Shown in pieces: positions 1 to 64,000 of a DNA stretch of 64,000 nt. The notes below the pieces were generated by a model. It worked only from the letters and a program-made list of their open reading frames with translations, made no database searches and had not been told where the DNA came from. The stretch comes from Fomes fomentarius (Eukaryota > Basidiomycota > Agaricomycetes > Polyporales > Polyporaceae): assembly GCA_022606135.1 (NCBI GenBank), contig JABYQN010000017.1, forward strand, positions 62,001 through 126,000. Direction: 5' to 3'. The number at the start of each line of letters is the position of its first letter. The first letter of the stretch is position 1. Both the position numbers and the translations under genes were made by a program.

Positions 1-1578
1 TCGGACCTCGAGGACGAACACATGTCTGCCACTGCCCCCTGGCACGCAATTTGAATGACTGCATACTGTTACCCAAAAACTCAGATTTGCGACTCAAGCA
101 CAGCGTGGCCGCGCACGTTAGACTTGGTGGCACAATGTGTACATACACTGAGGGTGAGTCTGACGCATGCGTAAAGGCAATGCCTCGTACTTACCTGGTG
201 TCGTCAGTAGGTGCATCCTTTATCGATAGTGTGTGGAGCTCTGTGGAATCCACAGTTGACTTCCGTATACGCTGCTTCATGGTTCAGCGATATCAGCAGT
301 GTAATAAATAGTCCTGGATGATGTCGATGGCTTGTCGAAGCTGTCAGGTTGTACGTGTGAGTAGGGGCCATATGAACAGAGAGAGGTAGTGACCAACGGG
401 TTGCTATGCGTAGTACGTAGACGATTTACGCGATGTCAAACCCGCCTGCGGGAGAAATCATATGGCTTGAACGGAATGCCTTCGGACGACGGGCGGGGTC
501 GAGTTGGAAGGTTAGACTGAGTATGCACAGCTTCGTGCCGGCGAATGCTGCCTCGCTGCCTGACCCGAGAGCTATGTATCGCGTGAACCATGTCCTCCTT
601 TCGCATCCATTCGGATGAGGCCCTATCAGCAGACAGGCATACGGCACTCATGAACAAAAACAATCAGCTTGTTCCGTGCCGGCTTCGGATGGGGGATGGA
701 GAGCACGGCAGCGGGATGCATGATGAGCTCCTTGCCCGCATATCGGAGACTCGGGAGGACGGGCCATGTTCCGTGACTCCGTCGCGTCCCCGACTCGAGG
801 CGAAGACGTTGCCGTTGATTCTCGAGCACTGCCTTCGGATTCAGCCTTTAGTGTGCTTGACGGGGATTTCTGAATGGGAGGGGTGGGGACATCTTGTTGC
901 AATTCGTTGTTCCATACATAGGCGGTGCTGGCTGCAAACTCGTACAAGTCGAAACTTGCACAACGAGCGACCCGTTGAGCTGGAAGTACTTAAGCACTAC
1001 AGGAGACGTACCCGACATGACGTACTTGACGTATAATACCCGGCACACATGCCTGATATGGTCCTTGGCCACACTTCTGTGTGCTGGTTTGGGGATGGAA
1101 AGTCGAAAGCAAGAGATCAGCGGAGCGGCCATTGATAATTAATGCTAGCGTTGATGGTTGCGACCTCTGTGGAGCAAGTAAGACCCGCCAAGCTGGCTCG
1201 GAAAGGCGGCCTGAGTGAGCGCCTGAAGGGATAATTAGCAGTGTCCGGGGTGCCACCCGCCCTCTGCAGAGGGATGTGCGAGGCTGCTCGGTGCGTCGTC
1301 GAGTCTAGAGCGTGCGTGTTCGTCGACAAAGCGAGGGACAGCGGCGTCGGTGGCCGCGGATACCTGCGCGCGAGATAGGCCGATGGGGGATTGGCAAACA
1401 CGAGTAGGGAGCTGCGCGCTGGGCCATGCCCTAGAGGTGTGGAGGGACGCGTGTGAAAAAGTGAAACAGCTTATGGAAGAATAATAGTGAGCCCCGGCGA
1501 CTTTCATTCACCATCGCCCTCTTCATCCCCCTCCCGTCCCGCTCGCCGTCCCCGTCGTCGTCGTCATCGTGAGCGACG
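1..1578. other. upstream region without a recognised gene
   Basis: I see no convincing coding sequence here. Short open frames overlap on both strands and none resembles a known family. The last 100 bases are strongly pyrimidine-rich (about 1505-1570), typical of promoters and 5' leaders in filamentous fungi, and probably form the leader of the histidine kinase gene at 1579. Confidence 0.5.
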
Positions 1579-4500
1579 ATGGCTTCCGCAACACATTCCC
1601 CGCAACATCCCTTCTTCACCCATCTTGTCGCTCTCTTGTCACTCTACGAGCTCGGCCCCTCAGTCCCGACGCCTCTCCCCAAATATGACGGCCCGACAGA
1701 TTGGCAGATCGAGAGCATCCGCCGCTCCCTCAGCGCAATGGCGCGCCGTATGCATACAGCGGAGGAGGCATTGAACGCCATTCGCGCGGCAGAGAAGTGC
1801 GGCCCCGAGTCTAAGAAGAGGCGCAGTGTTGGTGATAGTCCTCCTATATCCAGCTCCGGTTCATCCCTCAGCGACACAACCTACGACTCCAACACATATG
1901 CGAACGGCTTGAACCACTCAGTCTCGCCGTTTTTCACCCCGACCAGCTCCGTCGAGAGCATCCCGGCCACCCTCGACGGGTCCGTCAAGGATGTCGAGAT
2001 GTCCGACAGCACGAGCGAAGGTAGCAGCAGCAGCAGCAGCGAGCCCACCCCCCATGCGCCCGCCCCCGGTAACCTGGCAAACCGCGCACACAACGGCATG
2101 ACCATCAACCTCGACGGCGTCGTCAACCCACTCGACAAGATCCGCCAGTCCGGCGGACACAACACTACCGGCAACGTTTCTTCGGCACCCCCCTCAGTCC
2201 AGGCCGACCATGTGTCGTGCCCCGGTTGTGGCAGGATTATTACGGACACGGCTACGATCTCCAAGATCGTTAGTATGACTTCTGGCGACATCTCCTCTCC
2301 TCTCGTCGTGCCCCCGGGGCCCTTGGCCGCGGCGGCATTCGAAAGCGGCATGAGCGCGGTCGACGAACTCAAGCTATTGAAGACACAGGTTCAGGACGTC
2401 GCACGCGTCTGCAATGCGGTCGCGCGTGGCGACTTGTCGCAGAAAATCACGGTACCCGTGCAGGGTGTGGTCATGATCCAGCTTAAGGACGTCATCAACG
2501 CCATGGTGTGACGATAGACTTTCGCTTACGAGCGCGCCGGCACTGATCGGCACTCGTTCGCTTTTTTCATTTTTTCTTGTAGGTTGACAAACTCGGACAA
2601 TTCGCAAAGGAAGTCACTCGTGTATCTCAGGAGGTCGGCACAGAAGGGTGCGTCTTCCTTACTTTGCGTCATATCCCATTACGCGTCGTGCTCTCTTCCC
2701 CTCTCCATCCCTCCCTCTCCGTTTCTCTTCATTCCTCTCCATTGACCTTTGTCTCACGCGTGCATGTATGCAGCAAATTGGGCGGACAGGCACTCGTTCT
2801 GGACGTTGAAGGCACATGGCGCGAGCTCACTGGCGTTGTCAACAAACTAGCGGCAAACTTGACGAATCAGGTACGGTCTATCGCAAAGGTCACTAAAGCT
2901 GTCGCATTGGGCGATTTGTCCAAACAAATCGAAGTCGACGCTCGCGGCGAAATACTAGAACTCAAGAATACGGTCAACGGCATGGTGGTTCGGCTCAGAG
3001 CATTAGCGGCAGAGGTCACTCGGGTAACTATGGAAGTCGGTTCAAAAGGACAATTAGGCGGACAAGCACACGTACCGGACGTCGAAGGAGTATGGCTAGA
3101 ATTGACGCGCAACGTAAGTCTCTACTTCCTTTGAATGCGATTGCAGATTGACGGATGTATGCGCGTTTGTGCTACAGGTGAATAGGATGTGTTCAAGTTT
3201 GACGGATCAAGTGCGGTCTATCGCCAAGGTCACGACTGCTGTCGCTCGCGGTGACTTGACCCAGAAGATCGATATCGAAGTCGAGGGCGAGATGCTCACA
3301 TTGAAGCGCACTGTCAACTCCATGGTGGACCAGTTGAGCGCCTTCGCATCCGAGGTCACGCGTGTTGCATTGGAAGTCGGTACGCAGGGTATACTCGGTG
3401 GACAGGCCCGCGTCGAGGGTGTCCAAGGCACTTGGGCGGACTTGACCAGGAATGTCAACGTACGTCATCGGTCCACTCCATATATCCACACATCTCTCCA
3501 CATCATCATTGTTGCCTCCGATCTCTCGAGATGTGCTGACATATCTGCGTGGATGCGCAGAAAATGGCTGTGAATCTGACGGACCAGGTGCGGTCTATCT
3601 CGGAGGTCACGAAGGCCGTCGCGAATGGAGACTTGAGCCGGACGGTCAACGTCGACGTGCAGGGTGAGATGCTCGACTTGAAAACGACTGTGAACCAGAT
3701 GGTGGCTCGGCTCTCGACCTTGGCAAGTGAGGTTACGCGAGTGTCCTTGGAGGTCGGAACCGAGGGTATCATGGGCGGTCAGGCATCCGTGCCGGACGTC
3801 CAGGGTGTATGGAAGGTGCGTTGCCATCGCCAAATAGAGCGCCGTCTCGCAAACAAAGCGAGCTTATGTGGGGCGCTGGCAACAGGGCTTGACGGACAAC
3901 GTGAACTTGATGGCGATGAACTTGACGAACCAAGTACGGTCCATTGCCGAGGTCACGAAGGCTGTTGCGGGTGGAGACTTGACGAAGCGGATCACGGTCG
4001 ACGTGCGCGGAGAGATGCTGGACTTGAAAGAGACCGTGAACGGCATGACGGAGAGTTTGAGCCTCTTCGCCGATGAGGTGACGCGTGTCGCGAAGGAGGT
4101 TGGTACCGAGGGTTTGTTGGGCGGCCAGGCGCAGGTCAGCAACGTCGGTGGCACCTGGAAGGACTTGACGGATAACGTGAACGTTATGGCTGCGAATGTA
4201 CGTACCCCTTCCTTTCCATCTGATCATGCAAAAACTCTAACATCCGTCTGGCTCACAGTTGACATTACAAGTGCGAACCATCGCATTAGCTACGGTAAGC
4301 ATACATATGCCCCAACGTACATTGATAAAGGGGCAGAGGCTCACACATCTGCTGGTTCGCAGCGCGCGGTGGCAAAGGGCGACTTGACGCAGAAAGTCAC
4401 GGGCGTCCCAGTTTCTGGAGAGATCCTCGATCTCGTCAATACCATTAACAGTATGATCGACCAGTTGGCCATCTTCGCCGCCGAAGTCAAGAAGGTCGCG

Positions 4501-7081
4501 CGCGAGGTCGGTACCGAAGGAAAGCTGGGTGGACAGGCCGAGGTCGGCAACGTCGAGGGTATCTGGCAGGAGATCACGTAAGTCTCCGACCTTCCCTGCA
4601 GACGTCGTCTTCCCACAGGCCGATCCCGAGGTTTGTGTGGTGCACGGCGCTGACGAATGATGTGTTTGTGTTATGCAGGATGTCGGTGAATACCATGGCG
4701 AGCAACTTGACGACGCAAGTGAGGGGTTTCGCGCAGATCTCGGCGGCGGCCATGGACGGTGACTTCAGTCGGTTCATAACCGTCGAGGCGAGCGGCGAGA
4801 TGGACTCGTTGAAGACGCAGATCAACCAGATGGTGTCGAATTTGCGCGACAGTATCCAGAAGAACACCGCTGCGAGGGAGGCGGCCGAGTTGGCTAACAG
4901 GAGCAAATCGGAGTTCTTGGCTAACATGTCCCACGAAATTCGGTATGCGGCCTCCTGAGAAGGAGAGTGTCAGGTGAATGTTATGCTGATATGGCGGTTT
5001 TCCAGAACGCCGATGAACGGTATCATTGGTATGACGGAGCTCACGCTGGACAGCGACTTGAATCGGTCGCAGCGCGAGAACTTGCTCTTGGTCCACAGCT
5101 TGGCCCGGTCATTACTGTTGATCATCGATGACATTTTGGATATCTCGAAGAGTGCGTCCTCTATTCTCTGGTGGACGGGCATGTACTAACAAGTGACTAT
5201 GTACTGTAGTCGAAGCCGGTAGGATGACGATGGAACAGGTCTCGTACTCCATTCGACAGACCGTCTTCGGTATCCTCAAGACCTTAGTCGTGCGGGCTTC
5301 GCAGAACCAGCTCGACCTCACATACGATGTCGATCCCGATATCCCAGACCAACTTATTGGTGACTCGCTCAGGTTACGTCAGGTTATCACCAACTTGGTT
5401 GGAAACGCTATCAAGTTCACGCCGTCGAAGGTCACCCGGAAGGGTCATGTTGCGCTCAGCTGCAGGTTGCTCGCGAAGGACGACCAGCACGTCACGTTGG
5501 AGTTCTGCGTGTCCGACACGGGTATAGGTATCGCTAAGGACAAGCTGACCATGATCTTCGACACCTTCTGCCAGGCAGACGGCTCTACGACTCGTGTACG
5601 CTCTGCACTATATATCCAGGTCTTCGCCCCTTACTGACACGATCTCCCTTTCTAGGAATACGGTGGTACTGGTCTCGGTTTATCCATCTCGAAGCGCCTT
5701 GTCACCCTCATGATGGGTAACATGTGGGTGGAGTCCGAGGTCGCCAACGGTTCCAAGTTCTTCTTCACCATTACGTCGCAAATCAGCCCGCTCTCGATGG
5801 AGGCGACGCTCGCCAAGATGCAGCCGTTCCAGAAGCGGAGCATCCTGTTTGTGGATACCCTCTTCGACCGCACAGGGGTCGTGCAACGCGTGCTCGAGCT
5901 CGGACTCAGGCCGTACGTTGTGCACTCTGTCGCCGAAGTCGCGGACAAGACGACATGCCCGCACATCGATACCATTGTCGTCGACTCGCTCAGCGTGGTA
6001 TGTGTCTTCCCTTACTTACATGAAGTCTGGTCAGGGGTGGGGCAGCGGACGTGTGGCTGACCTTGTTGTGATGTGACAGACCGAGAACTTGCGTGAGCAT
6101 GAGCACCTGAGGTATATCCCTATCGTGCTCCTATCACCAGTGCGTACTCCTGTCGCTTGGTGCTTTGGACTGCGTGTCTCACCGCTTCACCCTGCCTCTA
6201 GGAGTCATGTCCTCGCTTGAACCGTAAGTACAGACTTGTGGCGCTTCGCACGGAGGAACATGCTGCTCACTCGTGCTATAGTCAAATGGTGTCTGGATAA
6301 CGGCATTTCCTCGCAAATAACGACGCCAGTGACCGAGCAGGACCTCGCCTCCGCGCTGATCTCGGCACTAGAGTCGAACACGGTCACCCCGGTTGTGGCC
6401 GAGAACGACGTGCCGTACGACATCCTGATCGCCGAGGACAACCTGGTGAACCAGAAGCTCGCAGTGAAGATCCTCGAGAAGTACGGCCACCAGGTCGAGA
6501 TCGCCGAGAACGGCCAGCTGGCCGTGGATGCGTTCAAGGCGAGGGTGCAGAGGAATCGGCCGTTCGATGTCATTCTCGTAAGTCCAGGCTTATCCCGTTC
6601 TGGCTGTTCGTCGGAGTACTGATTGAGGTGCCCTACGTCCACTTTACTCACCAGATGGATGTGTCGATGCCGTTCATGGGCGGTATGGAGGCCACCGAGC
6701 TCATTCGTACGTACGAACAGACGCATGGTCTAGAGCCGACGCCCATCATCGCGTTAACGGCGCACGCAAGTACGTTTTCTCAGTTGATGTTCCAGTTGTA
6801 TACTGTTGCTGATCCTCTGATCGTCTTGTAGTGATCGGTGACCGTGAGAGGTGTTTGCAGGCCGGTATGGACGATCACATCACGAGTGAGTGCACTCACA
6901 ATGGAGGGTGACCAGGGTACCTGACTGTCTCCTGTCTTTCTTTGCAGAGCCGCTGCGGAGGAGCGACCTCATGAACTCGATTAACAAGCTTGCGGGTGAG
7001 AGGAAGATGGCGCTGGCGCGAAGCCGTGTGCCGCATCGATCGACATTCCCCATGCAGAGCCTCCTGCGCGAGTTCCGGTGA
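1579..7081 (+). CDS. NIK1: group III hybrid histidine kinase (Nik1/Os-1 type), 18 exons
   Basis: This is the cytosolic hybrid histidine kinase that fungi use in osmotic signalling to the HOG MAP kinase pathway, and the family targeted by phenylpyrrole and dicarboximide fungicides. Phase-consistent exons are 1579-2505, 2583-2647, 2774-3113, 3178-3459, 3561-3815, 3886-4197, 4259-4294, 4363-4577, 4679-4942, 5006-5151, 5210-5595, 5656-5997, 6080-6139, 6202-6223, 6282-6577, 6655-6769, 6832-6885 and 6948-7081, giving 1,416 residues. In order: a serine-rich N-terminus, seven HAMP units of about 92 residues (GDL(S/T) cores), an H-box [15 protein letters not shown] with the phospho-accepting His near residue 896, an ATPase domain ([19 protein letters not shown]), a degenerate receiver-like stretch, then a true receiver with IAEDN and MDVSMP (Asp near 1318) and a closing K in exon 18. 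There is no transmembrane segment, as expected. One HAMP is split by a 36-nt microexon. Family identity is secure. Confidence 0.95.
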
Positions 7082-7677
7082 CGTTGACGTCCCCAGTTCC
7101 GCCCGTCTTGCATCTCCTTCCCCTTGCCATACATGTTTTACTGCATCTGCCGTCTGATTTCATTGTGCATGTATTACCATCCATCTGCTGCTCCTCTCTC
7201 TCTCTATGTTTCTGTCTACGTCTCCTCTCTCATATCTCTCTCGCTCATGATTAGTACCCTCTGAAGCATCTTCACGTCGTTTATCAGCATCTGCTTGTAT
7301 TCTTTCCATCCCCAGCCCCCGGCGCATCACACAGTACGCGCGCCCTGCACAACCCCGCACACGCCCCTACTTATGTTAATGTCCATCGTACACGTTCGTG
7401 GACTCACCTCGGAATGGGTCCTATGTAAATTCCAGACACTAGTTAGTCCTAGTTCGCTATAGCAATTGTAGGCTTTACCCACCCAATATCTGCGCCGTGC
7501 GCCATTGCCAGTCTGCAGAGAATGGAAGGATGTTGGCGCCCGTGCGTCACCGTTTGGACGCCTCTTGAGTCCTCCCGCAACGACCACGACCATCTCCATC
7601 TCCATACGAAGCAATAGCTAACTTATTCTTCTCGATACCCACTACTTTGCATGAGATAACAACTCAGGATAGACTGA
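7082..7677. other. intergenic, probable 3' UTR of the kinase gene and GPI8 promoter
   Basis: No gene is visible. The first part is a CT-rich stretch with runs of tctctc (about 7190-7250), consistent with a 3' UTR. The rest leads into the GPI8 start without an obvious TATA box. Confidence 0.4.
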
Positions 7678-9247
7678 ATGCTCGACCTTCTCAGGCTTCC
7701 TCAACTACTGCTGGTGCTATGTCTCGCGTTCGCGACGAGGACACAAGCGGAACCCGTCGCGGAGTTCTTTGGTAGACATGGCTCGGCGCATACGAACAAT
7801 TGGGCAGTGCTGGTGTGCGCGTCGAGGTATTGGTTCAACTATAGGGTTCGTCTTGCCACTTTTCAGGTTGTCCGTCATGAGTATGCGGAGGGAGAGCTGA
7901 TCGGGGACGCGTAACAGCATATGGCCAATGCGCTGGGGATGTACCGCACGGTCAAACGACTCGGGATACCCGACTCCAACATCATCTTGATGCTCGCGGA
8001 CGACGCGGCGTGCAACTCGCGCAACAAGTTCCCCGGGTGTGTGTATGCGAATCCCGGGCGGGGGTTGGATCTGTATGGAGACAATATCGAGGTGGACTAT
8101 AGGGGGAACGAGGTCACCGTGGAGAACTTTTTGAGGGTTCTTACTGGTACGTTCGAGCAGTCTCTTGAGATGCTGTGTTGGTTGTGTGCCCAACTGGAAG
8201 AATTGGTTTTGGTTCTTGTGTTTTGGTGGTGCAGGACGTGTGGAGCCCTCCGTGCCGCGTTCGAAGCGGCTGCTGACGGACGACCGCTCGAATGTGTTCA
8301 TCTTCATGACTGGACATGGTGGGAACGAGTTCCTCAAGTTCCAGGACAACGAGGAGATCAGTGCGTTTGATATCGCGGACGCTGTCGCGCAGATGTGGGA
8401 GAAGAAACGGTGCGTGCGTCGTCGGTATGCGCCGTGGTCCCGAGGCTGTTCCTGACCTTGTACTGTGTACTGTGTCTGTGTCGAGCGAACAGGTACAACG
8501 AGCTGTTCTTCATGATCGACACGTGTCAGGCGAATACGATGTACTCGAAGTTCTACTCCCCGAACGTGCTCGCGACTGGCTCATCCGTCATACATGAGAA
8601 CTCCTACTCCGTGAGTGAGCCGCGTTGTCGTTGTATCCGCTTTCTAACTAGTCTCATCGCATTCCGGCGTCCGTTGTAGTATGAGAACGACTATGACGTC
8701 GGTGTGGCCGTCATCGACAGCTACACGCACTTTATCCTCGAGTTCTTGGAAGGGATCAACAAGACCAGTCAGACCACCATGGAGGACCTCGTACGTCCCC
8801 TTGTCATCTGTCCATCTGGCATCCTGACTGAAGGAACGCGCACAGTTCAACATCTACGACCCAGTCAAGATTCGGTCGCACCCCGGCGTCCGCTCCGACC
8901 TCTTCCGCCGACCCGTGCGCGACGCCCTCGTCACCGACTTCTTTGGGGGCGTGTCGCAAGCGGAAGTCTTGCCCCCGCTGCACTCACCGCGTCCCCAGAC
9001 GACACCTCCAGAGCCTGTCGCGGCCGCGCCCTCCGAGTCGGACACGCCAGCGTTCGGCACGCCGGAGGCCGACCCAGCAGACGTGCTCGGGTCGATTGGG
9101 GACGTAGACGCGCAGGTCTTCTTTTCTGCGCTGCAGGACGGGACGAGGTCGGAGATGGGTGGACGTTGGGAGAGGAAGTTGAGGGCTTGGGCGTCGAGCG
9201 TCGGTGTACTTGTCGTAGCGGGCTGGGTCGCTTCGCGGCGCAAATAG
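7678..9247 (+). CDS. GPI8: GPI8/PIG-K, catalytic subunit of GPI transamidase
   Basis: GPI8 is the cysteine protease (family C13, legumain-like) of the ER-membrane GPI transamidase; it cleaves the C-terminal signal of precursor proteins and transfers them to glycosylphosphatidylinositol. Exons 7678-7845, 7918-8146, 8235-8409, 8493-8610, 8680-8790 and 8846-9247 join in phase to 400 residues, the usual length. The N-terminus is a hydrophobic signal peptide ([21 protein letters not shown]), followed by [18 protein letters not shown]. The catalytic His is in FMTGHGG and the Cys in MIDTCQA. The C-terminal tail ends in a short hydrophobic helix and a basic SRRK, fitting a single ER-membrane anchor. 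The tail between the protease domain and the helix is Pro/Ala-rich and less conserved. A housekeeping gene with no sign of damage. Confidence 0.95.
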
Positions 9248-10181
9248 ATGTCGACCGTGACTGGGGCTTTGGCAGCTTCGACGTTGGTATACCAGTTGAG
9301 CTTGCCCTTTGGTCGGTTGCTCGGTGAAGGTGCGTGGGGTACTTACTGAAGACGTAATGTTGCTCAGCTACTGTATACGCGTTGACTCTGGACTTTTTCG
9401 TCAGCGAATACCGTTCCTACCGGTGCTCAGGTGTCAGGCCCAGGATGATGGCGTACAATCAGTATTGGGCTACATCAGTGTGCAGGCATGTTTCTCGTAT
9501 CTGTCTACATAGTGTTCAAGTTGACGGCCCAGACGCCTTGGCTCTAGGACCGTGGAGGTTTGGAACGTTATCTGAGGGGCCTTATGAACCTGACAAACGG
9601 TACAAGGAATAAGGAATTTTTGTAGGAGGTTCCGCATGCAAGGATACTATCATATGACGGCGGGAAGACATAAAGAGGAGGAACTGCCTTCAAGTAGGGG
9701 AGCAAGCGCGCGGCGTGCCCCCAATGGTAATCTAGACGCCGAAGGCATTGGAACAGTTCAACTTGAACTTGAACATCAATTTGAATTTGAATTGAACCAT
9801 TTTCCCTTGCCTTCAACGAGTCCTTGCTTCTCTATTCCCTTTCTTCCCCGTGATTTTGGATCAGCGTCGATGATTACACCGCGGACTCAAACGGTCTGTA
9901 TGGCGTCGAATAGACTTCACAAAGCGATGAAATGCAAGTCCCCGTCTAAGCTGGCACCCGCCTACTAAACTTTCGCTCCCCAGCAAGGTGAATTTCCAGA
10001 GCTAGTATGGGACGCTTACGCCTCTAGATATTATGCCTGGAAGGGCACGCACCCTACCCTTCACGCGGCCTGCTTTTGGGTTGTAGCGGCCTCTTATATG
10101 CCATCTAGTGGGGGTTGTGGAGACCGCTGAAAGGGTCTATCAGGTGCGGTGTCACTATCGATTCATACATAAATGTCATGG
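9248..10181. other. intergenic region with a short TTGAA-type simple repeat
   Basis: I see no gene. The most regular part is at about 9757-9797, where ttgaac and tttgaa words follow one another in a short AT-rich simple repeat. The rest is unremarkable. Confidence 0.45.
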
Positions 10182-11678
10182 CTATGACCTATCAATACCG
10201 GTCTTCAAGACGACCTTCGGCTTGGTCAAAACCGTTGTCATGACCTCTCCCTCCTCCTTCCCTCGTCCAACCTTCTTCTCCATGATCAATCCAAGGTGGG
10301 TGGTACAGAGGACGCGACCCTTTCTGATGGAAGAGTAGGGCGACCTCTTGCTCTCCAAACGCTCATCTTCCATACGGGAAAAGTCGAAGATCGCGTCCGG
10401 CTCTTCGGTGTAGACCACGAAGTCGCGCGATATGATGCGCTCACCGGCCGTCCACTGGAACTGCAACGCGAGGCTCACAATCTCATGGAGATCCGTCGCA
10501 AATCCCTCTCCTATGGTTTCCGAAATAATCTCGGACGTTCCTGCCACCCCGCAGATGACAAGGACGTCCGCGACGATCCCGGAGATCGACTTGAAGAGGC
10601 GCTGCGTCTGCGTCTCGCCGGTGTCGAGCAGTGCCTTGACGTGCGCACGGGTCAGGGCCCTCCATCTACCAGCAACGGACTGGGGCTCTGTAGGGAGTCA
10701 GTACGAGCTACGAACATGACGTTTGGCGTGCGTACCTCGTTCTCGCATCTGCAAGTACAATCCCTCAAGGAGTCCTCGCGGATCTATGACGCCGAGCTCC
10801 CAACTCGTGGCCAGCCACCGCGCGTACATGATCATTCCCGCCTGGAGAGCAGTCTGGACGAGCGTGGTACTGCGCGTATGGTCCGTGGTACGCAGCAAGG
10901 ATAGGAGGTGGGGCGAAAGCCAGCTGTAGTGCTCGATCCTCCGCACTGCCTTCTCCATTGACGCAGCGTCCTTGACGCTCTCGAAGCGGAACTGGGAGGC
11001 GGAGGCGATGGCGGCAGCTGTCTTGGCGACCTGCGCGTTCAAGGTGTCCACTAGGTGCATGATCTCGTCGTCGGTGATCTCGTCGTTCTTCAAAAAGACC
11101 TGTGCCGCCCGAAGCTCGTTTGTCCGTGTCTCCAAGAGGTCGATCGAGGTCCGTCGCTCCCTCTCCGAATGTGCGTGTGCCTGCTCGAGCTCCGAGGCTC
11201 TCATCTCGCTCTGCTTCACCTCCTCTTCGAGCTGCGCGACGCGCTCCTTGAGGTGCTTCGCTTCCGCAGCCGCCCCCTCATACAATTCCCACCCTTTGTG
11301 CGCGGTCTCCTGTTCGTGCTCGCGCTTCTTCTGCAACTCTTTGACCTGATGTGGGAGGGAGTCGAGCTGCGTGAGGCGCGTCTTGAGCTGGTCGTTCTCC
11401 GCTACTACCGCCTCGTATTCTGCGTTCTGCTTCTCCCTCATCTCCTGCTCCCGCGCCAGTTGTCTCTGAAGCTCGTCCATCCGGGCCGCTGCTTCCTGCT
11501 GCTCCGCCGGGGTGAGCGGGAGCGCTTTGCCGCCCGGCGCGGGATCCGACTCGACCTCTATACTCGCGCCGGTAGGACCTTTCGTCTTCCCCCGCTTGCG
11601 GTGGTGCTTTCGAAGCCAGACGTTGAGAACGGAGGTCAACTCCGAGAGATGGAGCGGCGGACGGTGGGGCAGATTCAT
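10182..11678 (-). CDS. coiled-coil family protein, member 1 (uncharacterised)
   Basis: I do not recognise this family by name. Two exons (11678-10736 and 10687-10182; intron 48 nt) encode about 482 residues. The start at 11678 (MNLPHRPPLHLSELTSVL) is preferred because an in-frame upstream open stretch lies beyond a TATATATA box (about 11740-11750, minus sense). Residues about 50-190 form a charged coiled coil rich in E, K, R and Q. A globular C-terminal half follows, shared with the genes at 39.2, 55.4, 57.9 and 62.9 kb: an LNAQV-type helix, LVQTALQAGMIMYARWLA, then after the conserved intron EPQSVAGRWRAL, DVLVICGVAGT, LALQFQWTAGERIISRDF, VLCTTHLGL and KPKVVL. It is the most divergent full-length member and lacks the acidic tail exons of the three large ones. 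No catalytic motif or membrane helix is visible. Confidence 0.75.
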
Positions 11679-12600
11679 GGTGCGAGAGTCTCTGGTTCGT
11701 AGTGCGGTGAGCCTGAGCGTACCACCACTGGGGTGTACACATATATATATGTAGGAAGCCTCCCGTTCTCCTTGCTGCATGGCTGCGAGCTCATATGTGC
11801 GAGTCTAGCTCGATTTCACGTTCGTCGATTGTCTATTGCTGGACTTGCACACGGTGCTGTAATACACGCAACTGCGAGGCCGCCGCCACGTGTTTGTCAT
11901 TCCGGGTCCCTATAAAGCATGCGATTGGTGAAATCTAGGGGGGATATGGCCGCCAAATTCCCCTTACCCCTCAGCGTTCAACACACGCAGCGCAGTGCCC
12001 TTACCAGATGGTCTTCCGGGACCAGTGCCTATGAAGGCGTGCAGACGAATGCGGAAGTTCTGCCATATGTGATATGAGTGCGACACACAAAGAGAACCGA
12101 AGCGAGAAACCTACCCCACCGTTACTATTACCTCTTAGTCGTCGTCTAGCGTCACGTTTCCCTGCGATTTTGGGAAGATGTCTTCTTGAAGATCTGCTCT
12201 ATTTCCGCGACCTCCTCTGCCGAGCGCGCCTCGCATTCTTCAATTACGCGGTAGACATGGTACCGTCCAGAGATCCCCAGTCGAGAATTGTGAGGGCGTC
12301 GAAGCTGTTTTATTCCGTCGTCCGGCCATGGAAGTCGTGATGAGTGGGCAAGATGTCGATGCACACTGTGCGCAACGTTGCCCTGGAGGTTAGGGAGAGC
12401 AGATTGACCCTCGCCGCGCGGAAAGGCAATTTGGACTGATGGAATGTGGACTGTTGCACGGTCCACCTCTGTCTCGAAAACCTCGAGGGAGGTTCAAGTT
12501 CGTGCACTTGCAAGTCTTCAGCGCTTCAGCTCTTGCTGATGGCACCCTCCGGGAATGATGCGCGTCTATCTAATGATTATATAATGTAGTACTTATCTCA
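11679..12600. other. promoter region and intergenic DNA
   Basis: The segment holds a TATATATA stretch at about 11740-11750 that suits the minus-strand coiled-coil gene. Beyond that I see only short overlapping open frames with no family resemblance. Confidence 0.4.
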
Positions 12601-12619
12601 ATCTACTGATAACCGCCAC

Positions 12620-13310
12620 TCCATCACCCCCCAAGTCCAGATTTCCGGACCCGCCCACGCTGGACGAATTCTTTTCTCTTGATACGGCTGAAACAGCCGA
12701 AACAGATGCAGACATATGTCGAGACATCACCCTCCTCTCTGCACTGTTGAAGGATCATCGCTCTGGCAAATCAACGGTCTTGGACGCTAAGCAGGCTGGT
12801 CACTCTGACTCCGAATTATGGTCTCACATATCGTATGTTCTCGTACCCGGCACTTCCCAAGATTTGTATGGCAACAAAGTCCGACTCATCGCGGTCGTGG
12901 GTCGGATCGAACCGGGATTCATCGCTGCGACAGTCGTTGCCCCGAATAGCTCCTCCAGTGCTATAAAACGCGAGAATCCGATTCAGGTGGTCGCAATGCG
13001 TCAGTTCAAAGTCGTAGTAGATATGTTGAACAATCCGACAACGTTACCGTCAGTGATCTTTATCGTGGTACTGGTTCCTCTACTAATACAATGCTGATGT
13101 GATATACAGTGACGACGTGCCCTTCGAACGTTCATCTTTGCGATGTCACATGTCCATCCTTTCGTTTCTATTGTTTAACTAGGATGGGCGACCTTCAACT
13201 CAGGAGATGCAGTGAAGAGCTTGAACAGGTGGCAACGGCTGAAAGAGCACCATGCGCTCGAGACGGTCGAGCGAGATTTGAGCGAGGATGTGCTTCGTCT
13301 CGTTACATGA
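12620..13310 (+). CDS. orphan gene, possible multi-exon remnant
   Basis: An open stretch at about 12620-13050 reads PDPPTLDEFFSLD, then DITLLSALLKDHRSGKST, SYVLVPGTSQDLYGNK and QFKVVVDMLNNPTTLP. It ends at a plausible GT donor; after a tacag acceptor near 13110 it may continue as DDVPFERSSLRCHM and, past a very short gap, WATFNSGDAVKSLNRW to a stop at 13310. The composition looks coding, but there is no in-frame ATG at the 5' end before a stop near 12580, and the second proposed intron is only about 31 nt. It could be a gene with an unseen first exon or a decayed copy. I cannot assign a family. Confidence 0.35.
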
Positions 13311-13600
13311 GATCTAAGGTTCCGCGCTCAAGACACCGGCAAGTCCACGGGATCAATTAGGACTACCTTGATTTGTGGGTTAGTGCAAAGGCGTCATTCT
13401 GATGACTGACCTGACGTCCGACTGCATTACACTTCCAACCTAGCGATAGGCGAGAGTCGAGACAGAGGTCAAAGGGATCAGGCACTGGGATGATGTGTAT
13501 GATCTCATTCGTCTCAGGTCGTTATACAAACACGCTAATTCATTCCCGCTTTACTGCCTTCACACCGCAGCCAGATTTCGTCAAGCCTGGACCGAGTGGC

Positions 13601-14556
13601 TTACCCGGTGTAAGAAACCGTGACCGAGTTCGACGAGACCGAGCTGGAGGTGAGCACCTTGTTGCTCTGTTTGATGTCGATGAGCGTCGCGCCAGACGGA
13701 CCGACGGTCGAGCCGCTGCTCGTCGTCGCAGACGCGCCGGTGAAGGTGACGGTGCCAAAGTTGGCGAAGGGGACGAGCGAGCCGCCGGACTCGAAGTCCT
13801 CGACGATCCACTCCGCGTTGTACTCGCAGAGCGACGGCTGGCTCGAGAACGTGTGCGTCACCGTCTTGCCCTTCGTCTTGTTCGTGATCGTTGCCGTGCC
13901 GCCGGTCTTCGAGGACGCGGTGACGGTGACGGTGACGGTGTCGCCCGCGGAGAAGGTGATGCCGGAGAAGTCGTACGCGTAGTCGGGGTACCATTCGTAC
14001 CAGGCTGTCAGTGCCAAGCACAAAGTGGAGTCAGTTCAGCCCAATACTCCGGCGGGGATTAAGCGAGAGAAGACGAACCGTCGAAACTGACGCTCGAGCC
14101 AGAGATGGTGAAGTCGACGCCAGTCTGGAGGATGGCGGTGCCGCAGGTGTCACCGTCGATGCCAACCCACGCAGATGCGGAGTGGGTGCCAGAGCCCCCG
14201 GAGGGCTCCTTGGGAGTGGGCACGACAAAGGTCCCAGTCACGGACTTGTACGTAGCCTAGATACCCGCCACACCGGTGTAAGTACCGTCCGCTCTATGTC
14301 ATATCAGAGGTCGGTCGAGCCCTACCGTGCTGGCAACGAGCACTGCGCCCGCCCAGTTGCTGCTGTACTCGACGTGACTGCTATTGGAGATCGCGTTGAT
14401 CTCTGCGGAGGGGCCAATGAGCTGCTTCGGGGAAGACTGGTGCTGAAGACCAGAGGCACGACGAGAGAGGCGTTGTGCAAAGCGCTCCTTGGAGGTGGGG
14501 ACAGCGAAGGCCGCGGTGGCGAGGAGCACCTGGCAGAGGAGGGTGGCACCGAACAT
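13601..14556 (-). CDS. glutamic peptidase, family G1 (eqolisin), copy 1
   Basis: A secreted acid endopeptidase of the scytalidoglutamic-peptidase family. Exons 14556-14326 (231 nt), 14256-14079 (178 nt) and 14004-13601 (404 nt) join to 270 residues. The protein starts with a signal peptide (MFGATLLCQVLLATAAFAVP), then a propeptide with basic residues (QRLSRRASG). The mature domain has SSNWAGAVLVA, the catalytic-Gln segment AWVGIDGDTCGTAILQTG, WYEWYPDYAYDF, the catalytic-Glu segment NAEWIVEDFESG, and a C-terminal beta strand SVTVSYTG. Both family motifs are intact, so activity is expected. A TATAAAAG box sits at about 14656-14649 on the minus strand, some 95 bp before the ATG. It is tandem with copy 2, 1.8 kb upstream in the same orientation. 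Such peptidases serve extracellular protein breakdown at acid pH in wood and litter fungi. Confidence 0.93.
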
Positions 14557-14648
14557 GACGAGCAGAGGAGGCGAGGGGGGAGTCGACTCGAGTAGCTGTC
14601 GAAACTGAGTGGGTTCCGAACTGAGGACGCCTTGTGGAATGTTCAGGC

Positions 14649-14656
14649 CTTTTATA
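14649..14656 (-). promoter_or_regulatory. TATA box of G1 peptidase copy 1
   Basis: On the minus strand the sequence reads TATAAAAG, about 95 bp upstream of the ATG at 14556. The tandem copy has TATAAAAT at the equivalent distance, so the core promoter was duplicated with the gene. Confidence 0.6.
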
Positions 14657-14659
14657 CGG

Positions 14660-16341
14660 CCTCGAAGCTAGCAGAGACACCATCTCTGGCGCTGCTTGAC
14701 GGCATGGGATATTGGTGGACAATTCTACGTAGAATACGTCAATTATGTGGGATTGAGGAAGGATGGCGCAAAGCTGGATGGTGAACATAACGCGCACATG
14801 GATCTTGTGCTTCTAGCATCGCTTGACGGATACGGCATGCACCTGCGCAAATCCGCACATGGCAATCTGAGTGAGCGACATGGCGGGTTGGCACCGCAAA
14901 GCTGCGCCCGTGATCAAAATCGGTCCCGATTGCAAAAATAGAACAGGAGGAGCGTAGAGCACGACCTCAAAACATCATATGGAACGTACTGTCTACCGTG
15001 AGAGAGCCGTCTCCTCACGATTCTTTGATGCGCCCAGTCGGTCCCGGGAGAATATGAAGCAGACGGAGGAACAAGGAGGCTGGAACAGAATATACGTGGT
15101 CAGGATGAAAAAACCATTTCATTGCCTACTTGCCATTTAAGCTGATCTCTAGCATCGTCACGAGGCAGAGAAGTATTCGCGGCAGCGAGCACGGAAGCTC
15201 CAATCGTCTGTCACCCAACCGCCCGAGCGTGCTGCAATCTCCCATACCACGTCAGAACGCGATGCAATACCATGAATGATGTCATGAGTTGAAACGTATC
15301 TCGGTGCAGACGATACGATGCAGATAATGCGATGGGGGCAGTTATCGCGCCGGATGCCATAGTATCACCACCCAATGTAACATCGTAAATGCTGTCAGAG
15401 AGAAGCCCAGGCCAGCTGGGGAAATTGTGCACTGGCAGTTATGAGGATCGAGTCTATCACGCGACAGTCGTGTTCTGGAGACATTCTGATGAGCAACGTC
15501 GGAATATCCGGGCTATATCCACTGCGTCGCAACCCCTTGCATTGTGATATCCGTTGCGTACCTAGCCATACGCTCTGGTCTCGGAATAAATATTGGAGCG
15601 CGTGGTATGTCATCTCGTTGATCCAGAAGCTGCAGTATCGAAGGGGCGTGCCAACATGCATGAGGCTCACGTACCGGAACAGTGTATCACGCGCACGGGC
15701 GTAGTCCTTGGGATACTTATTTCCCACTTCAATCATGCGTAACATCCTGTAGGACTACATCAGTCTCATGAAGACGGAAAGAGCGATCTGCCTGATCGTT
15801 GGGGGTGTCCAGGAGTGCTGGCAATGATTCAAGGCGCGAAACTCGTATGACCCACTGATGCGAGTGCGCAGGAGCAGGTATTGATCAGCAAAAGTAGACG
15901 AGATGCTGTGCTCACCACTGAGATAACCACACAGGAAGGGCAGGGACAGTTCGGAGCCAAGAGTAAGAAAGCCAAGACACTGAAGTGAGATTGCCTCGGA
16001 TTTGGGTTTGGAAACGGCGGCATCGTGGGAAAGCTTACCTCATCCCGAAGAGATACTCTAATTAGGCAATTCCCGCCACTCAGCAGGACAGAAAACATTA
16101 CGTGCACACTCACGATACGATGCAACATGTTCAATACTCAGTATACAGTAGCGAGATGGCTTACCTACTACGGAATAGTCGAATCAAGCACTCAGATGCA
16201 ATCAAAATCGGTTGTATCTGTTTTCATTCATGCGATACGCACATCATGCTATGATGCCTGAGGTACAGTCTTCAAAGATCATCTACTGCCTGTCCCTTCA
16301 CAGTCCCTGATGCATGATTCATGAGCTGAAAGAGTCACACC
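14660..16341. other. intergenic region between the two peptidases, possible gene remnants
   Basis: No complete gene is supported. On the minus strand a frame at about 15745-15400 contains protein-like text such as FWINEMTYHALQYLF between splice-like signals, and hydrophobic stretches occur near 16100-15850. These may be fragments of a decayed membrane-protein gene, but the frames are broken by stops and no family can be named. Confidence 0.3.
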
Positions 16342-17347
16342 TCAAGGGCCGGTGTACGCGACAGTGACCGACGAGGAGCTCGACGAGACCGAGGTCAACA
16401 CGCGGCCGTTTTGCTCCATATTGATGATCGTCGCGCCCGCGGGCGTCGTCGAGCCGCTCGCCGTGGTCGCGGACACGCCCGTGAAGGTGACAGTGCCCCA
16501 GTTGGCGAGCGGGACGAGTCCTCCGCCCTCGGAGAAGTCCTCGACGATCCACTCCGCGTTCTCCTGGCAGAGCGCGGGCTGGCCGGAGAACGTGTGCGAG
16601 ACCTGCTGGCCGGTCGAGCGGTTGATGATCGTCGCGGTGCCGCCCGTGAGCGACGTCGCGGTGACGCTGACGGTGATGGTGTTGCCGGGGCTGAGGGAGA
16701 TGCCGGTGAAGTCGTGCGCGAAGTCGGGGAACCACTCGAACCAGGCTGCGGAAGGGGGTGGGTGAGCATACGATACGGCATCACCGGAGAGCTGGGAGGC
16801 GCAACGTACCGTCGAAGGATGTGCGAGTGCCGGAGACCGTGAAGTCGATACCGGTCTGAAGGATAGCGGTGCCGCAGGTGTCCCCATCGATACCGACCCA
16901 GGCCGAAGCGGAGTGAGTGCCAGAGCCGCCGGAGGGTTCCTTGGGAGTGGGCACGACAAAGGTGCCGGTCACGGACTTGAACGTGTTCTACAGAAAACAT
17001 CCGATCGTCAACGTTCTCGCTCCTATGACGACACCACGAAGTTATGTCATGCAAGACAACAGGTACTAGGGCGATAGGGCGGGAGGAGTGGGAGGGAGGG
17101 AGGGAGGTCAACATACCGCGCCGGCGACCAAGACGGCACCAGACCAGTTGCTGCTGAATTCGGCGTGAGTGGCGTTGGTAGCGACCTCCCCCTCGGTGAA
17201 GGTGTGTACGGTGGTCTGCTTCGGGCTCGTGAGGTGAGCACCCGCAGCACGGCGGGCGACACGCTGAGCGAGCCGCTCCTTCGAAGTGGGGATGGCAAAC
17301 GCCGCAGTGGCGAGGAGGAGTTGGGTGAGGAAGGCGGCGCCGAACAT
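16342..17347 (-). CDS. glutamic peptidase, family G1 (eqolisin), copy 2
   Basis: Second secreted acid glutamic peptidase. Exons 17347-17117 (231 nt), 16987-16810 (178 nt) and 16745-16342 (404 nt) have exactly the lengths of copy 1 and give 270 residues. It begins MFGAAFLTQLLLATAAFAIP (signal peptide), has a propeptide with QRVARRAAG, then SSNWSGAVLVAG, the catalytic-Gln segment AWVGIDGDTCGTAILQTG, WFEWFPDFAHDF, the catalytic-Glu segment NAEWIVEDFSEG, and ends SVTVAYTGP. Compared with copy 1, the WYEWYPDYAYDF segment has Tyr to Phe changes, which may tune substrate binding (inference). TATAAAAT lies about 110 bp before the ATG. This is a tandem duplicate with both catalytic segments preserved. 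Confidence 0.93.
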
Positions 17348-17456
17348 GATGGTAGGTAGAGGAGTCGAGGGGAAGAGGTCGGCTCGAATGGACTGGTTGC
17401 TTAGGAGAACTTGGGTGAATCCCGAGCTGAGGATTGTAAAGCCGCATTCCTCGAGG

Positions 17457-17464
17457 ATTTTATA
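17457..17464 (-). promoter_or_regulatory. TATA box of G1 peptidase copy 2
   Basis: The minus strand reads TATAAAAT about 110 bp upstream of the ATG at 17347, matching the promoter layout of copy 1. Confidence 0.6.
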
Positions 17465-19442
17465 CTCGGCCGTCCAAAGTCCATTCCGATAGATCTTGGG
17501 CCGCGTACTCTTGGCGGGCTGTGGAGCGATTACCAAAGTCACATTCCGTATGTTCTGCAGAAGGCGGTTAGGTTTCTGGACAGCAAACCTTGTGCTCTGA
17601 GCAAGCTCCGTCATGACAGCACGCATGGTATCGCTGCTTCTTCTGTCACTTGACGAAGAAGGAACATGCGTGCCACTGCCGCCAAAGAGGTAGATTTTCA
17701 CAGCAATGCGTAGACATGAATAGAGACAGACCACGCCCGTGACCTAGACCCACAGTGTGGGCCGCATTCAACGAAGTCGATTACAAAAATAGCAGAATTA
17801 CTCACTGTAGGCATGCGACCTCGCCATACTCCAGCCTTCTGATAAGCTCTTGGGTATCTGCCGGAGAAAGGTGTATTTGGAGGAACCGGAAACGTGAGAG
17901 CCACACTGGCGGTGATTCTCAGAGGGGACGTCCGGTATCCCGACGGCTGAAGTATGATGCATCTCTCGACGCCGCGATGACCGTGGATCACAACGAAGCA
18001 GCCTTCGCGATGTCGTCCTGCAGAATGGTCATCGCGGTCAGCGAGGTCAGAGAAAGGCCAAAATGTGGCCACGGGGTGACTGACCTGGGACCGCCTACTT
18101 GCATGCTGCGTGATAGAATTCACACGCAGACGATAAAGTTCTCAGCGGATTTTGTCATTGATCATCTCCGAAGTCGAGAAGTCTGCCGTAAAAATGTCAT
18201 GGAACAGCGTGTGGCTGCTATCATTCCGGTTGCTCAGACAGTGCAGAGCAACTGGAGGTAATTGTGGCACTCACAGCCTCGCACTCGGCGGAATGTGTTC
18301 GGGCTCGGTTCATGGGCTGTGCAATCGCCATTATGCGGTTCATAGAAGTACCCCTCCCGCGATGCATATCATACGGAGGATGGCATGTGTCAAAGTGCGA
18401 TGGATGGTTCCTGAAAAGAGACTGTTCATGGCCGATGCAGGTATCCAGGCCGCTCGTGCATCAGTCACTGTGGCTGGGGCTTGATCTGTGCTTTCAGGTT
18501 TCTCGCAACCCACAAAACGGAGAATCTGATACATCCATCTGAATGAGTCGATCACTTGCTACTCCAGGTATCTGTCACTTTCATGAATGGATGTCAACGA
18601 GAAGAAGATATGACAGATGGGACGCACTTACTCGTACTCGTAATCGCCTCTCAAAGAGAAGAGGGGTATACGCAGCAGATTCTCCCCCATGTCGTTGTGC
18701 ATATTCGTACTGGAACTAATGTGCGAAGGATATGAGAACACTAGGTCCTAGTACAGCAACTAGATTCTCGTAATGCACCGCGACTACTGCGTCGCCGGGA
18801 TGGTCAAGCCCATGAGATGTCTGAGCAGAGATTGAGAGCAATGCCATCACGGACCACGGGCTTCAGCACAACCTTCAAGCTTCATTTCTCAGCGTAAGAC
18901 ATATTGTGAGCAATGCAGAAATGCGGTGAGACTGATTGATAAGTAGTATCAGAAGCGGCGCACCGATATTCCTGTACATCCTTACATTGTATGCCTTTAT
19001 AGCCATTTTTGGCTCGAAAATGAAGCTTGGACTCCTCGACATGGGGAATCGAGGTGGCCAAGTAGCTTGACGGAGATGATAGTCGTGCCACTTCAATTGC
19101 AAGTTTCCCGTAGCGCTTAAGTGGTCGACAGAATAGCGTGTGAGAATGGCTTAGATAATTGACCTAAAGGGGCAACCCTGAACCCCCTCGCTCGGATATC
19201 TTTTCACCTCTGTCCACCTTGTTGTCGTCCTGACTCTTGACCACGGTGCACGAAGATAAACTATATAAATGTATAAGTGTCAGCTCTATACTTATGACGA
19301 TGTCCATGGTAGGTTCACCACGTGGTATACACCACGGTCACGTGCTTATCCACGGTCGGCGGTCGCTCGTATGGGAAAGTTCAAGTTGAAACTGTTTGTG
19401 TGCTAGTACTACCTCATCTAACTCAACTGTGTACTCAGAGTC
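17465..19442. other. long gene-poor stretch
   Basis: No gene is supported in these 2 kb. Open frames on both strands are short, overlapping and without family resemblance. A degraded gene on the minus strand at about 18100-17750 is possible but unproven. The last 200 bases are the promoter side of the BTB gene, with tatataaa at about 19262-19270. Confidence 0.4.
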
Positions 19443-20503
19443 ATGAATACCGACACCACTACTGAGCTGTCGTGCCCCCCGACTTTGGATGCCATGATCC
19501 GAGACGCAGAATTTTGGATGGAGGATGGGAGCGTTGTCCTCGCTGCTGGTCGCGTCGCCTTCCGTGTCTACAAAGGCCTTCTTGGAGCACAATCACCTAT
19601 ATTCAAGCAGCTATTTGCAGACTCCAAGCCGAGTACGGAGGAGATGCTCGAAGGATGTCCCGTCGTTGCTCTCTCCGACCCACCAGAAGCAGTGAGACAC
19701 TTCCTTCGTGCGCTGATTCACAAAGACCGTCCTTTGTACGTTCATGCTCCTCTTACGCTGACTCTATATGTTTTGACCGCTCTTTGTGTAGATTCTTCAG
19801 GGCAGAAGATGATCCCAAAATCCCCGTCGACGAATTGTTCGCCGTCGCGCGTCTCGCGCACAAGTACGAGGTAGATGACCTCCTGCGACAGACCATTTCC
19901 TGCTTCAAAACATACTACACGGCAAGCTTCGACGTCTGGAACACGAAGGGTCAGTCTGGGGACGTGCCCTTTGAGGTTTCTCAGGAAGAGTCTCCCTTCT
20001 ACGCGATTGGTGTCATCAACCTCGCGCGTCTCACCAACAACCCGTCCATGCTCCCTCTCGCATTCTACGACTGCTCCTCTCTCGGAGGAAAAGTGGTCAA
20101 TGGATGGAAGTGCCCTGACGGGACCGTCGAACATCTATCATCCGAGGACCTCGAGCGGTGCTTCGATGGTTGTATCGCCCTAGTCAATCGAGCAACACGA
20201 CGTCATTACAAGTTCCTTGACAACACCTACTGCATGACATTGAAACAAGTCTCCCAGTGCAAGAGCGCTCTACTAGCGATGAAGCAGAAGCTTGATGACC
20301 GCGTTGCATTTGTGCGCAGTGAAGAAGCGCTTCATTCGTTCATGCAGCTGGCATCCCTGAAACCTCACCTAGTATCCGGGATTTGTGACACTTGTCGCAA
20401 GGCACTCTTCAACGCTGACCTCATAGCGCGTCGAGCCATATGGGCTGAGATCCCTTCTTTGTTTGATTTGACAGTGGACGGATGGGAGACTGCCACTGGC
20501 TGA
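19443..20503 (+). CDS. BTB/POZ domain protein
   Basis: Two exons (19443-19735 and 19792-20503) join in phase to 334 residues. Residues about 15-150 are a BTB domain of the type found in large agaricomycete families: RDAEFWMEDGSVVLAAG, FRVYKGLLGAQSPIFKQLF, SDPPEAVRHFLRAL, then in exon 2 VDELFAVARLAHKYEVDDLL. The C-terminal half contains cysteines and a closing segment with CDTCRK, but no Kelch, MATH or zinc-finger repeats. Proteins of this kind are usually thought to dimerise through BTB and recruit partners such as Cul3; that role here is inference. The gene is complete, with a spliced intron of 56 nt inside the BTB domain. Confidence 0.88.
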
Positions 20504-21014
20504 CCCACCGGCCCCGTCACCCTCGGACTCTCGTCTTGGATCTGTACGTAACTCTGCCCGAGTAAATGTACTTATGAAGTTTGAACCCATTATCCCCCCT
20601 CCTGACGCTTAGGAGCTCAGAATGAATGCACGAAAAGGTAAGTTGAACGTCTATTCACGCGTGAATCGGGCAGGGCGAAGAAGGATGCCATTGAACGCGC
20701 AGCGCGCGCGGACGAGTCATCCGGCTCGCGTCGCCACCGCTCTCTCGCGCGACCGGGAAGGCCGAGCTCAAGCCGGCGGAAGCGAAGTACTACTGCTCTA
20801 CTTGTAGCGTAACCGTAACGAGAATCGATGTAAGTCTTTTTCTAGAGAGTAGCGTAATCAAAGATAAGAAGCAATAGGGAAGTGGATGGGAGGGTGTGAA
20901 AAGCGAAGAACTCGAAGTCCGGGGACTTTCGAGCACGCGGGTGAGGAAGGAGATGAAGGAGAGGAAGAGAGGAGCGGACGAGATGATATAGTACAGCGAC
21001 ATAAAGAGACAAAG

Positions 21015-21198
21015 AGACAAAGCGCGACAAGAGACAAAGCGCGACAAGAGACAAAGCGTGACAAGAGACAAAGCGCGACAAGAGACAAAGCGCGACAAGA
21101 GACAAAGCGCGACAAGAGACAAAGCGCGACAAGAGACAAAGCGTGACAAGAGACAAAGCGCGACAAGAGACAAAGCGTGACAAGAGACAAAGCGCGAC
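21015..21198. repeat. 17-bp minisatellite, about 10.5 copies
   Basis: The unit gacaaagcgcgacaaga is repeated head to tail from 21015 at intervals of exactly 17 bp (21032, 21049, 21066 and so on to 21185). The only variants are units in which gcgcg reads gcgtg (those starting 21049, 21134 and 21168), a C to T change at a CpG. Because 17 is not a multiple of three, open frames run through the array in several frames and are artefacts. Confidence 0.95.
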
Positions 21199-21240
21199 GC
21201 GACGCGTCGCGCGCGCCTGCTCTTCAAGCGATATAGACCC

Positions 21241-21261
21241 CGGTCGATAAAATATCGACCG
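21241..21261. other. perfect inverted repeat (9-bp arms, 3-nt loop)
   Basis: cggtcgata and tatcgaccg flank aaa. The palindrome lies 42 bp past the minisatellite and 66 bp before the ATG of the next gene. As RNA it would be a stable hairpin in the leader; as DNA it could be a dimeric protein site. Function unknown. Confidence 0.7.
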
Positions 21262-21327
21262 AATCATCGAAGGCGCTGTACGCGGATGGGCTAGCGCCTC
21301 AAACTTGGGCGACACGTGGTCACAGCA

Positions 21328-22079
21328 ATGACTAGTACAGTTGTTGGGATTCAGGCACTCATGCCTTCTCCTCGACTTACATCGATATCTCTACCAATGA
21401 CCCCTCAACCAGCCACACACCTCGAACTCTGTACTGAAATGTCTCCTCATACTGTCACCGCGACGCATGCCCCGAGCTACGTTCTCCCTGCCATCCCTCA
21501 ACATCTTCAAAGCGAACGTCGTGCCAAATTGCACCGGTCCGCTCGCAAGAGATTGCACCGTCCTTCTCCTCTCAGAAACCCATTTGTAGGGGACAGCTCC
21601 GTGGAGAAACAGTCACAACAGTACGTATCTTCTACGTCTCACAGGATCCCGGTGTCTCACTGACTCTCCCTGCAGCCACACTTCACGAATCGAGACCCCG
21701 AGAAATCTATCGAGCGATAGCATGCAGGTCTTCCAGGAGGCTAAGATGGGGGCCGTATCGCCTACTACGCTATGTAAGTTGCTTCGAATTGCTCGCAACC
21801 TGTCTACTGAGGGCATCTGCCACAGACCACATGGCGAGTGCTCTTGTCGAGAACCAGAGGGCTGCTCGGAAGTTGAACGAACGGACGGACGCTATCTCGC
21901 ATGAACTGCATACGTTCGCGACGTCAGGTGCAGAGGCAGAACGGCGGCTCAGTCTACTTGGTCTGAAGTTCCGTCGGCTCATGGCCAAGGTACGTCTGAC
22001 ACCTCGATGTCTTCAGGTTGCCTTTACTGATCAATTGCTCCCATTCTAGAGACAAGTTACCCCGCCTCCCCAACTCTAA
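21328..22079 (+). CDS. orphan small protein with C-terminal helix
   Basis: Four exons (21328-21620, 21676-21773, 21826-21989, 22050-22079) join in phase to 194 residues. The N-terminal two thirds are Pro/Ser/Thr-rich and probably disordered (MTSTVVGIQALMPSP, RPSPLRNPFVGDSS). From about residue 131 there is an amphipathic helix, likely a coiled coil (ALVENQRAARKLNERTDAI, EAERRLSLLGLKFRRLMAK). I recognise no family. The consistent splice sites and the shift from disordered to helical sequence make a real gene likely. The leader carries the hairpin at 21241-21261 and lies beside the minisatellite. Confidence 0.6.
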
Positions 22080-23192
22080 GACCTCCGCGTCCTATGAAAC
22101 CCCTGTGCAACCGCTGTATCACGAATTCGGATCCGTCGGTATTGTGAAGACGTAGTAGCTCGACTCCAATCTATATGATCTTCGCACTTTTCCTCTAATG
22201 TCGGCATTCTATCCACCTCAAGTTGACGATACAGCTCTTTCAGGGCCAACGAGGCGTGAATCATCATCGTCGCGGTATGCGTCCTCCTCGGGGTTGATGC
22301 AACACCGCTTTGCATGGCTTAGTGTATGGCAGCGAGTTGGTCGGAATATTTGAATACGAGGGAGAAAGCTAAACCTGGTGGGACGAATGACAACCACCTG
22401 CAGATATTATACCGCTATCGAATTGCAGACAAGGTCATCTTGACGAGCCACTGGGTAATCGGTGACTTACCCAGGTGTAGTCAATATGGAAGCACTTTGA
22501 TAGCCTGTTGACCATGGCAGGGCATTCTGGACTGATCTTGACGGTGGGGAAGGGAAGCTCGCCAGATACCCGATGAGGGAACGTGATTATGAGCCAACCT
22601 GCGCAAGAGTTGTAGCTTAGTTTGTCCTGAGGAGAACAACACATACGGGAGTTGTAGCTGTCAATCAAAAGAACTTCCACGCCCGACTGTATTATTGGCA
22701 TCCGCTCAGGGAAAGAGAGTATAAGAGTAGCGTGAGCGATTCGAATGTAAGCACCAGGGAAGGTTCGGCACCCATCTGAGCACTTTAAGTATTGTCGCAG
22801 AGCTTGTATACGGAGCGTTGCAACATCCTAATTGAGCTGTTGCCTGGCTTTGGATGGTGGAGTGTCGAGAGGCAAATATCTGCATGCGCGCGTATTTTCT
22901 GAATTAGGAAAGTCCTCAAAGTAGGGCTCACTGTAAGTCAACCTAATGTTTACAATCATCTAGCTAAAGGTCTATACATGGAACTCAAGGGTGTGTTTCA
23001 ACAGCTATAGCCAAGGACTGATGATGACTATTCTACCCAGCGATCGGCACCAGAGTTTTGTGATACACAAATGGCAGTGAGTATACTAGCCACGTACTAG
23101 TTCCCCTCCATGCACCCCATTGGAATCCCATTCGCACGAGCCAGATGATTTTGAATCTGCTTATAGTTATGCGCTTTTGCTTTTGACCCCTC
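22080..23192. other. intergenic region without a recognised gene
   Basis: Only short overlapping open frames are present. Nothing resembles a known protein or RNA gene. Confidence 0.4.
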
Positions 23193-23579
23193 CTAGACCA
23201 GAAGTGATGTGAGACTCATGAGAATGCCTCTCAGTTGAAGCACCGACACACCCTTGACCACCCAAGCTAACTTTCTGCGCAATTGACTCAACTTGACCTC
23301 TAGTTTGACCGCTTCCAACCTCACAGACCCAACAGCCTTGGCCAGCCTCCCATCCAACTGGCAATTGATCTCCGCTTGCTGTTCCATCTGCTTCTCGAAT
23401 GCAAGCCGCGGGTCGTTCGGGATCCTGTATGTTTCGCAAGATGCCAAGTTGCACAAATCCCCATGTATGCAAAGGATTTCATTTGGGTTTCGAGTCTGAC
23501 TAGACCCGATGTTGATCTTGACAGTGGGCTCAGGCTGTCCACCATGCAAAGCGGTTGTAGAGAGTGCTGTTGAAGACAT
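23193..23579 (-). CDS. orphan small protein (128 aa)
   Basis: A single open frame from an ATG at 23579 to a stop at 23193. The N-terminus is Ser/Thr-rich (MSSTALSTTALHGG), followed by a cysteine-containing segment CIHGDLCNLASCETYR, then a helical stretch of heptad-like character (FEKQMEQQAEINCQL, EAVKLEVKLSQLRRKL). The frame extends upstream to an alternative ATG at 23651. The three spaced cysteines could bind metal, but the pattern matches no family I can name. No intron is needed. It could be a chance ORF, though its composition looks coding. Confidence 0.45.
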   Translation of the reverse strand: MSSTALSTTALHGGQPEPTVKINIGSSQTRNPNEILCIHGDLCNLASCETYRIPNDPRLAFEKQMEQQAEINCQLDGRLAKAVGSVRLEAVKLEVKLSQLRRKLAWVVKGVSVLQLRGILMSLTSLLV

Positions 23580-23941
23580 GTTGCAGAATGAAGAACTTAT
23601 AGGATGTATGGGGGGCAGTTCAGCACGTGGGGGTTGTGTCACGTGATCCACCTACACATGCATCATTGTGCTGTCCCTCATCATCTTCTCTCTTACTTCA
23701 GGGGATGGCTTTGTGTCGATAGGAACTGTGGAGCTTGAACAGTGAACAGTGTGAAGTCACCCCTGCCATCTTGTGGCAGTCCATGGTGTTGAACTTCCGG
23801 ACTACCAGCTGTGCTTGGACTGGAGTTGTGTACACTTGTTTATGGTCATATGATTAGATAGGCTGTGTTTCTTCTTACCATATACGGTTTCCTTTGTTTT
23901 CCTACTGTACTTCCCCATGACCATATGGTTACTGTGCATTC

Positions 23942-26010
23942 CATCAGGAAAAAGCATTCTCCACAGAGCTGTGTAGGCAGCTATGTAGTATTGGTAGGCT
24001 ATATAGCGCTGCGCAAGTGCTCCGTAGGAGTCTGTAGAGAGCCGTAGATATAGTGCTACTCGTGTATCAACTTGGTATGCAATACAAGCCTCTGGCCATT
24101 AGTAACTATATATTTATGTATAGTGAATGCTGTTTATACCCTTGCAAAGGAGCGAATATGCAGTCTGAGGGTCATAGATGATGTGAGAATATAGATGCTG
24201 GAACTTTGGCTGACAGTAAGCGCCTCAATGTTCGAGTGCCAGCGCACAAGTTTTGACGCATGACAACTCTGCTTCCTCCTCCTCTTGTGCAGATGAGCTT
24301 GCCATTGTATCTTGCTGCTGTGTACCTCCTGGCTTTGTCTCTTCTGGCTGATGTCTGTGTTCCTCTCTGTGTTCTCTGACTCAGGTTCTTGCTGTCAGAT
24401 GCAAAGGCTCAGTTGCTGTCTGACTGCGGCTTCATCTGACTGTTGCATCTTCCCTCAAAGTACGTGCATCTCCTTTTCCCTTTCATCTACCTGGGGTGTC
24501 CGCCTTGTGCCTACTCTAGTTTTAGCCACTGTGCAAAGGGGGTGATGCAAGGAGTGGTATCCAATGTCTGTTCAAGATCGTTGACCAGACTTGGAGACCA
24601 CTCCTCGCCAACTCCTTGCTCATGATGGTCACTCCTGAAGTACTAGAAGCCATTCTCTATGCAAAGCTGGACTGTCAAGATCCTCATGGTCACATTCAAC
24701 AACATGTTGTATCTGATGTCGTGCTGCATCAGTAGTGATGTGCCGGGCCAGGCTTCAAGCCTGCAAGCCCTGGTACCCAGCCCTCAAAGGCCCAGCCCAG
24801 CCCGGCCCTTATGGTGTGCTTGTAGGGCTCGGAGGCCAGGCTTGAAAATTTGAAAGCCTGAGCCTGGCTGTCAAGCCTGGGCTTTCTGATTTGAGAGACT
24901 GTGCCAGACTCCGGCAGCTCTTCGGTGGCTTGAAAGCTGTATATGAGTAAATTTTCACACTGTGTGGTACTGGGATCTTAGTCAATGACATTTTCATCCT
25001 GTAATGCCTCATATCCCTGCAAGCACAATTTCGGTTGAACAACACCTTGCACAACATGGCTGCCTCATGTCTCTCAATTCTCAGCACTCACCATCCCTAC
25101 CAGATGGTCTGGACTGGTCAGACTGGAGTGTTGAGGTAGATTCATTAACACTATTACTAGCCACCCATAGATGGAGGTCTTCAAATATGTCGCAGGATCC
25201 TCCTAATGGGCGCCAGTATCAGATGCCTGAGAGTGAGCACTTACATAACTGTAACTGTGATATACTCATAAACAATGCAGCACTTGAGCAAGAACACGTC
25301 ATTCTTATAATAAAGACATATCGCCGCTAAATACAATCACTATAGAGTTATCAATTATACATTTACTTCCCATTAACTTCACTGCATAAGCCCGGGCTTA
25401 AGCCCAGCCCAGCCCGAGCCCAGCCTAAGCCGTCTGATAGGGCCAGGCTTGACATTTCAGTAAGCCCAAGCCCCCATAAGCTGGGCCCGAGCCGGGGTAT
25501 TTGAGCCCAGCCCGGCCCAGCACATCACTATGCATCAGACTTATCTATCGTCGATGTAAGTTCTTTCTGTCTGCCATCCCCTCTCTGTTGCATGTCCACC
25601 GTCTACTCTCTGTTTCATGTCCACCCTCGGCTTTCTGTTGTATGTCCGCCATCCAATTCCTGTTGTGTTCTAGTGTCCCAGCCTGGATGCATACTCTGCC
25701 ACTGGTAGTACTACTTGCTGTAGTACATGTTATGTTGTACCCATCTCTCCCTTGCCATTGACAATACATTGCCACTTGTCTGATTATCTATGAAGTCCCT
25801 TGTGAGCTGGTTGTGACAATATGGAGTGCATTCATATAATCATCAGCTCTATAGGCTTCTACAGGTGCTCTATGTCGCCCTACAGAGTATTGCTGGGTGC
25901 TACAGAGTATTGGAGGGCACTACAGAGACTACCGAGAAGGGACTTGTCAACCGGGCTACCACCGCTACATAGACTACATAGTGCTCTGTAGACAAGTGGT
26001 TTTTTCCTGA
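23942..26010. mobile_element. possible DNA-transposon remnant bounded by imperfect inverted repeats
   Basis: The left end, catcaggaaaaagc at 23942, and the right end, which on the minus strand reads catcaggaaaaaacc from about 26010, are inverted. Both continue into related sequence (acagagct.tgtag, then ctatgtag). The similarity is imperfect and no target-site duplication is evident. The hAT-type element at 24733-25530 would be nested inside. No transposase frame is visible. Confidence 0.3.
24733..25530. mobile_element. non-autonomous hAT-type element (798 bp) with 8-bp target-site duplication
   Basis: The left end reads tagtgatgtgccgggcc and the reverse complement of the right end reads tagtgatgtgctgggcc, a 17-bp terminal inverted repeat with one mismatch. 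The sequence tgcatcag immediately precedes the left end (24725-24732) and immediately follows the right end (25531-25538), giving a perfect 8-bp duplication as made by hAT transposases. Subterminal regions are rich in agcccagccc and gggcttgggc words. There is no transposase frame, so mobility would need an enzyme encoded elsewhere. Intact ends and a perfect duplication suggest fairly recent insertion. Confidence 0.9.
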
Positions 26011-26413
26011 TGTCCTGTGCGTACCAGTGCATTATACACTGCACTGGACTCTTCTAGACCTTATGTCTGACTCATGCTATGACTGTATCTGACTCATACA
26101 CCAATACGGACTCAGACTCATCGTCTTATGGCTACATGTGACTGCTTCATTCGCTGACTCATGGACTTGTCCCTCATGTATATAAGCAGCCCCTTCTTCG
26201 CCTCTGCTCTTCAGTTGTTCGCTCACTGACTGAAGAGTAAGTCTCTTACCTACATATGCTCTACTACTTCTTACTGACTTAGTACTTGTAGTCTCTCTTT
26301 GTTGTGACTTACAGGTACTTCACTATGCAATATAGTTGTTCGCTCACTGACTGAAGATCTCTCTTTGTTGTGACTTACAGTTGCTCCTCGCCTTACAGGT
26401 TCAGAGTTCATCA
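26011..26413 (+). mobile_element. solo-LTR-like repeat 1 with TATA box and duplicated leader
   Basis: The segment starts tgtcc, ends ttcatca and has a TATA box (tatataag) at about 26179-26186. About 30 bp downstream lies a 24-bp block A (26213-26236), then a 55-bp GT-AG interval (26237-26291), then a 23-bp block B (26292-26314). After 19 bp, A and B occur again fused without the interval (26334-26357 and 26358-26380), with no mismatch. The layout matches repeat 2 at 26769. No coding region or matching 5-bp target duplication was found, so I call it a solo LTR or remnant. Confidence 0.6.
26237..26291 (+). other. intron-like 55-bp segment missing from the adjacent copy (repeat 1)
   Basis: Begins gtaagt, ends cttgtag, and contains ctgac as a possible branch point. 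Exact removal of these 55 bases from the first copy gives the 47-bp sequence found at 26334-26380. Confidence 0.75.
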
Positions 26414-26768
26414 TATGGTGCTTCAATTTGCCCGAGGCTGCAGTGCAATTTGCAATACTAGTACACCAACAAGTTGCACTTGGAAGCACACCATGATCTC
26501 TCCAAATGTGAAAATGATTCAGTGCTACCAACTGTGCCTCTAGTGCACTGTGCATAACTTGCTCGGCAATGATCTACTGCCAAAGTCAGGCTTGTATGGC
26601 TTGAGATGCCGACTTTTACTGACCAAGTTCCTGTTGGAATTACTATGGACTATGGACTATAGATGCGCATTAGGCGCTTATGGGCACAGCATTTTCTTTG
26701 GCTATGTTTCCTTCCTACCCAATATGGTATACTCAATACTGTACTTATATGGTTATCAGTTCTCACTT

Positions 26769-27225
26769 TGTCCAGTCCATTCCGGTGCGTTCTACACTGC
26801 TCCGGATAGTTCTAGATAGTCTTGGATGTGTCCATGTGACCATCTCTAGTACTTTCTACACCCTTCTTTTTGTTCTGTCTGAGTCATCGCTCCACCTTTC
26901 TTACTCAGCGTTGGTTCACTCTGACTCAGACATATCACATGCTCTCCTTTCTGTCGCTTACTCATGCAGCTCCTGTACAGTATATAAGGAGGGACTTTCA
27001 GGGCTTCGTCTCCTCAGTCTTTGCTCACTGACTGAGGAGTAAGTACTTCGTTCTACTATATGCTCTATGCTCTTACTTACATAGTACCTATAGCTCGTCT
27101 GTCTGCGTGTCTACTAGGTACTTATCTCTTTATGATTATAGTCTTTGCTCACTGACTGAGGACTCGTCTGTCTGCGTGTCTACTAGTTGTTGCGACTCTT
27201 GCCTTCACAGGTTCAGACTTCATCA
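26769..27225 (+). mobile_element. solo-LTR-like repeat 2 with TATA box and duplicated leader
   Basis: Related to repeat 1: it starts tgtcc, ends cttcatca, and shares scattered upstream words (tacactgc, ttctaga). A TATA box (tatataagg) is at 26981-26989. Block A (27016-27038) is followed by a 55-bp GT-AG interval (27039-27093) and block B (27094-27117). After 22 bp the same A and B recur fused (27140-27162 and 27163-27186) with no mismatch. The B block differs from that of repeat 1, so the two repeats are diverged relatives and not the two ends of one young element. Confidence 0.6.
27039..27093 (+). other. intron-like 55-bp segment missing from the adjacent copy (repeat 2)
   Basis: Begins gtaagt and ends cctatag. 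Its exact excision produces the 47-bp fused block at 27140-27186. Length and boundary type equal those in repeat 1. Confidence 0.75.
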
Positions 27226-29109
27226 GTTCCTAGGCAGTGACCATGGTGAGAATATTGGGTATCAGGTCGATGAGCGACAAATGTCCAATTGAAGTCCGAG
27301 AACCAGGCCAATAAGGTTCCATTCCAAGCCTCACATGAGCGCAATGGGCCTCATGCGATGCACCACTTGCTAAGCTGTCTTCCATTCTTCCGCACGCCCC
27401 GTTGCGCTCGTCGGCAGTGTTGACCTCGGACGAGCGGATTGAACCGCCGAGCACCTGCAAAAATGCATGTGTAAGTCCGTTCGAAGGCGCCCTCCTTTGC
27501 CCTCCTTCCATATGCTTCCATGCGCGACATCCGACTACTATCTGACGATATCTCGTAGCACCGCTGCACTAAAGGTCCGGCATTTGTCCCCAAGCTCCAT
27601 CCTCAGGCAGCAACCCTGTGGATGCTTAATCCAAAGCATTGCATTGACCGACAACCTCAATGAGCTCCTACGTTAGGATCTACAGATAGAGCGAGACCTA
27701 TTACGGTATGTCTTAAGAACGCTGACCCCACATGGTCTCCCTGGCTCTGCGCATAACAATTACGTTCTTTTTTGACAGATGCGACTGTCTGTCGAATCGT
27801 GTACCCGAAATGACATGATCACTGTCATTCTGACGAAATCGCGTCTTGAACAAGAGAGAAGCCCATCTATGTTGTGATAGCTTCAGTGGCTCAATTTTGA
27901 TGAATGTACGTTGGTCGGACGTACCTTGCATACTCTACCAATAGGAGCAACGGACCGTTCCATCGTCGTCCCTGTCTCATCTTCACTGCACCCAGAGACT
28001 TCGCGAGCCGCCGCAAGGACCACATCCGTATCCTATCTCTGGACTGTCGTGTGCACTGACCGCACACATCGCCTTCGATGTCAATCCGCAGACAGAAGTG
28101 AATTTATCAAACGTAATCTTCGTCATCTACCAATGGCAAGGTCAGGCGACATCTCTGCGAAGTTCTTCCGCAGCTTCCCTATTCAACGTTCCTCAGCCGC
28201 CGGCCCGGGACGGATGTGCTTCCTCCGGCGCAGGACGTCCGGAGAAACGCACGCTGCAGTGCATCAAGTCGCATCCGTGTTTCGAGCGAGCTGTAGCGAC
28301 GTGCGGTGGATACAGGAGAAAACCTACGCGGGGGATCGAACGGAAGAGTGGATGATAGGCACATCCTCGCAGATGGGATATCCCGATCAGGTAAGTAGGA
28401 ATGTTACCGGCCTCAGTCGCTCTCGAGCTTCGTTAACGTCAACAGCGATGTGGGCATGCGATCCTTTTTACGTGAATGATTCAGATGCACATATTCTTTG
28501 TCTACATACGTGGTAACTCGCCGGTCCTTCGATCCCGAATGATATGCACCTTAAGTTAGCCCTCATCGTCGCTCCGAGTCCCGCGAGGATACTCGGCATT
28601 CGCATGCGGACCCCGACGCTCGCCACCGCTGCAACCGGATTTCCCATCTCCCCTACTTGCAAAGATCGTCGGCTTCCTCACGAAAACAGAAGCGGGTGTC
28701 GCCCATTTCCGCTGCGCTCTACGACATCGATGTCTGACCACATTCCTCAACTTATCCCACAAGGACGCCTCCCCTAGTCTTCACACTACACATAGATTTT
28801 TATGAATAGCCTCGCACCGATGGCGACATCGCCTCTCGGCTGACCGACGAGCTCCTGTAATTGGCACTAGGCTTTCGCCGGTAGCCAACGGGAGCATTTG
28901 CTCGTCACACGGCTCTTCCGCACAGAGGACACCGGTATGTCTCAAACTAGGGGCTTAGCAGCGTATTCGGGAGGGGCTTCACCCACATCCGAAGCCTTCT
29001 GGACGAGGTATAAAGAGGACTCATATCTGTCCGATGTTCAACAGACTGGTCTCGCAGTATCCTCACTCAACACACACTCCACACTCTTCTCTTCACCTCA
29101 CACTTCGCA
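27226..29109. other. gene-poor stretch between transposon remnants and the SMP gene
   Basis: Open frames up to 201 codons occur (for example 27911-28516), but they read as low-quality text, overlap on both strands and show no family resemblance. At 29009-29014 a TATAAA box lies about 100 bp before the SMP gene start. Confidence 0.4.
29009..29014 (+). promoter_or_regulatory. TATA box of the SMP gene
   Basis: TATAAA about 100 bp before the ATG at 29110, at a normal distance for a fungal gene. Confidence 0.55.
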
Positions 29110-29552
29110 ATGCCGGCTAAGGGATCTCGCGGTGGTGCTGGTAAGCGACGACGGCTCGCCTCTCGACGATGAACAGGACTAACCACATGTCCGCGTAACA
29201 GCCAGCGCCAACAAGACCACCCCCACCGATGCCTCGCGCATCCAGTCCACTCAGGTCAGCAGTCGTTTCTAGCTCCCCTCCCTTAACGTAGCGAGGTCGC
29301 CCGCCATTTCCCACTCTGTCCACTGTATGCCGTACTCGCTGTCGCAGCCCCGCTACGACGATCGCGCTCCAACTGTATGCGTGCATGCACGAATTAACTT
29401 GCTGACTCGTGGACCATTCCTCACAGGCTAAGGCTGGAAACGACACCAGCAAGGGCTCCTTCCCCTCGCGCGCTCAGGCGGCGGCGGCGAAGAACGCCGC
29501 CGCTGGTGGTGCCTCTGCGCCCGCCCCGAAGGCCAAGGGGCCCAAGGCATGA
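29110..29552 (+). CDS. small SMP-domain (seed maturation protein-like) protein, 69 aa
   Basis: Three exons (29110-29140, 29202-29254, 29427-29552) join in phase to 69 residues. After MPAKGSRGGAAS the protein reads NKTTPTDASRIQSTQ, then AKAGNDTSKGSFPSRAQ and a tail rich in Ala, Gly, Pro and Lys. The DASRIQSTQAKAG and FPSRAQAA motifs are those of the SMP domain, known from plant late-embryogenesis proteins and from small fungal proteins. The likely role is in stress or desiccation tolerance, but this is inference. A TATAAA box lies about 100 bp upstream. The gene is too short to appear as a single open frame. Confidence 0.75.
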
Positions 29553-29762
29553 TCATCATGGCGAGCTGACCGGATAGAGGGGGTGGGGCATACTAGACTC
29601 TTGATTTGGGAAATAGGGGACGGAAACCTGCTGCTCGACGCACAGGCCTCGTAGAAATCTGATCGCGCTGTACAAATGCTATATGAATTGCTCCGCTACA
29701 TTTCGTGCAGGACTCTGCGCAGGAAAACGACTACAACGCTTCGACAATGATCATCGATAATC

Positions 29763-32700
29763 CTAAAACGGATCGTCACCGAAAATATTGAAGATATGGT
29801 TAGGATGCCATGTCGCTATGGCGCTGCGATCCTTCGATTTCTCCCCCTTGTCTTCGACCACTTCGGGATCAAGGCCATCTTCATCACCCTCGTTTCGGTG
29901 TTGATAGTTGCCCTGCGGTCTGCCCCCGGAACGTTCTAGACTGCTCTTGACGGAGACGTGAACATCGCTGAGGTGCACGAGTTGTCGGCGTAGACCGCTC
30001 TTCTGGGTGATGACTCCAGTAATGTAATCGAGTGTCTTTCCTCCATCCGCTGTATCCCAGAGCTCCAAGCTTCCATCTTCGTCTTCCTTGACCGTGCCGT
30101 TCTTATCATCACTGTCGGCCTTCTTCTTGGCCTCGTTCTCCAGTCTGTCTGCAAATGCGACCAGCTCCGTAGCAAGTTTCGTGCCAGTCCGGAGCCGTCC
30201 TTGAGAGATGAGCCCTTCGAGCGTCTTCCTGAGTGACTCGACTTCGTCCATTGATGCTCGGTGAACATTGTTGCACGACTCGGGTAGGAAGAAGTTGAAG
30301 CTCTGGTCGATAGTCGGTACCCATCCAACCTCTCCGTTCCAGCCATCCGTCGTGGCATATTGGAGCCAATTGGACACCGCGATCTCCAGAGGCGTGTTGC
30401 CGACACCGTCCTCGAGGGTGTATGCTTCTTCGGGTCCAGCCTCGCCAACCATGCGCGCGATCTCTGGCACGCTACGCGTCACGGCGAGGTGGAGCGGGAT
30501 GGAACCATCCCGGTCACGAAGCAGGAAGACGTCTGCCTTGAAAGGGAGGAGCAGTCTAAGAGCCGCAATACTACTCCGCTTCACCGCGAGGTGCAACGGC
30601 TACACGCGCGTCAAGTTTTGCCTGTGTGATAATGTCAGATACGACTTACGGTATTCAATGCTCTATTCGACTGCTGGAGAAGCATCAGCTGTATCAGGTC
30701 TTCTGGTATCTTGTTGAGGACATGTTTGAGGAGCTTGATGTGGTCCTCGCCGCTGACCGCGCAAAGGTAGTGGAGTATGTTCCAGCTGCGATGCGGGAGT
30801 CAGGACATTGTAATCAAGGGATTAACACTGGTAGCTCGCAGCCCGTACCCTCGGGTATCAGTCCCTGTTGGAGACACGCCTTTCGACAACAGATAGTCAA
30901 ACAGCTCGGTCGAGCATCCCGAATTGGCAGCGACCAGTATATGGTTGAGGCCAGCATACTTGATGCTGTGCGAGCATTGTGAGTGCCGAAACCGAGAAGG
31001 ATGTTGTGAATCATACCGGGCCATGAGAGAGCTCTGTAACTGGACAGGCTGCAAGTCGATGACTGTCTTCAAGACCTCCAATTCGTTCCCAATAACAGCA
31101 GCAGTGATGACAGACTCGTTCAGTTCGTCCATAGTCCATCCTAGCCGCTGAGGGATCTGATCGTTGATGCGTTTCAGGTATCGCGCACGGTCGTCGGTAT
31201 GGGTCGAGGCATAGTACTGATATGCACTGACAGGACGCTCGGTAGCCAGGTATCGGACGCATTCGATAGCGCCTATATATGCAACCTGCCACAACAGCGG
31301 CAACTCCCAATTGTCCTGAGAGGAGCAAGGCGCGTTGGGGTCGGATTTCGCGACGAGGTCTTTGCGCTTCTTCCCGTGGACGTTGAGGCCAAAGTAGGTC
31401 TTCGAGGGAAGCTTCTTCGACTTAGCTTCATCGGTGGCCTCCTCCTCGGACTGGTCTTCTTGCGGGAGCTCGATACCCCGGCCGGTGCGGCGAATGAGCT
31501 CATCGAGCATCGTGGAACGGTCGTGTTGCAGAATCCAGACAAGAGTATCGGTAGGAAGGTCGATCGGCTTCGGTAGGAACTTGTATAAATCCGCGATCTG
31601 GACGAACGCCTCGAAGTCGTTGTCCAACACAGCCTTGAAGAGCACGCATCCGTCGGCCTGCGCCTTGCTCTGGGGGTCCTGAAATCTGTGAGTCTGCTCG
31701 AGAAGCCTCGACGGGGCGGCATCGCTTGTCACGGTCGAAGAGCGCTGCGCGATGTCGATGAAGTTGACTTCTGGAACATCATCGCCATCGTCCATGTCTG
31801 AATCTTCGTCCGATTCGTTCTCTGCATCGTCTTCCTCTGCGAAGAGAATAGTTCAGAGTTGCGAACGGGTAAGAGAGGTAGTAGATGGAGCCCACCGAGC
31901 GCAACTTTCTTGAGGCGGAACTTAGGAGGCTTAGTGTCCTTGGGCTTGTACTGCGCTACAGAGATAGCAAGCACAACACGAGCAGTCGCCCAGTGACGAT
32001 ATTGCAACGCAAGTGAAAAGGGGGTGACACCTACATGATTGTGAGATTCTGTCATCGTGACTAACGGATGTATTACGTACACCAGTCCGAGTCGCCGTAA
32101 CGCATTGTGATATGGAGGAGTTGCTTGGTAGACTTCTCTTCCTTCGGGAGACAAAGTTCTTCGATCTTGGCATTGTCGCCCTCTGCACAGGCGGTGAACA
32201 GCTCCTCGTACAAGGCGACGAGATGGCTCGGGGCTGTATCAAAGTGCGATTCGCCATACATTTGAAAAAAGCCTAGCGTCGGCTTCAGCGGGGAGCGATA
32301 TACAGTCCAAGTGAAGAACTTGGAATGGTCCGTGTCGCAGTCGTCGTCGTTGGGATAGAGGTCCTTCCAGGACTTGGCGTGATGTGATAGTAGGAGCTGT
32401 TCGACCTGCACGAGGTATTCCAACGTGTACTTCTTCTGCTTCTCGTGGTCGATGTCGTCCGCAGATGCGTCGGTATTGTCCTCGATGATCTTCACAAGAT
32501 CCCTCCCGAGAGCACCCTTCCACCCACCCAATGCGGCGAGCTCTTCCAACTTCTCTTTACGATCGCTGAGCTCTGTCGTCTTTTTCTCTTCTTCCTGCAC
32601 CGCCTTGTGCCGAATCGTCATACCTCGCACGGCATCGAGTAGGGATTTCTTCGACGCGCTATCCTGGCGATCCTGGTACGACACGTTAAGGCCCATGTCA

Positions 32701-35627
32701 TAATCGGCACCAATCTTGACAAGCAAGCCAGTCAGATCGCTAAAGAGAGCGAGTGCGGTCTCTACAGGCCAGTGGATGTGAGTCTGCCACTTAGGATCGC
32801 CATAGGCCTGCACGTTCGGACGACCTTTCCTATCCGGACGTGAACAGGGCGAGTGGTACTACTAGCGAGAATCATCACGTACCTTAGATCACTAGCCCTA
32901 GTGTGATCTTCCTCGGTAAAGTTGATCTTCGCTCCGTACGCCAGGAGGATGGCCAGTGCACGTAAATTGTGGTTGAAAATGGCGGTGACCACGGGGAACG
33001 TCATCTGCAGATTGCTGGAGACGTGAGGAGAGTCGAGGACAGCTTTGGCATTGGGGTCATGGCGAAGAACGGCTTCTATGATCTCGGGCTTGCCGACGCA
33101 CACGAGTCTGTGGAAAATCGTGAAAAGGTTGTCGTCCGCCTGCGAGGAGGAAGCGCCTCCAGAGATGAGCCTCTTCACTACATCCGTGGCAACATTGCTA
33201 TCCCTCGTCAGAGCAGTGAGCGTCAGAGCGTGGAACGGCGTGCTAGACCAGGAATTTCCTTTCGTGGTCACGAGTGTCGCGTCCGCTCCTCCCGCGAGGA
33301 GCTCGTCAAGGGCGTCTAGTGAGCCGAAGATGACAGCGTACTGCAGAGGGGTGAGGCTGTAGTCCCAGTCTGTCGCATTGACTTCGAACACGTCGGGAAC
33401 GTCCACCTCGTCCTCGGGGATCTGACTGACGTCTAGATTCTTCTCGCCCGGCTTCGGAATTGCATCGTCGGTGTCAGACGACCAGTCATCCTCACTACTG
33501 TCTCGTTCCTCATCTTTCTCTTCAGCCTGACCTTCGTCTTCGTCTTCTTCTCCCTCCCCATCTCCTTCGTCATCGACGTCCATCTTCTCCTCGTCATTCT
33601 CTTCTTCGGCGCTCCTCGCAGCTTCTTCCTCATTCGCCTTCTCCGCATTGACAGCGCTGCGCTCAAGGAGTTTGCGTATGACGGTAGGAAGGTTGAGTTG
33701 GGCCGCGAGGTGTAGAGCGGTACGCCCGTCCACGAGGCGGGAGGTCATGCGGGCACCAGCATCGATGAGGTCGCTCACTATCTCAATCTCCTTCGAGAGG
33801 ATCGCAACCTGAAGAGGGGTACGCCCGACGTGGTCACGGCGGTCGATGTCGAACCCTTCCTCGGAGATGATCTTGTGGACAGTGGCGCGGTCGCCGAGGA
33901 CGATGGCGTTGAAGAGTTTCTCTGTGGGACCTATGTAGGCTTGCTCAGTCCATTCCCCCTCATCGATGGGGTGGAAGCTGCCGGAAATGCTCTGGCGTCC
34001 AGGGTCATCTTGCATGAACCTTTGATGCTAATCAGACAGACACTATGAGGATACTTCAGGTAAACGTACTGAACGCGACCTCGAATGTAAGACTCGTCCT
34101 CTTCTCCTTGCAGCTTCTTCTCTTCGTCGTCCTTCGGCTCCGGACAGTACTCACAGCAGTCGTCGAGGCATTCCTGCAAAGTGCCAAAGAAAGCAGGATG
34201 ACGGTGAAGACGCCGGCCCTTGTTCTTTGGGTTGAACGGTGCTGAAAGATGATTAGGAAGCCTGGAGGGTGCAACTACGCAGTAAACTCACAATTCATGC
34301 CGAGATCCTGATGAAAGCATGAGTTCACTGGGTCAGGAATTTGAGAGAGCAAGATATCTCACCGTTTGGTAGACGAGTTTGTCAATCCGACGGGCATCCC
34401 AACCAGGCCCGTATGGAATGTGCAGCGACACCACATCGTAGTCGTTCATCTCTAGACCACCAATGTCGAGATTCGCCTTCAGGTCGCCCTTCTGCTTCTT
34501 CCTGCGATGGGGGTTGTCGAATTGTGCCTCAGGCCGGGCGCGGAGCTTGCGCCGGTCAACCAGGTATCTGTCTTTACTAGCGGGGTCACTGAATCGCTCT
34601 AACGCAACGAGACGCGCGAGCCCCTGAACGCGTTGCAGTGACCTTTCGAATATCTGTAGGATGTGTTAATACGCCGACGTAATTGTGAACATCTCATACT
34701 CACGGTGGGATCGATGTCTGCGCGACGAAGAGTCGGGACATACACCTCGAAGTCGCGCATCGAATACTTGGTGAGGCGCACCTCGTAAGACGGAGAACGG
34801 CGGGTGACGTCGACTGTGTTGCATTGGCGCATCATAGCAACGATTGCACGAGGGCTCGCCCACACGCGCTGACCATCAAATGCACAGCATGGGGCGTCGA
34901 CGTCGAAGCCAGCGAGAATCTCGGCAGGGGAGTTGTAAAGACGCAAAACAATCTGGACGGAGCGGTACGGGTATTGCGAGTGGATTGAGACGGTGTGCTT
35001 CGTGCGGACGCAAGTTACGTCCCATGGAACGGAGTCGCGAACAGCCTCATAGATGACCTGCATCTTCGCCTCGGCCTGCTCGGGGGTGAGCCCGTAGAGG
35101 AACAGGTCAACGTCAGACGTCGGGAAGGCATTATTGTGATAGTACTTGCGCATAGCGCGCTTGGATGTCTTCGCAGACTCTGGCACGGGCGTAAGACACG
35201 CCAGGACCGATCCGCCTGATGCGATGACGTTGCTCCAGTCGGTGAGCTGGGAGAGAGAGCCCTCTGTGAAAAGCGCCCAGTTCCTCTTGAACTCATCAAG
35301 GTCAGCGACCATGGACGGCTCCCCCTCCTTGCGGCGTCTGCTGTCGTCAAGTGGGTGAACGTAGTGAGCGGAGAGGTCCGTCTCGTGCGAGACAACACGA
35401 GCACGCGTTTTGCGAATGTCATCAGGTGCATCGAAGACGTCTACCAGACCCACGTAGGGATCACGGAGACGAGCATTGTCTTTGTCTGTTGCCCAGAGCT
35501 TGCGAAGCTGAGCCTCGTCATCGAGTGATGGCTGAAGTGCTTGGGTTAGGACATCAGTGACACCTGGCCCCGGTGGTAGCTGCGTGATGCGGGAGAGAAA
35601 GGCTTGAGCTTCGGGTAATTGAGGCAT
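29763..35627 (-). CDS. large ankyrin-repeat protein with nucleotidyltransferase-like N-terminal domain
   Basis: Eleven phase-consistent exons (35627-34704, 34653-34363, 34307-34292, 34241-34070, 34019-32883, 32829-32081, 32030-31896, 31836-31017, 30965-30849, 30786-30648, 30599-29763) give 1,778 residues. Residues about 135-260 resemble the nucleotidyltransferase fold signature: ASGGSVLACL (GGS at 138-140), then FPTSDVDLFLYGL (DVD at 172-174), then ILAGFDVDAPCCAFDGQ. Ankyrin-type helices follow from about residue 500 (GRTPLQVAIL, GRTALHLAAQL) and recur to the C-terminus (GWNILHYLCA, GSIPLHLAV, GNTPLEIAV). A long acidic, low-complexity Asp/Glu stretch interrupts the repeats (33,650-33,440). 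No membrane segment is seen. I infer a scaffold or enzyme of unknown substrate; the transferase assignment rests on motifs only. One exon is only 16 nt. Confidence 0.85.
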
Positions 35628-36331
35628 GTTTCTGCTGCCAAGCAGGTGAGGGTTGTCAGTTCTAAGTAGATCCTCAATTTGACGTGGGCGGCGATAGGTG
35701 AATACAACACACCTGTGCAGACTTTATACCGCTAGTTCAGGGTGATTTGATCGGCCACTCTGGCCACATGGGTGCACCCAGATCCACTCTCTTGTACGTG
35801 GAACCTGCTGTACCGGTGCTGTATACAAAGACATCAGAAGAGCGTATACGTAGCGAGGCGCAGCGGCGGACATGTTCGGGTTGCGTGGGGGATAAGAGCG
35901 CTGGTGCCTGGTGCACAGCTTTTGTTTCGCGTCGAGTTATCTGGGAGCGATATCGTACCTTGTAAAGAGCTGGATGGTGGTGGTGAAGCGCGTTTGTAGA
36001 GATCGCCGGGAAAACACAGACCGTAGAACCCTAACCCTATATGTATATCCTATCTACTCCGCACAGACTTCAACCGGTTCCTACTGATCGATAGCATTCA
36101 CCCGCGTCGACCACCACTGATGCCAGTCACCATATGGACCGCTTATGGGAAGTGGTTTTGACCGTAACACAGCGCCCTATACATGGGCCAAGAGTTCGTG
36201 ATTCATTGTTTATGTTTATATGATATCACATTGGAGAGGCGTGCGAGACACGAAGTAGCCAAGTGCTAGTGGCAGGAGTTGACGGAAATATCGTGATGAT
36301 CAAGGTATCAGAGCTACTATACAACCATGTT
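35628..36331. other. intergenic region between ankyrin and Hsp70-like genes
   Basis: No gene is visible. It should contain the promoter of the minus-strand ankyrin gene and the 3' flank of the Hsp70-like gene. A two-copy ccctaa word at 36027-36040 is too short to be a telomeric tract. Confidence 0.45.
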
Positions 36332-38841
36332 TCAGTCTTCATCATACACCAGCGTAGCGTCGCCACTGTTAGTGCGAGTCAGTTAGAAGTTGGAGTGAGT
36401 GTGGAAACAACGTAGGGAGCAATTGCGACGTACCGTTTCTCTTCGCCCTAAAGGGTATGAGGCAATTATTAGATAGTGCAAGTGGGACGAACACTGAGGG
36501 CGGGCAATACTCACATTCTCGACCCAGCTGACGTAGGCTTCAAGTCTCTGGACCATAGCGGAGGATGATCTTGTACTCCTTCGTTCTGAACTCGTCCGAC
36601 ATGGTCCTAAGTGCGCCCTTGAAAGGAACCGTGGCTACCTCTGATAGGTTTCCGCGTACGAGGCAGAGTCGCTTGAAGTGATCTTCTCATCTTGAGTACT
36701 CCACCCTCTACGAGTTGCAAGGACGACAATATTAGACTCGTACCTGGGTCTGTGATCTGCAGTCGTGGATTCTGGTCATGTCCCGTGTATTTGATGATCG
36801 ACGTCGAGAAATCGTTGAGGGTCCTTGACTTATGATATGAGACGCAGAACTCTTCGGAGAACTCTTCGTTGTCTTTGATGCGGGTGCCCTATGCATGACA
36901 TGTGAGTGGTGCAAGCCGACAGGAGAATTCACAGACTGACTTTCTTGACGATGGTTGAGAAGCCATCCTCGAAACACGGTCCTGCGGGCCCAAACTCCAC
37001 CGAATTCAGATGCAGACGATGTCTCGGATCGAGGGGATTGAAACGTATGTGAACCTGAGTACCAAGAGTCGCTTTCGCAATGCGGTACGATACGTAACGA
37101 TCCAAGTAAAATGATATGGCGCCTTCAGAAACTGCTTTACTCCTGCAACACAGTCGCTTATGAGTATAATTGTACCTGCCGCAAGACAAGGCCATAAGGC
37201 GATCCTGGCGATGACGCTCACATATGTTCTTCCGGTCGATAGAGCAGTAGACCCATCTTGCCGAGGGACTCCTTCAGGTTATCATACAACCACTCATTCG
37301 CAGAGAACCCTCCAATGAGAAATACGCTCTTCACAATATATTGACATTCAGCAAGTCTCGATGTAGAAATGTCCTGCTTACCGCAATGGCACGACCTGGC
37401 GTAGACTGAAACTGTCGTCGGATCGAATTGACGATGGCATCAAGCGATGGCCGGAAGAACGATAACATCTCGTCCCTAATGTAGCCACATCGTGATGAGT
37501 GAGTGAGATTGGCAGCATCGAGACGGTGAAACTAACTGTGTCAAGAGAACGTTCCCCTTTTTGATGTTCAGTGCGGCATCCGCGAGTGTGAGACCGGTAT
37601 TGATGTAAACGCCACGCGTGGATTTGCCGGAGAACAACGGTTTTGCCTTCTTGTCAAAGTTCTCCATCAGCGTCCGGATGGTCTCCGCGCCGTTGAAAAT
37701 GGGAGAGTTCGCAAGCCGTGCTAGAGATATAATATTCTAGCACTGTCAATGCGCTTGTGTGGTATCACCAACCTTTGAGCAGTCTCTCCGCTCGCATGTT
37801 TACGACTGTCGAGCCTTGTATGATACCTAGTCGCATTGGTTAGCGTGGAACGCCCGAAGATTAGCAGGGAGATAACTTACAATCGGGGGCGGAAATCTCT
37901 TCGACTGAGAGTGGGGCGGTCGATTTGATGACGTAGCTGCTGATGTCGACAGTACCTCCTCCAGTGTCAACGACCATGATCCGCTCTTCCGGCTGGGGTT
38001 CAAGGTGCATAAGTATCCTTCGCCGATGATATGGCGGAGACTTACCTTCATGCTTTCGCTTATCGTCCCCTTCTGCAAGCAAAAATGCAGACCCGCTTCG
38101 CCCTCGGTGACAAAATGGATCCTTTTCCGGCCTGGGTCCGTATCGGGGACGAGCTGAGCGAGTACAGCAGCCTCGCGCATCTTGCTCTGTTGCAGGCCTT
38201 CCCAGCCATTTGGGTGAGTGAGCACGAATTCGATATCGTCCTTGACCTCGTCCCAGCGACTCCCTCCAAAGGCGGGATTACTGTGAATGATGTCTTCACT
38301 CGCGCAAGAGAAGAGGAAGCGGAGGAAGTCGGCGAAGACTTGCACGACTGTCTTGCCCTTGGGGAGGGCGGAATGTTCTTTTTGTTTACTTCTTCGTTGT
38401 CGAGATTGTCGGGACGGAGATGCAGCTTGAACCTACACGTAGCTCATCAACCACAGAACGCCGAAAGACTCCACTTATAGCTCCGACATACCATTTTGCT
38501 AGAATCAAATCGTCATACTCGAGTTCCATGCGGGTGTCCTCGGACTCAGCTATTGCACCGCACGAGTGCACTGTTCCGTCAGGCTTGTAGTTCAAGATGG
38601 ATGGGACACGATAGTCCTGTGGAGCGTTGCCTTTTCCTGGGTATCTATCCGACAGTCACTCAGTCCGCAGATACCGCTGAACAGCATTGAACCGTTCAAT
38701 TGCTCACCGCTTGACTGTCTCGATGGTGGGCACTTTGCCTTGCTCGAGAACAGCATAGGACATGCCGGAGAACGTCGTCCCAACATCGATACTCAAGACG
38801 AGCTTCCGCTTCGAGCCCTTATATGCGTGTGGCGTTGTCAT
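36332..38841 (-). CDS. Hsp70-like ATPase, HSPA12 type, copy 1
   Basis: A many-exon gene for a divergent Hsp70-family protein without a canonical substrate-binding domain, the type expanded in basidiomycetes and related to animal HSPA12. The start MTTPHAYKGSKRKLV at 38841 is chosen by alignment with copy 2 (MATLQPFTGSRRKLV). Visible ATPase-fold motifs are LSIDVGTTFSGMSYAVL (phosphate 1), FVTEGEAGLHFCLQ, IMVVDTGGGTVDISSY (phosphate 2) and FLIGGFSANEWLYD (adenosine). Middle exons carry ETIRTLMENFDKKAKPLF and NPIF-type text, and the end reads LVYDED. All motifs are intact. The gene is head to head with the coiled-coil gene at 39223, 381 bp apart. Substrates and partners of this subfamily in fungi are unknown to me. 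Confidence 0.88.
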
Positions 38842-39222
38842 TGTGTTGGATTCCAATGGGTATAGCAGGGAGCGAAGGGTGTAGATGGAACGGGGCAACG
38901 CGCGCTTTAACGCTTTTCGGAGCGATTGCAAATAGGGTTCGTGCATGTTCAGTGCGTGTTCTGCGGTAGTCGCCGAAGTACTTCGACGATCTTGTATGAA
39001 AGCTTGGAGCGTATTAGAAGCTACATGCGGAAGGGTCCAAGATTCTTCTGTGAAAGAGGAAGACTTCATCGATGCAACATGGTAAACGGCTGGGGATCCG
39101 CGAATTCTGTGGATTAGGGTGAGCCACGGTACAGAGTCACAAGGAGAACAGAGAGTTTGCGACTGCTACCTTGCTTCTGACCACCGTTAACCGGTCTCTG
39201 GTTAACAATATCCTTCGGCATC
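38842..39222. promoter_or_regulatory. bidirectional promoter, Hsp70-like / coiled-coil pair 1
   Basis: These 381 bp separate the ATG of the minus-strand Hsp70-like gene (38841) from that of the plus-strand coiled-coil gene (39223), so both promoters must lie here. The second pair at 59518-59892 has 375 bp. I could not identify a clear heat-shock element; several TTC and GAA words occur near 39035-39060 but with irregular spacing. Confidence 0.6.
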
Positions 39223-40962
39223 ATGAGTCAACAACCTCGAGCCTTTCAGAAGTGCGGTTTCTCCCATCCTCTGAGTCAATTGCGATACCTTGATAGATCA
39301 CTCCTGGGGTTCATAGCACAAACGGGACGACCACCAATCATGAAGAGCAAATCAGGAAGTTGAAACTCGCGTTGGCAAGGTCGGAAGAGAATGCAAAGTC
39401 GTCAGAAGAGCAGGCGAGGGAGGCGCTGAAGCAGTGGAAGCAGTATTGCGAGGGTATCATTCGGGAAAGGAACCAGCTCGGTACACGCGTTGCCGGGCTA
39501 GAAGCTAAACTGAAGGAAACAACTCAATCGTCCACCCAGATTATAGAACAGACACAGGCGAATGCGAAAAACTGGGAGGCATACTACTGGAGGGTCGCCG
39601 GAGAAAGAGATCAGCTCCGAAAGACGAACACTAGACAATTGACAGCTGAAGCGGCAAGTTACAAGCTGCAAGTCCAACAGCTACAAGGCGACCTCGCCTG
39701 CGCCACGAAGAAACGGCAGGACATGGGCGATCTCCTCCAGAGACGAAACGCCGAGCTACGGGACGCCGAAGCGTACCTGACTCTCATCGACGACGTTGCG
39801 GATAGCGAGGTCGCCCAGATCGTCGAACACCTCAATGGCCAGATCTTCCAGTCCGCGGCAATTATCTCCGACGCTCCCGAGTTCTCCTACCACCGCAGGC
39901 CCGATGCCAAGGCTGCGGACGCCGCTCGAGCCAGGCTTGAACAGTCTTCTTGCCTCGGATCCAACCTGCTCGCGTCCCTCCGTAGGACAGCGCTCGAGCA
40001 GGATTCCGTGCTGGTACAGCTGGCTCTGCAGGCGGGAATGGTAGAGTATACGCGGCGTCTGGGGAATCGTTGGGACATCAGCTCGATGAAGAACCTGGAT
40101 GCGATCGGAGATGTATACCGGAAGATGCGGGAGACAGGTACGTCCCTCATCACGTCCCATAACTCTCCACTGAACACGTTTCAGAACCCCAAGCCGTCGC
40201 CGGAAGGTGGCGAATCCTCTGTCGCACGTACACCAAGCTCCTGCGTGGAAGGGCCGAAGACTCAACCCGCACCTTGTTCGACGCGCTGTCCTCTATGGTC
40301 ACAGACATCCTCATTGTCTGTGGCGCAGCGGGGACTCGGGAGAAGTTGCTGGAGATGGTTGCCCGGGAGTACGAGAGCGAACTACAGAGCGTCTTGAAAC
40401 TTGCCCTCCAGTTCCAGCGCACGGCGGGTGAGCGTGTCGTCTCTTCCGACTTCACCATCCTTGCAGCCAAGCCGGGCGCCGCGTTCGATTCAGCGCAGAT
40501 GGAGGATGCGCGGGCCACTACGGGCGCAGCCGCTACGCCACCTTCTACGAACGAAGTCCTCTGTACGACCGAGTTGGGCTTAGTGATGGAGAAGACGGTC
40601 GGCGAACCAAGACGTAGTAACGAGCCGCAAGCAACGGGCATCCAATCGACGGTGCTGAAGAGATGCAAGGTGGTATTAGCGGAGAAGCTTGACAATCAGA
40701 GCATAGATAATGGCGAAAGCAAGCACCGCAGTACGTTCCGACCATACTAGAAAGCTACAGTACTGACAAATTGAAGGTGCAGATGCATCCGACATCGGCT
40801 CTGAGTGGCCACAGGACATTGTAGGCGACGCCAACGAGCATGTTCCCGTCTTTGAGACCATGGTGAGTGATTTAACTGTCTATCAAATCGAATTGCGCCT
40901 CACCTACAATCCCGAAGGACGATTTATATCTATATCCCGATGCCGGGAACCTGCTCAGATAG
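39223..40962 (+). CDS. coiled-coil family protein, member 2
   Basis: Exons 39223-39251, 39317-40137, 40185-40730, 40783-40862 and 40918-40962 join in phase to 506 residues. The first exon encodes only MSQQPRAFQ; the long open frame in exon 2 has no ATG of its own, so this short exon is needed. Residues about 25-145 are coiled coil (RKLKLALARSEENAK, QLGTRVAGLEAKLKE). Then come DAEAYLTLIDDVADSEVAQ, LVQLALQAGMVEYTRRLG, the conserved intron, AVAGRWRILCRTYTKLLRG, DALSSMVTDILIVCGAAGT, LALQFQRTAGERVVSSDF, EVLCTTELGLV and CKVVLAE. Two short tail exons give ASDIGSEWPQ and DDLYLYPDAG. It is closest to the member at 55.4 kb. No enzyme motif is seen. The divergent Hsp70-like neighbour suggests co-expression (inference). 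Confidence 0.8.
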
Positions 40963-42400
40963 CGTTAGCAATTTGCGGGTCCCTGGCTGTCCTCGTCAAT
41001 GTGGCCCAGTGGCGAAGTTCGCGCTCAACATTTGGTACCAGAAGTTCAGATATAGTTAACGTGAGATTCGAGTGTCGTATCTACTACCATGAATCATCAG
41101 TACTGTCTTTCCTACCGCAAACGATCCCGGGACCTTTTGGGACATACGTACCAGTGATCGACCAGATGCTGACCATGCACAGTGGCCAACTTTCGGTTCA
41201 GACCAGACTGACTCAGACCAGTGCAGCCGCATGGCCCTTGCGGCCCGGAGGTGCCATGGGCGTCTCAATTGCCATTCCAGAGAAATTTGCTACCAGTGAT
41301 CACGACACTGCCATTATCCAGCTCGAGAAATACCTTCTTCGTAGTACTCCACTTCATCGTAAAAATCGCGGTAAAACGAAAATTGGCTTCATCTAAGACA
41401 ATCCACAAACAAATTTGACAGTCAACTCCAGCGAGCCCTTGGCCGTTCAACGTTGTGCAGACAGCTTGAAGATATCTGCGCACAAAGGGAGACCCATGGG
41501 TAAATGTCATGGAATACGGGTGCGTGATGACTCAGACCGTTGATGTGCGGGCTGCATCTCTCCTGACCATTGCCAAAGAAGGTTTCTTCCTAATGATCCT
41601 CCCCGGACGCTGTCATCTTCCTCTGCCATGTTTTTGCTGGTATGGGATCACTTACCATGTAGGATGCTTCATCTCAGGAGATTGCGGACGCAGCATTCTA
41701 GACCTTGTGACGCGGCCTTAGGAGCCTGAGGTTGTCCTTGCGGACTGCACATGTTCGACGGGCCTCATGTAGATTCCTGTCAATCGATTCCTCGACTCTC
41801 TACATCATAGTCTGGGCATCCTGTCAAGTGTTCTGGATTGCGCTTATATGCTAAGTTGGGCCTTGGTTTGCGTCTTGGTTCCAGACTCCCCGAGTACCCT
41901 GATGGAATTGATTCTGCAGCATCTGAGTGACAGGTGGTACACCGCCATTTCCCTCGTCACCAACATCCGGCAACTAATTCTCATTCACTCGCAGGCCTAA
42001 TGATAGCAAACCCTCGATCACGGCTCGCGTACAGATTTTGCCGTTCTCGAATCTCCTATGTTTGACGATGCGAATGTGCCCAATGCACAGCCCATAAACA
42101 CGGGTTGATCGTCTTCAGCGCCTTGACCTACCGCAGCACCATTACCGAAGGGAAACTTTATTTTGTGCTGGCCTTCGGCTTCTTGAGACGTGAGTCAGTC
42201 GGGAGGTTCTTGACTACCTGCCGGATCTGGACCTACGATTTCCACGAACAAGTCTGCGCCCAAACCTTGTATGCACTGCGGCAGTGGCACGCGCCCTTCC
42301 CTTCTTCTGCATCCTGCGCGACCTTTCTCTGTACCCTCATGTGCGCGAAGGCCGTTCCTACTAAGCTCAGTTCCTCCGCTTCGATTGCTGGTGAAGGACG
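40963..42400. other. intergenic region with possible fragments
   Basis: No complete gene is supported. Open frames near 42105-42491 may include the unassigned 5' exon of the PARP gene. The motif ctaccgcagcac at 42128-42139 also occurs upstream of two coiled-coil genes. Confidence 0.35.
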
Positions 42401-42536
42401 TGCACGATTAGCTCAAGACACAGCTCAAGCTCACTCTGGACTCTCTCGCACGCGCCGTACGGACCGGAGTGGTCTTTACGTGCAAGGTTAGAACCCTTCT
42501 GTACAATTGACATCCCGAACGTGACAACCCCTCTAG

Positions 42537-45500
42537 CTGTGGCCCTGCTGAACGACGAGACACTTGAATGCACTATCTGTTACGGGAGAGGACACGTTCT
42601 TGCCCGCCTCACGTTCAACATCTCTGGTAAGCAGGTCTCCTCTTTTCCCCTCGCGTGGCAATATCGTTATTGACCCTATAGTTCTCTAGATCCATCACGA
42701 TATCCTTTGCACCATGCCTTCACGGGCACGTACAATTTGACGGGATATGCGCGCAAGCTTTCCCGGCTTCTACAGAATACCTTACAGACTCCGAGTCCCA
42801 TCACAGTACAAGAGTTGCTGTCCGAGCTTCGATCAAGCCTGGCCGGACTTCCCTGGCCGACAATCCGTCAGGGAACGGAAACCCCACCTAAGAACGATAC
42901 GCGTAGCGTTGCTTCAGATGTCTCAAGCGCTACCACATGCGTCGACAAGGACGATGACGTCCAGAGCGCCGTAAAGTTTGAATGGAACATCTTACGGTGG
43001 TATGCTACTTACTTGCTTTGGACGTAATCCGCACTGATACACAATATGTAGCCACTTTCATGAAGCCATCCGAGCGGGCTGTCGTCCAGGTTATGTTGCG
43101 TCTGGTCCTGTAGTCTCGATGTCTCTCCCGGTCGCATCCTTACTCGGATCGCTCCCGACACGCTCTCTTCTGGCCTGGGACAGGAAGCTGTTCTCGGAGA
43201 GACATCACATCACAGTGCTGGTTACCAGCGTCGATGGGATGTACCCCTCACTCAAGTTGGATGGATCTCACAGGACATTCGAACCGCCCCGGTTCCGAGT
43301 TGGCGTCACTGCGAGGTACAAGCCTTCTGTAGTTATATCCGGCGATAGTACGACAAACTTCAACACCTTCGACGATTATCCGGACCTTCAGCCGTTCGAT
43401 ATGACGGCGGTGTTGGAGGACCTTCTGAACGGTGATTTCATGAGTATCCTGCAACTGCGCATCAAGTACCAGCTCAGCTGGGCTGGCGCGGAGCTGTTGC
43501 ATTTCCAACTTGGGCAGCTACTACCCTCATCAACATCACCGTTTGTCGCCTCCATCTTGGAAAGCTTATATGCGGTGAGTGACAATCCTGAGGCTGTGGA
43601 TTCGACCGTTTCTAACAATTTCTGGTAGCACATCGCCTATGCAGAAGAGGAAGAAGCCTGCATCATGGCCCCATGCCAGATACCATTGGATTCATCGGTC
43701 ATGCAGAACATACTCCACCAGCAAGATATCAACCTTCCCCTCATTGCGTTCATATATGTCTTCCGTCGGTTGATGGTATGTTCTTCAAAATAGGCCTCGC
43801 TGTTCCACTGATGGCCATCAACGCCCGCAGTTAGACGGCCGTTTCTGCCTAATATGCCATAAGCCGCTCTCAAGGGGCCTCGAAGTCTCCCAACAATACA
43901 TGTGTGACCCCCTTACGTGTCAATATCAATTCTATCATGGGCATCGAGGCCCGTCACTGGAGGTGCAGCATGTTCTTCATGACCCCTATGAGCGTTGAGG
44001 AGCTGAAACTTGCTCGCAGTACGAAATTTGCTCAAATCCAGAGACAGTTGACCTCCTCGTCTCTTTGGCGTATAACGCCGCAACCGTTATGGCACTAGAT
44101 CCTAGGCCAACAGGTCTAGGCCTTTGTGTTCCGAGGATGGACCCCAGTAGTGGGGTATTTCAAATGCGAAGCTTCGACGAGCTCTCAATACCCGAGGTAT
44201 AGAGGACGAATCTCAGCATAGCCTATGTGTCTTCTGACCAGCATATGGATGTCAGATGTGTATAGTAGTCAAGGATTTGATCGCATTACTACCCCCGGTA
44301 AGTACTGCCCATACTTCCCTACCTACATCGCCGACTACTATCTTGTTATCGCACTTGGTGTAGATCAGCGCAATGAAGACATACCTTGAGAATAGCCCCG
44401 CCGGCGCTCATACATTTTTCCGATTACGCGACATGGAACCGTCTATCCCAACAGCTGCGTGGACAGTGTTGCGCTGGTGCATCGCCTCTTGCCGGATGCG
44501 TATCGAGAAACTGCATTGCCATGATGAGATGGTCCAGAATATCGGTTCGTAGTCCGATTTGGTCTTGATGTTGGTCTATCCGATTCTGACTCAATCGCCG
44601 TACCAGGACCAGAATGGCGGCAGTTCAGGATCACACTGGGAAATCCAGAAGCTGAATTTCGATTTCAGCAAGAAGTGCAGCAGGCTCAGATGATGAACCA
44701 TAATGCCGTGACATACCCTTCTCTCTACGTGAGTGCCTTGTGAAGATAACCTGTGAGCCTAACTGAGTTCTTGGGAATAGGCTTTCCATGGTTCCCCACT
44801 CGACAGCTGGCATTCCGTACGTACTCTCGTGGTTAACTATTGGTATTACTAGTAGCGGTTCCATAACCTATCCTCCTTTGTAGATCTTACGCTATGGACT
44901 GAGATACGATACCATTCGACACGGACGACGGTACGGCCATGGTATGTGCTCGGCTTGTAATTTGCTGCTCGTTCCCCTGATTTGATATGACAGGTATATA
45001 TCTCGCGAAAGAGGCGTCTATCGCTGCGGGCTATGCGAAGTATGCGCACCCTATGTTTCAATGGTCGAATAGCGCATACACGATCCAACAATGCATGACC
45101 CTTGCGGAGGTCGTGAACCAGCCCAGTCAGTTCGTCTATGAGTTCTCGACACACGGCGGGAAGCAGTCGCATGTTGCACGCAACACATTCGTCGTGGGCG
45201 CGACGGAATGGGTCATGTGGTAGGTGCATGTCCCATTTATACAATCCCGCTTCTCGAATATTCACTATTATCCTATAGCCGTTACCTCTTCGTGAAGAGT
45301 ACGCCGTTTATGCCATCGGGTCAGGAATCAAGTACCTTTGGGGTGCCAGACTCCGTCGACTCCCTTATGGCTTTCCCGATGGCTCTTGGCGTACGCTGGG
45401 ACCCTATGCATCCACCGACTATGCTCAACAGACTTGTGGTAATCCCGGATCATCCTCAGAGGCTTTCCATTGCGGTGAAGGTATGGCGGGCGGCGTTCAC

Positions 45501-45591
45501 CGGAGAGGAGTATGATGAAGTCGATCGACATATACTGACAGGGAGAGACAGTGCTTTTGTTGATGCTGGGATCGAGCTGCTCTGGAAATAG
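42537..45591 (+). CDS. RWD-PARP protein lacking the E2 domain (5' end unresolved)
   Basis: A multi-exon paralogue of the gene at 47.1 kb. The first secure exon (from 42537) encodes an RWD-like segment, LLNDETLECTICYGRGHV and FNISDPSRYPLHHAF. Later exons give SLLGSLPTRSLLAWDRKLF, FMSILQLRIKYQLSWAGAE, a Cys-rich FCLICHKPLSRG and QYMCDPLTCQYQFYHG, and then the PARP catalytic core: AFHGSP (His of the triad), LRYGLRYDTIRHGR, YGHGIYLAKEASIAAGYA (Tyr) and VGATEWVMCRYLFV (Glu in TEWV). Exons join in frame where checked, so it looks intact. After the PARP core a different C-terminus runs to 45591 with no ubiquitin-conjugating domain. The start lies upstream, perhaps near 42100-42490. It should transfer ADP-ribose from NAD+ if active. 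Confidence 0.75.
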
Positions 45592-47075
45592 TCGATTCAT
45601 TGTTGTATTATGGTGATGCTCACGGTGAACCTGTATGTTGGCATGTGGCGGTTGTATGTCTGTTACTACAGCTGTTTGCAAAGTTGGTGGCCGCTCAACT
45701 GTGAGTGACGCGAGTGCACTTTCGACACGAAAAAAATCAGAAAGATCGAAACCCCGTTTGTGTCCTTGCTGTTGCTGTAAGACCAATCATATACACTGCT
45801 ACAAGCCTCACGAACACACCTGCACCTTCTGAATCTGCATAGATACTCGATCTTGTAAGTTGAATGAACCAGATCACCCATGGACAATCCCCAAAGTTCT
45901 GGGTACGCGAACTGTCTTCTTTGCCCCTGAGCCTCGCTACCACATTTTTCTACACCTGCAGTACCCTCTATGTGCAGTTTCATGCCATCAACGAGTGGTC
46001 TCGGGTTTGCAATGTCCTACTCAAAGATGTAGAGCCTTAGCGCCCGATGACATGGCTACTCAGCGGGCCGAGAAGTCGATGTTTACACCATTGGTGACGC
46101 ATAGAGCTCTATGAAGCTGGGTCGGAATACTCACTCGACATCTGAGAAAACACTACTGGCGATCTGAGGCAAGAACACAGTAACCTCTCGCACACATTTT
46201 CGAATTTCGTGTGCAAAGTGCAGTTGGGCGCTCGGCCACGAAAAATGCAACTGAATACGGCGAGTGTGGACGCTCCCGAGACCCGCTAGATACCACGGAC
46301 TCGAGAGGAAAGGGAGGGTGGTTTCGAGCTGATGATACGGCGAGGGCGAGGCACGCCCGAGACAAGATGGGGGGAGAATGTGCCAGCTCGAAACTGAGGA
46401 CCTAAGTCCCAGCTTGAGTGGCATATGTATTGATATGCATAGGGGAGCAATACAACCTAGATAAGCATAGTAAGAGTCGGAGTTTGAAAACTTATTGACA
46501 AGACTGTTATCGACATAGGGATCGCTACTAAGACGCAATAACGATCGATACTAATGGGCATAGAGATCGGTATGAAGGTACATAACAATCGGAACTAACA
46601 GATTCCTCATGTGTGTTTATTACTGACTAGCTGTTATAGATCGACTGTTATTACATGGAGTAATAGTAAGCAACAGCAACTAAACGACGGGCGCTCCTGT
46701 CGCCAAAACTTGAACTTGCGTGGAACAACTTGTTCCTTCATTCCACAATCATTCCATACGTCTTCACCTATTCAACTCTCAGCATTTAACCATCAGTACC
46801 TGCGCGCCGTGAATAGACCCAAAAACACCCGGGCAAAACGAATAGCACAAATCATCAAAGAAAGCACTCAAGTCCCTTGCTCAAATCCACCGATTTCTGG
46901 TATCGTCAAGAGCCCCTACTTTTGCGCTTTGAACGCACAGACACATAAAGATTGCTCCGTGACGTATATTCGAAGACCTCACACGGTCGCGGACTTCATC
47001 ACCACACGCAGCACATAGCTGCGGCAAGCCACGAGTTCTTGAGTCACCGACGTCTCTCTTCCACCATCACTATCC
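45592..47075. other. intergenic region with a degenerate 22-bp repeat
   Basis: No gene is visible. At about 46521-46600 a word of the type atcgntactaa recurs at 46521, 46544, 46566 and 46588, a spacing of 22-23 bp, some 480-550 bp before the next gene. Open frames here show no family resemblance. Confidence 0.45.
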
Positions 47076-50000
47076 ATGGCATCGACAAACGGAAAGCCAC
47101 CTGCGCGTGGCCGCAAGCGATTCATGTATGATCTACGTAGTGCATCTCAAACCGCAGAGCAGGGAGTGGATGTCCGGGGCTTGAGACTCCTAAGTAAGTG
47201 TTTATCTTCTTCATCACGTCCAACCCACATACAACATTTCCTAGGCGTTGCGCCTGGAGACGAAGATGGTTCCTTTGACTGTGCAATTGCCCAGACAGAC
47301 GGCGAGCTCGTCCTCACACTTATTCTGCTTGTCTCTGGTGAGCCATCGCTACAAGCAGTCCATCGCTGCCGCGTTAATACGTTTCTCAGACGCATCTGAG
47401 TATCCTACCGACCACTCCTTCTTTTGTTCTTCAAAGGGTGATACTCCTACCTACGTTTCCACTGTCACCGACACCATCTACGAGGATGGGTCACTGACCA
47501 TCCAGGAAGTGCTGATTCGGTTGCTTGAGAAATTAGCCAAAGGGGTAGCAGCTAGTAGACGAACAGCCCACAATGATCCCGCAAGTGATGACGACGAGGA
47601 CAGTGGGGCTGAAGACGACGATGACAGCGATATGGATGGGTACGACATGGATGAGGACATCGGCATGCTTGGCGTCCAGCCCAGCCAAAGCAAGGTCGAC
47701 CGCACGACTTTACAACGGTTAGCTATGCTCCTATTTGCCTTCGCTCTAACTCACACAAGTGCAGCCACTTCAATGAGATTGTGGGATATGGATATTGCCC
47801 GGGTGTCATCCCTTTGGGTGTCGACGACTTTGCGCTCTCCGTCTCACAACCTGCAAAGTCGCTTGCAGAGACAATCCCTGCTCGAGCTCTGATGGCATGG
47901 GACAAACAGCTCCTGTCCCGTGCGCAGCATCTTACTATGCTCATCTCCGGCCTCAGAGGCGTCTACCCCTTTGTCCAGCACGACGCGACGTACACTCAGA
48001 CAGCCCACTTCCATGGCACTGCCCCACAGTTCCGCGTGGGTCTCACGTCGGGCTACAAACCCACTCGAGAAGATGCAACTGAGACGATTCGCAAGTTTGG
48101 TTTGAAAGAAGAGTATGACACACAGCCCGTGCCTGACGCTCAACCTCCACTCTTTGGGGACGACTACCTCGACTACGAAGAGCAAGAGGTCTTTTATGCT
48201 GACGAAGAGCCTGAGCCTGAGCCTGAGGAGCCAGAGACAGGCTTCCGTGCCTTCAGTCTTACTTCATCTCTCGAGAGTCTCTTGAATAGTCATTTTCTGC
48301 GCATCCTACAACTACGTATCCGACACAAGCTCGGTTGGGCGGGAGCGGAGGCGTTGTTGTGGGAGATTGAGACGTCTCAGCAAGCAGAGGGAGACATCAT
48401 GAGGTTGAGAGGTGATGTATGTCTGTCTGGTACATCGTGCGCAGCGTATTGGCTCAATCATGTCTGCAGCACATACGCAATGCCGACTTTGCCGACGAAC
48501 AACTTGCTCGGAGCTACACGCTACCTCCCGACCCGTTACTTCAGCGCGACCTGTCGGATATAAACCTACCTTTGCTAGCCTTCTCCTATTTGATGCGCCG
48601 GATCACGGTACAGTTACTGTTTACCACTACGTTTATGTAACTGACTGCCCGCCGCTCTTGCGTAGCTATGCCCGCGTTTCTGCTTGGTGTGCCATCAACA
48701 ACTGAAGGAAGACCTCGACGCTCTCAAGCCGTACGTGTGCAGCTCGAAGTTGTGCACGTACCAATACTACACTCTGAATCGTGGGCCTTCGCTTGAGGTA
48801 TGGAAACCAATGGTCCACGGGATCATCGACATCGACTGACACCCTACTGCAGTACGAAATATGTGCCAATCCGGTTATCGTCGATCTTTTGGTTTCGCTG
48901 ACATATATCGCTGCGGGTGAGGGTGCCCTCGATGCACCGCTTCCTATCGGTATGGGTCTGCGCGTTCCATGTAAGAGCGCATCACCAGCCTCCCAAGGTC
49001 CCGACGGGCTATACGACTTCGACCAGCTGAAGATTTCCCAAGTATGTTCGTGTCACATTTGCTGACTGTCAGTTACTCATCGTCACCTCAATGCCTGCAG
49101 ATGCGCGATGCCATCGTCCAGTTGATAGACACGCTCCCATCGGTAAGTCGCGGAATCGATTCCACACGTGGATATTTTTCATCTCCTAGCATCGTCAGAT
49201 TGCGGAGTTGAGGAAATATTTGCAACAACCGCGCAAAGTCGGTCGAGCAAAGCCCCGATTGCAGGACGTTGACAAGGCAATTCCCGAAGCCGCCTGGTCT
49301 ATCCTTCGCTGGTGCGTCGCGTCATGCACAGCCCACCTCGAGGAGTTGCAGTCGGAAGACGAGCAAGTGAAGAATATCGGTACGTCTACGCTGTCTATAG
49401 GGTCTTAACACCATTGATAGACGACGATGGTAGGTCCTGAGTGGAAGCAGTTCCGCTTCAGTGTTGGTGCGCCTGACGCGGAGGCGAAGTTCCGCAAGGC
49501 CATCGACGAGGCGAGGCGAGTCAGTTCCAGGATTGACCAATACCCTTCGCTCTATGTGGGTTGCACGCTGCCTAGAGACTCGAGTATCGCTGATTTATAC
49601 GATGTAGGCTTTTCATGGATCTCCAGCCAAGAACTGGCATTCGGTATGTCGACCTAGTGGTATCTAGGGAGCGTTAGCACTCAGACAATGTGTACGTCCT
49701 ACAGATCATCCGGCATGGTCTTTGGTTCAAGACGATTGCTCATGGTCGAGCCTATGGCGACGGTATGTCCTCCCTCCCCCTATCGTTCAAACACTATTCT
49801 AAGATCAAGTAGGCGTGTACTTTGCCAAGGATGGCAGTATCTCGCTGACCAGCTACTCCGCGGGTGCACAGAGCTGCTGGCGAAATAGCGGGGCTCGTGT
49901 AACTAACTGTGTTGCCCTCGCAGAGATAGTCAACTTGCCCGCCCAGTTCAAATCCACTAACCCATTTTTCGTAGTTCCACAGACCGAGTGGATCATCTGG

Positions 50001-51443
50001 TGCGTAAGATGGCACAGGTACCACACATCGTATTTTCGTCTCGCTGATAGAGCCTCCTAGTCGGTATTTGATGGTTAAAGGGAGTGGGTATGCACAGCAC
50101 AACTCAACGCCAGCGGTCCCACCGACACCTGCGATTCCCGCTTATTGGAACCCTTTCGCAAACCAGCCACCCCTCATACAGGATGACACCGACATTGCCG
50201 ACGACACGATCCCATATGTCCCGCTCGACCCGGCCCATCCGCTCACCCTGTCCGGCAAGCGCATCCGTATCCCTGACCCAATGCATATGCTTGATAAGAT
50301 TGTGACTGCTCGCCAAGAGGACTTCATCACCGTCGACTACGACGAGGAGGATTTGAAGATCTTCGACGCGCCTGCCATGGCACCATCCGGCGGTGAGGAG
50401 GCCTGCGAAGACCAGTCTTCGACGATGGAGGTTGTTGACGATTGGGAGCACGATCGCACATGGGTGGAACAAGCGGTGGAGCACCTAATCCCGCCCCCGA
50501 CGGAGGCGTCTATGCAAGCGACGGCGGCACTCCAAAGAGAGCTCAAGGCGATGCTGAAGGAGCAGAAGACCGCGAAGAGCTTGAAAGACCTCGGGTGGTA
50601 CATGCCGCCAGACTTCATTGACGACAATCTGTACCAGTGGATTGTGGAGCTGCACTCGTTCGATGAGAGTCTGCCGATCGCAAAGGATATGCAGCAGCGG
50701 TGAGCCCTCATGTAGTTCGCTTGCATATGAGGTTTCTTCTGACCAAGCGCGTATGAAGCGGCGTGAACTCACTTGTGTTTGAGATACGCTTCCCGGCTGA
50801 GTTCCCCCATGCTCCGCCGTTCTTCCGTATCCTCAAGCCGCGATTCTTGCCGTTCAGTCAGGTACGTCCGCTATGATGTCCGTCATGGTATCGATCTCAA
50901 CTTACACTGATTTTTCAGGGTGGTGGTGGACACGTCACTCTTGGTGCGCTCACTCACTGCATCTGTGTGTGATGTCAGTTTCATCGTGCATCCAGGAGGC
51001 TCGATGTGCATGGACCTGCTGACTGCTGACGGTAAGTACTTGCCACCGAATCCGCAACAGCCCTCAAAGGCTGATGTTCTGCCCATGCACAGGATGGCTG
51101 CCGAGCTACAGGTATGTCTGCGGTCAGCATAGCCCGCCATCGCTTCCTGACAGATATCCCAGCATCTCTGCGATCCTTCTCCAGATCAAGTTAGCCATCT
51201 CGAACCTGGATCCAAAGCCGGCCAGACTCTCGCCTAACTGGGACTCGTGAGTATATCTGTGATCCTTGTCGGTTCGCGCACAATGATTTACGGTGTTATG
51301 CCCGTCCCGGAAGGCCGTATGGTATGCAGGAAGCGTTGGAAGGCTACAAGCGGGCAGCAAACACCCACGGCTGGAAGGTATGGGTCTGTTTCACGGTCTT
51401 CTCTGCCCATCGGGCTTCCAGCTTCAGCGCCGAGCCTCCGTGA
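47076..51443 (+). CDS. RWD-PARP-E2 fusion (ADP-ribosyltransferase with ubiquitin-conjugating domain)
   Basis: A long multi-exon gene starting MASTNGKPPARGRKRF. Domains in order: RWD-like (DEDGSFDCAIAQTDGELVL, DASEYPTDHSFF); an acidic linker; a central region shared with the gene at 42.5 kb (SLAETIPARALMAWDKQLL, FLRILQLRIRHKLGWAGAE, CSSKLCTYQYYTLNRGPSL); the PARP core with FHGSPAKNWHS (His), IRHGLWFKTIAHGRAYG, GVYFAKDGSISLTSYS (Tyr) and PQTEWIICRYLMV (Glu); a linker; and a UBE2Q-like E2 domain with FEIRFPAEFPHAPPFFRI, the active-site cysteine in GGSMCMDLLTADGW, and YGMQEALEGYKRAANTHGW near the end. Fungal PARPs with a C-terminal UBCc domain are an established architecture. The stop at 51443 assumes no last intron; an end near 51505 is the alternative. 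It probably couples ADP-ribosylation to ubiquitin transfer (inference). Confidence 0.85.
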
Positions 51444-52580
51444 TGGATGGTGACCCATGCCTTTGCCCGCAGATTCCACAGAATATCAACCGGCTTGCCG
51501 GTTAAGATCAAGGTGTGAGAAATGTACTGGTTGTACTTGTATTTGTGCTTTGTAGAGATGTTATCAATGATGTCATTCATTCCGTGGTGTCGCAGCATTC
51601 AACTTGGAACTAATAAACAAGGTACGAGACTGAAGGGGGAACATGGTCACTTGGAGGGTTCTTCGACAGTGCATTATTGACCCACGTAAGAAGTGGCGGC
51701 TTTCATGGCGAAACAGGTACGATTGAACATCCGAGTCAAGCACAACTTCCGAAGGTCAAGGGGAACCTGGAAACCGCGGACATAGGCCATACTTCAATAT
51801 CTGTACGGTCAAGGGCGGCGCAATGGGAGTTACTCACTGATGAATCTGACACAGGGCCTGCCTGTTGTCGCTGCCAGGGCATGGGTCGTGTTGAACACAA
51901 TACATCGGGGGGGTCGACGAGCGCGAACGTAATGGAAGCACATGCTCAGCACTCCGGATTTCTCGTCCTGACGGTGACTTTGAGGAAGGATGTCCAGCGA
52001 TATCCCCCCGCGGCGCGATGGATAAACATCACGACAGTCGTGCTCCTGCTGTGCTTAACATTGATCTTTTCACCTCTCAGAGATATCCCCTGCTTTCGCG
52101 TTCTTTATCTATCAAGAGCAAGCAATTCATGAGTTCCGACTCGGTTACCTGACGTACTTTCATATACTCCTGGTGGATGGGCATACCAGGTTCTTCATGA
52201 AATATGGTGTCCTGTAGCCCATGCGCCAGAATGTAACGTCAAGGGTTATTTCAGATTCATTGACCTCCTGATGCACGATTTAACGGACAGCTTGAGCAGT
52301 GTGTTCTCAGTTGTAGCGAGGGAGACTTACATCCAATCATTATAGCCGAGTAATTCTCGTTACTTACGCCAGGACGTACTAACCCAATTTGTATTTCGGC
52401 GTCTAAGTAGAGGGAGCGCGGCATCATTGTTGGTCTCTGCTTGTTCTTCGCTGCCATCATCGTCGTTGCCGTCGTCCCCCGACTTCAAGTTCTCGTCGCC
52501 GTCTCCGCTACGAGCACCGTGATCCCTCCCTCCTTCCCCCGCCCCCTCCTTTAGCCCCCCACATTCCTTTAACGTCAGCC
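51444..52580. other. intergenic region
   Basis: No gene is visible. The last 150 bases are pyrimidine-rich with gtcgtc and ccctcc words, consistent with a promoter and leader for the membrane-protein gene that follows. Confidence 0.4.
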
Positions 52581-54487
52581 ATGAAGGGCAGTTTCAAGAC
52601 CTTTCGTCTGGGTCATGCTGCCGGCGGGCACCAGCAAAACAAGCGTGATGGTGAGTGTACCCGCAAATTGCGTATTCATGTTGGGAAATGGAGAGGAAGA
52701 AGGGGAGAATTGGGTGCTGCTCCGTCGATGTGGCGGGGCTCTTCGGAGTTGCCTGGTGCGCCGTCCATCGATTCGGTCGTGCGCCGTTGACATCGGCGAG
52801 CCCTATGCACACGATAGTGCCGTGATAGGCCTCGGAGGGGCGTTGAGTGCACGCATTCCGTACTGTGCAGGCAACGCTGGCCATGGAGGGCGTCGCTATT
52901 CGATCTCGCTTCCAGGTCGGCTGACATCATGCAAATGGAAGACAACTCCCGGCCGCATCCTGCACACAGCAGAAGCAGAACTGACCATTCTTCCCAGACT
53001 GCTCTACCGGCGGGCTTTACAAAACACCTATCAAGGGCCAGTCCGTCGACGCCAGCTCGCCAGTCACTATCAGCTGGGACGCCACTTGTCTCGACACGGA
53101 TACTGTCGACATCTACCTCAATGCCCCAAGTGCTGTTCGTCCTGTCGTTCACGAGTGGCAGAACGTCAAATACGCTGCCGGTAGCTACAATGCCACTTTC
53201 AAGGCTGGATGGTGGAACTATACCTCGCCCGTCAGCTTGCAGCTCACGATTGTCCCGTCCGGCACACCTCTTTTCTTGGTCGACATACCCGCCGGTCCCT
53301 TCTTCTCCGCGACTTACTCTGGCACAGACAAAGACAGCTCCGCGGTTGCTGGTGCAGTTGAGCAGGTGAACAACGAGAAGGAGAGTGAACACCATGGTCC
53401 TTCCAAGGGAGGCATCGCCGCTGCCGTCATCATCCCTCTCCTCCTCCTCATCGCCTTAGGTGTCGGTGTATATATCAAGATGGCCCGCACAAAGAGCAGG
53501 GAGAAGCGCAAGCGTTTCAGCCAGATGGTCGACAAGCGCATGTCCACCATCTCGACCGATTGGAAATCGCTGTCTGGAGCTGGAGCGAACGCTGCTATCC
53601 GCAACAGCATGGCCATCCCCGGCAATCGCGCTTCATCGTTCTCCTTTGGTGCTATCCGTCCCATGTCTACCGTCGCGGTTGAGGGTGGTCAAGCTGGAAT
53701 TGGTGCTCAAGGCATAAATGCCTCGGATGACGCCCCCCCAATGTCGCAGCTGCGCCCTGGCGTTCGTACGTCCGCATTCGAAAATCGCGTCTCCCGCGTT
53801 TCGTTTGCCGCCGATCCCCGTCCATCCACCGAATCTCGCCGTACCCGTGCATTCCACACCGGCTACGTCCCGCCCCTTCCTGATCGCCAGAATTCGACTG
53901 AGAGCTCGAGCAACGCTTCCCCCATCCTCTCGCCCATTCAAACCGCCGGCCCCTTCACCCTTACACCTGAGGACATCCGCGCAAGGATGGCTGGTCAGGA
54001 GACTGCACCCCGTCCCAGTATTGATGAGGTTATGCCCGCTTTGAGCAGTACGTTGAACTAGCTTTTCCTGGTATTGATTCGGGACTCACATCTATTAGTG
54101 ATGCGCGACAATGGAGGTTCAGATGATCTACTCATCAAGAACCAGATGCCTTCGCCTCCAACCCCCACTCATCAGACGCCGAAGTCTCCGATTATGGGCG
54201 CCATGCCCATGCAGCCCATGCCCGCGAGCGTGATGTCGCCCGACGACATGCTTCGGGCATACGCTGAACGTCGTGCCATGGGTGGTTCCGTCCCTGGTAC
54301 ACCTGCCCTCCCGGCTCCTGCTGCGAACTACAACGGCAACGGCATGCGCACTCTCTACTCGACTAATACTCAACCGACGGTGGCTCCCGACTCTGTCTAC
54401 CCGTCGCCACCAAACAGGAAGAGCCTCGCGCCCACGGAGTATAGCAAGTACGACGACGACGATGCCTACGCCGGTACAGCTGAGTAG
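52581..54487 (+). CDS. single-pass membrane protein with Ser/Thr-rich cytoplasmic tail (5' end uncertain)
   Basis: The secure part begins about 53005 with CSTGGLYKTPIKGQSVDASS, an ectodomain with VTISWDATCLDTDTVDIYL, EWQNVKYAAGSYNATF and WWNYTSPVSLQLTIV. A single transmembrane helix follows (GIAAAVIIPLLLLIALGVGV), flanked by KMARTKSREKRKR. The cytoplasmic tail is long and rich in Ser, Pro and Arg; after an intron at about 54050-54100 it ends in a proline-rich stretch and YSKYDDDDAYAGTAE. The family, a predicted plasma-membrane or cell-wall-associated protein common in agaricomycetes, has no assigned function that I know. An ATG exon at 52581-52650 splices in phase to 53005 but encodes no signal peptide, so the true first exon may differ. 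Confidence 0.65.
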
Positions 54488-55447
54488 ACGTCCTCTCGAA
54501 ATGTTATTGCACCCTTGTTTCTCTCCGTCGGTTGTAGGATTTCTGTACTGGTACAACGGATGGCCAACTCCGCTGCTAGTCGCATTAGGAGAGCATCCTT
54601 ATCTTTCACCATCTTGTGTGAATCACTGTCATTTCTCCTCATATTCCGAGCCTACTATTCTTGTTGTCGATTTCTTTATCCCTTGTCCCTTGTCCTGTCT
54701 CACGTGTCCCCAAGAACGCCCATGGCCCATCGCGTGTTACTTATCATCCTGCCTCCTCGCGTCTGCTTGTTTCCTTCCTCCTTTCCTCCTGTCACCGTCC
54801 TCCTGAGCTACCACCCTACCTATAGCTTCCCGCCCCGCGTGAATCGCACGCCTCCACTTGTCAGTACCCTTCCCTTCCTCGCGCGGGGCCCCGCACGACA
54901 GCGTCGTCACATTTGCAGATACCCCGCCCATACATACAGCGCGGCGTTGGCCTCGACTAGCTTGAGGTCTTGATCACATGAAGTACATTGCATCGATACC
55001 TGCGCGGACTGGAGCCCGCGGCGATGATGCGGGCTCCGTACATACCGTATACGCATATGCATACTTCGTGCGCGCATTTACGTCCCTGTACGTACACCGC
55101 TTGATAATGTTTGTTTTCCCTATGTCTGAGCGGTGTCTGCTATATAATCGTACGGTATGAGAGTACTTGTCGCGGTTTGTAGTTCGTTTCGTGCGCGTAA
55201 TTGGATGTGGGTTCACTTTAGCATGCACGTATGCTGATCGAGCTCGTGTATGCCGCTCATCACGCGCACCAACAGATGCAATCTTCCACCTGAGGGCTCA
55301 GTGGGCACGTACGTTCGATCGCGTACGTAGACAAGAGGACACTGATGACTGACGGTACTAGCAGGTACGTATGTCTCAGGTCAACAATTTTGGTTGCTGA
55401 ACTACACAACATCAGGCTCAGGGTCGAAACGTGAACTGCGCACATCA
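54488..55447. other. intergenic region between convergent genes
   Basis: This segment lies between the 3' ends of the membrane-protein gene (+) and a coiled-coil gene (-). CT-rich 3' UTR-like sequence fills the first 400 bp. No further gene is visible. Confidence 0.45.
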
Positions 55448-57068
55448 TCAGGACGGCTGAGAAAGTCGGTAGGCCTCAGGAAGCACATCGTCCTTCCAAG
55501 TTGTAGGTGAGATGTAAAACGGTTTGCGGGAAGGTTCAGATACTCACCATACTCTCATAAACGGGGACATGCTCGAAGACGTCGCCTGCGATACGTTCTT
55601 GTGGCCATTCGGAGCCGATGTCCGAGTCGGACGCGGTGCCTGCACCTTGTCAATATTGTAGCTTCCTAGTATGGTCGCTAGGAACTTACTGCGGTATTCG
55701 CTATCATATATGCTCTGAATGTCGAGATCCTCCACTAACACCACCTTGCATCTCTTCAGCACCGTCGAGTGGATGCCCGTTGCTTGCGGCTCGTTGCCAC
55801 GTCTCGGTTCGCCCATCGTCTTCTCCAAGCCCAGCTCGGTCGTACAGAGGACCTCGTTCGTAGAAGGTGGCGTAGCGGGTGCTCCTGCAGTTGCCCGTGC
55901 ATCCTCCATCTGCGTCGCGTCGAACGCGGCGCCCGGCTTGGCTGCAAGGATGGTGAAGTCGGAAGAGACGACACGCTCACCCGCCGTGCGCTGGAACTGG
56001 AGGGCGAGTTTCAAGACGCCCTGTAGTTCGCTCCCGTACTCCCGGACAACCAACTCCCGCAACTTCTCCAGAGTCCCCGCTGCGCCACAGACAATGAGGA
56101 TGTCTGTGACCATAGAGGACAGCGCGTCGAACCAGGTGCGAGTTGAGTCTTCGGCTCTTCCACGCAGGAGCTTGGTGTACTTGCGACAGAGGATTCGCCA
56201 CTTTCCGGCGACGGCCTGGGGCTCTGAGGCATGCTCAGTTGGGAGGGTATAATGCGCGACGAAGCTCGTACCGTTCTCTCGGATCTTGAGGTAGATATCT
56301 CCAATGGTGGCGGGACGGTCTACGGCGCTGATGTCCCAAGTGTTTCCCAGGCGCCGGGCATACTCAGCCATTCCTGCCTGCAGAGCCACCTGGACGAGTG
56401 TGGAGTCCTTGCCCGAGGCCACATCAGAGAGCGAGGCGAGAAGGTCGGCTCCCAGGGAGGAAGCTTGTGAGAGCCTCGTTCGAGCGGCCTCTGAGGCCTT
56501 GCCATCGTGTCGGCCGTTGGAGGAAAACACCGGAGCGTCGGAGATGAGGGCCGCACACTGGAAGATCTGGCCATTGAGGTGCTCGACGATTTGGACGACC
56601 TCGCTATCCGCAACGTCGTCGATGAGGGTGAGGTACGCTTCGGCGTCCCGGAGCTCAGCGGTTCGCCTCTGAAGGAGTTCGTCGGCTTCCTGCCGCCTCT
56701 TCGCGGTGTAGGCGAGATCGCGCTCGAGCTGTGCAATGCGTAGATTGTAACTTTCCCCTTGAGCCTTCAGCTGGTCAACGTTGGTCCTGAGGCCGTCCCT
56801 TTCCCTAGCGACTCTCCTGTAATGCTCCTCCCACGCTCTCGCTCTCTTGTTCGTCTCGTCCAAATTGCTTGCCAATGACGCGACTCTTGCCTCGGACATC
56901 GCTAATGCCATCTTTAGCTCCCTATTCTCATCTAGACCGGGTCTTGCCCTCCCTTCCGGAGCCGATCTTGTCGTGCTCGATCTACGAGACCATAGCGTCT
57001 GTTGGTTAAGCCATGGTAAGAAAAGTAGGATATACACAACAGGTCGCCTCGCGTACTCGCTGAGACAT
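55448..57068 (-). CDS. coiled-coil family protein, member 3
   Basis: Exons 57068-57057, 56998-56272, 56223-55690, 55639-55548 and 55492-55448 join in phase to 469 residues. The first exon is 12 nt (MSQR); the frame of exon 2 has no ATG before residue 30 or so. A basic linker (TLWSRRSSTTRSAPEG) leads to a coiled coil (RVASLASNLDETNKRARAW, LRTNVDQLKAQGESYNLRI). The shared core follows: DAEAYLTLIDDVADSEVVQI, LVQVALQAGMAEYARRLG, the 48-nt conserved intron, EPQAVAGKWRILCRKYTK, DALSSMVTDILIVCGAAGT, LALQFQRTAGERVVSSDF and EVLCTTELGLEK. The tail exons give SDIGSEWPQ and DDVLPEAYRLSQPS. It is far closer to member 2, 15 kb away, than to its neighbour member 4, which suggests recent duplication or gene conversion. 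Confidence 0.82.
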
Positions 57069-57921
57069 CTTGCAGACAAGTGTACGATTATTGTCGGATG
57101 GGTAACTGTGTGCGGTTACAGGAAGCGGGAGGCGGTCAGAGCCCTTCCCTTGCCTTCACCGTGACTCACCCTAATCCGCGATATTTGCCATTGGACGACC
57201 TACCAACCCTAGGCCCGAGGCCGTGAACACGTTACATCCGTGAGGTGGCCTTTTTCGTTCACTCGCAGAAGAACTCTCGATCCTTCTGCTTCCGCCATGC
57301 TCAAACCTTCATAGCAGATCGTAGAACAGTTCGCTGACTACCGCAGCACACGAGCTGGGCACGTACGAACCTTAATCGTAATCAATCCGAGGCGTGCATG
57401 CATTCTTCGCTCTTTCCACTACCCCCGGACATGATTAACTGCAATGACAACGTCACATCATTGTGGAGAGGCTCACACTCTTTAGAGCTACTAGTACCGA
57501 CTAGAGTCGATGACACAGTGTCCAAGCCTTTGTAGATCGCCGAGTACACGGGTCGGGTGTCGTTCAGCGAGGGGTGACATATGATTCATGAGTCTGGGAG
57601 TGCGGCTGAAGGACTCGGACCATCCGGATGAGGCTTCCAGTAGGAGAGTACCCGTGACGTTGTAGCACTGGCGCCATTTTAGCGCCGGGAAATCTTCTAG
57701 ACGCCCATGGCGTTGCCAGCGAGTCTACTAGTACTACGTACGTAACTACGTTCATACACTGGACCTCCTTGCGACACAGTCGCGCCTGAACGTGCTCACA
57801 AGAACATCTAAATGCAGCTCGAGTACATTGAATACATGATAATTTGAACAGTGAACTAGTGACAACCAGCAAGGACCAGCAAATCCGAGTCCGATGAAAA
57901 TCCGAGTCGCAGATACTACTA
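57069..57921. other. intergenic region, promoter of member 3
   Basis: No gene is supported; an open frame at 57564-58079 overlaps the tail exons of the next coiled-coil gene in another frame and is a shadow. The word ctaccgcagcac at 57338-57349 lies about 270 bp upstream of member 3. Confidence 0.5.
57338..57349. promoter_or_regulatory. CTACCGCAGCAC motif upstream of member 3
   Basis: This 12-mer recurs at 59760-59771, upstream of member 4, with similar flanks (agctgg against ggctgg), and at 42128-42139 upstream of the shorter PARP gene. A shared regulatory site or a relic of promoter duplication is possible. Confidence 0.4.
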
Positions 57922-59517
57922 CTACACGTCGTGCCCTGCGTCTTGAGGAAGTAGATCGTCCTTACAAGTTCTAGGTGAGTTCTCTGGTATTTTGCGGACC
58001 CCGCAGAGTAAATGATGCACTTACCAGGCTCTCGAACATTGTCTGATGATCGAAGGGGTCGCTCGTCGGTGTCTGCCACTCGGAGCCGATGTCGGACGTA
58101 CCAGTGCCTATAATGTCATGAGGCATTGCTTACGAGGTCTGATTTAACAGCAGTGCTCACTCTCTGTGTTGCTAGGCTGGGGTATATGCTCCTCGACCAG
58201 CACTACTTTACACTTCATCAACACCGCTGTTTGAACGACCATCGGCTGTGACTGGCTGCGCTTGGCTCCACCGGAGGTCTTCTGGACGAGCAAGCCGAGG
58301 TCGGTCGTACACAAGACATTTGTGGGTGGTGGCGGCATTGCTGACTGCGTGATTACGCCCACATTCTGCATGCTTGTGGTGTCGAACGCAGCGCCTGGCT
58401 TCGCGTGGAGAATCACGAAGTCGCAAGAGACGACCCGCTCTCCTGCTGTGCGATGGAACTGAAGGGCGAGCTTCAAGACACCCTGAAGATCGCCTTCAAA
58501 TTCCCTCGCGACCACTTCCGACACGGTCTCACGACTGCCCCTTGCGCCACATACAAGGAGGACATCGGTGACCATGGTAGAGAGCGTGTCGAACAACACG
58601 CGCGTCGGGTCCTCGGCGCTCTCCCGAAGTAGTTTCATATACGTGCGAGCAAAGATTCGCCAACGTCCGGCAACGGCCTGCGGCTCTGTACTATTCTCAG
58701 CCCCGAGCTCTCGCACGAGATAGAGAAACGAACCTCTCTCTCTGATCTTGAGGTAAATGTCTCCAATTGTGGTCGTATCATCTACCGCGTTGACGTCCCA
58801 ACTGTTACCTAGGCGTTGTGTATACTCAGCCATCCCTGCCTGCAGAGCCAGCTGCACCAACTCGCAGTTCTGCGCGAGTGTGGTACTAGATAGTGAAGCG
58901 AGAAGGTCGGCTCCGAGGAAGGAAGACAGTTCAAGCCTCGCTCGAGCGGCCTTCCATACTGCGGTATCGTGTGGACCGTCGTAGGTGAACTCTGTGGCAT
59001 CAGAGATGGCGGCGGCAGACTGGAATATCTGGCCGTTGAGCTGCTCGATGATCTGGACAACCTCGCTATCCGCGACGTCGTCGATGAGAGTAAGGTACGC
59101 TTCGGCGTCCCGGAGTTCGGTTGTTCGTCTCTGGAGAAGGTCGTTGGTCTCTCGCTGTTTTTTTCCGGTATAGGCGAGGTCGCGCTCCAGCTGTATGACC
59201 TGTTGCTTGAGAGCCTCGCCTTGGGCTTCCAGTCGGATTGCGTGCGCCCTCAATTCGTCCCTCTCCCTAACGGCCCTTCCCCACTGCTTCTCCCACTCCG
59301 TTGCTCTCCCATTTGTCTGCTCCAAGTTCCTGACCAACCTTTCCGCCTCTTGCTTTGACCTGGCTAGTGCATCGTTGAGTCCCTTGATCTCCGCATCCTG
59401 GGCGAAAACTCTAGTTCTCATCCGACGGGTCCATGGGAGCTCTTCGTAAAGCCATCGCAAGAACCTTATAGGGGAAGCGAACAGGTATCTCAGGAGTCGT
59501 AGGAGTTGCAAAGGCAT
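57922..59517 (-). CDS. coiled-coil family protein, member 4 (paired with Hsp70-like copy 2)
   Basis: Exons 59517-58734, 58685-58161, 58107-58025 and 57960-57922 join in phase to 476 residues. The 48-nt intron at 58686-58733 is in frame, but its position and length match those in members 1 and 3. The N-terminus, MPLQLLRLLRYLFASPIRFL, is a hydrophobic, Arg-containing helix absent from members 2 and 3 and could bind a membrane. Then come the coiled coil (ALARSKQEAERLVRNLEQ), DAEAYLTLIDDVADSEVVQI, LVQLALQAGMAEYTQRLG, EPQAVAGRWRIFARTYMK, TLSTMVTDVLLVCGARGS, LALQFHRTAGERVVSCDF, NVLCTTDLGLLV and KCKVVLVEE. The tail gives SDIGSEWQTP and DDLLPQDAGHDV. It is divergent from the Hsp70-like gene 375 bp away. 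Confidence 0.82.
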
Positions 59518-59892
59518 CGCGGAGACGTAGTGAGTCTGGACGGATTGTCTGCAGAGCGCAATAGTTTGCTGGTCAAGAGGTGCGGCACCGTTCCTCCTCG
59601 TGTAACTCAAACTTCAGGGGACGGGGCACTCGCACTGCATTCCATGAGGGCCTAGGGCACTCAACATGTTGAGTCCTTGAGGCGCACTTCCTTAACGTAA
59701 GGCTTCTGGTTCTCCGTGACTTGCGGTGCTTTGAAACCTAAATGACAATGCTGCAGCAGCTACCGCAGCACAAGGGCTGGAGAAGCCCGGCTCCTACTGC
59801 AAGCAATACGTAAGGCTTGGATGTATTGTAGTGCAGTGAACACTCTGTCCTCATCGCTATCCGGCTCCAGCCATTCCAACGCACCGACATCA
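59518..59892. promoter_or_regulatory. bidirectional promoter, coiled-coil / Hsp70-like pair 2
   Basis: These 375 bp separate the two divergent ATGs (59517 minus, 59893 plus), almost the same spacing as in pair 1 (381 bp). It contains ctaccgcagcac at 59760-59771. No clear TATA box or canonical heat-shock element was recognised. Confidence 0.6.
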
Positions 59893-62359
59893 ATGGCAAC
59901 GCTACAACCCTTCACAGGTTCGAGGAGAAAGCTTGTGCTTAGTATCGATGTTGGGACAACGTTCTCCGGGATGTCATATGCGGTACTCGACCCGGGCGAG
60001 GAGCCTAAGATTGAACCAGTCAGGCGGTAAGCAACTCTTCATGGTCCGACGCTGTACATCAGGATTGATACACTGGGCTATGGTCGCATAGCTACCCAGG
60101 GAAGGCCAATGTTCCACAGGATTATCGCATACCATCCATCTTGAATTACACTCCCGACGGCGAGGTTCACTCATGTGGTGCGGATGCCGAATCTGAAGAT
60201 ACGAGGATGGCGCTGGAATATGAAGATTTGATCCTCGCGAAGTGGTATGGTCAAATTTGAGATCGCTCACATCGATGTACCGCCGCTCATAGGCGTCGTA
60301 TAGGTTCAAGCTACATCTCAGACCTCACGAGCTAGACAATGAAGAGATCAACAAGAACAACATACCGCCTCTCCCGAAAGGCAAGACGGTCGTGCAGGTC
60401 TTCGCCGATTTTCTGGGCTATCTTTTCGCTTGCGCGCACAAGTACATCTCCGACAGCCACCCAGCCACTGGCGTCAGCCTCTGGGACTCTCTCAAAGACG
60501 AAATCGAGATCGTCTTGACTCACCCGAACGGCTGGGAAGGGCCACAGCAGGCTATGATGCGTGAGGCTGCGATTATGGCTCAGATCATCCCCGACACACC
60601 CACCGGCCGCGATCGAGTCCATTTCGTAACCGAAGGAGAAGCAGGTCTACATCACTGCTTGCAGAAGGGATCGTTGGGTGAGACAATGAAGGTACGTGTT
60701 CCGGGTGTGCGCTGGAGGGGAGATACATGATTGAATGATGCTAGACCGGCGAGCGGATCATGGTCGTTGACGCAGGCGGAGGTACTGTCGACATCAGTAG
60801 CTACGTGTTCAACTCAACGTCGCCACTCTCGGTTGATGAGCTCTCGACCCCTGATTGTAAGTCGCATTAGTGGCGATCCCTCCTTCGAGCGCTCTCACCG
60901 ATATGTTTAGGTATAATACAAGGGTCTACGACAGTGAACATGCGCGCGGAGAAGTTTCTGAAAGGTCCGTAACGTAACTTGGGAGATGGAGACCTTATGC
61001 TAACACTGAGAGTACCTAGAACGTCTGGCGAGTTCCTCCGACCTCAATGGCGAGGAGACTATCCGAATTATGATGGACCACTTCGAGAGGAAGACGAAAC
61101 CGTTGTTCTCGAACAGTTCTACACGCGGCTGCTATATACCCACTGGAATCCAGAAGGTTGATGACGAGAAGCTGAATATCAAGAACGGAAGGCTTCTTTT
61201 GAGTTTGTCAGCCAATCATTGAGTCTCCTTTTCTTTGATACTCTTACGCTGACGCGGAACTCCAGTAATGAAATGCTGTCGTTCTTCCAACCGTCTCTTG
61301 ATGGGATCGTGAACTCGGTCAAACGGCAGTTTCAGTCGACACCAGGGCGTCCTATATCGGTGAGCGATGCCGTACTATCATACAAAGCATGTGTCTAAAT
61401 GCACCCGCAAAGATGGTGTTTCTCATCGGCGGATTTTCTGCCAACGAGTGGTTGTACGATCATCTCAGAAGCTCACTTGATAAGATTGGGTTGCGCATCT
61501 ATCGACCGGACGAGCATATGTAAGGATCGATATCTTCATCTTTGATCTATTCCGTTGACTCCGCGCGCAACCGTGATCTCAGGAGCAAGGCGGTCTCGGA
61601 CGGCGCCATCGGCTACTACCTCGAGCATCTCGTATCATCTCGTATCGCGAGAGCAACCTATGGCACTCCTGTTGCTACTAGATTCAACCCCTTCGATCCA
61701 GAGCACCGTAAACGGATCGACCTTGCGGATTTGAGCTTCTCTGGCATCGTATTTGAAGATGGATTTTCTATGCTAGTCAAGAAAGTAAGTCGCCAGTATG
61801 TCGTGTACTTCTGTGGACTCTCAATTGACAACACGGTAGGGATGTCCGGTGAGCGATGGGCAGGAATTCTCGGAAGAGTTTGGTATCACATATCGCAAGC
61901 CAAGAGAGATCAAAGAGATAACCGACGAAATCCTCAAGTACACAGGCAAGGATAAGAATCCGCGGTGGCGAAGTACCGAGCCCGGTACGTCAATTCATGC
62001 AAATGCTCATATGTCATCCTGAAAGGTCTGTAGACAAGTTCAAGCGACTGTGCCTTGTTCGCGCAGATTTGTCTAAGCTTGAAGGAGTTCCTTTCCGCGG
62101 GCTTGTGGATGACGTATATGTCAAACGTTTCAAAGTAATCCTTCGCTTCGGAGCGGAGACGCAAGCACAGATTGGCTGGCTTGAGGATGTGAGTGATACT
62201 GAGAGCGAATGCACAGCACGATCATACTCAGGCTCATTTCACAGGGCGAAGAGAAACGGTGAGTCTCACAAGGATGTAACGTTCTCGTTGGACACTCCAC
62301 TAACACGCTCTTACAGTGGACCTGCTCAGCTCGTGTATGATGATGATGACTACCGTTGA
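59893..62359 (+). CDS. Hsp70-like ATPase, HSPA12 type, copy 2
   Basis: A many-exon paralogue of the gene at 36.3-38.8 kb, starting MATLQPFTGSRRKLVLSIDV. Motifs in order: DVGTTFSGMSYAVL (phosphate 1), KTVVQVFADFLGYLFACAH, IVLTHPNGWEGPQQAMM, FVTEGEAGLHHCLQKG, IMVVDAGGGTVDISSY (phosphate 2, with Ala where copy 1 has Thr), ETIRIMMDHFERKTKPLF, MVFLIGGFSANEWLYDHLR (adenosine), SDGAIGYYLEHLVSSRIA, and a C-terminal SGPAQLVYDDDDYR. Splicing is consistent wherever I followed it, with no stop in the exons. It lacks a classical EEVD tail and substrate-binding domain, like HSPA12. It sits head to head with coiled-coil member 4. Predicted soluble; function of the fungal branch unknown. Confidence 0.88.
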
Positions 62360-62855
62360 TTTGTTTCACTTGATTCTCAAGGTGTATCGTTTGGTCACGT
62401 TTAATCCAGCAGGTTTTCTCTATCTACTGCTTTTTTGAACGTTGAATATACTTCCCTTTGAGAGATGCGAGTGAGAGTCATTATCACTTGACATGAGCGC
62501 ACCTAGAGCTCGTGCCATGACAAGGCGTTTCTATCGCATTGAGAGTTTAACCTAAAAAACCTTTCCCCTGTGATCGATTCATATTCGGGAGAACGGATAG
62601 AGGAAGCATCACGACGTATATGCATTTCATTGTGCAGTACCGGACGTGAGTTGAACGTGTCGAAAGCAACATGAATAGATTACTCGTTAAGTGAGAATAC
62701 TGCTATCCGCGAACGTCAACGGTTACAAGATCAGATCAGAACAGTCACGAAGTAAATAGCTCATCCTCAATAACATATCAGACTAGTCTCAGTGCGTATC
62801 GTCAGCATACACAATTTGTAGCACCTTGAATGAGAACGACATACCATTTTGAGCC
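62360..62855. other. intergenic region between convergent genes
   Basis: The 3' ends of Hsp70-like copy 2 (+) and coiled-coil member 5 (-) face each other here. No gene is visible. Confidence 0.5.
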
Positions 62856-64000
62856 CTATCCATGGAGTCGGCCGACGGCCATTGGTTGAGACAATTCGTG
62901 CGTGAGTTGTTCAAGTGCGCTTCTCAGCACCACTTTGGGTTTCTCAAGGACGACTGAGTGTAGAGCTCCGGACCTCTTCTCCTCCTTTAGTAGTCCTAAC
63001 TGCGTGGTGCACACGACGTTCTCGGTGACACGACTTGGAGGCTGGTTCGGCCCTGCCCACTCATCGTCCATATGGTCGGGATCGAAGGTAGCATCCGAGT
63101 CAATCGCTACAGTGGTCAACTCGCGGGAGAGGATAAGTTCCCCAGTGATTTTCCGAAGCTCGAGTGCTAGCTGCGCGATTTCTTCAAGGGTGGCGCCAAA
63201 CCCGCTCATGACGGAGGAGCAAAGGGGATCGAAGGCAGTGTTTATGCCACACGCAATGAGGACGCCGGCTAGAAGCCTGGATATTTTCACCGCGTGCACT
63301 CGTGGCTCCCTCTCCGTAGCGTCGGAGAGCTCATCCAAGTTCGAACGACATAGGGCCCGCCACCTCGCAACCACTGATTGCGGCTCTGAGAATATCTTGA
63401 TTAGCGTGTATCAGACATTATGGTAACGTTGCTCCTCACCTCGTTCTTTGATTCGTAAATACACTTTTTGAAGACGACTCGGCTCGTCAGCTCCGGGGCA
63501 CCACGTCGCCACCATGCGATACGCGTACGCTGTCATGCAGGCCTGCAATGCGGTCTGTACGAGGATAGGGTCCTCAGAGTGATCCACAGATCGCAGTGCC
63601 GACAGGAGTTTTCGATTGAGCATGGTGAATTGTTCGAGTGAATGTAGATCGTCGTTGGAAAGTTCTGAGTGAACTGCGCCGTGGAATGCAAACCTCGAGG
63701 GGCTCGGCAGAGAAGCGGATGTTTGGAAGATCTGCGAGTTGAGCTTCTGTAGGACCTGCAGGACCTCTATGTCCGCGTAGTCGTCGGCCTTCATAAGAAA
63801 CGCGTGAGCCGCATCCAACTCTGCACTTGTCTGCTCGAGCAGCGTGACCGTATTCTGATGATCCTTTCCCAAGCGCCTGAGCGCACGTTGAAGAACCACA
63901 ACCTTGTCTGCGGAGCTATTTCCCGGGCCGTCTCCTCCTGCCTCGGCGAGAAGGCCTCTGAGGCGGTCTTTCTCCGCGTTTACCTCTCCTACGTGCTTCT
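62856..64000 (-). CDS. coiled-coil family protein, member 5 (5' end beyond window)
   Basis: Two exons are seen: one from the window edge (64000) to 63440 and one from 63385 to 62856; the 54-nt intron is at the family's conserved place (KERE then PQSVVARWRALCRSNLDE). The open frame runs to the window edge without an ATG, reading KHVGEVNAEKDRLRGLLAEA, so the gene is partial. Core motifs are present but diverged: AHAFLMKADDYADIEVLQVL, LNSQIFQTSASL, LVQTALQACMTAYAYRMVA, GVLIACGINTAFDPL, LALELRKITGELILSREL, NVVCTTQLGLLKEE, EKPKVVL. It ends at 62856 with no GSEW-type tail exons, like member 1, to which it seems closest in layout. Confidence 0.75.

Follow-up and report, generated by a model that had tools for sequence, protein, structure and literature searches.

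Repeated head-to-head pairing of an atypical Hsp70 gene with a coiled-coil protein gene in Fomes fomentarius

Our analysis demonstrated that, in the genome of Fomes fomentarius (Polyporales), the head-to-head arrangement of an atypical Hsp70 gene and a gene for a coiled-coil (CC) protein has been repeatedly duplicated as a unit. Indeed, a whole-genome search turned up 13 CC genes and 10 members of this Hsp70 branch, and 9 of the latter face a CC gene divergently. Eight of these pairs lie inside 112 kb of contig C17, and the ninth, which is diverged, stands alone on contig C4 (CC gene at 1180797-1182517 on the minus strand, Hsp70 gene at 1184330-1186610 on the plus strand), its genes being ~1.8 kb apart and not joined by a short shared promoter. 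Because the two genes stand back to back, were copied together many times and often carry the same promoter element, the Hsp70 and the CC protein probably act as one unit. Note that four of the 13 CC genes (C0, C1b, C7 and C11) have no Hsp70 neighbor, that one Hsp70 (H7) has no CC partner, and that two Hsp70s (H1 and H8) are paired yet damaged in the gene models.

The window, i.e., the whole 64-kb stretch of F. fomentarius DNA that was analyzed, holds two head-to-head pairs, A and B, which had been described in the initial annotation and were both borne out, with start-to-start gaps of 381 bp and 375 bp. In pair A, the Hsp70 gene H1 (36334..38841, minus strand; P0100 = C8Q74DRAFT_1373996; 13 exons modelled) and the CC gene C1 (39223..40960, plus strand; P0003 = C8Q74DRAFT_1373997; 506 aa, 4 introns) bear consecutive tags and are separated by a divergent promoter region of 381 bp (38842..39222). 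In pair B, the CC gene C2 (57973..59517, minus strand; its relative P0002 is 91% identical) and the Hsp70 gene H2 (59893..62357, plus strand; 13 exons, open; P0060 = C8Q74DRAFT_1309969) flank a divergent promoter region of 375 bp (59518..59892). The public models of H1, C1 and H2 match our gene models apart from one splice site. The reading frame of H2 is clean; that of our H1 model is broken twice, near 38363 and near 36538 of the window, and the public H1 model omits residues at the first and stops at the second, so that H1 is damaged, truncated or mis-assembled. The pair had been thought to occur twice, which is not so, since the genome holds seven further head-to-head pairs, one of them starting at the window end with the CC gene C3 (62924..64000, minus strand, running past the window end), whose partner, the Hsp70 gene H3, lies outside the window (C17:126684-129135, plus strand). 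Beyond C1 and C2, the window thus contains three CC genes, namely C3 and two that have no Hsp70 partner: C1b (55450..57068, minus strand; P0001 = C8Q74DRAFT_367972), which is 80% identical to C1 and whose upstream DNA in part resembles that of pair A, and C0 (10205..11715, 5′ limit approximate, minus strand).

The proposal that the pair itself was the duplicated unit is strongly supported by the pairing of 9 of the 10 Hsp70s, by a promoter element in most pairs, and by the way both genes diverged. Indeed, the distances among the Hsp70s are mirrored by those among the CC genes over the nine pairs (r 0.78; 2 of 362,880 permutations, the observed order included), over eight pairs (r 0.69; 2 of 40,320) and within pairs 3, 4, 5, 6 and 8 (r 0.88; 1 of 120); the copies on contig C17 share descent and are therefore not independent trials. 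CC copies on this contig are 23–80% identical, whereas C10 shows 21–27% identity, and among the Fomes copies compared, the CC gene changes faster than the Hsp70 gene. The dN/dS ratio is 0.16–0.35 for CC genes (4 comparisons, dS 0.58–1.84) and 0.09–0.10 for Hsp70 genes (2 comparisons, dS 2.6–3.0; a third was saturated), while dS is at least 1.3 for the pair copies tested. In the comparisons made, these substitution ratios demonstrate long retention of both genes under purifying selection. From the mirrored distances, the dS values and the dN/dS of 0.09–0.35, these are, as judged from the sequences, old duplications of the unit in which both genes were kept.

The main rival, which we regard as rather unlikely, holds that the genes merely share a promoter within a tandem array in which unequal crossing-over copies both and neither can be cleanly lost, so that they are co-regulated although their proteins never meet. 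The crowding of eight of the nine pairs into one 112-kb stretch and the promoter element common to pairs agree with it, and joint duplication alone predicts a mirror-tree correlation. However, a pair is also found on contig C4, and, among the sequences compared, both genes remained under constraint even where they had diverged strongly; moreover, the orphans C1b, C0 and H7 show that the two genes can come apart, and nevertheless 9 of the 10 known Hsp70s of this branch in Fomes have kept their partner.

Regarding regulation, a putative promoter element is demonstrably conserved in most pairs. CTACCG(C/T)AGCAC, with at most one mismatch and in sense orientation, lies 115–158 bp before the Hsp70 start in 6 of the 8 pairs of contig C17, whereas, of 20,000 positions drawn at random from this stretch, 48 had such an element 90–170 bp upstream; pairs p3 and p8 and the contig C4 pair are without a clear element. 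As an example, pair A carries CTACCGCAGAAC (one mismatch; 38958..38969, minus strand), which on the strand of H1 begins 128 bp ahead of the start codon of this gene, and pair B carries the exact CTACCGCAGCAC (59760..59771, plus strand), which on the strand of H2 begins 133 bp ahead of the H2 start codon. The same exact CTACCGCAGCAC occurs 270 bp before the start of C1b (57338..57349, plus strand), its orientation with respect to the CC gene matching that in pair B. With their short shared intergenic region and the element in 6 of 8, the contig C17 pairs resemble known divergent co-regulated pairs with a bidirectional promoter, but differ from them in forming nine paralogous copies in one genome with mirrored divergence. 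In the eight contig C17 intergenic regions, heat-shock elements of the form GAAnnTTC were observed 3 times versus 0.9 expected, and neither TTCnnGAA nor a triple repeat was found. The CTACCG(C/T)AGCAC element was also seen near a cluster of BTB genes, which are of the ubiquitin-ligase adaptor type. The choice of open frames near element sites did not take in those of L022, L053, L054 and L062 (a repeat) or the two sites present in each of L024 and L045. A proteasome regulon was considered and rejected: of the element sites compared, the one closest to a listed PF00227 match is 8.9 kb from it (on C20), so that none falls within 5 kb.

The Hsp70 of these pairs is, according to the models, ATP-site-complete and lidless. 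Retention of the ATP-site motifs in both window copies, as initially annotated, was confirmed for H1 and H2, and D19, T22, K98, E206, D234, T239, G380 and G381 (which we take to correspond to the Hsc70 numbers) occur in all 10 Fomes models, although the residues following E206 are disrupted in the H8 model. The same eight residues were found in 117 to 120 of 120 database entries, among the matches listed. The structure model of P0060 contains the Hsp70 fold with NBD and SBD-beta, and no helix of at least 4 residues, as an alpha-helical lid would show, after residue 453. Phosphate and adenosine motifs of a strongly diverged Hsp70-type ATPase, the lack of a C-terminal EEVD (H2 ends DDDDYR) and a relative (P0106) recorded as ‘Heat shock 70 kDa protein 12B’ suggest a likeness of this branch to HSPA12-type Hsp70s. 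In contrast, the Fomes branch is multicopy and barely recognized by profiles: PF00012 gave no match for H2 or P0060 and matches below cut-off for P0059, P0061 and P0106. A 2008 study (PMC2266713) gives 12 coding exons for human HSPA12A/B, versus 13 in the Fomes Hsp70, and reports that, of the genomes it covered, vertebrate ones alone contained homologues of HSPA12.

The CC protein is predicted to consist of a coiled coil and a helical-and-beta domain that has no clear counterpart among known folds. Pfam, NCBIfam and PADLOC gave weak, mostly coiled-coil matches, none of which exceeded the curated cut-off in those cases that have one; for the CC relative P0004, the database's own annotation lists PF27605.1 and PF19220.7, and PF27605 does not appear among the matches listed in our scan of this protein. 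We infer that the CC protein may serve the Hsp70 as a partner or co-chaperone, or be its client. A nucleotide-exchange-factor-like cofactor working in the manner of GrpE, with a long paired helix and a small beta domain opening the Hsp70 ATPase, is very unlikely. Although an ATPase chaperone beside a coiled-coil protein with a terminal beta domain recalls DnaK-GrpE and other Hsp70-exchange-factor systems, in the CC protein the coil is separated from the beta domain by a further domain made up of several helices, and the Fomes genes are divergent and multicopy. In addition, the GrpE fold matches of the CC model are within noise for helical models with poor rmsd, Foldseek searches of PDB and of viral models yielded nothing at E ≤ 0.001, and the Pfam matches of seven CC proteins (E up to 1; for P0006 the best 25 of 30) include no GrpE. 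Neither a DnaJ nor a BAG domain is among these matches. It is likewise very unlikely that the Hsp70 acts on its CC protein as on a client, or restrains it as a harmful factor, in a diversified self/non-self or guard array, as the lineage-specific multiplication and the strong, faster divergence of CC might suggest, since dN/dS is below 1 in all measurable comparisons, some CC genes have endured with no Hsp70 beside them, and the same Pfam matches include nothing of HET, NLR or toxin-like type.

The reading that we consider fairly likely is that of a co-regulated module: each pair would comprise an atypical Hsp70 and its own CC partner under a shared bidirectional promoter. Both genes of such a working module would be expressed jointly, with the element acting in most pairs; the CC protein may dimerize through its coiled coil, dock on the Hsp70 through its conserved C-terminal helical-and-beta domain, and steer the ATP or substrate cycle of the neighboring Hsp70 as an adaptor or exchange-factor-like cofactor. 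More weakly, the presence of the element near BTB genes suggests that the module could serve diversified cytosolic protein quality control. The more far-reaching picture, a Polyporales array of mutually specific pairs switched together with BTB adaptors via CTACCGCAGCAC for diversified cytosolic surveillance or quality control, and using a new cofactor fold, seems improbable.

Linkage in other genomes favors the pairing at the level of contigs: with contig sharing inferred from contigs of equal size, relatives of both genes were located together on one contig in 18 of 25 species, but in 14 of these 18 solely via a C7-type CC, the type present in most other species and one unpaired in Fomes. 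In all, 50 of 67 listed Hsp70 hits share a contig with a CC match, versus 1.3 expected (40-Mb genomes, independent placement assumed). The seven species without sharing are not clean negatives, because 120 of 1281 Hsp70 matches were listed. Not counted among the 25 species are Taiwanofungus, Trametes cinnabarina and Vararia (CC match, no listed Hsp70) and the Hsp70s P0063, P0075, P0117 and P0151 of other strains or species. Since Hsp70 relatives in Cyathus, Leucogyrophana and Phanerochaete have no counterpart among the CC matches listed, the CC protein may be dispensable for part of the Hsp70 branch. The viral and prokaryote collections searched gave no relatives. Beyond Fomes, gene order is visible only through consecutive tags in Ganoderma sinense, where the CC gene GSI_03363 follows the Hsp70 gene GSI_03362 in tag order, which does not indicate orientation.

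To our knowledge, few clients or partners of atypical Hsp70s have been identified. The nine paralogous pairs of this single fungus offer a genetically tied partner, for which cognate versus non-cognate binding is directly testable. Titles and abstract openings, with few subscription papers covered, revealed neither such a pair nor a basidiomycete expansion of this Hsp70 branch. PF00012-based surveys may overlook the branch, as could be the case for that of L. edodes, which relies on this profile (PMC9858218). The CC family is of interest in itself, as it stands above no Pfam cut-off in the scans and its model does not clearly resemble any known structure, and the shared promoter element provides a handle on the timing of module use.

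The two head-to-head pairs of an HSPA12-like Hsp70 gene and a coiled-coil (CC) gene reported in the initial annotation were found where it had placed them in the window (G000:C17:62001-126000) from Fomes fomentarius (Polyporales), with start codons 381 bp (H1-C1, pair A) and 375 bp (H2-C2, pair B) apart. Six-frame searches of the whole genome (40.9 Mb in 24 contigs) with single-protein queries, complemented by local re-searches, gave gene counts that are lower bounds, namely at least 10 genes belonging to this Hsp70 branch (H1-H9 on contig C17, H10 on contig C4) and at least 13 CC genes (C0, C1, C1b, C2-C11). Head-to-head pairs on contig C17 are H1-C1, H2-C2, H3-C3, H4-C4, H5-C5, H6-C6, H8-C8 and H9-C9, and contig C4 carries H10-C10, ~1.8 kb apart with a presumed CC start codon; Hsp70 gene H7 and CC genes C0, C1b, C7 and C11 are unpaired. 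A C-terminal Hsp70 fragment (C17:140593-141687, residues ~292-591), a truncated copy of the same branch, lies between H5 and C6, and besides it only three other open frames of at least 180 codons, all at 150.9-155.0 kb, occur from C1b to C8 (C17:117.5-160.5 kb). C7 (C17:151635-153009), whose type was found in most of the other species compared, lies inside the array and is not head-to-head with any Hsp70 gene. The deep CC paralogue C11 (contig C4:386741-388880, stretch L012) has no Hsp70 match near it in the 16 kb read. The whole-genome search also located a 75-residue C7-like CC piece on contig C5. This piece lies near an old segmental copy (contig C5:1407003-1411412, stretch L014), 71-76% identical, of the ankyrin gene next to pair A and of the gene adjoining it (window 29000-36300).

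H1-H9 share a common layout of 12 introns, with the exception of H8, modelled with 11, and H10 was modelled with 9. Stops near 'RERG' in some CC reading frames represent an intron, seen as such in the public model of C1 (P0003). Frame breaks occur in our models of H1, H4, H7 and H8: that of H7 is bypassed by splicing in the public model, the alignments of the H1 and H8 public models are still broken at the same place, and the H4 break, close to the C-terminal end, could be an artefact of the model (no H4 public model was among the matches listed).

Hsp70 protein distances mirror those of their CC neighbours over the 8 contig C17 pairs (r 0.69, reached by 2 of 40,320 permutations), within pairs 3, 4, 5, 6 and 8 (r 0.88; 1 of 120) and when the contig C4 pair is included (r 0.78; 2 of 362,880). 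In quick trees with several open forks, H1/H2/H9 group with relatives from Daedaleopsis, Cerioporus and Lentinus and are separated from the remaining Hsp70s; C1/C1b/C2/C9 group with relatives from Earliella and Daedaleopsis, separated from the remaining CC genes. Seven chosen comparisons (NG86) gave dS of 0.58-1.84 and dN/dS of 0.16-0.35 for four CC comparisons (the lowest dS being that of C1-C1b, not a pair-to-pair comparison), and dS of 2.6-3.0 and dN/dS of 0.09-0.10 for two Hsp70 comparisons, the third being saturated; the duplications are therefore old and both genes were retained. Together with the mirrored distances, this gives good support to the proposal that the pair itself was the duplicated unit, one that is probably co-regulated in most copies.

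In 6 of the 8 contig C17 pairs, the Hsp70 strand carries a recurrent 12-mer element, CTACCGCAGCAC, with at most one mismatch, 115-158 bp ahead of the Hsp70 start, compared with 48 of 20,000 random positions of the same stretch having it 90-170 bp upstream. Eleven places with at most one mismatch were found in C17:52-216 kb, nine of them upstream of CC/Hsp70 genes (three in pair 6); pair 3 has a match with two mismatches, and no match stood out in pair 8 or the contig C4 pair. Apart from this, most of the intergenic DNA could not be aligned among pairs, the only matches at E <=0.01 being short ones, most around the element, for p1-p9, p2-p9, C1b-p1 (two) and C1b-p2; intergenic limits, like the CC start codons, are approximate for pairs 3-6, 8 and 9. 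The orphan C1b is preceded, 270 bp from its start, by an exact copy oriented as in pair B, which suits a pair whose Hsp70 was lost. Another exact copy lies downstream of C1 (42128-42139), with no Hsp70/CC gene found behind it.

Genome-wide, 56 exact sites were counted (5 on contig C17) versus 11 for a reversed control. We read 49 stretches that together contain the 51 sites lying outside contig C17, from which 248 open frames were reduced to 47 and 30 submitted to Pfam, giving 5 BTB, 1 ubiquitin-like, 1 ETF and 1 zinc finger match and 22 frames without match. All 5 BTB frames come from contig C3, with a BTB/POZ cluster at C3:1.75-2.01 Mb (L026-L030), and a site at contig C15:201462 (L061) is ~230 bp from a PF00651 match. 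Since these BTB genes form a cluster of paralogues, the association is a lead and not a demonstrated regulon. Four of the 51 sites (L022, L053, L054, L062) lie within near-identical longer DNA, and the genome-wide count is thus partly a repeat.

CC relatives in other species gave at least 10 matches with query A1 and at least 55 with query A2; those named are, we presume, from Polyporales except Vararia (Russulales). Hsp70 relatives gave 1281 matches at 1e-40 (best 120 listed). Among the matches listed, at least 18 of 25 species with both have them on one contig (inferred from equal size), and per Hsp70 such sharing concerns 50 of 67 matches versus 1.3 expected (40-Mb genomes, independent placement). 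This is easily over-read, because 14 of the 18 species rest only on CC proteins whose best match is C7, a type that in Fomes is in the array yet unpaired. Pair-type CC proteins occurred, among the matches listed, only in Earliella, Daedaleopsis, Ganoderma sinense and Epithele. Tags GSI_03362 (Hsp70) and GSI_03363 (CC) are consecutive in G. sinense; the tags listed are not consecutive in Fibroporia (06817 vs 06809, 06835) and G. adspersum (000815 vs 000554, 000572).

The predicted structure of P0060, the public model of H2 (pLDDT 90.1), aligns with BiP and DnaK across NBD and SBD-beta, no lid being seen in it, and the ATP-site residues are complete. Standard profiles barely recognise this Hsp70 branch: PF00012 did not match H2 or P0060 and scored below threshold on P0059, P0061 and P0106; a profile built from the family retrieves DnaK in PDB (E 1e-6). 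The CC model P0003 (pLDDT 78.5) comprises a helix (39-164), a helical domain (172-367), beta strands (372-448) and a low-confidence tail; Foldseek against PDB and viral models returned no match at E <=0.001, and the rows of the VIA comparison, two of which were GrpE, did not rise above noise. The CC N-terminus is hydrophobic in the C7 type (Kyte-Doolittle maximum 1.85 over 19 residues), amphipathic in C2 and neither in C1, so that membrane tethering is no general feature of the CC family. Altogether, Hsp70 and CC proteins working together is the most economical reading, and we regard it as fairly probable; the main rival, a passenger model, seems rather unlikely. The sequence is compatible with CC as cofactor or as client.

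Elsewhere in the window, a HAMP-repeat protein (3838-4578) is, at a guess, a histidine kinase of Nik1 type. At the end of contig C7 (C7:2650148-2683730), near-identical proteasome-family matches are spaced about 11 kb apart, and they reappear close to the end of contig C20 (C20:290121-290623), possibly a subtelomeric repeat.
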